Part shown: positions 1-42,809 of the stretch, one piece after another | Position numbering within the stretch: position 1 is the stretch's first letter | Layout of the letters: every line of letters begins with the position of its first letter | DNA from: a virus | Length of the DNA: 42,809 bases | Direction: 5' to 3' (one strand) | Virus record (IMG/VR): IMGVR_UViG_3300013104_000012 | Location: 1 to 42,809 of that record | Program-made: the position numbers and the translations under genes | Notes under the pieces: model-generated | What the model was told of the DNA's origin: nothing | Databases searched by the model: none | What the model saw: only the letters and a program-made list of their open reading frames with translations

Positions 1-123
1 ATTACACCGCTGTCGCGGCCCTGAATCACCAAGATAAGATCGGTGAACGTTTGCGGGATGCTCGTGAACGGCACCGTAGCCTGCGATCCGCTGGTGACCA
101 CCTGTTGAATTAGTTGCATCCCA
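1..123. repeat. Terminal direct repeat (contig overlap)
   Basis: Bases 1-123 are identical to 42687-42809. The repeat lies inside a protein-coding gene that stays in frame across the joined ends. It therefore looks like the overlap left when a circular or circularly permuted genome is assembled, not a physical terminal repeat. The unique genome is 42,686 bp. Confidence 0.95.
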
Positions 124-326
124 CCGGTCTGCGCCGCTCCCGTGGGCCCGGTCGGCCCGGTCGGTCCCGTGGGTCCCGTCGGTCCGGTGGGCCCGGTTGG
201 GCCCATTGCTCCGGTGCCGCCAGTCGGTCCGGTTGGCCCCGTCGCGCCTGCCGTGCCGTTTTGCAATGACGGGCGAATCGTTTGAATGTCGCCCGTGCCA
301 AGCAACAGGAAGTCGCGCAGCATCAT
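1..326 (-). CDS. Collagen-like fibre protein, N-terminal part (continues at 42809)
   Basis: This is the 5' part of a gene split by the contig ends. Joined to 42305-42809 through the 123-bp overlap it gives one 235-residue protein. Residues 1-20 carry the short leader found on many late proteins here ([10 protein letters not shown]). Residues about 27-64 are Gly-X-Thr triplets, mostly GPT, predicting a collagen-like trimeric stalk. The C-terminal ~165 residues (coded at the right end) look like a beta-rich head domain. The start ATG overlaps the stop of the upstream gene (ATGA), and a second ATG follows directly. By context it is a virion fibre or capsid decoration. Its 53-bp stretch at 145-197 is identical to part of the next fibre gene. 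Function is inferred; no enzymatic motif is visible. Confidence 0.85.
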
Positions 327-649
327 GTGTAGACCGATACATCGATGATCGGCGTGCCGCTCGCGGCGATGAACTTGATTTTCGACAGATCGCCCACGTA
401 GTCGAGCTCGCCGCCGTCGGGGATCGTCATGCCGATCGTGGCGGTCGGGTCGATACTGTCGTCGCGCCATCGCACCGCGCCGCCGTTACACTGGATCACC
501 ACGAAATTGTTTGCGAAACCCGGCGGCGGCGTCGGCAGCGTGAGCGCCGTCGCGGAGAGAGGATTCACGATCTGCTGGTAGCCGGTCGGCCGGCGATAGC
601 CGGTAATGACCGCTTCCGAGTCCTGAATGCCAAGGCGCAGGAATTTCAT
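323..649 (-). CDS. Small virion-associated protein, paralogue of its upstream neighbour
   Basis: A 108-residue protein of unknown function. It starts with MKFLRLG, the late-gene leader motif. It is clearly paralogous to the product of 646-999. Both have an RRPxG(F/Y)QQ element near residue 20, then IQC, a W-R-D-D-x-(V/I)-D-P-T-A-x-I-G-M block, a GDLxxI(R/K)FI strand and a matching C-terminal strand ending VSxY. Its start overlaps the stop of that paralogue by four bases and its stop overlaps the start of the collagen-like fibre, so all three are translationally coupled. Position between the portal region and the fibres suggests a structural or decoration role (inference). Confidence 0.8.
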
Positions 650-999
650 GCGTAATAGCTCACGTTGAGCACCGGTGATCCCGCGCCGGTGATGAACCTG
701 ATCGCGGTCAGGTCGCCGAAGTATTGCAACGGCGCATCGCCGGTCGAGAGCAGCATCCCGATCGATGCCGTCGGATCAACGCCGTCATCGCGCCACGACG
801 CCGAAGCGCTCGTGCCGGTGCATTGGATGAGCGCGAACGACGCGATGATCGCCGCACCCGCAGGCCCGGCGGGAATCGTCAGGCCGACCGCGCCGCCCGA
901 CAGCGTCAATTGCTGAAATCCCATCGGCCGACGCTGGCCGCTGACCGTCGCCTCGCTCGGCCACACGCCAAGCCGCAACCATTCACGCAGCAGCCGCAT
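646..999 (-). CDS. Small virion-associated protein, tandem paralogue
   Basis: A 117-residue protein, the upstream member of the tandem pair with 323-649. It begins MRLLREWLRLGVW, a variant of the leader shared by many late genes here, followed by the RRPMGFQQ element and the W-R-D-D-G-V-D-P-T-A-S-I-G-M block. The start lies inside the last 17 bases of the metallopeptidase gene, in another frame. The fold looks all-beta, and no catalytic motif is seen. A duplication with substantial divergence is the simplest origin. It is likely a virion surface protein, with no family name that I recognise. Confidence 0.8.
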   Translation of the reverse strand: MRLLREWLRLGVWPSEATVSGQRRPMGFQQLTLSGGAVGLTIPAGPAGAAIIASFALIQCTGTSASASWRDDGVDPTASIGMLLSTGDAPLQYFGDLTAIRFITGAGSPVLNVSYYA

Positions 1000-1465
1000 T
1001 GCGCTTCTCCTTCATGCCTTCGGTGATCCGCGAACAGCGTTTTTCGAACGTCGGATAGAACTCGGAATCGCGCGGCATCTGCCGCTTCAGCCATTCCAGA
1101 AGATCGACCCCGTAGCCTTCGGCGACCACGAACGCATCGGCGTCGAGCTCGTTCTTGCGCGCGAAAGCGGCCGCGGCGAAATACAGCGCTCCCACCGCAA
1201 GCGCCACCGCGACGATGCGCAGCGGCAGGAACGCGAGCGGCGCAGCGATGGCAATAAGACACGCGATGCGCTTTTCCAGATGCCACGCCTGGCAGTGCTT
1301 AGCCTCGTGCAACAGCACCGCGCGCTGCACGCGATGCCCATCGCGCATGAAGTGCGGGCCGATCAGGATGTAGCGGTTCCAGAAAAATCCGCGCGCTTCC
1401 GCGCTCCCGGTGTGAAACTCCGAGTAGCACACCGGAATTCCGCAGATTTCCGTAACCTGATTCAT
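983..1465 (-). CDS. M48/M56-like integral membrane metallopeptidase
   Basis: A 160-residue protein with a zincin signature. HEAKH (residues 53-57) matches HExxH, and NELDAD (residues 105-110) supplies the downstream Glu expected as third zinc ligand in M48-type peptidases. Between them residues 66-101 form one or two hydrophobic segments, so the protein should sit in the inner membrane with the active site close to it. At 160 residues it is far shorter than HtpX or Ste24, close to a minimal catalytic core. I chose ATG 1465 (MNQVTEICG) because the longer reading starts inside the preceding gene. It sits between the portal and virion-protein genes and is transcribed with them. Possible roles are cleavage of host membrane proteins, superinfection control or help in lysis; none is shown by sequence alone. 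Confidence 0.75.
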   Translation of the reverse strand: MNQVTEICGIPVCYSEFHTGSAEARGFFWNRYILIGPHFMRDGHRVQRAVLLHEAKHCQAWHLEKRIACLIAIAAPLAFLPLRIVAVALAVGALYFAAAAFARKNELDADAFVVAEGYGVDLLEWLKRQMPRDSEFYPTFEKRCSRITEGMKEKRNAAAA

Positions 1466-1475
1466 CCGCGCACCG

Positions 1476-1691
1476 TCACCACAAGCGCAGGTGTCCACCG
1501 CCGCCCATGCCGATCACGTTCAGCAGGATCGTGACGAGGACAATCAGAGCGATCAGCGCGACGATGGCTTGCGCCACTTTGTTGAACGGCTCGGGCAATC
1601 CAATCTTGGCAATGAACCACCATATGAGCCAGAAAATCAGCCCGAGAACAACGATCACGACGACGAAATGCAGCAACGATGCGACGTCCAT
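1476..1691 (-). CDS. Small two-span membrane protein
   Basis: A 71-residue hydrophobic protein. Residues about 6-28 (rich in V, I, L, W) and 40-61 (A, I, V, L) form two transmembrane helices separated by a short polar loop with a PEPF motif. The C-terminus is short and Gly-rich. It lies between the portal gene and the membrane metallopeptidase in the late operon. Two spans and small size would suit a holin, but a better holin candidate lies beside the endolysin, so an envelope role together with the metallopeptidase is equally possible. Confidence 0.75.
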   Translation of the reverse strand: MDVASLLHFVVVIVVLGLIFWLIWWFIAKIGLPEPFNKVAQAIVALIALIVLVTILLNVIGMGGGGHLRLW

Positions 1692-1709
1692 AGCGGCCCT
1701 CCTGGTTGA

Positions 1710-3938
1710 CTATCCGCGGCCCATCACCGCGCCATCGGCAATCTGATCCGCCGGCACCGCGCCCGGCGGCGACTGCGCGGGACGCCCCGGTGCTGGCAGC
1801 GCGCCAGGCCGCGGCGCGCCGGCCGCCCCCTGTGGAGGTGCAGCGCCCTGACCGCCACCCGGCGATCCCGGCACGCCCTTCTGTTGCACCATCGCCATCT
1901 CGCGCTTGCGCGTGAGCGCCTGGTAGTGCGCCATCATGTGTTGCTTGAACAATCCCAGCGGATCGCCGGCTAGGTTCGCCGCGCGCATGTGCGATTGCAG
2001 ATGCTTCACGTCGTCGTCCGCCTCGTGCACTTCGACGGCGAAGCCGTTGTGCAGCATTTCGTCCTCTATCTCTGGATCGACGCGGAACTGATTGCGCTGA
2101 TCGACGAGAATGCGCGGCGCTACTTCGGGCCCGAAGATCGTTTCCGTGCCCTCTTCCAGAATCGGCGTCACGTCCAGCGTGCGGCCGTTCAGCAACTGCG
2201 GCGGTATTCCCTTCAGCACGTTCATCCACGCGATCTTCTGCTGCAACCGCTGCACGCCGTTCATGAACTCGGTACCGGTCCAGCGGAAGAAGAAGCGCTC
2301 TCCCCACTGCGGTACGGGAATTTCCTCGAGCGCCGCCTTGACGCCGATCTCGCCGCGCGTTTCCACCATCAGCGACTTCGTTCGATACTGCTGATCGAAC
2401 TCGAACATCATTTCGACGAGCGGATTCAGCATGCACTCCTCGTACCGCTGCGCGTGATCGGTGATGTTGACGCTCTGTTCCTGCTGCATCGCGCCCATAA
2501 GCTGATTGTTCTTCCGGCCGGCGGGCATACGCCCCATCATCATCTCGTTCACGTCCATCGATTCCCAGATCTGCCGCTTCAGCAAGTCGCAAATCTGCGC
2601 GCTGTCCTTCCACAGTTGCGGAGACGTAATCGGCTTGATGTCGTTGGGTGCGACCGGCCATACCGCGGCCAGCCCCATGACGAGCTGCGACCACTGCGGC
2701 GTTTTCAGCGGGTCGACGGACCATATCGGCAGCAGGGAATACATCGCCGAGTCCTGGCCCATCAGCCAGAAGTCATTGAGGTTCCACTGCAGGAACTTGA
2801 CGGGCTCGATCTTCGACTTGCCGAAGAACGATCCCGCGACACGATCGACGGGAACGGAGAAAATCGGCCGCTTCCCCGACCATAGCGGGTTGCGGATGAT
2901 GCCGATGATTTCCTCGGGGCCGGCAAAGAAGATGATCGCCTCTTCCTTGCGCTTGCCGCCCAGATCGAGCTTCGCGTAGGTCTGAAACACCAGCGCGAAC
3001 TTCGCCGTGCCCTCGCTTTTCACGCCGGCATCGTTCGCCTGGCGCTTGGCCGGGTTGCGCTTGTCGCGCTGCTGATCGGGCTTCAGAAAATCCGCGATCT
3101 CGGTTCCCTCGGGCAGCACGAACACGCCCTCGTCGACCATGCGCTCCATCGCCTCTTTCGATAGGCGCAGCTTGACGCTGACCGCGTGCGCCTTCTGCAG
3201 GTCGGTGCACGTCGGCGGCAGCACGCACAAATCCTCGGTCGCGAAGTCGACGATTTCCGGCCCTTCCTCGAGCACGTCCTCGTCCTCGGTGTCCTCCTCG
3301 TCGTCGAGCCCCGGCAACTCGAGCTCGGCGCGCTCCTCGCCGTCGATCTGCTCGAGCAGCGGATTGCGGCGCACGAGCTCGGTGACCTTGCGAACGCTCG
3401 AGGTCCAGTCGAGCATGAGATTCCACTGCCCGGTGACGTCGCCGGCGACAAGATCGGTGCGCACGATCGAGCGCAGGTTCGTCTTGCGGATGTAATGCTC
3501 GAGGAGCGCGAGCTGCGTGTACGGCGCGTGCCGATCGCTCGACAGTCCGTCGACGTGCTTGTGATTCGAGGGGAAGAGCTGCTTGAGGGCGCGTTTCGCA
3601 CGCGCGTTTATGGCGTCACGAACGGCCGGGATGTAGCCCTGCGAGTTGCCGGTGTACTGCTGATTGTCGTCCGGCTTGCAGTTGTAGATGTTCCAGTATT
3701 CCTCGATCGCCTGGCCCTGCTCCTCCTTGTTGTCGTAACCCTTGACGATCAGCTTGTACAGCTTCTCCGCCGCCTCGTACGCGGGAGAACTCTTTTTCTC
3801 GGCGAAGTTTTCTACCGGGTCGGCGAGCGCATCGGACGTGGACGGGGCGAGCGTGTCCTCGGCTTTCGCGCGACCGCGATTGCGCGAGCGCTCGCGCGTG
3901 TTTTCCTTGCGATGTCGTCCGCGCTCGGCCACATGCAA
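1710..3938 (-). CDS. Portal protein (head-tail connector)
   Basis: A 742-residue protein downstream of the large terminase, with the length and composition of podoviral portals. It has an N-terminal charged region, an acidic insert (residues about 200-240, many D/E), a long central region with W/F-rich segments and a Pro/Gly/Ala-rich C-terminal tail. It should form the dodecameric ring through which DNA is packaged and to which the tail attaches. The first codon of the open frame is TTG (3938), with GTG at 3932 as an alternative; no in-frame ATG or strong ribosome site decides between them. Identification rests on size, position and resemblance to the portals of BPP-1-type phages, so the family call is good but not residue-proven. 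Confidence 0.85.
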   Translation of the reverse strand: MHVAERGRHRKENTRERSRNRGRAKAEDTLAPSTSDALADPVENFAEKKSSPAYEAAEKLYKLIVKGYDNKEEQGQAIEEYWNIYNCKPDDNQQYTGNSQGYIPAVRDAINARAKRALKQLFPSNHKHVDGLSSDRHAPYTQLALLEHYIRKTNLRSIVRTDLVAGDVTGQWNLMLDWTSSVRKVTELVRRNPLLEQIDGEERAELELPGLDDEEDTEDEDVLEEGPEIVDFATEDLCVLPPTCTDLQKAHAVSVKLRLSKEAMERMVDEGVFVLPEGTEIADFLKPDQQRDKRNPAKRQANDAGVKSEGTAKFALVFQTYAKLDLGGKRKEEAIIFFAGPEEIIGIIRNPLWSGKRPIFSVPVDRVAGSFFGKSKIEPVKFLQWNLNDFWLMGQDSAMYSLLPIWSVDPLKTPQWSQLVMGLAAVWPVAPNDIKPITSPQLWKDSAQICDLLKRQIWESMDVNEMMMGRMPAGRKNNQLMGAMQQEQSVNITDHAQRYEECMLNPLVEMMFEFDQQYRTKSLMVETRGEIGVKAALEEIPVPQWGERFFFRWTGTEFMNGVQRLQQKIAWMNVLKGIPPQLLNGRTLDVTPILEEGTETIFGPEVAPRILVDQRNQFRVDPEIEDEMLHNGFAVEVHEADDDVKHLQSHMRAANLAGDPLGLFKQHMMAHYQALTRKREMAMVQQKGVPGSPGGGQGAAPPQGAAGAPRPGALPAPGRPAQSPPGAVPADQIADGAVMGRG

Positions 3939-3945
3939 TGCCGGC

Positions 3946-4125
3946 CTACAGCATCACGCCGCGGAGCTTCTTGCCGGCGCGCCCCATGCCCTTGCGATGG
4001 CCCACACCCGCCGGCCGCATGCGCCCCGGCATATCGTCGGGCTCGGGCTTCTTCGGCTTCTCCGCGAACTCGCGCGTCGGCGCCGACAGGCGTTTCACCG
4101 CCTTCTTCATCCGTCGCTTCGCCAT
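3946..4125 (-). CDS. Small basic protein between terminase and portal
   Basis: A 59-residue, strongly basic protein (MAKRRMKKAVKRLSAP...) with many Lys/Arg and a central acidic PEPDD patch. It starts at ATG 4125 and ends with TAG at 3946-3948, just ahead of the portal. Composition suggests nucleic-acid binding or packing against DNA in the head. Its place between terminase and portal is where many podophages keep tiny hypothetical genes. No family is recognised. Confidence 0.6.
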   Translation of the reverse strand: MAKRRMKKAVKRLSAPTREFAEKPKKPEPDDMPGRMRPAGVGHRKGMGRAGKKLRGVML

Positions 4126-4131
4126 GACGGT

Positions 4132-4305
4132 TTACTGCCGCGACAAGTCTTTGCGGCCGTAGATCGTCTCGCGCAGCGGGCCACCCTGCAGGCGATCCCC
4201 GACGCGCGTCGGCTTGCCGTGCGTGCCGCCCTGCTGCTGGCCCTTGAAGAAGTCGACGGGTTGCTGCGAAGGGGCTTTCTTGGAAAATCCACGCGAAATC
4301 GCCAT
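4132..4305 (-). CDS. Small basic hypothetical protein
   Basis: A 57-residue protein starting MAISRGFSKK, rich in Gln, Gly, Lys and Arg. ATG 4305 is chosen because a GAGGAG ribosome site lies about nine bases upstream. It is the first gene after a roughly 100-bp gap that holds a conserved 18-bp motif (4356-4373), so it may begin a separate late transcript with the next small gene and the portal. No function can be assigned. Confidence 0.65.
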   Translation of the reverse strand: MAISRGFSKKAPSQQPVDFFKGQQQGGTHGKPTRVGDRLQGGPLRETIYGRKDLSRQ

Positions 4306-4355
4306 GTCGGTTTGCTCCTCGGATCGGTTGAACAGGCGCACGTACGCCGCTATGC

Positions 4356-4373
4356 GGGCATGATTTTTGCCAG
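4356..4373 (-). promoter_or_regulatory. Conserved late motif, copy 1
   Basis: The plus-strand sequence GGGCATGATTTTTGCCAG matches 16 of 18 positions at 40130-40147, the only other copy I found. Both copies lie in minus-strand intergenic gaps just upstream of late gene blocks. A TTGACA -35-like hexamer (minus strand, 4392-4387) lies nearby, but no good -10 follows at 17 bp. It could be a late activator or antiterminator site. Confidence 0.45.
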
Positions 4374-4407
4374 CTTTCGCACGGCTTGTCAACTTCCGGG
4401 GCACGGT

Positions 4408-6438
4408 TTATGCCCGAGCCCGCGGATTGGCGGACACGTAGGGCAGGCCGCCGGGTGAGTGCGCGACGTGCGCGCCGTCGGGGATGGCCGTCATCGCGTC
4501 CTCGGTCCGATCCAAGATCGCCACCATGCACTCGAGCGCTTCCGCCAGCAGCCGCGACGGTCCCGCCTCGGGCTCGCTGGCCGTGCGCCCGCCCTTCTCC
4601 GGCGGCAGCACGTAGCCCGCGGCGAGCGCATTCAGCGTCCCGTTCGCCTCGCGATCCACGACGAGCATGCGCTGCCCGTGCCACACCTGGCGCATGCGCT
4701 CGGCCAGGCACCCGCGCGCCACCGCCGCATGCTCCGCCCGGTACGGCGCGAAGCGCTCGGCGCGCAAGGCCGGCACCAGCGGTATGCGCTGCCACTGATC
4801 GAAGATCTCGCCCGGCACCCACACCTGCAGGTGCGCGCGCGGAAATTTAGTGCGCAACGCGAACGCCAGCGTTTTCACCGCATCGCTCAACGCCCCAGAC
4901 ACTTGCCAGTCGCCGGCCACGATCAGCCGCCGCCCATCGCGCAGGCACGCCACCGCGACGACTTCCGACGGCGTAGCCGACGCGCCGACATAGACCTCCT
5001 CGCCCTGCCTGGGTGTGGGCGCTTCCCCGATGTTGCCAGCGGAAAAATCCTCGTACATGGGCACTCCTCCGAACATGCGCAGCGCATACGCCAGCGCATT
5101 CAGCACGTCGCGCGGACCCGATGGAAAGTTCGACCATTCGGCGACGAGCTGCGGATGCGCCACGTGCCCGCCGACCAGCACCACGTCGCCCGCCGACGCG
5201 AACGGCTGCAACCCCATGATGAAATCTTCCTTGCTGCGATCCTGCGGCGCCTGCAGCGTCGTCAGCGGCAGCATCACGCCGTTGCGCAGCATCGCCAGGC
5301 GAATCGGCTGCAGCAACCACTCGTCCAGCGAATTCTTTTCGATTCCGATCTTCACCGGACGGTGCGCTTCCTGCACGCGAAACAGATCGTCGACGAGCTC
5401 GTTCGGCTTCCAGTAAAACCCGCCGCTCTCGTGCACTAAAATCTTCGACGACATGCGCGACACGACGACCTTGCCGGTGCGATCCGATGCGTGATCGCCT
5501 TCCTTCGTGCGCGCCGTGCGCGTGGAGCGCGATGGATCGTAGATCGCATAGCGCGGCATCCAGTGCCACGGCGATACGTCCAATGAAGCCAGCATGTCCG
5601 GCTTGAATGGCTTCTTCTCGTAATCGACCGCCTGCAGCATGTACTCCTGCAGGAACTCGGACAGCATGCCGCTCTGCTGGAATTTGCGCTTCTCCGCGCG
5701 TACCCAGGACATCGGATAGCGCTCCGGCCACAGCGCCACCGCCTCCGGGTCGTCGGGATCTCGATCGCATACCGGATACGCGCGATACAGCCACTCGCCC
5801 GAACGCGCCAGCCGCGTGACCATGCAATCTTCCGCACGACGCGCCTGCGCGAAACGAATGCGCCGACGCGTGACATCCAGCGCCGGCACGAGCTCGAGAT
5901 ACAACTTCTTCATCGACTCGTCGACCGCCGATGAATCGCGCACGCGCTCCTTGTTCTCGACGTCATCGAGATACGCGCCGTCGGGCCGGTGATCGTGATA
6001 CTTGAACGACTGGAATTCCTGCTCCCATCCGACCGCTTCGATCATCGCGCCGGACGTAAACCACACGCGATTCTCGATCGACTTGCGCGCCAGCACCGCA
6101 CGCCCGAAGAGCCAGCGCAAGCGCTCATTCGTGCGCGCTTCCTTGTCGATCGCCTCCAAACGCTGACACGCCTTCGAGTACGTCTCGCCGATCAGCATCC
6201 AGTAGTGAAAATTCCCGAACGCACCTTCCATCGTCAGGAATTCTTCCGCGATCGTCGTCTTGCCGCCGCCGCGAAACGCCTCCACGAGCACGAACTCCTC
6301 GGGGCTTCTCCACAGGTCGATGATTTCCACGTGAAACGCAGGTGAAACCTGCGCGTGGCGATGCGGGAACAGCAACTGCGAACCGAGCGCGCGGTCGACG
6401 TTGATCCGCGCCAGAAGCTCGGCGTCGGGGACGCTCAC
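4408..6438 (-). CDS. terL: Terminase large subunit
   Basis: The motor ATPase and nuclease that packages DNA into the procapsid. The protein is 676 residues from GTG 6438, which overlaps the glycosyltransferase stop (GTGA) and so is coupled to it. The Walker A loop AFRGGGKTT lies at residues 54-62, followed by a Walker B-like acidic segment (AYLDDVENK). The C-terminal half holds acidic clusters expected of the RNase H-fold nuclease (for example YDPSRS and GIEKN). The next downstream genes are two small basic proteins and the portal, the usual packaging order. No small terminase is recognisable beside it. Because the contig closes on itself and no cohesive end is visible, headful packaging is likely (inference). 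Confidence 0.9.
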   Translation of the reverse strand: MSVPDAELLARINVDRALGSQLLFPHRHAQVSPAFHVEIIDLWRSPEEFVLVEAFRGGGKTTIAEEFLTMEGAFGNFHYWMLIGETYSKACQRLEAIDKEARTNERLRWLFGRAVLARKSIENRVWFTSGAMIEAVGWEQEFQSFKYHDHRPDGAYLDDVENKERVRDSSAVDESMKKLYLELVPALDVTRRRIRFAQARRAEDCMVTRLARSGEWLYRAYPVCDRDPDDPEAVALWPERYPMSWVRAEKRKFQQSGMLSEFLQEYMLQAVDYEKKPFKPDMLASLDVSPWHWMPRYAIYDPSRSTRTARTKEGDHASDRTGKVVVSRMSSKILVHESGGFYWKPNELVDDLFRVQEAHRPVKIGIEKNSLDEWLLQPIRLAMLRNGVMLPLTTLQAPQDRSKEDFIMGLQPFASAGDVVLVGGHVAHPQLVAEWSNFPSGPRDVLNALAYALRMFGGVPMYEDFSAGNIGEAPTPRQGEEVYVGASATPSEVVAVACLRDGRRLIVAGDWQVSGALSDAVKTLAFALRTKFPRAHLQVWVPGEIFDQWQRIPLVPALRAERFAPYRAEHAAVARGCLAERMRQVWHGQRMLVVDREANGTLNALAAGYVLPPEKGGRTASEPEAGPSRLLAEALECMVAILDRTEDAMTAIPDGAHVAHSPGGLPYVSANPRARA

Positions 6439-7502
6439 GCGTAGAACGCGATATTGCTTTCGATGCGCGTCGCTTGCTCGGGCGGATATTTCCGGTCGGC
6501 CTGCAACGTGCGCGCCGCCCAGCCTCCCCATTGCCGATCGGGGGTGTACCAGCCGGCTACCGCTAGCTCGTCAAGCGCACGCCAGTCGTAGGTCGCCGCG
6601 TCCACGAACAGGCGATCGACCGGTCGAGGAATCATCACCGCCGCCTGCGCGAACAGGGCAGCGAGCGAAAACTCGCCGTTCAGACGATGCCAGCGCGCGA
6701 GATCCACCAACGGCTCGGCGCGAGTCGGCCGCGCGTTGTACGCGGCCAGGTAATGCCGCTGCACCGTTTCCGGCGGCATGCCGGTTCGCTCGGCCAGGCG
6801 CGCCATCTCGAGCTTCGCGTACCACGTTTCTTCATCCCATCCGGCCATCATGGAGCGCGACTTGTATGCCGCGTACGCATCGGTAAGCCTGCCGGCGTCC
6901 TTCAGCGATTGCGCGAGATAGAAGGCGCTGCGGGAATCGGTCGGATCGCGCGCGAGTGCGCCGCGCAGAAGCTGCGCGTCCTCGTCGTACGTGATGGCAT
7001 CCCCGCGCCGCGAACGCGCACCGTCGTGAAAAACCTCCACCCACGGACCGCGCAAGTCGACGATTTCATGCGCTACCGTCGCCGTCAGAAACTCGTGCAC
7101 CGCGCCCACGTACCGCCACGGCAGCGACGCCTTCATGAGGCACGCCAGGCCGTAATGCGTGCCCGCATAGCGATGCTCGACGTAGTACGCGTCGGCCGTC
7201 AATGCGTCCGCGGCAAGCGCGCCATGCCACACGTGATCGGCATCCATCACCAGCAGGTAATCGCAACCCTGCCCGCGCGCCAGTCCGAGCGCTTCCGTTC
7301 GGTTGTACGCGAAATCGCGCCACGGCCGCGCAACGACTTCCCCAGGAAGGCCACACAGCAGCGAGCGCGCCACCGCCATCGTGTCGTCGCTCGATCCCGT
7401 GTCCACGATCGTGTAGCGATCGATCACCGGCAACACCGACTCGAGACACCGCGCAATCACCGGCGCCTCGTCCTTCACGATCATCGTCAGGCAAACCGTC
7501 AC
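6435..7502 (-). CDS. Family 2 glycosyltransferase with repeat-like C-terminus
   Basis: A 355-residue protein. The N-terminal GT-A domain begins MIVKDEAPVIARCLES and TGSSDDT, typical of family 2 transferases. The metal-binding DxD is in LVMDAD (about residues 84-89). The C-terminal half (residues ~170-330) is helical and Ala/Arg/Leu-rich with paired helices, like TPR repeats found in related enzymes. It should transfer a sugar from a nucleotide donor. No membrane segment is seen, so it is probably cytosolic. It starts with GTG overlapping the preceding stop and ends overlapping the terminase start, so it is made with late proteins and not as a lysogeny gene. Targets could be virion proteins, lipopolysaccharide intermediates or DNA; sequence alone does not tell. 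Confidence 0.85.
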   Translation of the reverse strand: MTVCLTMIVKDEAPVIARCLESVLPVIDRYTIVDTGSSDDTMAVARSLLCGLPGEVVARPWRDFAYNRTEALGLARGQGCDYLLVMDADHVWHGALAADALTADAYYVEHRYAGTHYGLACLMKASLPWRYVGAVHEFLTATVAHEIVDLRGPWVEVFHDGARSRRGDAITYDEDAQLLRGALARDPTDSRSAFYLAQSLKDAGRLTDAYAAYKSRSMMAGWDEETWYAKLEMARLAERTGMPPETVQRHYLAAYNARPTRAEPLVDLARWHRLNGEFSLAALFAQAAVMIPRPVDRLFVDAATYDWRALDELAVAGWYTPDRQWGGWAARTLQADRKYPPEQATRIESNIAFYA

Positions 7503-7711
7503 GCCGTCGCCTCGCCAACGATCGGAATCACCTTCGACGCGAACCCCGCCTTGTCCGACTTCGCAACCTTCGCCGGCGCGTGAAATTCCAGCGTCCGCAA
7601 CTGCCCGTCCGGGTAAAAATCCACTCGCGCTATCCCCGGCAACGTCAGCACCTCGTCGATCGAAAGAAAACGCTCCTCCACACCCTTCGACACCCGCTCG
7701 TCCGCTGCCAT
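7499..7711 (-). CDS. Small hypothetical protein at the head of the late operon
   Basis: A 70-residue protein from ATG 7711, preceded by GAGG six bases upstream; a GTG at 7756 would add 15 residues. It contains a short beta-rich stretch (VDFYPDGQLRTLEF) resembling a two-strand hairpin. Its stop overlaps the glycosyltransferase start, so the two are coupled. No family is recognised. It is the first gene after the 7757-8127 regulatory gap and so probably the promoter-proximal late gene. Confidence 0.65.
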   Translation of the reverse strand: MAADERVSKGVEERFLSIDEVLTLPGIARVDFYPDGQLRTLEFHAPAKVAKSDKAGFASKVIPIVGEATA

Positions 7712-7786
7712 GTCCGCCCTCACTTCCCTGCGAAAATCGAGGGGAAAGATGCGCACTTCCGGCGAGCGGTCAGTGCCAATGCAGCA

Positions 7787-7814
7787 CCCCGTCCGTGGGG
7801 ACCCTCGCGGTCCC
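7787..7814 (-). promoter_or_regulatory. Two mutually exclusive hairpins in a probable late leader
   Basis: CCCC/GGGG (7787-7790 with 7797-7800, loop 6) and GGGACC/GGTCCC (7798-7803 with 7809-7814, loop CTCGC) share the bases 7798-7800. GCAGC (7781-7785) and GCTGC (7826-7830) could close an outer stem. If the late operon starts near 7900, this lies in its 5' leader and could work as an attenuator or antitermination site. Confidence 0.35.
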
Positions 7815-7874
7815 GGAGTTCGCGCGCTGCCGTCGATCCTCCGGGCACGATCGTTGAAACCACAAGATTCCGAG

Positions 7875-7908
7875 TTGACATTTTATTGATTATACGCAGT
7901 TGATTATA
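7875..7908 (-). promoter_or_regulatory. AT-rich patch, candidate late promoter region
   Basis: The minus strand carries two perfect TATAAT hexamers (7894-7889 and 7908-7903), each pointing at the late operon. Neither has a good -35 at 16-18 bp, which would fit an activator-dependent promoter. The plus strand has TTGACA at 7875-7880 without a fitting -10. Confidence 0.4.
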
Positions 7909-8127
7909 AAAGACATTGATTGCAAACGCATTGTTCAGCGCGCCGTAATCTCGTCCAGTCGTCAGGGCGGTTTGTCCATGACGGCGTTGCCAGTCGTTCG
8001 CATCATCGCTCGCCTTTTCACTCGTGGCACGGATTTTTCCCCCGATCTTCGAAAGCTGTCAAGTGGCTCTGTCATAACCGCAGACTATCGGATAGGAGAA
8101 GTCGGTAACCTCCTTTTATGGGTTGGA

Positions 8128-8877
8128 TCACGGCGGGTGGAGCGGTCGCTTTAGCCGTTGCTGCAGTGCGCCATGAACGCGGTCTTTAAAGGCGTCGAAG
8201 GGTTCGTTCGGTCTGTGGGTGATCTCGACGAGCTTGGCGGTGGCTTCGACCCAGGCGTGGCTGTTCCACTGCTGTCCGGAGCCGTTGGCCTTGCCGTTGG
8301 GTGTTGCCGGATCCGCGAGCGGTGGCGCTGTGTCGTCCGCGGGTTTGTGCAGTTGCCCTTTGAGCTTTTCAAACGCGCCTTGGGGTGGCGGAAGTCGCTG
8401 CGGCTCGATGTCCTCTGAATGTATGGATTCAGTAGAAAGCGCTTTTAAAGATGAAGATGAAGATGAAGATGAAGATCGGCGTGACTCGTCCGTGACATTA
8501 GGCGTGACGTCACGCGTGACTTGCCGGTGCTTTTGCTGGCGCTCACGCCATGCTTGTCGGGCGCGTTCATCGGCGACCATTCTCCTACTATAAATGGTTC
8601 CGTTTTCGGTCCGTGACAGGACGCCGGCGGTTTCCAGTTCGGCGACGAGTTGACGGTATTTTTTTAGAGTAGTTCGAGCCAACTTCGCGGCGAGTTCGTC
8701 GGGAGTTCGTCGGGAGTTCAGCGAAAGTTCGCCGTATTTTGACCCGCTGTGCATCAGGCAAATAAGAGTTATCCACAGCCCGCGAGCGTCAATGCTGCAC
8801 GCCTGTAATGCCTGGTCGTTGAGCCAATCGGCGGGATAGAACTGGAACGACGGCCGCTTTACAACTCGATCCGGCAC
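8128..8877 (-). CDS. Probable phage replication initiation protein
   Basis: A 249-residue protein starting at GTG 8877, with AGGAG five bases upstream. The N-terminal ~100 residues (FQFYPADWLNDQAL..., then an LxxALSRTENGxIYSRRM-like segment) resemble the winged-helix DNA-binding part of phage replisome organisers (YdaU/DUF1376-like, O-like). The middle carries a run of nine serines coded by an AAGATG hexanucleotide repeat, probably a flexible linker. The C-terminus is polar and Pro-rich with no helicase motif. It stands alone on its strand between the late operon and the plus-strand ardC gene. It is the only replication-type gene recognised here, so the phage likely borrows the host polymerase and helicase. 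The call is by N-terminal resemblance, of moderate certainty. Confidence 0.6.
   Translation of the reverse strand: MPDRVVKRPSFQFYPADWLNDQALQACSIDARGLWITLICLMHSGSKYGELSLNSRRTPDELAAKLARTTLKKYRQLVAELETAGVLSRTENGTIYSRRMVADERARQAWRERQQKHRQVTRDVTPNVTDESRRSSSSSSSSSLKALSTESIHSEDIEPQRLPPPQGAFEKLKGQLHKPADDTAPPLADPATPNGKANGSGQQWNSHAWVEATAKLVEITHRPNEPFDAFKDRVHGALQQRLKRPLHPP
8448..8476. repeat. Hexanucleotide AAGATG tandem repeat coding poly-Ser
   Basis: Almost five copies of AAGATG on the plus strand read as Ser codons in the replication-type gene on the minus strand. Copy-number change by slippage would add or remove two serines and keep the frame. Confidence 0.8.
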
Positions 8878-8934
8878 CGCTTCTCCTCTGTTTGCTGCTC
8901 TGTCGCTTTGGCCTTGCGAGCCGACGAACGGTTA

Positions 8935-8968
8935 TTTACACTATATAGCACGTGCTACATACTATGAT
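8935..8968. promoter_or_regulatory. Divergent promoter region with 12-bp palindromic operator
   Basis: The gap between the leftward replication-type gene and rightward ardC holds a perfect palindrome TAGCACGTGCTA (8946-8957). TTTACA (8935-8940) and TATGAT (8963-8968) or TACTAT (8960-8965) are candidate -35 and -10 boxes for ardC, with imperfect spacing. The palindrome differs from the cI/cro operators (TAGGC..CCTA type), so it may answer to another regulator, for example the small protein at 9976-10119. Confidence 0.5.
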
Positions 8969-9001
8969 CGTCGTATCCGATCAATAACTGGAGTGCCGAG
9001 A

Positions 9002-9904
9002 ATGTCGACCGACCTGTATCAAGTGATCACAGACCGCGTAATCGCCGCGCTCGAGTCTGGCGTCGCCCCGTGGGTGAAGCCGTGGAACGATTGCGACCGA
9101 TTCGGCGGATTTCCCTATAACGCCGCATCCGGAAAGCCGTATCGCGGCGTCAATGTGCTGTTGCTGACCGCACCGTACCCGACCGCCGGATGGATGACGT
9201 ACAAACAAGCGCAGGATCTCGGCGCCCATGTGCGCAAAGGCGAGCGCGGCTCGATGATTGTCTTTTTCAAGCCGTTTGCTGTGAAAGATCGCAACGCCCA
9301 ACCGGACGCGAACGGTAACCTTCCCGAACGTCTGATTCCGTTGCTGCGCTCGTTTACCGTTTTCAACCTGGCGCAGATCGACGACCTTCCGGCCCGATTC
9401 CACGCCACGCCAGCAACTCCGGCGGAACGCCCGACCTCCGCGGTAGCCGACGCAATGCTGGCGCTCGCCACGGTGCGGCATGGCGGATCGCGCGCGTTTT
9501 ACGCTCCATCCGTCGATACGATCCAATTGCCAGCGCCGGCGCAATTTCGGTCCGTTGCCGAATACTTCGCAACTGCGTTGCACGAGCTCACGCATTGGAC
9601 CGGGCATGAGTCGCGATGCTCGCGCGAGTACGGCCGGCGCTTCGGCGATACGGCGTATGCACGCGAGGAGCTCGTCGCCGAAATGGGCGCTGCGTTTCTG
9701 TGCGCGACGGCCGGCATCGATGGTCGCCTGCAGCATGCCGAATACCTGGCGAGCTGGCTTGACGTGCTCAAAGCCGACAAGCGGGCAATCGTCGTTGCCG
9801 CCAGTCACGCGCAACGCGCGGCCGATTATGTGCTCGGCAAGATCAACGCGACGGCAACGGCCGATACCTTCGAAGCCGACGAATGCGAAGCCGTCGCCGC
9901 GTAG
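9002..9904 (+). CDS. ardC: ArdC-like antirestriction protein
   Basis: A 300-residue, two-domain protein. The N-terminal half (residues ~1-130) matches the ssDNA-binding ArdC N domain: an early P-W-V-K-P-W element, then G-x-x-Y-R-G-V-N, GWMTYKQA and the GERGSMIVFFKP strand. The C-terminal half is a zincin-like metallopeptidase domain with HELTH at residues 194-198 and a downstream REELVAE helix. Such proteins protect incoming DNA from restriction. ATG 9002 is chosen because GGAG lies eight bases upstream; GTG at 8993 falls inside that site. It is transcribed alone on the plus strand behind a palindromic operator, between leftward replication-type and early genes, so it may have its own timing. 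Confidence 0.88.
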   Translation: MSTDLYQVITDRVIAALESGVAPWVKPWNDCDRFGGFPYNAASGKPYRGVNVLLLTAPYPTAGWMTYKQAQDLGAHVRKGERGSMIVFFKPFAVKDRNAQPDANGNLPERLIPLLRSFTVFNLAQIDDLPARFHATPATPAERPTSAVADAMLALATVRHGGSRAFYAPSVDTIQLPAPAQFRSVAEYFATALHELTHWTGHESRCSREYGRRFGDTAYAREELVAEMGAAFLCATAGIDGRLQHAEYLASWLDVLKADKRAIVVAASHAQRAADYVLGKINATATADTFEADECEAVAA

Positions 9905-9975
9905 TAGCGATGCCCGGCCGTTTGTGCGCGAAGCAACAGGCCGCCGGGCTCGCCCCAACTTAGGAGCATACCCGC

Positions 9976-10119
9976 ATGGGCTATCAAACCGCCGCCGTAA
10001 CCAAAGCGCTCCGACTCGTCGCCGGCGGCATGACCGCGTACGCCGCGGCGAAGAAAACCGGAATCGCCCTGTCGACGATCTACCGTGCGCTGAAGCGCCA
10101 ACGCGAGTCGAAATCATGA
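9976..10119 (+). CDS. Small helix-turn-helix protein
   Basis: A 47-residue protein reading as little more than a helix-turn-helix: an Ala-rich helix, AYAAAKKTGIALSTIYRALK as turn plus recognition helix, and a basic tail. It looks like a resolvase- or Cro-type minimal DNA binder. An AGGAG site sits about eight bases ahead of ATG 9976, and its stop overlaps the next start. It lies downstream of ardC and may regulate the 8946-8957 palindrome (inference). Confidence 0.7.
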   Translation: MGYQTAAVTKALRLVAGGMTAYAAAKKTGIALSTIYRALKRQRESKS

Positions 10120-10328
10120 AACCCATGATCACCGCCGCAATCGCCTATGCCGCCGGCGCTGACGCTGGGAATCGCAGCATGAGCAAAGCAGGCCGCTCCG
10201 CGTGGAACGACGACGATTTCGACATTGCCTGCGACGAATACAACCGCCTCATGGCTTACTGCCTGACCGTCTCGCCGGTGATCGGAATGTCGCCGATGCT
10301 GAATTCGCCGTCGCCTTCGCGGACGTAG
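10116..10328 (+). CDS. Small hypothetical protein, coupled to the HTH gene
   Basis: A 70-residue protein starting at ATG 10116, overlapping the preceding stop (ATGA). Its N-terminal half has an AGADAGNRSM-x-KAGRSAWNDDDF pattern that I associate with small phage proteins of unknown role. The last ~24 codons overlap the 3' end of the converging gene 10256-10519, so one of the two 3' ends may be read differently in vivo. No function assigned. Confidence 0.55.
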   Translation: MKPMITAAIAYAAGADAGNRSMSKAGRSAWNDDDFDIACDEYNRLMAYCLTVSPVIGMSPMLNSPSPSRT

Positions 10329-10519
10329 GGAACGTCACGCCAGTCGGACCATTCGGCGCGCGTTGCATCGCCGTTCGCGACGCGCTGCCGGAAACGGAAT
10401 TGCAGCATCGGCGGGGCAAAGATGCCTTGCGCCATGCGGATCGGCTGCAGGCTGCGCGCAATGTCGTCGAGCGTGAACGCGCGCATGAAATAGCGAAACT
10501 CTATCGGGCCGGCTGCCAT
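10256..10519 (-). CDS. Hypothetical protein, last gene of the cro operon
   Basis: An 87-residue protein with strands around FRYFMRAFTLDD and MLQFRFRQRV and a WSDWRDVPYV motif, suggesting a small beta-rich fold. Its ATG overlaps the stop of the previous gene by one base (TGATG). It converges with 10116-10328 and overlaps it by 73 bp. No family recognised. Confidence 0.65.
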   Translation of the reverse strand: MAAGPIEFRYFMRAFTLDDIARSLQPIRMAQGIFAPPMLQFRFRQRVANGDATRAEWSDWRDVPYVREGDGEFSIGDIPITGETVRQ

Positions 10520-10716
10520 CAGCGCCGCTCGCGGCCGACGACGACGCGCACATAGGCGTCGGGAACGCTCTGCCGGATGAGCTTCGCGTATTCTTCGGCC
10601 GCTTCCCGAACGTGATAGCGCCGCGACAATTGGCGCATTCGCACGATGCCGTCCTTGTTGCTGCGCCCTCCTATCACGACGAATCCCTTTTCGACCAATT
10701 CCTCGGGTTTTGACAT
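10519..10716 (-). CDS. Small hypothetical protein (cro operon)
   Basis: A 65-residue basic protein (MSKPEELVEKGF...) with an Arg-rich helix (MRQLSRRYHVREAAEEY) and a short beta-ended C-terminus (YVRVVVGRERR). ATG 10716 is supported by AGGA about seven bases upstream; an upstream in-frame reading would run into the preceding gene. No family recognised. Confidence 0.65.
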   Translation of the reverse strand: MSKPEELVEKGFVVIGGRSNKDGIVRMRQLSRRYHVREAAEEYAKLIRQSVPDAYVRVVVGRERR

Positions 10717-10735
10717 CGGCTTTCCTTTCGGGGTG

Positions 10736-11101
10736 TTACGACACGTCGACTTCGCGCACGCGATAGCGGCCGTCGCGCTTGTCCCACCCATGAACGAGGA
10801 GCCGCCAGGCGCACCGGCGCAGCGCGGCAATGTGCTCCGACTCGCCGATCTTCGTGACGCGCGCGGCGATGTTGTCGCGGCTGGTTGCCTGCACGCCGAT
10901 CGTTTGACCTTCGGGCGATAGACATAGGATGTCGATCACGCCATACAGATCGACGCGCTTGCGGGCATGCGGATTCCAATGCTCGACGACCTGGGCCACG
11001 CATCCGAGCTTGCGCATGTGCGCGAGAGAGAGCGCGGTCGGCGACTTGCCGGGACGTTTGCGCGGTGGCGACCGTGCCGGCGCCTGCTCGAGCTCGCTCA
11101 C
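10736..11101 (-). CDS. PD-(D/E)XK nuclease-like protein
   Basis: A 121-residue protein. After a basic N-terminus come ALSLAHMRKLG (helix), VDLYGVIDILCLSPEG and TIGVQATS. This order, an Asp-containing strand followed by an E/Q-x-(Q/K) strand, is typical of small PD-(D/E)XK folds such as VRR-NUC or Hjc-like enzymes. The usual catalytic E-x-K appears as V-Q-A-T, so catalytic competence is uncertain. It could be a resolvase-like or inactive structure-binding protein used in recombination or DNA processing. Its start overlaps the stop of the preceding membrane-protein gene (ATGA). Confidence 0.55.
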   Translation of the reverse strand: MSELEQAPARSPPRKRPGKSPTALSLAHMRKLGCVAQVVEHWNPHARKRVDLYGVIDILCLSPEGQTIGVQATSRDNIAARVTKIGESEHIAALRRCAWRLLVHGWDKRDGRYRVREVDVS

Positions 11102-11322
11102 GCCGGGAACACGAAATACAGGAACGCGAGCCAGAAGATGAGCCCGACGAACGCGCCGAAGATGACGCCGCGCGCCACGCGCAGGTTGTCCTCGTCGACA
11201 TGGTGTTGTCGAACGACCGTTTTTTCAGGCAAAACGCGCCGGTAGTTATTCCCGGTTACCGATGGCGGTTTGGAAGAAATGGCCGACTTCGGCACAAACG
11301 AATATCGCACAGCGTCGCGCAC
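11098..11322 (-). CDS. Small C-terminally anchored membrane protein
   Basis: A 74-residue protein with a polar N-terminus and one C-terminal hydrophobic span (VIFGAFVGLIFWLAFLYFVF). The open frame starts at GTG 11322, 11 bases after the cII-like gene. The N-terminus is uncertain, because no clear ribosome site is seen. Expressed early from the cro promoter, it might act at the inner membrane, for example in exclusion (inference). Confidence 0.55.
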   Translation of the reverse strand: MRDAVRYSFVPKSAISSKPPSVTGNNYRRVLPEKTVVRQHHVDEDNLRVARGVIFGAFVGLIFWLAFLYFVFPA

Positions 11323-11333
11323 GGCTGGTGCCT

Positions 11334-11744
11334 TTATCGAGAGCGGCGGTGTTTCGGTGGGCTCGCCGTAACGCCGGCCTGATGCGCCAGCTCGAGTACG
11401 GCGGGCAGAAGCTGCGCGAGCTGTTGCGCGGCGGTAGCGCGCATGCGCTCGGGATCCTGCAGGAACTTCTCGACCATCCAGTAGACCGGGCGAAGATCGC
11501 TGGTTGAAACGATTATTTTCTCGACGTCGTCCGTGTCGAGCTTGCGCTCGTCAGCGATACCGCGATTCAACATGCGCTGCAGCTCCGAGGGCGATAGATC
11601 GAGGTCGGACGCAACGCCGTTGAGGCTTGCGCGAGAGCCGTAGACCGCTGCCGCCAACACCTGGCGCAGCGACTTGAATTGCACCGTCAGACCAGGAGTG
11701 AAATCAAAGGCGTTTTGCATGCGATCACGCTGCGGCGGAAACAT
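11334..11744 (-). CDS. CII-like transcriptional regulator
   Basis: A 136-residue protein from ATG 11744 (GGAAAG a few bases upstream); ATG 11720 (MQNAFDF) is an alternative. The centre has a helix-turn-helix: FKSLRQVLAAAVYG, then LNGVASDLDLSPSELQRML. This is followed by a helix with LDTDDVEKIIV, resembling the phage CII regulatory family. It is the second gene of the leftward early operon after cro, the expected place for a lysogeny activator. The C-terminal Gln/Ala/Leu helix may mediate oligomerisation. Its target would be a promoter for repressor or integrase; I could not locate one with confidence. Confidence 0.65.
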   Translation of the reverse strand: MFPPQRDRMQNAFDFTPGLTVQFKSLRQVLAAAVYGSRASLNGVASDLDLSPSELQRMLNRGIADERKLDTDDVEKIIVSTSDLRPVYWMVEKFLQDPERMRATAAQQLAQLLPAVLELAHQAGVTASPPKHRRSR

Positions 11745-11786
11745 TTCTTTCCGCCGTTTTCCGCCGTGGTGCCCGAACAATGGTCA

Positions 11787-11993
11787 TCATCTTCCATGCT
11801 CCTGGGTGACCATGTTGAGCGAAGCTCTATCGGCGACCAGGCGTCCGCCGGTTACAACCTCGAGCTGGCACTGCCGGTCGATCGGAATTTCGCCCGCAGC
11901 AAACCATTCGCTAACGCTCGATCCCTTGATGCCGCATGCCCGCGCGATGGCGGCGATGGTGCGGAAATGCTTTCGAGCTTGATCGGGCGTCAT
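11787..11993 (-). CDS. cro: Cro-like repressor
   Basis: A 68-residue helix-turn-helix protein. RKHFRTIAAIARACGIKGSS is helix 2-turn, SVSEWFAAGEIPIDRQCQLE is the recognition helix and following loop, and VVTGGRLVADR ends the domain, the pattern of Cro/YdaS-type proteins. It is transcribed leftward away from the cI-like gene, with paired operators between them (12007-12042). Its ATG lies only about ten bases after the -10 box, so the message is probably leaderless or nearly so, and no ribosome site is visible. It should repress the cI promoter and commit the phage to lytic growth. Confidence 0.8.
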   Translation of the reverse strand: MTPDQARKHFRTIAAIARACGIKGSSVSEWFAAGEIPIDRQCQLEVVTGGRLVADRASLNMVTQEHGR

Positions 11994-12002
11994 GCCCGCG
12001 AT

Positions 12003-12042
12003 TGTGTAGGCAATCCTATTTTGCTGTCAATAGGCAATCCTC
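12003..12042 (-). promoter_or_regulatory. cro promoter with two operators
   Basis: On the minus strand, TTGACA (12030-12025) and TACACA (12008-12003) are separated by 16 bp. TAGGCAATCCTA (12007-12018) overlaps the -10 and TAGGCAATCCTC (12031-12042) abuts the -35; centres are 24 bp apart. The same arrangement recurs at 12790-12830. The predicted start point falls within about 3 bases of the cro ATG. Confidence 0.75.
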
Positions 12043-12068
12043 CACACGCTGGAGCCATGCTTTCCGGC

Positions 12069-12446
12069 ATGACTACAGCGATCGGAAGGAGGCTACGGGA
12101 AACCCGCGAGGAGTTGCAGAAACGGGAGGGGTTAAAAAAACCGAACCGCGCCAAGTTCGCACGCGAAATCAAAATCGCGCCCGCGAGCTTGACGCAACTA
12201 GAGTCGGGTAGTTCCGCTCGGCCGGCATCGGAAACGCTGCTCAAGCTACGCGATCGCGGAATCAACCCTGATTACATCATGCGTGGAAAAGGCTCGAAGT
12301 TCACGGAAAAAATAGAGCGCAACATTAACAAGCTCGCGATACTGGAAATGATGGATCGCATGGACGATGACGAACAACAGACGGTCATCGACGTCGCGGA
12401 AAAGATGATCCGACACAAGCAGAACGGAGACAAAAAGGAGGACTAA
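12069..12446 (+). CDS. cI-like repressor without peptidase domain
   Basis: A 125-residue protein. IGRRLRETREELQ, AKFAREIKIAPASLTQLESG and SETLLKLRDRGINPDYIM form the usual five-helix Cro/CI DNA-binding domain in the first ~75 residues. The rest is a short acidic/basic helix ending in a Lys-rich tail. There is no S24 (LexA-type) peptidase domain, so RecA-stimulated self-cleavage is not possible and induction must work another way. ATG 12069 starts the domain cleanly; ATG 12057 is also open, but its GGAG is only two bases away. It diverges from cro and is followed four bases later by a lipoprotein gene that it probably shares a transcript with. Confidence 0.75.
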   Translation: MTTAIGRRLRETREELQKREGLKKPNRAKFAREIKIAPASLTQLESGSSARPASETLLKLRDRGINPDYIMRGKGSKFTEKIERNINKLAILEMMDRMDDDEQQTVIDVAEKMIRHKQNGDKKED

Positions 12447-12450
12447 CCCG

Positions 12451-12729
12451 ATGCGCTTTGCTGCCTATATCGTCGCGCTCGCGCTGCTCACTGGATGCGG
12501 GCTGGACCAAGCGCGCCGCGACAACATGCTCGCCAACGCACGCAGCGTTTGCTTGCGCGCCGGCTTTAGCCCCGGATCGGACGATCTCGCCCGCTGCACC
12601 ATGAATCAATACCGACAGATGAGCCGGCCGGTTACCTACGGTTATCCGACGCCGCCAGCACAAGCGCCGCACCCGACCACGACCGTGTGCACGCCCTCTC
12701 AAGGCTCGGTGTACTGCACCACCCAGTAG
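12451..12729 (+). CDS. Small lipoprotein co-transcribed with the repressor
   Basis: A 92-residue protein with a type II signal peptide: MRFAAYIVALALLTGC, lipobox LTGC with Cys16 as the lipidated residue. The mature part is polar, with four further Cys and a Pro/Thr-rich segment. AGGAGG lies nine bases before the ATG. The gene starts four bases after the repressor stop and ends before the repressed rightward promoter, so it should be on in the prophage. That is the classic position for lysogenic-conversion or superinfection-exclusion proteins acting in the cell envelope (inference). Confidence 0.8.
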   Translation: MRFAAYIVALALLTGCGLDQARRDNMLANARSVCLRAGFSPGSDDLARCTMNQYRQMSRPVTYGYPTPPAQAPHPTTTVCTPSQGSVYCTTQ

Positions 12730-12789
12730 ATCCCAGTCCACCCCCGAATTGATCGGCGCGCATCGCCGTTCGTCGGCAGAAAATAAAAG

Positions 12790-12830
12790 TAGGCAAGCCT
12801 ATTGACTTGACGAGTAGGCGCGCCTACACT
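12790..12830 (+). promoter_or_regulatory. Rightward early promoter with two operators
   Basis: TTGACT (12802-12807) and TACACT (12825-12830) are exactly 17 bp apart. The perfect palindrome TAGGCAAGCCTA (12790-12801) abuts the -35 and TAGGCGCGCCTA (12815-12826) overlaps the -10 by two bases. The layout copies the cro promoter, implying control by the same repressor. It should drive the 12868-20084 operon. Confidence 0.8.
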
Positions 12831-12867
12831 TTCCTCCACTGCGCACTTTCGCGCACTAGGAGGGACG

Positions 12868-12954
12868 ATGCGAATCGACTACCGCAATATCGCGTTCGGC
12901 GTGGCGATGGGTCTCACCATCGTCACGCTGATCATCTCGGGACTGTGGCGATGA
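12868..12954 (+). CDS. 28-residue single-span membrane peptide
   Basis: A 28-residue peptide (MRIDYRNIAF...) with one hydrophobic span (VAMGLTIVTLIISGLW). AGGAGGG sits five bases ahead of the ATG, the strongest ribosome site in the region. The stop overlaps the next start (ATGA). As first gene after the early promoter it is probably truly translated. Function unknown. Confidence 0.6.
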   Translation: MRIDYRNIAFGVAMGLTIVTLIISGLWR

Positions 12955-13163
12955 ACGCGTTCGCTGGTAATCCGGACGACTTGCTTGCCCTCGCGAAGCG
13001 TGATGCCGACGTCGGCGAAATGGTTGCCGCGTTGATCGAGCGTCGTTACGCCGCGGATTCGATCAGCTTCGAGCGCCTTTTGTGGCTGCTCGCCGCGCGC
13101 GCGATGTGCGTCGGCGCGCGGGCCGTACTCGAAGATTTCAGAACCGTAGCGAGGGCAGCGTGA
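12951..13163 (+). CDS. Small hypothetical early protein
   Basis: A 70-residue, mostly helical, Ala- and Arg-rich protein (MNAFAGNPDDLLALAKRD...). Start and stop both overlap neighbours (ATGA, and GTGA with the next gene). No family recognised. Confidence 0.65.
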   Translation: MNAFAGNPDDLLALAKRDADVGEMVAALIERRYAADSISFERLLWLLAARAMCVGARAVLEDFRTVARAA

Positions 13164-13387
13164 GCCCGCGCGGATGGGACGATCCCGCCTTCGAGCCGGC
13201 ACCGCCTCAAGTCGATCCCGACGCGGATTTCGAACGCATGCGTCAGCGCGTCGACGACGGCCTCGAATGCCCGTGCTGCCATCGCACGAACATCAATAAT
13301 GGCGTCGCACTCGGACTGCCGCTGTTCATGTGCGCTTGGTGCTCTACAGAATGGTTTGATTCCGTGACGAGGCCCACATGCGAATGA
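13160..13387 (+). CDS. Small zinc-ribbon protein
   Basis: A 75-residue protein starting at GTG 13160 (overlaps previous stop). The C-terminal half has a CPCCHRTN knuckle and, about 20 residues later, a second CAWC knuckle, a four-Cys zinc ribbon. The N-terminal half is Pro/Asp-rich with an FERMRQRVDDG helix. Such proteins bind nucleic acid or partner proteins; the role here is unknown. Confidence 0.65.
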   Translation: MSPRGWDDPAFEPAPPQVDPDADFERMRQRVDDGLECPCCHRTNINNGVALGLPLFMCAWCSTEWFDSVTRPTCE

Positions 13388-13590
13388 TCCGGCCGAGCTG
13401 GGCCTGCAAGGATGACGACATCACCATTACATCGCATCACAATCAGTTCGCGCCGCGCAACAGCGGGTTGCCGGTCGATTACTACAAGACGACACGCGCG
13501 GAGCGCATAGGCGGGCGCGTGGTGACGATCATCATGTCCCTCGCGGCAATCGTCATCGTGCTCGGGCTCGCGTTCGGCTGGTTCGCATAG
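13378..13590 (+). CDS. Small membrane protein
   Basis: A 70-residue protein with a polar N-terminal half and one C-terminal span (VVTIIMSLAAIVIVLGLAFG). The ATG overlaps the end of the zinc-ribbon gene; ATG 13384 is also possible. A lone tail anchor in the early operon suggests an envelope-directed role, perhaps exclusion. No family recognised. Confidence 0.6.
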   Translation: MRMIRPSWACKDDDITITSHHNQFAPRNSGLPVDYYKTTRAERIGGRVVTIIMSLAAIVIVLGLAFGWFA

Positions 13591-13599
13591 GAGAAATTA

Positions 13600-13833
13600 A
13601 TGGGAATGAAGCAGTTGATGAGGATCACCCTTGACGCTAAACAGGTGCGCGAGGCGTGCGAGACGTTTGTCGCGACGAGGATCGACACGGCTACGGAAGT
13701 AGCCGATGCCATCGTGCCGGCCGATACGTCGATCGTGGTGACGGTCAGCAAGCGCCGCGCGCCGAAGAAAGCAAAAGTCAATTCCGTGGCGAGCGCTGGC
13801 CCGCTCTCCGAGCCCGAACAGAGGTTCTCATGA
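13600..13833 (+). CDS. Small hypothetical early protein
   Basis: A 77-residue protein with a helical N-terminus (MGMKQLMRITLDAKQVREAC), a VVTVSKRRAPKK strand-basic segment and a polar tail. AGGAG lies seven bases ahead of ATG 13600. The stop overlaps the nuclease gene start, so it is coupled to the recombination genes. It could be a recombination accessory protein (context only). Confidence 0.6.
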   Translation: MGMKQLMRITLDAKQVREACETFVATRIDTATEVADAIVPADTSIVVTVSKRRAPKKAKVNSVASAGPLSEPEQRFS

Positions 13834-14783
13834 CGCCGGGCGAGTATCCCGGCCTGCCGATCGCCGACTACCTGCGCCTGCCGGCGGTGTCGGCGTCGCT
13901 GGTGCGAACGCTGCTCGAGCGCTGCCCGCGCGCTGCCTGGTGGGAATCGCCTTGGAATCCGCTATACGAGCCCGAAACCAGCGACGAGAGCGACGCCGGG
14001 ATCATCGCGCACGCCATCCTGTTCGAAGGCCGGAACGACGTATGTGAAGTCATCGACCCGCTCGATCATCCGGCCGAGAAAACCGGCGCGATTCCCGACG
14101 GCTGGACGAACAAGAGCATTCGCGCCGCGCGTGACGCAGCTCGTGAAGCCGGCAAAATCCCGGTGCTCGCGGCGAAGTACGAGCTCGTGTGTGCGATGGT
14201 CGACGCCGCGCGCACCTACATCGGTAGCCTGTGCGCCACGGAGCCGGCGATATGGGAAGCGTTTCAACCCGGCGGCGGCGATTCCGAAGTCACGATCCTA
14301 TGGAACGAAGCGGGAACACTATGCCGCATGCGGCCGGACCGGATCAGTCATGATCGCCGCCTCGTCGTCGACGGCAAGTTCACCCTGACGAGCGCCGAGC
14401 CTGACGCTTGGGGCCGCTCGCAGATGATCCGCATGGGGTACTACATCAGCGCCGCGTTCTATCGGCGCGGGATCGCCGCGCATTACGGCGTCGAGGATGC
14501 AGCGTACGTGTATCTCGTCGTTGAGCAGGAGCCTCCGCACCTGTGCTCGCTCGTCGGCGTGGATCAGCACGGGTTCGCGCTCGGCGACGACAAGGTACGC
14601 GTAGCACTGGCGCAATGGGCGAAGTGTGCGCGTGACAATGTGTGGCCCGGCTACCCGGCGCGCGTCGCCTATCCCGAGATCCCCGCGTGGACCGATTCGC
14701 AATGGCAGGAGCGGCAGGCTTCGGACCAGATGGGGATCCCGTACGACGTCGCAAAGCTGTTCCCGGCGAAGGCGCGGGCATGA
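13830..14783 (+). CDS. RecE/Cas4-like PD-(D/E)XK nuclease
   Basis: A 317-residue protein of the exonuclease VIII (DUF3799-like) type. Early residues (PGLPIADYLRLPAVSASLVR) match the entry motif of this family, followed by a conserved AHAILFEG. The nuclease core shows CRMRPDRIS, then LVVDGKFT (the D-x-K catalytic strand), and a Q-x-x-x-x-x-Y helix (QMIRMGYYISAAFY) as in RecB, Cas4 and RecE. It should resect dsDNA to give ssDNA for phage recombination. It is coupled (ATGA) to a RecA-fold ATPase that would act on that ssDNA. Confidence 0.8.
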   Translation: MTPGEYPGLPIADYLRLPAVSASLVRTLLERCPRAAWWESPWNPLYEPETSDESDAGIIAHAILFEGRNDVCEVIDPLDHPAEKTGAIPDGWTNKSIRAARDAAREAGKIPVLAAKYELVCAMVDAARTYIGSLCATEPAIWEAFQPGGGDSEVTILWNEAGTLCRMRPDRISHDRRLVVDGKFTLTSAEPDAWGRSQMIRMGYYISAAFYRRGIAAHYGVEDAAYVYLVVEQEPPHLCSLVGVDQHGFALGDDKVRVALAQWAKCARDNVWPGYPARVAYPEIPAWTDSQWQERQASDQMGIPYDVAKLFPAKARA

Positions 14784-15754
14784 CGATCGCGTTCCGGCCG
14801 GCTATCCGCGAGAACGTCGGCCTGATCGTCGGGCTAGCCGGCGGTACCGGCAGCGGGAAAACATACACGGCGATGCGCCTGGCGACCGGCATCGCCGGCG
14901 ACAAGCCGTTCGCGGTGATCGACACCGAATCGCGGCGGGCGCTGCACTATGCAGACGCTTTCCGTTTCGAGCATGCCGAGCTACGCCCACCGTTCCGGCC
15001 TGACCGTTACGCGGAAGCGATCCAAGCGGCTGATGCGGCCGGGTATCCGGTCATCGTCGTCGATTCCATGTCACACGAATGGAGCGGCGACGGGGGAATT
15101 CTTGATTGGCAAGAGGAAGAATATCAGCGCCTCGGCGGGCGCGAAGCGACGAAACTCCTGTCGTGGAGCGTGCCGAAGCAATCGCACAAGAAGATGGTCA
15201 GCAAGCTCCTGCAGGTGCGCGCGCATCTGATCCTGTGCTTTCGCGCCGAGCCGCACGTCGAAATGGTGAAAGAGGACGGCAAGACGAAGATCGTTCCGAA
15301 AACCGGGCTGACCGGCTTGCAAGGCTGGTTCCCGGTGACCGAGAAGAATCTGCCTTTCGAGCTCACCGCATCGTTTCTGCTGACCGCAGACGCGCCGGGA
15401 ATCCCGAGGCCCATTAAGCTGCAGCAGCAGCACAAGGCGCTATTCCCGCTCGAAAAGCCGATCACCGAGGAATCGGGGCGCCTGATCGCGCAGTGGGCGA
15501 CGGGCGGAGCGAAGATCAATGACGGCGCGTCGGCCGGGCCATCGCCCGCGTCCGGCACTCACATTTCAGAATCAGCGGCGGCAGACCTTACGACCTATTG
15601 CACCGACAATCATGTGCCGGTCGAGAAGCTGTGCGAGAAGGCGGGCGTGCCGTCGATCGCGCACCTTACGGCCGACGGCGCATCACGCGCGAAAGCCTGG
15701 GCGGATCGGTACATCGATGCTCGCAATTCAGCCGCTCTGAAAGATGGTCGATGA
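14780..15754 (+). CDS. RecA-fold (Sak4-like) ATPase
   Basis: A 324-residue protein. Walker A GLAGGTGSGKT at residues 18-28 and Walker B YPVIVVDS around residue 90 define a RecA/AAA-type NTPase. A later GLQGWFPV-x-EKNLPFELTASF stretch is typical of phage RecA-like ATPases. The C-terminal ~100 residues (after a Ser/Ala/Gly linker) form a separate helical domain. With the adjoining nuclease it makes a two-gene recombination module of the exonuclease plus annealase/ATPase kind. Sak4 is the closest named group I can suggest; a general AAA_24 ATPase is the alternative. Confidence 0.75.
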   Translation: MTIAFRPAIRENVGLIVGLAGGTGSGKTYTAMRLATGIAGDKPFAVIDTESRRALHYADAFRFEHAELRPPFRPDRYAEAIQAADAAGYPVIVVDSMSHEWSGDGGILDWQEEEYQRLGGREATKLLSWSVPKQSHKKMVSKLLQVRAHLILCFRAEPHVEMVKEDGKTKIVPKTGLTGLQGWFPVTEKNLPFELTASFLLTADAPGIPRPIKLQQQHKALFPLEKPITEESGRLIAQWATGGAKINDGASAGPSPASGTHISESAAADLTTYCTDNHVPVEKLCEKAGVPSIAHLTADGASRAKAWADRYIDARNSAALKDGR

Positions 15755-15954
15755 CTCTCACACCAGAACAGCGTGAAGCGTTGGAAGCGGTAATTGCGCA
15801 GGACGATAGGGGCTTCGCGCCCGATCCACTGGATGCCGCTATCTTCGCCGCTGGCATGCGCTACGCCTACGAAGATGCTGCGAAGATGCTGCGAAGATTT
15901 GCACTGCGGCTGCTGAGAGGTGGGACGGTGGCTATGTCAGAAACCCATACGTAG
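15751..15954 (+). CDS. Small hypothetical early protein
   Basis: A 67-residue protein (MTLTPEQREALEAVIAQDD...) with an N-terminal helix, an AAGMRYAYEDAAKMLRRF helix and a basic C-terminus. The start overlaps the ATPase stop (ATGA). It lies in the region of small mosaic genes. No family recognised. Confidence 0.6.
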   Translation: MTLTPEQREALEAVIAQDDRGFAPDPLDAAIFAAGMRYAYEDAAKMLRRFALRLLRGGTVAMSETHT

Positions 15955-16018
15955 CGGTTCCGCAAGACGGTTGCGACGACTGCGCTATGGCTATTCGCCA
16001 ACGCGCAAAGGACTCCGC

Positions 16019-16360
16019 ATGAGCGACGCACGAGAAATATTGGCTGAACTTGTGAAATGGCATCAGGCTCCGGAACCGTCGAACAGTTCCGCCGGGGCCG
16101 CGCACGCTGTCGGTCTGCGCGCCGCGTGGGAGCGTGCTTACGCCTATCTCGCCGCAGAGCAGGCAACAGTGCCGCCACGCGAACCGACGCTAGCCCATGC
16201 CATTGCGATCGCCGACACGATCCGGCTACGGTACGCGCACGATTACGAAGAGAAGCGCCCGGACTGGCAGGGTAACGTGTATTGGGCGAAGGTCGAAGCC
16301 GCAGCACACATCGTACGAACGCTCGAACATGCCGCCGCTATCGAGGGGAAGCGCCCATGA
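16019..16360 (+). CDS. Hypothetical early protein
   Basis: A 113-residue helical protein beginning MSDAREILAEL. The first six residues (MSDARE) are repeated at the start of the next gene, and VPPREPT near residue 52 resembles the VPREPT element in the genes downstream. ATG 16019 is the first codon that leaves the previous stop; its stop overlaps the next start. These shared pieces suggest module exchange among small genes. Function unknown. Confidence 0.6.
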   Translation: MSDAREILAELVKWHQAPEPSNSSAGAAHAVGLRAAWERAYAYLAAEQATVPPREPTLAHAIAIADTIRLRYAHDYEEKRPDWQGNVYWAKVEAAAHIVRTLEHAAAIEGKRP

Positions 16361-17415
16361 GTGACGCGCGAGAACATGCGTTTCAACAATTCTGCCGGTC
16401 CTACTGCTCGCCCGGTGGCAACAGGAGCGCATGGTATCGGACAATCTTCGATGCTGGCTGGAACGCCGCCCAAGCAGATGCACCGGCTCCCCTACCCGCT
16501 GATGCTGCTGAACAGCAAAACGACAAGGTTCATATGAGCAACGTCACCGACGACCCATCCAGCGCTCCCGCAGACTCCGAAGCTAAAGACGACGAGCTGC
16601 CGGGAATGCTCGCTCTCGCGCAGGGCGTAGCAGAGCAGCGTTGGCCGCACACGATTGACGCCGTGATATGGGCGAGGGAATGGATGAAGCAAATAGCCGC
16701 GCACCCGTTCATCCCGCGCGACGAAGGCTGCATGATTGGCTGGTTCGCGAACGCGATCATGGCCGGATACGACACAGCGCAAGCGCGCGCCGTTGCTCCA
16801 GCAGAGCGCCCGTGCGCCGCCGCGCCTGCTCGGGATGCGCTAGTGGATACGCCGTTGTCGCCGCTGCTTTCGGCCGATCCCGACATCATGCACGGCGCTC
16901 TGTGTGTTGCTGGCACGCGGATTCCTGTGACCGCGGTCCAGAATTACCACGACGCTGGATATTCGCATGACGCCATCATCAAGGACTATCCCGACCTGAC
17001 GCATGCGCAGATCGACGCCGCTATCGGCGCTGCATACCGCCCTACTCGGCCGCAGACGGAACGGCTAGAGAGGCACGCCGAATTGCCTCGAACCACGGAA
17101 GCATGGTGTGTCACGGCGCGAACGCTACTCCGCGAAGCTGCCGCCGCCCTCGCCCAACGTGACGTACCGCGAGAGCCCACGGATTCGATGCGCTCGACTG
17201 CGTTCAACTATGCCGAAGGCTTCGCTATCTCATCCACCGTCACCGCGCAAGGCGTGCTGAATGCGTTCTACGCCATTCTAGACGCCGCCACACAGGAACG
17301 GAGCGACGCCCAACGTGGTTTCCGCCTGATGCCATCGAACGAGACGTTGCGGCGGCAGATCGAGAACGATCCCGACGACGATCCGACCGCAGGAGACTAC
17401 GAATGCACCCGCTGA
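16357..17415 (+). CDS. Composite early protein with internal DUF433 domain
   Basis: A 352-residue protein made of distinct parts. Residues 1-50 (MSDAREHAFQQF...) are a small helical module. The middle holds a helical region and then a DUF433 domain (about 55 residues from SADPDIMHGALCVAGTRIPV to HAQIDAAIGAAY). The C-terminal ~130 residues carry helices and two copies of a short element (AQRDVPREPT; RSDAQRG) that recurs in neighbouring genes. DUF433 normally occurs as a free ~75-residue protein, often paired with a PIN-like partner and considered an antitoxin. Finding it buried in a phage early protein is unusual, and no toxin-like partner is seen next to it. ATG overlaps the preceding stop. 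Confidence 0.65.
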   Translation: MSDAREHAFQQFCRSYCSPGGNRSAWYRTIFDAGWNAAQADAPAPLPADAAEQQNDKVHMSNVTDDPSSAPADSEAKDDELPGMLALAQGVAEQRWPHTIDAVIWAREWMKQIAAHPFIPRDEGCMIGWFANAIMAGYDTAQARAVAPAERPCAAAPARDALVDTPLSPLLSADPDIMHGALCVAGTRIPVTAVQNYHDAGYSHDAIIKDYPDLTHAQIDAAIGAAYRPTRPQTERLERHAELPRTTEAWCVTARTLLREAAAALAQRDVPREPTDSMRSTAFNYAEGFAISSTVTAQGVLNAFYAILDAATQERSDAQRGFRLMPSNETLRRQIENDPDDDPTAGDYECTR

Positions 17416-17672
17416 TGCTGCAAAAGGTAATCGAGGCGTGCCGCGCTCGCATCGCAGAGGGAGATTACCCGACGACACCAGCATTCACCGTCGAGCAGTT
17501 GGAGGATGCCGTCGTCGAACTCGCCACGCGGAGCGACGCCCAACGTGACGTACCGCGAGAGCCGACGAGACGGCAATTGTGCCATTCGGGGCGGTCGGCG
17601 GTTCCGGGGCCGGCTCCGGCAGCGCATTCAACATGCGCTATCTCAATCGGGCAGAGGACGTTGTACCGGTGA
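17403..17672 (+). CDS. Small early protein, probably with frame-shifted C-terminus
   Basis: An 89-residue reading whose first ~55 residues (MHPLMLQKVIEACRAR..., then VEQLEDAVVELA) look like a normal small helical protein. After RSDAQRDVPREPT the composition turns Arg/Pro/Ser-rich and overlaps the next gene by 94 bp in another frame. The tail looks like non-native sequence. A recombination event at the dispersed repeat (17530-17563) has probably cut the original 3' end. ATG overlaps the preceding gene. Confidence 0.5.
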   Translation: MHPLMLQKVIEACRARIAEGDYPTTPAFTVEQLEDAVVELATRSDAQRDVPREPTRRQLCHSGRSAVPGPAPAAHSTCAISIGQRTLYR

Positions 17673-17974
17673 TGCGCAGAGACCTACGCGAGATCGGCGA
17701 ATTCGGTGTGTTGGAGGAGGGCGCGGGTGCTGTTGGCATGTTTTTCGTGTCTGGCGCGTTCTGGCTCTTGGCAACAATAGTCATAGAACACTACGACAAC
17801 ATGAAGACCATTCATTGGGCGGGCATCGCGTTCTGCGTTGTATGCATGGTCTTCGGGGGTGTTCTGCTGTGGGTAGCTCGCCGCCACTTTCGGCTTCGGG
17901 ATGACCGTATCCGAGATTTGTTTAATGAGCCGCGCTGGTTGAAGACCGACGTGACGTACCGCGAGCGAAATTGA
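17579..17974 (+). CDS. Two-span membrane protein
   Basis: A 131-residue protein from GTG 17579, or 113 residues from ATG 17633 (MRYLNRAED). Two transmembrane helices (about GMFFVSGAFWLLATIVI and WAGIAFCVVCMVFGGVLLWV) are followed by a basic HFRLRDDRIRDLF segment, likely cytoplasmic. The 3' end falls in a copy of the dispersed repeat read in a different frame. Function unknown; an early envelope protein. Confidence 0.6.
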   Translation: MPFGAVGGSGAGSGSAFNMRYLNRAEDVVPVMRRDLREIGEFGVLEEGAGAVGMFFVSGAFWLLATIVIEHYDNMKTIHWAGIAFCVVCMVFGGVLLWVARRHFRLRDDRIRDLFNEPRWLKTDVTYRERN

Positions 17975-18342
17975 AGCGATACGACATCGTTGTATACGAG
18001 GACGGAGATTGGGATGCATACGAGAGCGAGCATGGCGAGTTCTTGCGCTATTGCGATCTCCAGGAGGAACGGAGCGAGGCCCAACACGTTCGCGGGATTC
18101 CGAATGATGCGACTGTCGAGCGGCTTCTCGTCAACGGCGAGGAATGGGTGCGGAGCGACGCCCAATGTGACGACGAAGCAGAGCGCAAGCGCGCTGACGC
18201 CCTTTGGCAGCAATGCGAAAACTACCGGATCGTGATCGGCGACCTGGTCAACGAAGCCAAGCATTTTTCGATCATGGACCGCGCTGTACGCGAAGCCGAA
18301 ACCGCTATCGCCGCAATGAACGCATCGGAGCCGAAGGATTGA
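17971..18342 (+). CDS. Hypothetical early protein
   Basis: A 123-residue protein starting at TTG 17971, overlapping the previous stop (TTGA). Residues 1-70 include YDIVVYEDGDWDAYES, and two elements (RSEAQ, RSDAQ) come from copies of the dispersed repeat. The C-terminal half is a coiled helix (ADALWQQCENYRIVIG..., REAETAIAAMNA). A weak start context makes the N-terminus less certain. No family recognised. Confidence 0.55.
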   Translation: MKRYDIVVYEDGDWDAYESEHGEFLRYCDLQEERSEAQHVRGIPNDATVERLLVNGEEWVRSDAQCDDEAERKRADALWQQCENYRIVIGDLVNEAKHFSIMDRAVREAETAIAAMNASEPKD

Positions 18343-18947
18343 GGGTGCTCGTCGCCTGCGAATTTTCCGGCATCGTGCGTGACGCTTTCCGGGCGCGCGG
18401 GCACGACGCATGGTCGTGCGACCTGTTGCCGACTGAATCGCCGGGGCCGCATATCCAAGGATCGGTGTTCGATGTCGAAGTCGTCAAGGCCGGATGGGAT
18501 TTGATGATCGCGCACCCGGACTGCACGTTCCTGACCGTGAGCGGCGCGCGCTGGATGGCCGAGGAATGGCGGCAGGAAGCCCTCCTGATGGCCCTCCACT
18601 GCGTCAAGTCGCTATGGCGCTTCCCGATACCTAGGGTTGCGATCGAGAACCCTACGGGCCGTCTTTCGTCGCTCTGGCGCGGGCCGGATCAGTACATCCA
18701 GCCGCATCAATTCGGACATGGCGAGGTCAAGAAAACCGGCCTCTGGCTGCGCGGACTTCCGAAGCTGCTTCCAACGAATGACGTCGAAGGGCGCGCGCAA
18801 CGGGTATGGCTGGAGCCGCCGAGCGCCGAGCGGAAGAAAAACCGGAGCCGGACCTTTCGCGGGATTGCTGACGCGATGGCCGAGCAGTGGGGCGAAGCGC
18901 AAGTGCGTGAGTCGGAGTCTTTCGCGTCAGAATCAGCAGGCCGGTGA
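18339..18947 (+). CDS. C5-cytosine-methyltransferase-like phage protein
   Basis: A 202-residue protein. RVLVACEFSGIVRDAFRARG matches the SAM-binding first strand and helix of C5 methyltransferases, and AWSCDLLPTE the second acidic strand. HPDCTFLTVSG stands where motif IV (PC) is expected, and VAIENPTG matches motif VI (ENP). It lacks a recognisable target-recognition domain and is short. In relatives known to me motif IV reads HPPCT; here the residue before Cys is Asp. It may methylate phage DNA or be a degenerate relative. The start is TTG 18339 (GGAG upstream), or GTG two codons on, overlapping the preceding stop. Confidence 0.65.
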   Translation: MRVLVACEFSGIVRDAFRARGHDAWSCDLLPTESPGPHIQGSVFDVEVVKAGWDLMIAHPDCTFLTVSGARWMAEEWRQEALLMALHCVKSLWRFPIPRVAIENPTGRLSSLWRGPDQYIQPHQFGHGEVKKTGLWLRGLPKLLPTNDVEGRAQRVWLEPPSAERKKNRSRTFRGIADAMAEQWGEAQVRESESFASESAGR

Positions 18948-19001
18948 AGTGGCCTCAAGTGACGGTAATCAAATGAACCGAATGGTTTTGGGGGGATACG
19001 C

Positions 19002-19274
19002 ATGAGTGATGCACTGATAGAGCGATTGCGCAAGCCGGGATATGACGCGGATGCGGATGAGGCTGCCGATGAAATATCCGCCCTACGGGAAGAGCGGGAT
19101 AGGCTGCGAGCGGCGCTGATCGCCGCTGTCAGGGCGGCCAGGCTCGCCCTATTCGTCATTCGTAAGCAGGACGTAATGCCAAACAGTAGTTGGCAGGCCG
19201 GATTCGATAGAGACTTAAAGATCGCGGAGGATGCTCTCGCCGCGCTAGGGGAACGATCGGGAGAGCGGGAATGA
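19002..19274 (+). CDS. Hypothetical coiled-coil early protein
   Basis: A 90-residue protein with a clear helical coil (ADEAADEISALREERDRLRA) and an internal hydrophobic helix (LIAAVRAARLALFVI). A GGGGG ribosome site lies five to ten bases before the ATG. This type (MSDALIERLR...) is common in temperate phage early operons with no known function. The stop overlaps the next start. Confidence 0.65.
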   Translation: MSDALIERLRKPGYDADADEAADEISALREERDRLRAALIAAVRAARLALFVIRKQDVMPNSSWQAGFDRDLKIAEDALAALGERSGERE

Positions 19275-19453
19275 GCGATAGCCTATGCGCGCATGAGAAA
19301 TCGATGCCGAAGTTCGACGAAGCCGCTGCCGCCGGCATGGATACCGCCGAAGTCCGCAAGAAGTACCCGCGATTCATGGGCAAGTGCCCGGAGTGCGGCG
19401 AAATGGTGATCATCTACGCATCGTTCGCGCATTACGTCTATGGGGACTGGTGA
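19271..19453 (+). CDS. Small zinc-knuckle protein
   Basis: A 60-residue protein with an N-terminal CAHEKSMPKFDEA segment and a CPECGEMVIIY knuckle near residue 39. Only one CxxC is present, so metal binding may need the Cys6/His8 pair or a partner. ATG overlaps the previous stop (ATGA). Confidence 0.6.
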   Translation: MSDSLCAHEKSMPKFDEAAAAGMDTAEVRKKYPRFMGKCPECGEMVIIYASFAHYVYGDW

Positions 19454-19486
19454 CATGACCGCGCTGCAATCGCAGGGGAGCGATAG

Positions 19487-19675
19487 ATGAGCAAAGTATG
19501 GCCCTATCCGCGATGGCTGCCGTTCATTGGCTGGCGGAATATCACGCTCGATCATGAGCAGGCTGCGGCCGTAGACGAGATAGCCGGCGAGTTCGAGGCG
19601 TTTGAGCTTGCGTGGTTTGGGCTCGGGCTCACCGTTGCCATCAAGAGACTGGCACCGCGCGTGGAGAAGGGATGA
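19487..19675 (+). CDS. Small hypothetical early protein
   Basis: A 62-residue protein rich in Trp/Pro at the N-terminus (MSKVWPYPRWLPFIGW) with an acidic helix and a hydrophobic C-terminal helix. GGGGAG lies six bases upstream of the ATG. An 11-codon reading (19455-19490) ends on this start and may couple it to the gene before. No family recognised. Confidence 0.55.
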   Translation: MSKVWPYPRWLPFIGWRNITLDHEQAAAVDEIAGEFEAFELAWFGLGLTVAIKRLAPRVEKG

Positions 19676-19755
19676 GCAAAAACCTACGATCCATGAGTCC
19701 GCAGTCTCTTACGGCCAAGCGGGACGGTTTGCAGAATGAGGAGCGAAAAGCATGA
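19672..19755 (+). CDS. 27-residue peptide, coupled on both sides
   Basis: A polar 27-residue peptide (MSKNLRSMSPQS...) whose ATG overlaps the previous stop and whose TGA overlaps the next ATG. The double coupling is the only evidence that it is translated. It may serve to pass ribosomes to the next gene. Confidence 0.45.
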   Translation: MSKNLRSMSPQSLTAKRDGLQNEERKA

Positions 19756-20084
19756 GCAATGCGAGCGATAACGCTGCCGAGCCGCGTTTTGTCAGATACA
19801 ACGCGTCCTCAAATTGGGGACACGTCTATTTCAGAGACGAGAAGCTGGGGAACGCCGAAAGACTCGCGGACGGTCTCTACGTACCGCAAGGAGCGAGGAA
19901 CGCGAGGACGCTCTATCAGAGCGCAATGACGCTTGCAGAAAATCGCGTGTCGCGCGCGGAGAAGGAACTGAAAGTAGCGCAGCGGCTCGCGTCGGCCATC
20001 GCCGCCCTTCGCATCGAAGGCACTGAAAAGACGCCACGGGATTCAACGGACGCCCCGCTTGGCCACTTGGACACTGCCAAATGA
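19752..20084 (+). CDS. Hypothetical early protein
   Basis: A 110-residue protein with a beta-rich N-terminal half (PRFVRYNASSNWGHVYFRDE, then LADGLYVPQ) and a long C-terminal coiled helix (SRAEKELKVAQRLASAIAAL). It is the last gene of the rightward operon before the excisionase/integrase pair. No family recognised. Confidence 0.6.
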   Translation: MSNASDNAAEPRFVRYNASSNWGHVYFRDEKLGNAERLADGLYVPQGARNARTLYQSAMTLAENRVSRAEKELKVAQRLASAIAALRIEGTEKTPRDSTDAPLGHLDTAK

Positions 20085-20098
20085 ATCGTAGGACTTGA

Positions 20099-20137
20099 AT
20101 GACCGACCGCCTGCTCACTGCGGAGGAGCGCGGGTGA
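20099..20137 (+). CDS. 12-residue upstream peptide before excisionase
   Basis: ATG 20099 opens MTDRLLTAEERG and stops on a TGA that overlaps the excisionase GTG. The sequence is like the usual N-terminus of many phage excisionases (M-x-D-x-L-L-T-x-E-E). It may be a remnant of a former start or a coupling peptide. Weakly supported. Confidence 0.3.
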   Translation: MTDRLLTAEERG

Positions 20138-20538
20138 CTCCCACGCCGCACGCCGCTTCGCTGGACCTGACGGAAGCAGCCGCCTTCCTTGGGCTGCACC
20201 CGGACACACTTCGGGAGCGGGCCGCGGAGGGTAAGATACCCGGCGCCAAGCTCGGCAAGGAATGGCGCTTCCTGGACGTCGACCTTGCCGACTACCTGCG
20301 CGGCCAATACCGGAACGGCGAATGTCCCTCTACAAGCGGGGTGAGGTCTGGTGGATCGCGATTCGCCACCGCGGCGGAAGAATTAGACGCTCTGCTCGAA
20401 CCGCCGACCGCGAGGCAGCTCAGCGCCAGCACGACGAGCTTAAAGCTCGTCTCTGGCAGCAAAGGCACGCGGGACGCACGCTCGCGGACGCCTTCCTCGC
20501 ATGGACGAAAGCGAAGCCGCGCAGTCGAAGCGAGCTGA
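20134..20538 (+). CDS. xis: Excisionase (HTH_17 / MerR-like fold)
   Basis: A 134-residue protein from GTG 20134 with GGAGG seven bases upstream. LDLTEAAAFLGLHPDTLRER, then AEGKIPGAKLGKEWRFLDVD and LADYLRGQYR, form the winged helix of excisionase-type DNA-binding proteins (residues ~8-60). The remaining ~75 residues overlap the integrase gene in another frame for 217 bp. The Ser/Thr/Ala-rich tail is probably shaped by that overlap. It should bind the attP arms and direct the integrase to excision. The long overlap ties its expression to integrase. Confidence 0.75.
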   Translation: MTPTPHAASLDLTEAAAFLGLHPDTLRERAAEGKIPGAKLGKEWRFLDVDLADYLRGQYRNGECPSTSGVRSGGSRFATAAEELDALLEPPTARQLSASTTSLKLVSGSKGTRDARSRTPSSHGRKRSRAVEAS

Positions 20539-21317
20539 ACGCGCTCAAGCAGATTCGCAAGGCGTATAGGGATCGCCGTTTGGTCGACGTGAGCGAGGCG
20601 AGCCTGATCGAAACCTTCGGCGAGAAGTCGCCGGGAACCTACAACAAGCTGATCGTCATCGTCCGATCGGCGCTGAACATGGCCCGGCGCGCTGGCTGGA
20701 TCGACGCTGTCCCGCACATCGGCAAGCGCAAGGAGCCGGAGACCGCGATGCGCTACCTGACGGCGGAGCAGTGGGCGACGCTGCGCGATGAATTGCCGGA
20801 GCACTTGCGGGCGATGGCGGCGTTCGCGCTGGCCACCGGGCTGCGCTGGTCGAATGTGTCCGGCCTGACCTGGGATCGCGTCTCGCTCGAGCGCGGGATC
20901 GCGTGGGTCGAGGCTGGGGACGCGAAGGGCAAGCGCGCCATTCAGATCCCGCTATCCAGGACGGCCAGGACGGTCCTACGCCGCGTTCCCGGGCCTCGGG
21001 AAGGGTATGTGTTCACCTGGCGGGGGAAACGCGTAGGAAGCCCGAAAACGGCCTGGCGCAAGGCCATCGCGCGGGCCGGCCTGGAAGGCTTCCGGTTCCA
21101 CGATCTGCGCCACACGTGGGCGAGTTGGCACGCGATGGGCGGCACGCCGGCGGATGTCCTCCAGAAGCTCGGCGCCTGGCGCACGCCGGCGATGGTGCAG
21201 CGCTACGCGCACCTCGCGCCGTCCTACGTGGCCGGCTTCGCGGATAATGCGCGACCGCCATCCGAAAAGCCCGTGGCCACGAAAACGGTACACAGTCGAA
21301 AGCGGAAGGTGGCGTGA
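20322..21317 (+). CDS. int: Tyrosine recombinase (phage integrase)
   Basis: A 331-residue integrase from ATG 20322 (MSLYKRGEVWW). An N-terminal arm-binding domain and a core-binding helical domain (residues ~50-130) precede the catalytic domain. Catalytic residues are Arg175 (TGLRWSNV), Lys202/204 (DAKGKR), His260 and Arg263 (FHDLRHTW), Trp286 and the nucleophile Tyr295 (MVQRYAHL). The last codons contain one copy of a probable arm-type site (21275-21295). A partial tRNA-Arg sequence 12 bp downstream is the attachment core. It integrates the genome at a host tRNA-Arg(CCT) gene. Confidence 0.93.
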   Translation: MSLYKRGEVWWIAIRHRGGRIRRSARTADREAAQRQHDELKARLWQQRHAGRTLADAFLAWTKAKPRSRSELNALKQIRKAYRDRRLVDVSEASLIETFGEKSPGTYNKLIVIVRSALNMARRAGWIDAVPHIGKRKEPETAMRYLTAEQWATLRDELPEHLRAMAAFALATGLRWSNVSGLTWDRVSLERGIAWVEAGDAKGKRAIQIPLSRTARTVLRRVPGPREGYVFTWRGKRVGSPKTAWRKAIARAGLEGFRFHDLRHTWASWHAMGGTPADVLQKLGAWRTPAMVQRYAHLAPSYVAGFADNARPPSEKPVATKTVHSRKRKVA

Positions 21318-21474
21318 TTCAGAGTGAAAGCCCCGGTAGCTCAGTGGATAGAGCAGCCCCCTCCTAACAGTCGGGTCTACTTTTCTTCATAGGGAGCGCC
21401 GCATATCCAACGGGGTGAAAACCGGCCACAAACCGGCCAATTCTGTCTCGCGCGGCCACAAAAACGGTACACAG
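21275..21474. repeat. Direct repeats, probable integrase arm-binding sites
   Basis: A 21-bp sequence with core GGCCAC(A/G)AAAACGG occurs at 21275-21295 (inside the int 3' end) and 21454-21474, with 20 of 21 bases equal. A shorter copy GGCCACAAACC is at 21424-21434. They flank the tRNA-derived core, as arm-type sites flank a core in tyrosine-recombinase attP regions. Confidence 0.65.
21330..21367 (+). other. attP: attP core: 5' half of tRNA-Arg(CCT)
   Basis: These 38 bases read as the first half of a tRNA: acceptor strand GCCCCGG, TA, D-arm GCTC-AGTGGATA-GAGC, A, anticodon-stem strand GCCCC and the complete loop CTCCTAA with anticodon CCT. Homology stops at position 38, the last loop base, and the other stem strand is absent. 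It is therefore not a gene but the likely crossover region. Confidence 0.8.
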
Positions 21475-21491
21475 GACTTCGCCGGAGCCTC

Positions 21492-21698
21492 TCAATCGAT
21501 CTTGGTGAGCTTGAATGAGAACGTATCGCCGACTTCGAACCGCGGGGCGATGTTGACCGGAACGCGCACATAGAGCTCGCCGTGATACGGACTCTCGAGC
21601 GTCAGCTCGAGCTTGATTTCCGACGTACGCGCGGCGTCAAAGGGGCCGATGATCGAGCGGATCACAGCGGTAAAGCGGTGGCCGAACGGCTGTTCCAT
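21492..21698 (-). CDS. Small hypothetical protein, end of late operon
   Basis: A 68-residue beta-rich protein: FTAVIRSIIGPF, an EIKLELTLESPYHGELYVRV strand pair and FEVGDTFSFKLTKID. It resembles a small OB- or SH3-like barrel. It is the last minus-strand gene before attP, 11 bases after the lipoprotein. It may be a late moron. No family recognised. Confidence 0.65.
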   Translation of the reverse strand: MEQPFGHRFTAVIRSIIGPFDAARTSEIKLELTLESPYHGELYVRVPVNIAPRFEVGDTFSFKLTKID

Positions 21699-21708
21699 GA
21701 TTCTTCAC

Positions 21709-22530
21709 TTAGGTGGCGGATGCCTTGATGATTGAGCCGGCCGCAGCGTACGCGGGCAGCATTCCGTTCGTGGCGATGCCTTGGCCGCCCGCGTAGTCCG
21801 AATACAAGAATGGCATCAGCACCGCGACCTGATTGCGCGTGTCGGCGAATGAGACGAACGGCGCGGGATCCTGCCGCCACGGATCGGCGCCGCCGGGAAC
21901 GATGATCCACTGCTGATCGGCGCGGATCGGCGGCAGGTGATTCAGCACGCCCGCACCGGCTCCGTAGTCGTCGCGGCCGATCCAGTCGAAGGCACTGATC
22001 CCCGGCGTCTGCCCGTTGGGCCCATAGATCACCGCCAATTTCGGACCGGGCCATGCCGCGCGCGTTTCCGCGCAGCATTTCGTCATCAGGCTATCGGATA
22101 TGCCGTGCACGTCCGGTTCGTCGATCGGGTACAGCGCGATCACGACATGCGATAGCTCGAGCGCGTCGAGCTGCGCCTTGAACGCGATCAACTCCGCCGT
22201 CCCGAGATACGCGTAGGCGGAGGAGAAAGTCAGGAATCCGGTGGACATGATGGCCGAGATTCCGGCCGCTTTGCATGCCGTCAGTTCCGCGATGATGCGG
22301 GCCTTGATCGCTTCGGTATCCGTGCCCCATGTGCCCCAGTCGACGGCATGCGTGAACGTCACCGAGCTCGCGGTCGTCGCGACGTCGGCGATTCCGAAAT
22401 ATCCGAATTGCAGCGGCGCGACGCGCGCGACCGGCGGCGGTGGAACCTGGCCCGGCGCCGGCGATCCACCGCCCCCGCTACCGCCGCAACCGGACAACGC
22501 AAGCGCAACCGCGATGGCGACGAGTCTCAT
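21709..22530 (-). CDS. Lipoprotein with glycosidase-like barrel
   Basis: A 273-residue protein. A type II signal (MRLVAIAVALALSGC, Cys15) is followed by a Gly/Pro linker and a ~240-residue domain with alternating helix/strand elements. VVIALYPIDEPDVHG contains the strand-end acidic DEP motif seen in TIM-barrel glycoside hydrolases. Later segments (KLAVIYGPN, DWIGRDDYG) fit further barrel strands with acidic ends. Export to the outer or inner membrane with a carbohydrate-active domain suggests cell-wall or polysaccharide work. It is coupled (ATGA) to a small membrane protein of the lysis cluster. The enzyme class is not identified. Confidence 0.65.
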   Translation of the reverse strand: MRLVAIAVALALSGCGGSGGGGSPAPGQVPPPPVARVAPLQFGYFGIADVATTASSVTFTHAVDWGTWGTDTEAIKARIIAELTACKAAGISAIMSTGFLTFSSAYAYLGTAELIAFKAQLDALELSHVVIALYPIDEPDVHGISDSLMTKCCAETRAAWPGPKLAVIYGPNGQTPGISAFDWIGRDDYGAGAGVLNHLPPIRADQQWIIVPGGADPWRQDPAPFVSFADTRNQVAVLMPFLYSDYAGGQGIATNGMLPAYAAAGSIIKASAT

Positions 22531-22676
22531 AGGTGCAACGCCTTTTTGATCTTCGCCCAGGCGCTCGAAGCCTCGCCCTCGACCTTGCCGGGGTGCTCGG
22601 CGCGACTCCACGCGAGCCAGTAGCCGATCGCGCCGCAGAAAATTCCCCATCCACCGAACACCATCAAAGTCATCAT
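22527..22676 (-). CDS. Small membrane protein of the lysis cluster
   Basis: A 49-residue protein (two start ATGs, 22676 and 22673) with one N-terminal span (LMVFGGWGIFCGAIGYWLAW) and a basic amphipathic tail ending KKALHL. It overlaps the holin-like gene upstream and the lipoprotein gene downstream. Position suggests an accessory holin or antiholin (inference). Confidence 0.6.
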   Translation of the reverse strand: MMTLMVFGGWGIFCGAIGYWLAWSRAEHPGKVEGEASSAWAKIKKALHL

Positions 22677-22921
22677 TTGCAGTTCCCTATGATCGACGGC
22701 GCCGGTTCCTCCGTGGTGACGCGAAACTTACCGGCTATGGTCCGCTTCAAAAGTTCCGCCCCGCTCACAACGCCGATCCAGAGCAGGAACATTTCCGCAC
22801 TGATGTCTTTCAGCGGTGTCACCGCGATTTTCCACGTCGCGACGCCGTAGGCGATATTCGTCCACAGCTTCGCGTTGTTGGAGATGAAAAACGCCTGCAG
22901 GTACTTCATGACGACGTTCAT
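22673..22921 (-). CDS. Probable holin
   Basis: An 82-residue protein (or 78 from ATG 22909). Hydrophobic stretches LWTNIAYGVATWKIAV and AEMFLLWIGVVSGAELL form two membrane helices joined by a short polar turn, with a polar C-terminus. It follows the endolysin with a four-base overlap. Holins permeabilise the inner membrane at a set time to release endolysin. The call rests on size, topology and position. Confidence 0.65.
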   Translation of the reverse strand: MNVVMKYLQAFFISNNAKLWTNIAYGVATWKIAVTPLKDISAEMFLLWIGVVSGAELLKRTIAGKFRVTTEEPAPSIIGNCK

Positions 22922-23367
22922 GCTGCGAGCGCCGCTTGGATGCCGGCTTCAATCTGCGCATCGCTGACCGAATGCGTGAATGCGTCGTGCCCGGATTCCT
23001 CCTCGCCGATCGCCGTCACCATCCAGAACAGGAAGTCAGGATCGTGGAAATCGAAGCGATCATCCGGCTTGCAGCCGAGTACCGAGCACACGAAATCGAC
23101 ATAGGCAGCGGTGTCGTTGTGATCAGCGCCAGGCGCCCACCGATCGATCGCCGCGTCGACGGTATCGATGCCGTGATTGTCCTGATAGATCATCAGTTGC
23201 TTGGCCAGCCAGCTGATACCGTTTTCCATCGTGTCGAACACGATAAACCCGCCGTTGACTCCGATCGCGCCTTGCGGCGCCGGCGACATCGGCCGGACGT
23301 TCCCTGGGTTGTTATTGCGGATCGAGAGCGGAATAGCGGCCATCGTCGCACCTGGCGCGCGCGTCAT
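22918..23367 (-). CDS. Endolysin (lysozyme-like)
   Basis: A 149-residue protein whose N-terminus IPLSIRNNNPGNVRP is the hallmark of phage muramidases of the structural-protein-P5 / NNPGN family. Later segments fit the rest of this fold (GISWLAKQLMIYQDNHG; DAAIDRWAPG-x-D; TAAYVDFVC). No signal peptide or SAR segment is seen, so a holin is needed for access to the wall. ATG 23367 overlaps the preceding stop; ATG 23343 (MAAIPLS) is an alternative. It sits directly upstream of the holin gene. Confidence 0.8.
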   Translation of the reverse strand: MTRAPGATMAAIPLSIRNNNPGNVRPMSPAPQGAIGVNGGFIVFDTMENGISWLAKQLMIYQDNHGIDTVDAAIDRWAPGADHNDTAAYVDFVCSVLGCKPDDRFDFHDPDFLFWMVTAIGEEESGHDAFTHSVSDAQIEAGIQAALAA

Positions 23368-23804
23368 TGCCGCGTTCGGAACCCTTCATCGACCATTTGC
23401 ATGTAGAGGCGCTTGTTGATCCGCGCCTCTTCCCGGTGCTCGTCGCGGTCGAGCTCGGCGCGGCGCAGCAATTCCTTGAGCCTGTCAATCTCGCGCGCCT
23501 GATCGCGCAGGCGCATGCTCGCCATGCCGCGGTAGCGCTCCAACGCTTCCAGCTTATTTCGCTGGTGCGCCAGGTGCTCGTCGTGGGTACGCGTGCGCTG
23601 GCGCAGCGTGTCGAGCTCGCCCTGCACGCTCTCCTCGTGCCGCTGTTGGGCGATTTGCGCCTGCTTGAGCGCGTACCCGACGTAGCTCGCAGACTTGACT
23701 TCGGTGCGGGCCTTGGAAAGGAACAGCCAGAGGACGATGACGAACCCGCCGCCCGGCACGGCGAGCAGAGCCAGGATGACATTCTGCGGAACGCCGTCGA
23801 ACAT
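23364..23804 (-). CDS. Membrane-anchored coiled-coil protein
   Basis: A 146-residue protein with one N-terminal span (VILALLAVPGGGFVIVLWLFL) followed by about 110 residues of highly charged helix. The heptad-like pattern (LDTLRQRTRTHDEHLAHQ; MRLRDQAREIDRLKELL) predicts a long coiled coil. It resembles an i-spanin in layout, but a proper Rz/Rz1 pair lies just upstream. It may be a second spanin-like or DNA-translocation membrane protein. No family recognised. Confidence 0.65.
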   Translation of the reverse strand: MFDGVPQNVILALLAVPGGGFVIVLWLFLSKARTEVKSASYVGYALKQAQIAQQRHEESVQGELDTLRQRTRTHDEHLAHQRNKLEALERYRGMASMRLRDQAREIDRLKELLRRAELDRDEHREEARINKRLYMQMVDEGFRTRQ

Positions 23805-23895
23805 GCCTGCATCTCGGTTCCCTTGCCGATCGTCGAAGATTCAACGCAACCGGCGTGCCAGTGAAAATGGACGGTCGGCACGTGCCATTGAGCGG

Positions 23896-24225
23896 TCACT
23901 TCCAGAATTGCCACCATGATTTAGTGGGCGACTGGTTTTGGCTTCGGATGGCCTGACACACTTGATCGCGGTACTTGACCACCGCTATCAGTTGATCGTG
24001 CAGGCGGACGCAATCCGACCACGGCCCCGTTACGTCCGCCAGGTACTGCTCGTACAGGGTTGCCAGCTTGCCGTCCGGCAGCGGCGGCGGCGTTTGGCAT
24101 TGCTCCATCAGGGACGACGGTATCGGCGGGGGTTCGCAGATTGGCTCGCGCACTGTTAAGAAGCTGCAGGCTTGCATCAGGAAGCACGCACACGGGATTG
24201 CTGAATACCGGATAATTCGCAACAT
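23896..24225 (-). CDS. o-spanin (Rz1-like lipoprotein), overlapping Rz
   Basis: A 109-residue protein read in another frame within and beyond the 3' part of the Rz-like gene. The N-terminus (MLRIIRYSAIPCACFLMQAC) is a lipoprotein signal with Cys20 as likely lipidation site, though the lipobox is atypical. It is followed by a Pro-rich stretch (ICEPPPIPSS; TPPPLPDG) typical of Rz1. Longer than lambda Rz1. It should sit in the outer membrane and fuse with the inner-membrane spanin during lysis. Confidence 0.75.
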   Translation of the reverse strand: MLRIIRYSAIPCACFLMQACSFLTVREPICEPPPIPSSLMEQCQTPPPLPDGKLATLYEQYLADVTGPWSDCVRLHDQLIAVVKYRDQVCQAIRSQNQSPTKSWWQFWK

Positions 24226-24496
24226 CGGCCTGCCCCCTCACGTAGACTTTTCGCGTGACCACCTGCGCCTGCGCCTTGCCCGCGTCGAACGATGCCTGCA
24301 TGTTCGTGATGTCCTGCTCCGCCGCTTTCACTGCGAGCGCGTCCTTTGCCGCGAGCTGCGCATCCGCCTTCGCCTGCGCAGCTTGCAGCGACGCCACCGC
24401 AGCGTTCGCCGCCTGATTGCGCTCGTAAAGCGTGTACGCGCCGAAGGCGGAAGCGAGCCCGAGCGCGCCGACGAGCCAGATAACCAGCGTGCTCAA
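23921..24496 (-). CDS. i-spanin (Rz-like)
   Basis: A 191-residue protein with an N-terminal membrane anchor (residues ~4-22, VIWLVGALGLASAFGAYTLY) and an Ala/Gln/Lys coiled-coil periplasmic stretch (residues ~30-80). The C-terminal half is Pro/Ala/Gly-rich. This is the Rz architecture, and the overlapping Rz1-like frame confirms the pair. It starts on the stop of the preceding gene (ATGA). In this phage the spanins precede endolysin and holin, the reverse of the lambda order. Confidence 0.75.
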   Translation of the reverse strand: MSTLVIWLVGALGLASAFGAYTLYERNQAANAAVASLQAAQAKADAQLAAKDALAVKAAEQDITNMQASFDAGKAQAQVVTRKVYVRGQADVANYPVFSNPVCVLPDASLQLLNSARANLRTPADTVVPDGAMPNAAAAAGRQAGNPVRAVPGGRNGAVVGLRPPARSTDSGGQVPRSSVSGHPKPKPVAH

Positions 24497-25251
24497 TTGA
24501 TCACCTTCGTCTCATCGAACGTGATCACGCGCTCGCGCACCTCGCGAATCTTCGGCGCCGCGGTGCGATATTCCTCGTTCAATTGCTTGAGCAGCGTATC
24601 GACGGCACCGGTCGCGGGTCCGTCCTGCTCGCCCAGGTTGCCGACGAGTTTCGACGCGGCCAGGAACTTCACCTGATTCTGCATGCTGTTCGTGGAAATC
24701 GGCATCATCGCCAGATCGCGCAGCGCGTCGAGTCCATCCTGTTTGTAGAGCGTCATGCGCTCGCGCAGCGCGGTCATGAATGCAGCGTCAGGCTTCGCGC
24801 CCGTCGACCGTCTGCGCGGCGGGACTGTTACCGCAAGGTCGACCGCATTCAGATTCTTCGGCAGCGCGCCGAATACTAGCGGCGCTTGCGCTTCGGCGGC
24901 TTTCCCGTTGCCAGCGCTTGACCCGTCGACGCTTGGCAAATCCGCGCCGCCTTCCCCTTGCTCGCCCCCTTCGCTTTCACCTGCTGGTAGCACCGTTCGA
25001 CTTTCGTTCCCTTGGGCATAGGTTTTCTCCAATTGCCGCTGCACTCGATTCCGATCCTGATCCTGCTGGCGTTGGATCAGAAGCTCGGTTTGTTGCTCGA
25101 TTCTCTTGCGGCTCATCAGGCCGAGATCGCGCTCAAGTTGGCACCCGAGGGACATCAGCCGCACGCATTCGCGGCAACGGAACGCCCCGTTGTTCACCTG
25201 ATACGCGTTTTCAGGCGTGAGCTCGTGCCCGTGCTTGCAGTGCGTGTTCAT
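24493..25251 (-). CDS. Zinc-finger phage protein of unknown role
   Basis: A 252-residue protein. The N-terminus HCKHGHELTPEN with a later FRCRECVR makes a C-x2-H/C-x2-C metal site found in many phage HNH-associated proteins. Then come a charged coiled stretch (Gln/Arg-rich), a low-complexity Gly/Glu/Ser linker and a helical C-terminal domain (FMTALRERMTLYKQDGLDAL to VITFDETKVIN). No HNH catalytic His is seen. A small terminase is possible from its helical C-terminal domain, but it lies far from terL. It is coupled at both ends to the ATP-grasp and spanin genes. Confidence 0.55.
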   Translation of the reverse strand: MNTHCKHGHELTPENAYQVNNGAFRCRECVRLMSLGCQLERDLGLMSRKRIEQQTELLIQRQQDQDRNRVQRQLEKTYAQGNESRTVLPAGESEGGEQGEGGADLPSVDGSSAGNGKAAEAQAPLVFGALPKNLNAVDLAVTVPPRRRSTGAKPDAAFMTALRERMTLYKQDGLDALRDLAMMPISTNSMQNQVKFLAASKLVGNLGEQDGPATGAVDTLLKQLNEEYRTAAPKIREVRERVITFDETKVIN

Positions 25252-26594
25252 ATCGCGAAGTTCGTCGCAAAGCCGTGTTTCTGGATCGCCGGCAGGCGTT
25301 CGCTGATGCGTCCGGCGCCGATGTCGGGACGGTAGAACGGATCGGCCGGCATGTGAATCTTCTTGACCGCTGCATACGCGCTGCGCCGCGCGCCGGTGAT
25401 GGTGTCGCCGGTGCCGGTGATCACGCACACGTAATCACCGCACGTCACGTAATGCGGCATGCGCACGACGCGCTCGGCCATCTGCACCGGCACGTCATCG
25501 CCGATCATGATCTCGCAGAGATGCACGTGGGTGCGGTCGGTCGCGCCGTAGACCGGGATGCCGGTCAATTCCTTTTTCGTCGCGTGCGAATAGGGAAAGT
25601 CGGGAATCGCCATCACGATCGACACACAGGCGACGTTTTCCTTCACCTGCAGCGTGTCGCGCCCGTTGAGCAAATCCACCATCCACTGCACGGGATCGCC
25701 ATCGTGCGTCGCCGTCTGGTTGTAGAACGTCGGCCAGCCGGGACGCATCGTGAACTCGAACGGCCAGAAGTCGCCGCGCTCGTCGATCATCCCGCTCACG
25801 TCGCAGAAACCGACGTAATCGAGATCGTGCAATAGTTTGGTCACCGGCTTTAGCGCAATGTCGGCCAGTTTCGATTTCTGCACGTACATCGACAGCGTTC
25901 CCATCTCGCCGGTGTTCGGTCCGAGATCATTTGCCATGAGCTTCTTGTATTCGAAATTCTCGTAGAAGAATTTCGACCATCCTGCCGGACCGAACCAGCC
26001 GCCGACCGCCATTTCGCAGCCGATTTTTTTCTCCTGCAGGATGAACCCGTGCGCGCGCGCGTCGGCGCGATACTTGTCGTTGTGCTGCCAGCGATCGACG
26101 AGCATGTGCACGAGGCTTGCGGCATCGGGTGCCACGTAGGACAGCGCCTTGTCCGCATCGCCGCTCGGCTTGCTCACGAGGAAGGTCGGATGCTTTTCGA
26201 CGTAGCGCGCCGCTGCCTCATAGTCGCGGAATTCGACGCCGGGAATGATCTTCATTCCAGCCGCCTTCATCGCCTGCTGCCCGATGCGCCGGTCTAGCTC
26301 CAGCTCGGAGGCTTCCGGCGACGGGCCGAACACCGGGTAGCCGATCTTCCGGTAGGGCTCGAGGAGATCGGTGTAGTGCGCGTTGTCGGTGACGAAGATC
26401 AGATCGGCCCACCCGAGGTAGCGCGTGCGCAACTGATCGAAATCGACGAGCCGCGGGACGATGCCTTTGCCCGCAAGCTGCACCGAGCGATCCTTGTTTT
26501 TCTTCGCGTACCACATGACGTCGTGGCCTGCCCATTGCGCGCGCATACCGAAGTCGAGCGCGTTGCTGCCGGCATCCACGATCAGCACCTTCAT
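25248..26594 (-). CDS. ATP-grasp enzyme, PurD (GARS)-like
   Basis: A 448-residue protein from ATG 26594 (MKVLIVDAGSNALDFG). The N-terminal domain starts with a Rossmann-like strand-loop as in PurD. The ATP-grasp region shows LVSKPSGDADKALSYV, FILQEKKIGCEMAVGG and the metal-binding stretch WPFEFTMRPGWP. A third domain (VCVITGTGDTITGARRSAY) matches the PurD C-terminal segment. PurD joins glycine to phosphoribosylamine; a phage copy inside the virion operon could instead ligate another carboxylate-amine pair, such as modifying a peptide, polysaccharide or base. It overlaps the ejection-type gene upstream and the zinc-finger gene downstream. The family call is good; the substrate is unknown. Confidence 0.8.
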   Translation of the reverse strand: MKVLIVDAGSNALDFGMRAQWAGHDVMWYAKKNKDRSVQLAGKGIVPRLVDFDQLRTRYLGWADLIFVTDNAHYTDLLEPYRKIGYPVFGPSPEASELELDRRIGQQAMKAAGMKIIPGVEFRDYEAAARYVEKHPTFLVSKPSGDADKALSYVAPDAASLVHMLVDRWQHNDKYRADARAHGFILQEKKIGCEMAVGGWFGPAGWSKFFYENFEYKKLMANDLGPNTGEMGTLSMYVQKSKLADIALKPVTKLLHDLDYVGFCDVSGMIDERGDFWPFEFTMRPGWPTFYNQTATHDGDPVQWMVDLLNGRDTLQVKENVACVSIVMAIPDFPYSHATKKELTGIPVYGATDRTHVHLCEIMIGDDVPVQMAERVVRMPHYVTCGDYVCVITGTGDTITGARRSAYAAVKKIHMPADPFYRPDIGAGRISERLPAIQKHGFATNFAI

Positions 26595-27931
26595 TGCGGC
26601 GGCGGCGAAAGCTGATTCGCCGCACCTTGCACGGCGATGCCGAGCGGCGGCCCACGATCGCCCATGCGCCCGACGGCGCCCGATCCTGCATTGAGCATGC
26701 GCGCGACGAGCGACTTGAATAGCTCGCTGCGATCGGCCATCCATACGGCGATGTTCTTCGGATTCATCGAAAGCACGCCGAGGCCCACAGGGTTCTTATT
26801 CGCGGACACGATGACGCGCCGTTCTACCAGCGGAAGCGCTTGCAGGAGCTTGGAATCTTCGGCGTTGAGCGGCGCCACTTCTGGGACCGCTTTCGCGATC
26901 TCCTCCTTCAGCCCGCGCGCAAGCGCCTTCTGCGCTTCGGTTTCGGCACTGCCGAGCTCGCCATATTTGCCTTTGAGCTGCGTGTAGGTTCCCTGCTTCA
27001 ACTGTTGCGCCGTCTTGACCGGAATCTCCTTGCCGGTGAGCAGCGGGTGATTCATGAAGTTGTCCCACGTCTTTTGAATCGTCGCGAGGTCGGCATGCGG
27101 ATCGACTTGCTTCTCGAATTTCACCAATGCGTCATGAAGTCGAGCGGCGACGCGCCCTTTATCGATCGTCGCCGGCGACGCTTCGATCAATTTCGAGATG
27201 GCCGAATTCTTGTCGTCGATCATCCCGTGCAGCTTGTCCAAGCCGCCCGGCGTGACGTTGATCCCTTTTTCGAGCAAGGTATCGATCGCTGGCTCGGCTT
27301 GCTTGCCGTAGCGCAGCCCGGGCTTGAGGGCGCTGTGCATCATGCGTTCGGCCCCCGCGCGCAACGCTCCCGACGCGCCTTCGGCAGCGGGACCGGCGCC
27401 GGCACCGGCGAGAAGCGGCGCCTGCTCGATCGCGCCCTTCACGCCGTAGCCGAGCGCGGCGCGCAGCGGTCCCGACGTTTGCGGCGGTGCAGCAAGCCGT
27501 TCCGCCCCGCCCGCGACCGCATTGACGCCGCGCCCGAGCAGCGCGAGCGGGTTGTAGCGCTCGATCGCGCGACCGGTTGCGGTCTGCGGCGTGTACTCGC
27601 CGGCGTGCGCGACCTTGGCCTTGATGTCGATCGGCGGCGTGCTGATCATCCCGCCCGCGTGCAGCGGGATCGCGGCCAGCCCCGCGACATCGGACAGCGG
27701 CCCCATGACGGCACCGCGGGCGATGTTGTATGCCGACCCGCCAATATCCTTGTCGATGTCGAGGGCGCCGCCGTCAGGCGCCGCTTGCCCTGGCGAAGAT
27801 GACTTCGGCGCTTCGAGCCATTCGGCCGGGACGTCGCGCCCGTTCGTCTTCAGCTTTTGCGCGAGGTCTGCCCGCGACGTGCCATCGGGCACGTTCGCAA
27901 CGGTCGTCCCGTCGGGCAGGCGCACGTCCAT
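26591..27931 (-). CDS. Probable internal virion / ejection protein
   Basis: A 446-residue protein. The N-terminus MDVRLPDGTTVANVPDGTS, then SRADLAQKLKTNG, is a small domain seen at the start of several podophage injection proteins. It is followed by a Gly/Ala-rich membrane-active-looking middle (AGAGAGPAAEGASGALRAG) and helical regions. The third in a row of large, low-complexity proteins after the GNAT gene, it fits the ejection-protein cluster of short-tailed phages, which forms a trans-envelope channel for DNA. Assignment is by position and composition. Confidence 0.6.
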   Translation of the reverse strand: MDVRLPDGTTVANVPDGTSRADLAQKLKTNGRDVPAEWLEAPKSSSPGQAAPDGGALDIDKDIGGSAYNIARGAVMGPLSDVAGLAAIPLHAGGMISTPPIDIKAKVAHAGEYTPQTATGRAIERYNPLALLGRGVNAVAGGAERLAAPPQTSGPLRAALGYGVKGAIEQAPLLAGAGAGPAAEGASGALRAGAERMMHSALKPGLRYGKQAEPAIDTLLEKGINVTPGGLDKLHGMIDDKNSAISKLIEASPATIDKGRVAARLHDALVKFEKQVDPHADLATIQKTWDNFMNHPLLTGKEIPVKTAQQLKQGTYTQLKGKYGELGSAETEAQKALARGLKEEIAKAVPEVAPLNAEDSKLLQALPLVERRVIVSANKNPVGLGVLSMNPKNIAVWMADRSELFKSLVARMLNAGSGAVGRMGDRGPPLGIAVQGAANQLSPPPQ

Positions 27932-27934
27932 GTG

Positions 27935-29545
27935 CTATTTCAGGTCGCTCCAATCGACTACCTTCGGCGCGGCGGCGGACGCGGGCGACGAATCCGTCGG
28001 CTTCCCGCCGTTCCCGCGCAGCGTTTTCGCAAGGCCGGTGCGCTGCTTCTCCATCGCGCCGATGCGGTTTTTCGAGTCCTGCAGGATGCGATCGATGACG
28101 CGGTTCGTCTGATCGAGCGACAGCGTACCGTCGACCACACCCTCCATCTCGTGGCGCGCGGTGTCGGTCAACTGGCCGACGAGCCGCGGGTTATTCAGCA
28201 CCCGCGCGGCTTCCGTCTGCACGAACCGCATCTGTGCCAGGAATTCCGCAACGTCGGCATCGCCGGTGACGTTCTGACCGAGCCAGTTGAGCGTCTTGTT
28301 GGCGTAGCGGGTATCCGTCTTGACGACCTTCGCGGCGAGCGTTTTCAGGATCCCGGCGTTCGTGTCGAGCATGTCAGCGAACGGACGGATCGCCGTCAAG
28401 TCCTTCGTGATGTTGTTTAGCGCTTGGCTGTTGGCGTGGAACTCCGCGCGCGCGCCAGGCACCTGGCTGAACTGTCCGCCGCCCTCCCGTTCGATTTGGC
28501 CGGCGCGATCGAGAATCGCTATCTTGGATGCCGCATTGAACCCGAGCGCCGGCATCTTTCCGTCCTTCAGATATTGCTGTGCGGCGACTTCGATGCCTTC
28601 CGGTGTAAGTCCTCCCGTGGCGCCGCCCGCGCCGGTGCGCCCGCCGCCGCCCTCAACGCGCTCGCGGGCGATGCGATTGCGTTCGTCGCCCTGTTCCAAG
28701 CGCCTCTCGCCCTGGTTCTCGAGCCGGCCCTCGCGCGCCTGCTTGAGCAGGTTGTTTTGATAGTCCATTACCATCTTCGCGATCTTCGCCTGCACGCCGA
28801 ACTGCTCGACATACGCCTTGTTGTTGGCTTCGATCGCCGGCGACATGGACTGCCATGCGTCGTACGCCTCGAGCGGCGTCGCGCCGCCCTTCACCGCTTT
28901 TGCGAGAAAGTCCTTCGGGTTGATGAATTGCGGCTCGCCCGGCGTCGGTGCACCACCCATCGGAGGCGCCGCGATGCCCCCGCCCGCGCCGGGCGCTTGC
29001 GGTGGCGCCGGCGGCGGACCGCCGAGAGTCGGCGGCGCCGCGGGACTGCGCTGCCAATTCGGACCGGGCGCCATGACAGCGGCGGGCTGGTCGGCCTTGT
29101 CCATCGCGCGCATCCGCGCAAGCGCTTCCTGCGCGTTTGGCGCGGTTCCGGTCATCGTGCCGGGGGGGAACATGCCGGGCGGGATTTGCGGCGGTCCTGA
29201 TGGCAGCGGCGCGCCCGTTGGCGGCGCTGCCGCGGGCGCAGCGGCGGTCTGCACGTTGGCCGGGCCCGGTTGCTGGCCGGGCGGCATCATCGGCAGCGAC
29301 GGCGCGCCGGGCGGCGGCGTTTGCGGTGCACTATCCGGGCCCGCGGGCGGCGCGCTGATCTGGCCGAGGATGTCGACGCCACGCGCGGCACCCGCGAGCG
29401 CGCGCCGGCGATCCTCCTCCTTCTGCCGCCGGTCCTCTTGCGCGAACGTCATTGCCTGCAACACGCGCTGCATCTCGACGTCGCGATAGCGGCGCGAATT
29501 CGCGTCGTTGATCGCGCTGGTATAGCCGCCAGTGAAATCGGGCAT
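27935..29545 (-). CDS. Probable internal virion / ejection protein
   Basis: A 536-residue protein. The first ~60 residues are polar helices (RYRDVEMQRVLQAMTFAQED, then a Glu/Arg-rich coil). Residues ~65-210 are a Pro/Gly/Ala low-complexity segment, and the C-terminal ~300 residues are helical with many Asn/Gln. Composition and position match DNA-ejection core proteins. Its start overlaps the stop of the previous gene by one base. No catalytic motif, such as a transglycosylase, is seen. Confidence 0.6.
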   Translation of the reverse strand: MPDFTGGYTSAINDANSRRYRDVEMQRVLQAMTFAQEDRRQKEEDRRRALAGAARGVDILGQISAPPAGPDSAPQTPPPGAPSLPMMPPGQQPGPANVQTAAAPAAAPPTGAPLPSGPPQIPPGMFPPGTMTGTAPNAQEALARMRAMDKADQPAAVMAPGPNWQRSPAAPPTLGGPPPAPPQAPGAGGGIAAPPMGGAPTPGEPQFINPKDFLAKAVKGGATPLEAYDAWQSMSPAIEANNKAYVEQFGVQAKIAKMVMDYQNNLLKQAREGRLENQGERRLEQGDERNRIARERVEGGGGRTGAGGATGGLTPEGIEVAAQQYLKDGKMPALGFNAASKIAILDRAGQIEREGGGQFSQVPGARAEFHANSQALNNITKDLTAIRPFADMLDTNAGILKTLAAKVVKTDTRYANKTLNWLGQNVTGDADVAEFLAQMRFVQTEAARVLNNPRLVGQLTDTARHEMEGVVDGTLSLDQTNRVIDRILQDSKNRIGAMEKQRTGLAKTLRGNGGKPTDSSPASAAAPKVVDWSDLK

Positions 29546-30489
29546 CAGGTGCCCCCGCCGCCGCCGTAGTAGCCGCCCAGGTTCGCCGGATCACCGGAAA
29601 ACGAGGACGGCGAGCTCGGCTGGTTGAAGATCGAGCCGAGTTGCCCGAGGCCGGTCGTGAGGTTGTTCAGCCCCGTTTGCTGCTGGCCGAACTGATTGTT
29701 ACCCGCCGTCTGCCCGTAGCCGAGATACGCGAGCAGTTGCGGCGTGAGGCCGGCGAGCTGCTGATTCGCGCCCTGGCTCGCGCCGCTGAACGCGTTGGCG
29801 AACTGGAACGGTAGGAGTGCCGCGGTGTTCTGCAGGCCCGCGGCGCCGGCGACATCGCGGCCGACCTGGTTCGCCTGCGTCGCACCCGCGTTGTACGCGC
29901 CGCTCATGCCCTGCAACCCCGCGAGTTGGCGATGCAACTGCTGGTTTTGCCAGTTGATCAGGAAGTTGTTCACGTCCTGATTCTCGATGCCGGCGGCGTT
30001 GCCGCTCATGCCGATGCCGCGCGCCGACGTTCCCGCGCGCGAGGCATCCGTCACCTGCTGCTGAAGCTGGTTGCGCAGCGCGTTTTGCGGATCGAGCGCG
30101 GTTTGGAATACCTGGCTGCCGGCACCGTACAGCGCGTTTTCGTTCGCCTGTCCCTGCGTGCCCTGATTCTGGAGCGTGTTGCCATAGCCAGAAATCAGCG
30201 CCTGCAGGTTGCCGAACGGTCCGCCTGGCTGCGTCGCGGCATATCCCGCATTGATCCCCGGCTGCGCGGTCGCGCCTTGCTGTTGCCCGCTTTGCATCAA
30301 CTGCTGGATGATCTTCTGGAAATTCTGATCGATCTGCGGCTGGCCGCTCGGCTGATAGTTCGTGCCGCCGGGACCGCTGCCGCTGCTACCCGAGCCGCCA
30401 CCGAACAGCGAATTCGCGCCGCTGGCGATGCCGACAATGGACGCAACGGTGCCAAGCCCAAGACGAAGATAACCGCGCAGGAATCTCAT
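29545..30489 (-). CDS. Gln/Gly-rich virion protein with late leader motif
   Basis: A 314-residue protein beginning MRFLRGYLRLGLGTVAS, the clearest copy of the late leader motif, followed by a short hydrophobic segment (VASIVGIASGANSLFGG). The rest is Gln-, Asn-, Gly- and Ala-rich with long amphipathic helices (QNFQKIIQQLMQSGQQQG) and a Gly-rich C-terminus. Such composition is usual for podoviral internal or injection proteins. It overlaps the GNAT gene stop by four bases. Confidence 0.65.
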   Translation of the reverse strand: MRFLRGYLRLGLGTVASIVGIASGANSLFGGGSGSSGSGPGGTNYQPSGQPQIDQNFQKIIQQLMQSGQQQGATAQPGINAGYAATQPGGPFGNLQALISGYGNTLQNQGTQGQANENALYGAGSQVFQTALDPQNALRNQLQQQVTDASRAGTSARGIGMSGNAAGIENQDVNNFLINWQNQQLHRQLAGLQGMSGAYNAGATQANQVGRDVAGAAGLQNTAALLPFQFANAFSGASQGANQQLAGLTPQLLAYLGYGQTAGNNQFGQQQTGLNNLTTGLGQLGSIFNQPSSPSSFSGDPANLGGYYGGGGGT

Positions 30490-31022
30490 CGGAACACCAT
30501 GCTGTAGAGGCGTTCGATGGGCGTGAAGCCCAATCGCGCAAGAAGTGGGCCTATATCATGGGCAAGTTTCGTGCCCATGTAAATCTTCTGGACGCCGCGC
30601 GCCTTCGCGCTATCGCGAAACGTCTTGAGCAGCCGGTAGCCGATCATGCCCTGCCGGTACTCGGGTTTCAGATAGAACACGTCGGTGAAGCACGTGAGGC
30701 TCGCGCGGTAATGCAGATGCGGGTGGATCATCGACAGGTGATAGCCGACGAGCTCGCCGTCGTTGCGCGCGGTGACGAGATGCAGGATCCCGGCCTGCGC
30801 CATGCGCTCGTACGCCTCGTAATCGGGATCGAGTTTGATCGCGTCGTGATCGAGTGCGATCTCGGCCCAGTGCGCCGGATACAGCGCTCGCAGCTCGGGC
30901 AACGCGGCGAGATAATCCTCCACCGCGTAGACGATTTGCTGCGCCGTGCGGTGCCATGCTTCATCGAACACCGCGCCCGGATGCTCGCGGAAGAATGTGC
31001 GCTCGGCGGCGACGCGCGACAT
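30486..31022 (-). CDS. GNAT-fold acetyltransferase-like protein
   Basis: A 178-residue protein from ATG 31022, which overlaps the fibre stop by one base. HLVTARNDGELVGYHLSMIH (core strands), then TDVFYLKPEYRQGMIGYRLL with the Q/R-x-x-G-x-G/A-like acetyl-CoA loop, match GNAT motifs. KIYMGTKLAHDIGPLLARLG and FTPIERLYSMVF complete the fold. In T7-like and other podophages a GNAT-fold protein lies beside the internal core proteins and may be structural. Here, too, it precedes the ejection-type genes. It could acetylate a host or virion target or be a non-catalytic core component. Confidence 0.75.
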   Translation of the reverse strand: MSRVAAERTFFREHPGAVFDEAWHRTAQQIVYAVEDYLAALPELRALYPAHWAEIALDHDAIKLDPDYEAYERMAQAGILHLVTARNDGELVGYHLSMIHPHLHYRASLTCFTDVFYLKPEYRQGMIGYRLLKTFRDSAKARGVQKIYMGTKLAHDIGPLLARLGFTPIERLYSMVFR

Positions 31023-32182
31023 CACAATTCCGCGTCCAGCGTCCATCCGCACAGCAGTTGATCGCCAACGCTGGCGCCCGCGTCGAGCGTCGTCTGGATG
31101 TAGCCCGTATGCTCGAATGCCGTCACCGTAGTCGATGAGCAATCGATGCCGGTCGTGTTGTTATGCGCCTGCTGATTGTTGTTCACCGGGTTGAACGCCG
31201 CGCCGGAGATGTTCGATCCGCTCGCCGTTCCGCCGCGCATCGGACCCATCATCAAGATCGGGAGTAATTGCGCTTTCGCTCCCGCCTGCAGCGCCTGCCA
31301 ATACGACAACGTGCCGACGCCCGAGCCGCTGCCGGTGGCCGGCGGCACGACGAAATTGAATGATTTCTGAAAATAGCGCTGACAGCGCGCCAGCGCATGG
31401 GCGAAGGGCTGGAAATCGAACAGCGATGCCGCCGCGCCGATTTCCAGTTGCACGCCCGTGACATCGAAATAGTCGGCGGCTCCCGCGGTGCCGGTCGGCG
31501 TGTACGTGAACACGACGCCGCATTCGGTCGCGCTGCTCGGGATCGTCCCGCTCACTTGGTAGCGCGTCCATCCAGACGTAAGCACGGCGTTATCGGTAAG
31601 CGTCGCCGCCGCGCCCGTGTAGCCGGCAAGCACGTTCTCATCACTACCGGTGCCGGTATACAGCGTGCAATTCAGGAACGCGTTGCCCGCCGAGTAATTG
31701 GCGCCGTTGCGCGCGTAGAACGACACCGTGACTGTCTGCCCTTGCAGGGGATAGCTGTCGACCGTTTCCAGGCTCTGCGCGAGTTGAATCAACGTCGTCG
31801 CAGCATTCGCCGCCGTGCGCTGTACGCGACAGAAATACTCGAAACTCGGCAGCGAGCCATCAGCGACGCGTGAATATTCGGCCGATCCGCCTACACCTGT
31901 TTTTCCCTGCCAGCGATCGAGTGTATAGATGGACGCCGCCGGCAAAAGTACGGCCAGGTCCACGAAGCGTTGTGCAACCTGCATCGCCCCGTTCGACAAC
32001 AGGTTCGTCCCGCGCGACACATTTCCGCCCCCGCTCGGCGAGTTCTGATTCACCTGATCGGCGATGAACTGCATGTCGGCCATCACCTGCGTCGCATCGG
32101 CGACGGTGCCGTTGGTCAGTTGGATCGGCAGCGGGCCGACGATCGCGCACAGACGAAAGAAGCGCAGGATGCTCATGGTCAT
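31022..32182 (-). CDS. Tail fibre protein
   Basis: A 386-residue protein starting MTMSILRFFRL, then PLPIQLTNGTVADATQVMAD and FIADQVNQN, an N-terminal virion-attachment module shared with the next upstream gene. The body is beta-rich, with a carbohydrate-binding-module-like jellyroll (residues ~60-250) ending in FQPFAHALARCQRYFQKS, a motif of many phage tail fibres. The last ~100 residues are Ser/Thr/Gly-rich. It probably binds a surface receptor. There is no reverse transcriptase or template repeat, so the DGR system of BPP-1 is absent. Confidence 0.75.
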   Translation of the reverse strand: MTMSILRFFRLCAIVGPLPIQLTNGTVADATQVMADMQFIADQVNQNSPSGGGNVSRGTNLLSNGAMQVAQRFVDLAVLLPAASIYTLDRWQGKTGVGGSAEYSRVADGSLPSFEYFCRVQRTAANAATTLIQLAQSLETVDSYPLQGQTVTVSFYARNGANYSAGNAFLNCTLYTGTGSDENVLAGYTGAAATLTDNAVLTSGWTRYQVSGTIPSSATECGVVFTYTPTGTAGAADYFDVTGVQLEIGAAASLFDFQPFAHALARCQRYFQKSFNFVVPPATGSGSGVGTLSYWQALQAGAKAQLLPILMMGPMRGGTASGSNISGAAFNPVNNNQQAHNNTTGIDCSSTTVTAFEHTGYIQTTLDAGASVGDQLLCGWTLDAEL

Positions 32183-33036
32183 GCCGTGTAGATCACGAAG
32201 CACGCAAGCCGCGACGTGTTGCTGAAATTGGCGTCAGTCAGGAATGCGATGTTGGCGCCACTCACGCTATCTACGAAATTGAGCACCGCCTGATTCGGTT
32301 GCGGCACCGGCGTCGGGACACCGGTAAACGTCACCTGATGCGTCGACATGCTTCCCATCGGCAACGTGCCGCTGCCTGGGAGCGACATATTGACGACGAC
32401 GCCGAGATCGACTGCGGCGATGCCCGTCGCGCTGCCCTTGCTGGTGAGCGAGATGAAAATCCACGTCAGGATAAGATTTCCAATCGTGATCACGAACGCA
32501 GTTTGATTCGAATAGGTAATGCCGGTGGACGCACCGCCGAACGAGAGTACCGGCGCGTACGGCTCAAGCGCGCTGCCGAGCGGAAAGTTGACCAGTGAGA
32601 AGCGGCTGCCCTGATAGCAGATGTCATAGACGCCACCGATCTGCAGTTCACCGCCGATCAGCACGGCGCCGCTCGCCATAGTCAACTGCGCAGCACCGAC
32701 TCCAGAAACGTTTACGGTGACTCCGCCCTCGCCATTCACCGCTTTCGCCACGAACCGATACGACTGGCCTGCGGTGTAGCCGGGATTGACGGCGGTCGGC
32801 GTGAGCGTGATCGCGTTGCCGCTGCCGCCGACGCCGCCCGCGGGAACGAACGTCACCGGCGACGCGCCGGCATTGATCAGCGGCGGGACGTTCGCGTTCA
32901 CCTGCGAGACGATCCAGTTGAAATCGTTCATCACCGGCACCGCGTCGACGACATCGCCATCGACGATGTTGTTCGGCAGCGGATTGATGATCACGCCCAT
33001 GCGCAGGAAACGAATCATTGAAGCCGTATGCCTCAT
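32179..33036 (-). CDS. Fibre-like virion protein with shared attachment module
   Basis: A 285-residue protein. MRHTASMIRFLRMGVIINPL is followed by PNNIVDGDVVDAVPVMNDFN and IVSQVNAN, the same module as in the fibre next to it (leader, proline, D/N-G-x-V-x-D-A, then a V/Q-N helix). The rest is all-beta with Gly/Ser/Thr repeats (GAAQLTMASGAVLIGGELQI). Start and stop overlap neighbouring genes (ATGA on both sides). A fibre or accessory spike is likely. Confidence 0.7.
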   Translation of the reverse strand: MRHTASMIRFLRMGVIINPLPNNIVDGDVVDAVPVMNDFNWIVSQVNANVPPLINAGASPVTFVPAGGVGGSGNAITLTPTAVNPGYTAGQSYRFVAKAVNGEGGVTVNVSGVGAAQLTMASGAVLIGGELQIGGVYDICYQGSRFSLVNFPLGSALEPYAPVLSFGGASTGITYSNQTAFVITIGNLILTWIFISLTSKGSATGIAAVDLGVVVNMSLPGSGTLPMGSMSTHQVTFTGVPTPVPQPNQAVLNFVDSVSGANIAFLTDANFSNTSRLACFVIYTA

Positions 33037-34736
33037 TGGATCACCATGTAGCCGGTCTTTTGATAGCGCGCGAAGAACGTGCCGATCGACACGTTCGACG
33101 GCTGATCGGTCGTCAGCTTCAATTGCATCTTTTCGAACACCAGCGGCGCCGGCCACGGCACCGGATAGGTATGCGGTATGCGCCGGATCAGCCCCGATCC
33201 CCAGATCACGCCCGAGCCCGTCGGCGGGGATCCCCAGATCGCACCGCCACCCCATGTGACATTTTCAGGGCAGCCCCACAGCGTTCCATCACCCCAGTAG
33301 AAGGCGTCCCATATCGCTGCACCATTGGCGACGATCGGAATGGTGGCGATCCCGAGTTCGTTCCCCTGATCGTCCTCGGCTTCGATGGTGATGTTGACCA
33401 CGCACGAGCTCGCCGCGAGCTCGATCTGCGATTCGGCGACTTGCTTCATCGCCATCCAGTCGACCTTGGGGAACGTCGACGATAGGAGCTGGATGAAGAA
33501 ACCCGTGCCGAGATCGGTCGCCACGAAGTTGATCGGCTGTATCGGCAGGCTCTTGATCAGGACGCCGGGGAAATTCGCGGACGACAGCACGAAGTAGCCG
33601 CCCTGGGCGCTCGCGCAGTCATAGCCGAATGTATGCGGGCCATTCCAGCGCCGCTTATGTTCGTCGAACCAGAAGTCATCGGTCGACTGGCGCCCCTGGA
33701 TGACGGTCTGCCCGCAGATGCGATAGATCGTCGAGTTGTAGACCGCCGCCCAGCGCGACGGATCGACCGCGTTTTCGAATGGCGTCTGAATGTCGGGCTC
33801 AAGTTCTTGCAGGCTATGCGTGAGCGCACGCAGCGTGCCGAGTAGATCGATGAAGTACGGTCCGCCGGTGGACGTGAAGTAGAGGCCGAACGGTGACTGC
33901 GCGATCGAGCGCGGCGCATTCGTCCCAACCGTCAGCGATACATAGTTGAGGAAAAGCGAAGTCGAGAAATCGCCGCTCACCTGCCACACCTGCGTGGCCT
34001 TGAACACGGTAAGCACGGCCAGCACGCCGCTGCTCGTCGTCTGGATCGGCAGGCCCGCGAGCGCGTTCACCGGGCCCGCGTCGCCGATGGTCAATTGCTG
34101 TGTGGCGTTCGTGATCGTCGGCGGATTGGTCAGCACGTCGGTGAACCACAGGATATTCCCGACGGCGAAATACGCGCGATTGCCGAAGTTCGCGACCGCC
34201 TGCGGAACCGCCGGCAGTGCATTGGTCACCGTATTGCCCGAATGCCACACCGGAGCGGCGGGATTGGTGACATCGATCCAGCCGAAGAAGTGTGTGCTGC
34301 CATCGAATCCGGGGTGCGTGATGAGGATCATCGTGCCGACGCTGGCGATCGTCGGCGGCGTCCAATCGCCGCTCGTCGACGGACTCACCGGCACGTTGGC
34401 CGACGTGACGCCGGTAATCGGGACGAACGCCTGCAACGCCGTGTCGAAGCAGAATGGTTCGTCGAATCCGATATTGAGATCGCTGCCGATCATCCCGTAG
34501 ATGCGCGTCGATACCGCTGCCTGAATCGAGATGAAGCCGGGATTGATGAATCCGCCCTGCACGAACGAAGCGAGTTGCGTCACGCCTGGCCGGGTGACGA
34601 CGAGCTCGGGATTGCTGGGATCGAACACGAGGTTCGTGAGTTGCTGGCACGCGCCGGGGAACTTGTCGGTAGCGTCGAACGCATCGACGAGCCCGCGAGG
34701 GGTGAAGCGCATCGGCGCGGCTTTGCTGATCGCCAT
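33033..34736 (-). CDS. Tail protein, propeller-like (tail tube B / nozzle type)
   Basis: A 567-residue all-beta protein (MAISKAAPMRFTPRG...) with repeated strand patterns containing W/F-G-x-P elements. Short C-terminal repeats of W-G-x-G (FYWGDGTLWG, TWGGGAIWG, GVIWGSG) fit a beta-propeller or stacked sheet. Length and place after the adaptor-like protein match the tail-tube/nozzle proteins of podoviruses (P22 gp10 position). It would form the DNA exit channel. Assignment is by order and fold impression. Confidence 0.65.
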   Translation of the reverse strand: MAISKAAPMRFTPRGLVDAFDATDKFPGACQQLTNLVFDPSNPELVVTRPGVTQLASFVQGGFINPGFISIQAAVSTRIYGMIGSDLNIGFDEPFCFDTALQAFVPITGVTSANVPVSPSTSGDWTPPTIASVGTMILITHPGFDGSTHFFGWIDVTNPAAPVWHSGNTVTNALPAVPQAVANFGNRAYFAVGNILWFTDVLTNPPTITNATQQLTIGDAGPVNALAGLPIQTTSSGVLAVLTVFKATQVWQVSGDFSTSLFLNYVSLTVGTNAPRSIAQSPFGLYFTSTGGPYFIDLLGTLRALTHSLQELEPDIQTPFENAVDPSRWAAVYNSTIYRICGQTVIQGRQSTDDFWFDEHKRRWNGPHTFGYDCASAQGGYFVLSSANFPGVLIKSLPIQPINFVATDLGTGFFIQLLSSTFPKVDWMAMKQVAESQIELAASSCVVNITIEAEDDQGNELGIATIPIVANGAAIWDAFYWGDGTLWGCPENVTWGGGAIWGSPPTGSGVIWGSGLIRRIPHTYPVPWPAPLVFEKMQLKLTTDQPSNVSIGTFFARYQKTGYMVIQ

Positions 34737-34737
34737 G

Positions 34738-35487
34738 TCAGTACGGTTGCGCCTTGGTGGGCTTCAATCCACGGTTGAATTTCCAGTGCCGCGGATCGAG
34801 GCGGATATTCTTCACCGCCTGCTGTTCATCGCCCTCCATGATCAGGTGCGGGCGCAGCATCTCGTCGCACTCCCGCAGGAATTGCGCTTCGCGATCGTCG
34901 CCGGTCACGCCCATCATGTGCGCGGCCGTGGCGTGAATCAGGTATTGCGTGAACGGAAACCACGGCGTTTGCGCCGAACCGGAAGGATTCACGATGTCAG
35001 GCTGGTTGCGCATGTAGCGATGCGTGAGCGTGATCGATCCCGACGTCTGCGGGTAGATGAAGAACTGCCCGGCGCTCGTGAGCGTGCCCACACCGGGACT
35101 GCCGCCGCTCCACACCTGCGCATCGGTGGAGGTATCCGTCGCGAACTCGTACGGGTAATTGCTGATCGACGGCGATTTGAACTCGGCGTCGAACTGTTCC
35201 ATCGTGATCGGCACGAGGAATTGCGTCAGCGACGATGACGTGCCGCCGCCGGACGTCGGCAGCGGATACCAGAGGTCGTACGTGCGCAGGTAATCGGCCT
35301 CGAGCGCGAACGGGCCGTAGATGCCGGCGCTCACCGTCACCGACTGGGTGACGCGATTGACCTTGAGGTCTTTGTTAAGCTTAAGATCCTCAAGAACGAG
35401 ATTCAGGAACTGGCCGGCGATCTGCACCATGCCGGTCCCGCCCTTGGCGATCCGGCTGGCGAGCAGACAAATGGCGCTGGCTTGCAT
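34738..35487 (-). CDS. Head-tail adaptor / tail tube A-type protein
   Basis: A 249-residue protein. Its first residues are a hydrophobic helix (MQASAICLLASRIAKGG), followed by an alpha/beta body with YGPFALEADYLRTYDLWYPL and a Trp-rich C-terminus (WFPFTQYLIHATAAHMMGV; PRHWKFNRGL). The order capsid, two small genes, this protein, propeller-like tail protein parallels the adaptor-nozzle order of podophages. It probably sits under the portal. Identity is inferred from order and length. Confidence 0.6.
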   Translation of the reverse strand: MQASAICLLASRIAKGGTGMVQIAGQFLNLVLEDLKLNKDLKVNRVTQSVTVSAGIYGPFALEADYLRTYDLWYPLPTSGGGTSSSLTQFLVPITMEQFDAEFKSPSISNYPYEFATDTSTDAQVWSGGSPGVGTLTSAGQFFIYPQTSGSITLTHRYMRNQPDIVNPSGSAQTPWFPFTQYLIHATAAHMMGVTGDDREAQFLRECDEMLRPHLIMEGDEQQAVKNIRLDPRHWKFNRGLKPTKAQPY

Positions 35488-35491
35488 CGTC

Positions 35492-35923
35492 TCATCGCGA
35501 ACGCGTTACATCGTGGCCGTTGATCTTCTGGCGCCCGGCGACGATGGCCGCGCGCAGGCTCGCGATGGCTTTCAGTTGCTGATCGCGCGAGGATTTGTAG
35601 TTCTTCACCGTCATGTCCTGTTGCGAATTGAGCGCTTTCCCCGATTCTTTACGCTTCACGAGCCCCTGCACGGAATCGTCGAGGTTCTCGAGGTTTTGCT
35701 CCATCGCCGCGATCTGCGCTTCCTTGTTCGTGATGTCGGCGCGCACGAACTGCCGGTCGAACACGTCCTGCACGATGTCGATGCGCGCATTGACCGCCGC
35801 CACGTCGTCATCGCTGTACGTGTAGCCGGTCATCTTGATCGTGCGCTGCTGCGACAGCGCCATCGCCACTTCGAAGCTCCCGGTAACGGTGCGCTGCACC
35901 GGTTCGGTGTTTTCCTTGCTCAT
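35492..35923 (-). CDS. Coiled-coil virion-region protein
   Basis: A 143-residue charged helical protein. A short beta-start (VTGSFEVAMALSQQRTIKMT) precedes a helix with heptad spacing (TNKEAQIAAMEQNLENLDDS) and a basic tail. ATG 35923 overlaps the previous stop (ATGA). It may be a head accessory protein. No family recognised. Confidence 0.65.
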   Translation of the reverse strand: MSKENTEPVQRTVTGSFEVAMALSQQRTIKMTGYTYSDDDVAAVNARIDIVQDVFDRQFVRADITNKEAQIAAMEQNLENLDDSVQGLVKRKESGKALNSQQDMTVKNYKSSRDQQLKAIASLRAAIVAGRQKINGHDVTRSR

Positions 35924-36543
35924 GCGCTCATGCCTCGCGCGGACAGTTGCGGCTTGTGCGGCTTGCGATAGAAATTCTCGTCGGTGCCGTGAATGTCGGC
36001 ATCGTGCTTCCAGCACCGGTAGACGATTTCCTTGACCGTGCGCAGCGTATCGAGGTCGAGCTCGTACACCGCGCCGTGATAGAAGGCGACGCCGTTGATC
36101 TTCAGGTCCGTGCCGCCGCATGGCGGAAGGTCGACCTTGTAGAAGAACGTCGCCACCGGCACGCGCTCGAATACGGGTTTGAGGATCGGCCGGCCGCTAT
36201 CGTCCTTGTAGCCGACGATCTTCATTTCCTTCAGCCGCGGCAACGGCACGGTCTTGCCGGTCGGCACTTCCTCCACGGTGCGCTGCAGCAACATGCCTTG
36301 CGCCTGCGCCGTGGCGAGCGCGGACTGCTCGGCATCGCTGCGCTGCGCGTTGGCGGCATCGAGTTTCGCGCGCAGCTCGCGGTTTTCGGCCAGCAGCCGG
36401 ATTTCGGCATCGGTCGGCATGCCGTCCGTGGAGGCGACTTCGACGTGCTGCCGCTTGGCGATCTTGGCCGCGCGCGCCTTGGCGAGATTTGCCCGCGCCT
36501 TCGCTGCCGCTGCCGCTTTCTTGTCGTCCGGTTGATCGCTCAT
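35920..36543 (-). CDS. Hypothetical head-region protein
   Basis: A 207-residue protein with an Ala/Lys/Arg-rich N-terminus (KKAAAAAKARANLAKARAAK), a coiled helix (IRLLAENRELRAKLDAANAQ) and a C-terminal alpha/beta domain (MKIVGYKDDSGRPILKPVFE; INGVAFYHGAVYELDLDTL). It follows the capsid gene after a strong terminator, so it depends on read-through or a fresh promoter. No family recognised. It may be a head-completion protein. Confidence 0.65.
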   Translation of the reverse strand: MSDQPDDKKAAAAAKARANLAKARAAKIAKRQHVEVASTDGMPTDAEIRLLAENRELRAKLDAANAQRSDAEQSALATAQAQGMLLQRTVEEVPTGKTVPLPRLKEMKIVGYKDDSGRPILKPVFERVPVATFFYKVDLPPCGGTDLKINGVAFYHGAVYELDLDTLRTVKEIVYRCWKHDADIHGTDENFYRKPHKPQLSARGMSA

Positions 36544-36552
36544 CGCACCCTC

Positions 36553-36589
36553 GCAAAAGAACGGGCGGCGGTTGTGCGCGCGCCGCCCG
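36553..36589 (-). terminator. Intrinsic terminator after the capsid gene
   Basis: On the minus strand CGGGCGGCG (36589-36581) pairs with CGCCGCCCG (36570-36562) around a 10-base loop and is followed by TTCTTTTGC. This is a 9-bp GC stem with a T-rich tail just past the capsid stop. It probably lowers expression of distal late genes relative to capsid. Confidence 0.75.
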
Positions 36590-36607
36590 GATTCATTCCC
36601 GACAGGA

Positions 36608-38035
36608 TTACGAGTTGTCGGCCATCGTGCCGGCGCTGTAGCCCGGCGTGAACGCGCTCGAGGCTTCCAGCCGCACGAGGAACGCCTGATTCAGGATGAT
36701 CGAGCCGTAGAAGCATTTCCACGACACGGCGCGCGTCTGGTTCAGCCGATCGCTCTTGTCGGCCCCGGTCAGGTAGAAGAACTCGGGATTTTCGAGGATC
36801 ACCTGCCCGTAGCTGTGATTGCCGATGAAGATCGACGGGAACACATACACGCCAGTCGCCGGCGCCGCGGGCGGCGTTTGCGCCGCGCCGATGCCGGTGA
36901 TGACGACCGTCGCGCCGGACGGAAGTTGCGTCGCCTGGCCCGCCATCGGTCCCGTTGCCGGGCCCGCCGCGCAGAGGCCGAGATTGGTCGGCGACGCCGA
37001 CGTGCCGATGTAGACGCTGAACGTGTAGTTCGGCAGCGTCGGCAGCGTCACGCTGATCGATCCGGTCGGGCCGGTGACGCTGATGTTGCCCGACACCTGA
37101 TAAATCTGCTGCTCGACCGACGTTTGCACCGGCGAGCCCGTGACCTGGATGTTGTACGTCGTGCTCGTCGCCAGTGTGCCGCCAGCGGCCGATGCGGTAC
37201 CGGTGACGAGCGCCACGCCAACCCAGTACGGCATCATGTTCGTTTCGACCCAGCGCACGCCGCCGAACGCCCCGAGCTCGTTGTTGTAGAGCCGATTGAT
37301 GTCGGAGTACGCCCACGCGGTATTCACCTGCGCGTTCTCGCGCATGTCCTGCGCTGCGAGCGGATGGATCAGCGCGCAATAGTGCTGCATGACGGCCGGC
37401 GACTTGGACGGGTCGCGATATGACCCCGCCTCGATCATCATGTCCTCGCGCTCGTCGCCCATGTAGCGCGGCGCGCCGTACGTCATCAGCGAGCCGACGA
37501 TCTTGTTCGACTCGTGCGGCGTCGTCACGTCGGTGGCGACGAGTGCGGCGCGATTGGCGCGCCCGTTCGCATAATTCACCTGATTGGCCGCGAGCAGCGT
37601 ATTGAGCGTATTGCGCTCGAGCGTTTCCGGCATCTGCAGGCTGACGAGCTGGATCGCCTGCTGAAAGATCGGGTGCTTGATGGTCAGGTTCGCCACGTCG
37701 GTGACGATCACGCTGTCGCCCCACTGCTGCGCGACGGCGGAAACCTGCACCAGCGTGACCGCCTCACCGATGGGTGCTACACCTTCCTGCAGCGGCGCGA
37801 ACGGCAGCGGCAGGCGTTCGAACCGCGTCGCCGTGTACGTCGTGCCGCGGTTGATATCGAGATGCAGGGGCTTGCCGAACTGATACGCGACGAGCTGCCG
37901 GCGCGCGAGCGGTTCGACTTCCTCCTGGATGTAATTCTCGATGTCCGACTGGAAGCCCGGCGAGGTCGACGTGTTCACGACGCCCAACGTCAGGAAGGCC
38001 ATCAGTTTCAAGAGGAATGCGGTCATGGTCGTCAT
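36608..38035 (-). CDS. Major capsid protein (N4-gp56 family) with inserted domain
   Basis: A 475-residue protein. The N-terminus (MTTMTAFLLKLMAFLTLGV) is a distant copy of the late leader. The body matches N4-gp56-type capsid proteins: SDIENYIQEEVEPLARRQLV, TYTATRFERLPLP, QWGDSVIVTDVANLTIKHP, YCALIHPLAAQDMREN and FGGVRWVETNMMP. Residues about 285-400 are a Ser/Thr/Gly-rich all-beta insertion that starts TYNIQVTGSPVQ and ends near TPPAAPATGVYVFP. It separates the last core segments (SYGQVILENPEFFYL onward) from the rest. That domain likely protrudes on the capsid surface. Preceded by the scaffold gene and followed by a terminator. Confidence 0.88.
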   Translation of the reverse strand: MTTMTAFLLKLMAFLTLGVVNTSTSPGFQSDIENYIQEEVEPLARRQLVAYQFGKPLHLDINRGTTYTATRFERLPLPFAPLQEGVAPIGEAVTLVQVSAVAQQWGDSVIVTDVANLTIKHPIFQQAIQLVSLQMPETLERNTLNTLLAANQVNYANGRANRAALVATDVTTPHESNKIVGSLMTYGAPRYMGDEREDMMIEAGSYRDPSKSPAVMQHYCALIHPLAAQDMRENAQVNTAWAYSDINRLYNNELGAFGGVRWVETNMMPYWVGVALVTGTASAAGGTLATSTTYNIQVTGSPVQTSVEQQIYQVSGNISVTGPTGSISVTLPTLPNYTFSVYIGTSASPTNLGLCAAGPATGPMAGQATQLPSGATVVITGIGAAQTPPAAPATGVYVFPSIFIGNHSYGQVILENPEFFYLTGADKSDRLNQTRAVSWKCFYGSIILNQAFLVRLEASSAFTPGYSAGTMADNS

Positions 38036-38046
38036 GCTCCGTTGAA

Positions 38047-38832
38047 TCAGATGGGTTGGCCTTCGAGTCGTGCCCGACGCTTGTCGCGTTCGGTCTGTCC
38101 GCCGCCGCGCGCGCTCACGTCGCTGCGCGCGTTTGGCAAGCGTTTGCGTTCCACGGACGATGCGTTGCCCGGCGCGGCGGCGCGGGCCGCTTTCGGCTTG
38201 AGCTTGCCGTTCATGATGTCGTCGCCGATCATGAAGCGCAGCATCGCCATGCGCGGCGGCACGGTCTGGCCGCTGTTGCGCAAATCGGTGACCGCCTTTT
38301 CGATGCGATCGCGATACTGCTTGTACGTTTTCGGCTTCGTGACCGCGAGCTGTTCGAACTGCGTGCGGTCGGCTATGTCGCGCGACTCGTTGAGCGCCGC
38401 CTGCGAGCGCTGATCGGACGCGCGAATCTTGCGGTTGCTGTCGATCTGCCAGCGCAGCCAGCGGATTTGATCTTCGGTCGCGCCGTTGCGCTGTGCGTCC
38501 GCAATCTGCGCTTCCTCCCGGTCGAACTCGGGATCGCGGGTCGGCGTCTGCGGCGTAGCTCCCTGCCGCTGGCGCGTCTCGTTGAGCTCGCGCTCGACGT
38601 TCTCGCGCCGCGCGCGCTCGGCCTTGAGCGCTTCCTTGGGATCGTCGGGATCGTCGGGATCGGGCGTCTCGATGTCCAACACGTCATCGAGCGCATCCGG
38701 GTCGTCGTTAGCGCCGCCGGTATCCGGCGCGGGATCGGGCCCCGGATCGGGCGGCGCGCCCGGATCGGGATCGCCTTCGGCCGCGCCCAGGCGCAGATAA
38801 CGGGGCAGAAGTTTGCGCAGCAGCAAGCTCAT
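38047..38832 (-). CDS. Scaffolding protein
   Basis: A 261-residue protein from ATG 38832 (MSLLLRKLLPRYLRLG, a late leader copy). It is very acidic and Pro/Asp-rich in residues ~18-70, then helical and charged (EALKAERARRENVERELNET; AQRNGATEDQIRWLRWQID) with a basic C-terminus. This acidic-helical-basic layout directly upstream of the capsid gene is that of podoviral scaffolds. It should guide procapsid assembly and leave before packaging. Its start overlaps the upstream stop by four bases (ATGA). Confidence 0.8.
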   Translation of the reverse strand: MSLLLRKLLPRYLRLGAAEGDPDPGAPPDPGPDPAPDTGGANDDPDALDDVLDIETPDPDDPDDPKEALKAERARRENVERELNETRQRQGATPQTPTRDPEFDREEAQIADAQRNGATEDQIRWLRWQIDSNRKIRASDQRSQAALNESRDIADRTQFEQLAVTKPKTYKQYRDRIEKAVTDLRNSGQTVPPRMAMLRFMIGDDIMNGKLKPKAARAAAPGNASSVERKRLPNARSDVSARGGGQTERDKRRARLEGQPI

Positions 38833-39302
38833 TTCGTTGCGCTTCCGATGTTGAAATAGGTGAGCGTACCGGCCGCGGTGACCATCACGAAGTAGTCGCG
38901 GCGCACGTCGGTGGCGATCGTGGCCGTTCCGGTAATCGTCGTGCTCGCATCGCCGGCCGTCAGCGTCCCGGTATGCGTCGTCGCATCGTTGAGGATCGAC
39001 CACCCGAATCCGAACGTGCCGTCGGTGACGACCGTTGGTCCCATCGCCGCGATGATGGCGGCGGTCGACGGCAAGGTGATCGTGAAGTCACCGGACGCGC
39101 CGCTCGTCAGCCGTAGCACCCGGCGCCGGCATTGCGGTGCCGTCAGCGTCGAATTCGTGCCCGCGGTGACGATGTTTTCCAGATGCCCGCAATAGACGTT
39201 CGCGTTGGAAAGCAGCGCGATCAGCCCGAAGTCGGCGGCGCGGTCCGGCACGAGGCCGGCGGGAATCGGTGCCAGAACCGCGAGACGCAGGAAGTTCCGC
39301 AT
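38829..39302 (-). CDS. Virion protein with repeated beta domain
   Basis: A 157-residue protein beginning MRNFLRLAVLAPIPAG (late leader). Residues ~60-150 form a beta domain: RRVLRLTSGASGDFTITLPS, an AAIIAAMGPTVV segment, GTLTAGDASTTITGTATIA and RRDYFVMVT. The same order of elements is found in residues ~55-150 of the glycine-rich fibre (40892-42298), so the two are paralogous modules. It lies between the scaffold and a related structural gene, probably as a capsid decoration or head fibre. Confidence 0.7.
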   Translation of the reverse strand: MRNFLRLAVLAPIPAGLVPDRAADFGLIALLSNANVYCGHLENIVTAGTNSTLTAPQCRRRVLRLTSGASGDFTITLPSTAAIIAAMGPTVVTDGTFGFGWSILNDATTHTGTLTAGDASTTITGTATIATDVRRDYFVMVTAAGTLTYFNIGSATK

Positions 39303-39308
39303 GTTGTC

Positions 39309-40097
39309 TTATGCGGCGACGGCCGTGATCACGAACAGGCGCGTGAACGTGATCTTGTTGTTGAACACGCTCACCGCCGCAGCATTGGCGATGTTCTTGT
39401 TGATATTGCCGGCGACGGTGATCGCGAGCGTGTTCACCGCTGTAACGAAATAGTTGCTGCTCGATCCGTCGGTGTTGACGACCTGCAGCCATGACGCGTT
39501 GGCGTTGATGCCGGTCGCGCTCGCGACGTTGATGATGCTCGTCGGATTGTTCACACCGGCATTGTTCGCGACGGCCGCGGTCGTCGTCGTGCTGTTCGTG
39601 GAGACGGCTCCGGGCAGCGTCGGATTCGCGAGGTTCGTCACCTGCGCGAGCCAGTACGCGAGTGCCGTCGTCACCATCGTCGCGGTGCCGGTAATGGTGA
39701 CGTTGGTCCCGCCGGCAAGCGTCATCGTCCCCGAGTTCAGGTTAGCGATCTGCAGCAGGGCTTGTGCGCCGACATACGCGTTCGGCCAGTAGCCGTTGAT
39801 GATGGCGGTCGCGGTATCGGTGGTGTTCGTGTTCGCCGAGCCGCCGGACGCGACGATGATCGCGTTGATGAGGCCGTTGGCGCAGTTCGCGGGATTCAGC
39901 GTCAGCGCAGTCGTGCTCGCGTTGGTGACAGCCGAATAGTTCTTCGGCAGCGCCATCGGCGATGCAGCGAGTGCGAGCGTATTGAGATACGCCTGCAGCG
40001 ATGCAGCATCGGCGTTGTTGCCGTCGATCTGCAGCGATGGGAGTTGCCCGATCACCGGCAACCGAAGGAAGCGGAGAGCCTGCGCGAGTCGAGTCAT
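39309..40097 (-). CDS. Ser/Thr/Asn-rich virion protein
   Basis: A 262-residue protein. MTRLAQALRFLRLPVIGQLP, then SLQIDGNNADAASLQAYLNT, is the leader plus attachment-type module related to those at 32182 and 33036. The rest is Ala/Thr/Asn-rich beta repeats (GTMTLAGGTNVTITGTATMV; AVSTNSTTTTAAVANNAGV). GGGAGG lies seven bases before the ATG and a good promoter (40153-40125) precedes it. It heads the scaffold-capsid block. A head-decoration or fibre role is likely. Confidence 0.7.
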   Translation of the reverse strand: MTRLAQALRFLRLPVIGQLPSLQIDGNNADAASLQAYLNTLALAASPMALPKNYSAVTNASTTALTLNPANCANGLINAIIVASGGSANTNTTDTATAIINGYWPNAYVGAQALLQIANLNSGTMTLAGGTNVTITGTATMVTTALAYWLAQVTNLANPTLPGAVSTNSTTTTAAVANNAGVNNPTSIINVASATGINANASWLQVVNTDGSSSNYFVTAVNTLAITVAGNINKNIANAAAVSVFNNKITFTRLFVITAVAA

Positions 40098-40124
40098 AGA
40101 ACGACCTCCCAGAAATTGCCCGCA

Positions 40125-40153
40125 ATAATGGGCACGATTTTTTCCAGTGTCAA
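40125..40153 (-). promoter_or_regulatory. Promoter for the structural block, with conserved motif
   Basis: On the minus strand TTGACA (40153-40148) and CATTAT (40130-40125) are 17 bp apart. Between them, plus-strand GGGCACGATTTTTTCCAG (40130-40147) is copy 2 of the conserved motif at 4356-4373. TGCCC-N8-GGGCA (40117-40134) overlaps the -10 as a possible operator. It would drive the structural genes from 40097 down. Confidence 0.6.
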
Positions 40154-40166
40154 GTTTCGTGCCTAT

Positions 40167-40895
40167 TTATGCGATCCAGAACAGATGAACCAGTGCCGGC
40201 GATCCATCGCCGCCCGCGACGCCTGCGTTTCCGGCCGCCCCGCCACCGCCACAACCGGCGCCCGTCGCCGAGAATCCTGCCGTGTGCCCGCTGTTGTCGC
40301 CACCGTTGCCCGCCAGCCCATACGACCCTTGTCCGCCACCCCCGCCGCCGCCGTTGCTTCCACCCGTCGCCTGATTCGGCGTCTGCCCAGGAGCTCCGCC
40401 GCCAGAGCCGCCAAAAGTACCCGGTTGGCGGATGCCGCCGGCGCCGCCCGAGCCACCGCCGTTTGCGCGCGTCGTTTCACGCGTCCCCGATTGGCCGAAA
40501 ACGCCGGACGATGCCGCATTTGCCCCACCTCCAACACCGCCGCCGGCGCCGCTTTCTGGCGTTGCCGACGCCCCCGGCGTAGCAAATCCACCCTGCGCCT
40601 GCCATGTATCCACCTGCACCGCGCTACCGTTGCTCCCCTTGGCCGCGGAAGCGCCGCCATGGCCGGCAGCGGGAACGACGATCGTGATCGGTGCCGGCGT
40701 CGCAATCAGCCGCGTCTCGACCCATTCCGAGCCTCCGCCGCCGCCGCCCGCGAGGCCGTTCGTCCCAGCGCTCTGTGTGCCAGAACCGCCGGCACCCGAG
40801 CCGCAATAACGCGCCCATACCGCCGTCACGCCGGCGGGCGGGGTGAACGTGTACGTGCCCGGCGTCGTATAGGTCTGTGACGCGAGCGGCATCAT
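40167..40895 (-). CDS. Glycine-rich fibre-tip protein
   Basis: A 242-residue protein starting [20 protein letters not shown], a typical entry to Gly-rich phage tip domains ([18 protein letters not shown]-like). From residue ~35 it holds Gly runs separated by short loops ([36 protein letters not shown]). This matches the polyglycine-sandwich adhesins at fibre tips of some phages. It ends LVHLFWIA, close to the YAVVFWVG end of its upstream neighbour, so they are related. It probably contacts the receptor. Its start overlaps the fibre stop by four bases. Confidence 0.75.
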
Positions 40896-42298
40896 CCGAC
40901 CCAGAACACGACGGCATAACCGTCGCCGCCGTTGCCGCCATTGGTCGCCGATCCGCTCGTGCCGCCGCCACCGCCGCCGCCTGCGCCACGATTGGTTGTC
41001 GTCGTCCCGTTGCTCGCACCCGCCCCGCCGTTGCCGCCCGCGCCGTTGATGGACGCCGCCCCGCCGCCGCCGCCAGCTTGCGTTCCCGTCGCGCTGCCGC
41101 CACTACCGCCAACCGGCACACCGCCGGTGCCTGCGCCCGCACCGCCTGCCGTGCTCGAGGCGCCCCCGGGACCGCCCCCGCTGCCGCCGGTATAGGTGCC
41201 GGTTTCAACCGTTCCGACAGTGCTCGACGAGCCTCCACGCACACCGCCGCCAAGGCCGCCGTTGGAGCTGGTCGCCCCTTTTCCGCCCTTGGCGACAAAG
41301 GTTGCAAGCGCATTGCTGATCGTTGTGTCGCCGCCATCGCTGCCGCTCGCACCGCTGACGCCGCCCACCCCGCCCGCCCCGAGCGTTACCGTCACGCCGA
41401 CGCCAGGCGCACAGGGCATCATCAAGTTTTCTGCGAGTTCGCCGGCACCCCCGCCACCGCCGCCGGAAATGGTTGCCCCTGGCTGTCCTTTTCCGCCACC
41501 GCCAGCACCTTGCAGCATCCACCACGAGCCGCTGACATTCGACGGCGGCGTCCACGTCCCGCTGGTCGTAAAAACCTGCGACTGCAGCGTTCCGCCGCCC
41601 GATCCCGTTGCGCCGGTCGCACCGGTCGCGCCGGTCGGCCCGGTCGGCCCGGTCGGTCCCGTGGGTCCCGTCGGTCCGGTGGGCCCGGTAGGCCCTGTAG
41701 GTCCGGTTGGGCCGGCGGCGCCAGCGCCAGTGGCGCCGGTCGAACCTGTTGCACCGGTTGCGCCCGTGGCACCGGTCGCGCCCGTTGGTCCCGTCGGCCC
41801 GGTAGCGCCGCCGCCGGGCGAGGAAAGCGAGAACGTCCCGATGTTCTGCACGAACACCTTGGTCGGATCGTATTGCGTCCCGATCGTGACGAGCCAGATC
41901 CGCCGCGTGCCACCTTGGACGGTGACGGTCCCGTTGATCGCGGTGTTGGCGTCGCCCGCGACCAGCGTCGCCGTAAACGATGGATCTTCGTTCTGGATGC
42001 TGATCGGGACCGCGAACGAGCCGTTTTTCGCGATCGTCGGCCCCAGCGCATCGATGATCTTCGACGATGGCGGCAACGTGACGGTGAAATCGCTCGCCGC
42101 GGCGCCGATGAGTCGAATGACGCCTGAAAACACCTGCGAGCCGGTCAGAGCGACATTGCTTCCGCTCTGCGTAACATCGAACTCGTTGACCGAATAATTG
42201 TTGTTGTTGCTGACGAGCGCGTCGAGCCCGTAGCCGTCTGACACGTCGGGCCGACGCTGGCCCGGTTGCGGAAGGATCGCGCCTGCAATGCCGGCCAT
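40892..42298 (-). CDS. Collagen-like fibre with glycine-rich tip
   Basis: A 468-residue protein in three parts. Residues ~1-160 carry a beta domain paralogous to 38829-39302. Residues ~160-235 are Gly-X-Thr/Ala triplets ([12 protein letters not shown]...), a collagen-like stalk. From ~250, [20 protein letters not shown] leads into a ~200-residue glycine-rich tip ending YAVVFWVG. This is a full shaft-and-tip fibre. A 53-bp stretch (41637-41689) in its stalk is identical to 145-197 of the neighbouring fibre gene. Stop overlaps the next Gly-rich gene. Confidence 0.8.
41637..41689. repeat. 53-bp block identical to 145-197
   Basis: This collagen-stalk segment of the large fibre gene equals bases 145-197 in the smaller collagen-like fibre without a mismatch. 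The surrounding repeats have diverged, so the identity is recent or kept by gene conversion. Confidence 0.85.
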
Positions 42299-42304
42299 TT
42301 CCGT

Positions 42305-42809
42305 CTATCCTCGTCCGTACAGAGACAAGACGGATCCATCGACGAAATTATTGCTCGTTGACACCAACATGCTTGTGATGGCAGCCGTCGATTTCCAAGT
42401 GAACGAAATACATGCGGTGTCAAAGCTGCTATAGAAATCGTAATAGTTCGACCGCACGCCCTTTTGGAACGTCGTCTGCCGATAGCCAAATATGATCGTC
42501 TCGCAAACGCCAAACGAATTGGCGTTGCCACTCGACCCCGGCATACCCATGATTACGCCACCTGCAGCGCTGGCGGCAACTTGGCTCGCTGCCGCGGTCG
42601 ATGCGATGCCTTGCACGAACTGCGAGACGCTATAGTTTCCAGATGTGTTGTCGCCGTTGAATTGCAGTCCGGTGCGACCTTCGGTGATTACACCGCTGTC
42701 GCGGCCCTGAATCACCAAGATAAGATCGGTGAACGTTTGCGGGATGCTCGTGAACGGCACCGTAGCCTGCGATCCGCTGGTGACCACCTGTTGAATTAGT
42801 TGCATCCCA
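42305..42809 (-). CDS. Collagen-like fibre protein, C-terminal part (continues at 1)
   Basis: The 3' part of the 235-residue gene split by the contig ends; residues from about 70 on are coded here, starting near [16 protein letters not shown]. The domain is beta-rich ([51 protein letters not shown]) and ends at stop 42305, seven bases before the next gene. It is the head that the collagen-like stalk carries. Bases 42687-42809 duplicate the first 123 bases of the window. No enzymatic motif is seen; a receptor-binding or decoration role is inferred. Confidence 0.85.
   Translation of the reverse strand, partial: GMQLIQQVVTSGSQATVPFTSIPQTFTDLILVIQGRDSGVITEGRTGLQFNGDNTSGNYSVSQFVQGIASTAAASQVAASAAGGVIMGMPGSSGNANSFGVCETIIFGYRQTTFQKGVRSNYYDFYSSFDTACISFTWKSTAAITSMLVSTSNNFVDGSVLSLYGRG

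Follow-up and report, generated by a model that had tools for sequence, protein, structure and literature searches.

The locus

The window, by which we mean the whole stretch of DNA analysed here, is a 42,809-base IMG/VR virus record from a temperate podovirus-like phage, with the integrase and early genes on the + strand and the late genes on the - strand. Its close relatives are IMG/VR contigs and Paraburkholderia prophages, P. phenoliruptrix LMG 22037 and P. tropica LMG 22274 being two strains with a prophage of this clade; INPHARED gave no megablast match for the first 25 kb of the window. Ten late genes begin with variants of one short peptide, the leader, whose last residue we number 0, the residue that follows being +1. 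These genes, a candidate protease gene and the portal gene are arranged as follows, mature length being the number of residues from +1 to a conserved landmark of the family.

3-326, - strand: collagen-like fibre gene; leader at 297-326, 10 residues (score 15.5, p=0.0003 against shuffles)
323-649, - strand: small protein; leader MKFLRLG at 629-649; mature length 10
646-999, - strand: small protein; leader MRLLREWLRLG at 967-999; mature length 10
983-1465, - strand: candidate leader protease of 160 aa; HEAKH...ELDAD and YPxxxxR, M48 (Ste24/HtpX-like)
1710-3932, - strand: portal protein, just before the protease gene; without a leader (control)
29545-30489, - strand: Gly-rich ejection-type protein; leader MRFLRGYLRLG at 30457-30489, from its motif score
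31022-32182, - strand: tail-fibre protein (phrog_4492 tail fibre); leader MTMSILRFFRLC at 32147-32182; mature length 13
32179-33018, - strand: tail-fibre protein; leader MIRFLRMG at 32995-33018; mature length 13
36608-38026, - strand: major capsid protein (phrog_1357 major head protein); leader MTAFLLKLMAFLTLG at 37982-38026
38047-38832, - strand: putative scaffold, acidic, directly before the capsid gene; leader MSLLLRKLLPRYLRLG at 38785-38832, from the motif
38829-39302, - strand: leader MRNFLRLA at 39279-39302; mature length 8; leaderless homologues start MLTPIPAG
39309-40097, - strand: leader MTRLAQALRFLRLP at 40056-40097, from the motif

An earlier note on this DNA had counted at least nine leader-bearing late genes. 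All the N-termini that it quoted are present, at or a few codons from where it had placed them, though small corrections are needed at 32182, 33036, 40097 and the capsid start. The alternative start at 33036 of the fibre gene at 32179-33018 reads MRHTASMIRFLRMG, and the capsid gene may start at 38026 or 38035.

Several further features of the window and its relatives deserve mention. A paralogue-type protein lies at 40892-42298. The leader is complete (PFLNLG, then IILAQPGQLRPD) in the L132 relative and may have shrunk to MAGIAG in the window copy, the 12-residue spacing being unchanged. In the capsid gene of L110 (13862-15379), about 30 extra codons separate the start of the leader (MKYLKKLGLLWA) from the YLFPGVTNQ cut region. 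Inside the late region of the window, 25248-26594 encodes an ATP-grasp-like protein that is 56-73% conserved in L014, L016, L018 and L140. The 79-kb contig IMGVR_UViG_3300037852_000046 has two capsid genes from this clade at separate places (L180 and L191) and perhaps holds two tandem or joined prophages.

Leader motif and its distribution

The leader is 7-16 residues long, with the core F/Y-L-x-[L/P]-[G/A/P] and V/I/A directly after it. Two motifs were used, a PSSM trained on the capsid leaders of the clade only, and a motif of 9 columns trained on 136 leaders of other contigs, from which the window and near-identical contigs were left out. Both pick the same window proteins, and the capsid leaders by themselves already suffice for detection of the scaffold and of the 39309 and 29545 proteins. 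With the relatives-trained motif, the 10 late proteins score 10.1-17.8 and the next protein 6.3, apart from the product of one early gene (13830-14783), whose score of 13.1 at residue 18 is probably a chance match. The earlier note had made its claim depend on significance over shuffled N-termini, and 9 of the 60 window proteins pass that comparison after Bonferroni correction. It had also called the proteins behind the leader unrelated, which holds for about seven families; 323/646 and 31022/32179 are paralogues. The portal, the tail-tube proteins and the 27935 and 26591 proteins, all late or virion proteins of the window, have no leader. The leader marks a subset of the structural proteins, not all of them.

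The same peptide recurs in dozens of relatives, on at least five unrelated families (capsid, scaffold, tail fibres and small proteins among them), with 4-8 leaders per genome in other large loci. The capsid-trained motif is present in 73 of 76 capsid proteins, 33 of 114 members of the 39309/38829 cluster, 10 of 18 fibres, 7 of 17 small proteins and 40 of 69 scaffolds, many of the leader-negative scaffolds being truncated by gene calling. By way of background, 0.8% of shuffled N-termini and 0.5% of internal windows match it as well. The motif was found in none of 85 portal, 71 C3, 69 tail-tube, 68 C6, 65 C7 and 38 protease sequences, nor in any of 60 TerL proteins. The leader is confined to structural proteins, as the earlier note had proposed. 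The recurrence on non-homologous proteins of related phages, which that note had suggested looking for, is thus evident for capsid, scaffold, fibre and small proteins. Gain and loss on homologues occur as well: homologues of the 29545-30489 protein are leaderless in L016 and L018 and leader-bearing in L156.

A leader with a defined end

Where does the leader end? In the fibre family, the distance from +1 to a conserved Gly is 13 residues in all 19 leader-bearing members above threshold. Among leaderless fibre homologues it is again 13 residues in 31 of 37, once the initiating Met is excised (MAIIGALP... becomes AIIGALP...); the other six are 1 or 2 residues longer. Two more families have their own constants. 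From +1 to the landmark is 8 residues in the 38829 family (leader-bearing 9/9, leaderless after Met excision 6/6) and 10 residues in the 646/323 family (9/9 and 3/3, respectively). The leaderless totals of 37, 6 and 3 omit a few sequences that the script called leaderless; by eye these have a leader of low score, and the length rule holds for them too. Within a family, raw lengths may differ and the processed ones still agree, as in MKRGEEVVTG (10) versus MAKRGEEVVTG (11), and MLTPIPAG (8) versus MTIFRVPAG (9). The upstream frame of 16 leaderless genes was checked, and a leader was found in 0/16. Leaderless outgroup capsids start at the corresponding point in 5 of 6 cases, in an alignment at low identity.

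A single rule, a cut after residue 0, would account for the raw and processed lengths, the leaderless homologues and the outgroup capsid starts. The recurrent leader is most likely a propeptide, to judge from these sequence comparisons. Precise fusion of a leader at the old start, with no cleavage, could also give similar lengths, but different families would then need different junction rules.

Selection on the peptide

The leaders are basic, with a mean net charge of +1.9 and D or E in only 14%, and amphipathic, with a hydrophobic moment of 0.46 versus 0.31 for shuffled sequences. Among 238 distinct leaders, P1 is mostly small (G/A/P, occasionally R, C, S or K) and P1' is hydrophobic (V/I/A). 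The capsid structure model is poor (pLDDT 62), and the structure of the leader is not readable from it. A classical Sec signal peptide does not fit: the sites end in L/P-G/A/P before V/I/A rather than in A-x-A, and capsid and scaffold are among the carriers. The leader motif also gives weak scores to a few true signal peptides of relatives.

The conserved F, L, P, G and V are encoded by most of their synonymous codons, and GTG is not enriched for the V at +1. Such free variation of codons places the selection on the protein. An internal GTG restart at +1 is ruled out by the unbiased V codons, as is a DNA-level or promoter/RNA module by the free codon use. One might still think of a nucleic-acid element in a wider sense, a translation start module, an RNA signal or DNA spread by recombination, with the peptide incidental. 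The leader is, after all, always at the gene start, and several of the junctions are overlapping stop-starts. With synonymous codons varying freely and the end point of the peptide constrained at the protein level, we find this explanation hardly credible.

Concerted change within genomes

Residue -1 has two dialects, L or P. The capsid and scaffold leaders have the same dialect in 51 of 55 distinct pairs (Fisher 9e-12), an agreement not explained by phylogeny alone (partial Mantel r=0.27, p=2e-4). For five families in 30 genomes, agreement is 92% versus 69% when permuted (p=2e-4); both tests of agreement may be somewhat anti-conservative, as the genomes are related. In L015, every leader has P. 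The leaders of one genome change together, which suggests that one factor reads all of them.

The earlier note had offered a start module spread by recombination as one explanation. The leader does behave as a module in being gained and lost on homologues, but spread as recombining DNA does not agree with the free codons, nor with the divergence of the leaders and their joint change in each genome.

Must the common factor be a protease? The leader might instead stay uncleaved, as some fibre N-termini do, and anchor virion proteins to a common site such as the capsid inner surface, the portal or the tail hub. That the carriers are virion-type proteins would suit such a docking peptide, and the joint change of leaders within a genome fits a shared binding partner. 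But the capsid itself and the scaffold carry the leader, leaderless homologues keep exactly the same processed N-terminus, and a metalloprotease always accompanies the leader, so that we consider permanent docking quite unlikely.

A candidate protease

The gene at 983-1465 lies between the portal gene and leader-bearing genes, and its relatives are beside or near the portal gene. Residues H53, E54, H57, E106 and D110 are invariant in 27 aligned relatives at 24-43% identity (88% for the near-identical L132). The strict pattern of HExxH plus a distal Glu (ExxxD) is present in 132 of 137 matches; 4 more have another neighbour residue and 1 is incomplete. Pfam M48 (PF01435) matches 27 of 27 members at E values up to 1, the best being 1.8e-9, with the window protein at 14.6 bits, under the curated cut-off of 20.3 bits. 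A profile of the family finds Ste24p in the PDB at 1.7e-8. The AlphaFold2 model (pLDDT 93) has ZMPSTE24 and Ste24p as its best fold matches, with a TM-score of about 0.6 of the query. On the strength of these profiles and the model, the product is an M48 zinc metalloprotease of putative activity. In 400 genomes of the same order, the profile finds mostly host M48 enzymes of 400+ residues. Between the portal and protease genes, 1476-1691 encodes a small, strongly hydrophobic protein; similar short TM proteins are found in L139 and L159.

All 106 ingroup loci with portal and capsid genes have the protease. Neither protease nor leader is present in nine outgroup phages and prophages that share the capsid superfamily and gene order, not counting L258, a fragment, and tblastn found no match to the protease among INPHARED phages. 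Leader and protease form one clade against the outgroups and were probably gained once, together; their co-occurrence therefore counts as about one event. Thermolysin-like gluzincins prefer sites with a small P1 and a hydrophobic P1', so the leader sites suit such an enzyme.

A host protease is another candidate for the cutting, leaving some other role to the phage M48 protein. The capsid protein and scaffold of phage 80alpha are cut by host Prp (PMC5744158), and the hosts here have M48 proteases of their own. Moreover, the divergence of leaders is not specific to that of the protease: beyond other genes, the two are correlated with partial r=0.09 (p=0.07). On the other side, a search of four host-group genomes did not turn up Prp, and a phage protease with an intact active site is near the portal in every relative and missing where leaders are missing. 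We regard cutting by a host protease as very unlikely.

A model for the leader

What might such a leader do? In the scenario that we favor, a basic amphipathic leader would be made on the capsid, the scaffold, the fibres and several small virion proteins. Through it, many unrelated virion proteins could probably be recognised by one factor, and it would probably delay or steer the assembly of its carriers until it is cut; the phage M48 metalloprotease of 983-1465 would then remove it after residue 0. We infer cleavage, the role of the enzyme and the purpose of the leader, and consider it probable that the leader is a short propeptide cut after residue 0 by one protease, likely the M48 enzyme. 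Before its removal the leader may serve as a chaperone handle, in procapsid entry or in membrane docking.

Procapsid entry was the role proposed in the earlier note, which spoke of a targeting or packaging tag. A functional tag on structural proteins is well in line with our results, while pure procapsid entry, possible for the head proteins, leaves the tail fibres unexplained. T4 has capsid-targeting sequences of this kind, N-terminal propeptides of 10-20 residues on several head proteins (PMC5694885), and here the leader is found on the capsid, the scaffold and an ejection-like protein, as would be expected if it mainly brought proteins into the procapsid and was then cut inside the head. 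The presence of the leader on tail-fibre-type and small proteins argues against this as the sole role, and as the main one we think it unlikely. Capsid targeting is compatible with the propeptide reading as the purpose of the leader, though not required by it. Compared with a pure procapsid-entry tag, a propeptide that is cut by the phage's own protease has the better support.

A more speculative scenario, possible but doubtful, is that the amphipathic leaders are in-plane membrane anchors, by which capsid, scaffold and fibres would be gathered at the inner membrane until released by a membrane-associated Ste24-like phage protease. In such a membrane-tethered pathway of virion assembly, one peptide would be the "password". 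Ste24 has seven transmembrane helices; the phage candidate, unlike Ste24, has at most a hydrophobic hairpin.

Comparison with known systems

The earlier note knew of no described system of this kind, but 80alpha with Prp and T4 with gp21 are close precedents. In 80alpha, capsid and scaffold share a leader that is cut by host Prp; the scaffold leader is essential, and its cleavage is not (PMC5744158). A Prp-type leader is also reported on the phage 80 CP and a phi13 tail protein (PMC5744158, PMC9405229). Ribosomal L27 begins M'AHKK in E. coli and MLKLNLQFF'ASKK in S. aureus (PMC9405229), and this proven Prp leader has the same mature-start signature that we see here, which supports cleavage of the phage leaders. 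Common to both systems are a short basic N-terminal peptide on non-homologous capsid and scaffold proteins, and leaderless homologues that start at the mature residue. The enzyme in 80alpha, however, is a cysteine protease of the host that processes ribosomal L27, whereas the candidate here is a phage-encoded M48 metalloprotease; the leader motif differs, and up to ten proteins per genome carry it. Prp (PF04327) was found in 0/5 genomes or records searched, the phage included, with positive controls.

T4 gp21 removes propeptides of 10-20 residues from several head proteins (PMC5694885). There as here (by inference), one protease would serve short N-terminal propeptides on several unrelated proteins. 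Unlike the M48 candidate, gp21 is serine-type (catalytic triad H, S, D) and also shreds the scaffold core (PMC5694885), and fibre-type proteins carry the leader only in the present case.

With M48 peptidases such as Ste24p/ZMPSTE24, HtpX and minigluzincins (e.g. proabylysin), the candidate shares HExxH, a distal E in ExxxD, a C-terminal P-x4-R and the predicted fold. It differs from the known ones in being only about 110-160 residues long, virus-encoded and near a portal gene. N4-gp56-like/phrog_1357 capsids, as in phages Page and vB_Pun_Y3, belong to the same capsid superfamily and share the portal-scaffold-capsid order, but those phages, unlike this clade, have neither leader nor protease. 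A literature search, with preprints and most subscription journals outside its reach, found no description of an M48 enzyme in phage maturation.

The leader system belongs to a group of soil viruses infecting bacteria. If the proposed scheme is correct, it would be the first phage maturation system, as far as known, built on an M48 (Ste24/HtpX-like) metalloprotease, and one cleavable leader would serve more kinds of protein, fibres included, than in the description of 80alpha. Why unrelated virion proteins share cleavable leaders was left open for 80alpha (PMC5744158); the present system bears on that question, and the Paraburkholderia prophages make it tractable. It works like 80alpha/Prp and T4 gp21 but is a member of neither; the type of protease and the breadth of leader use are new.
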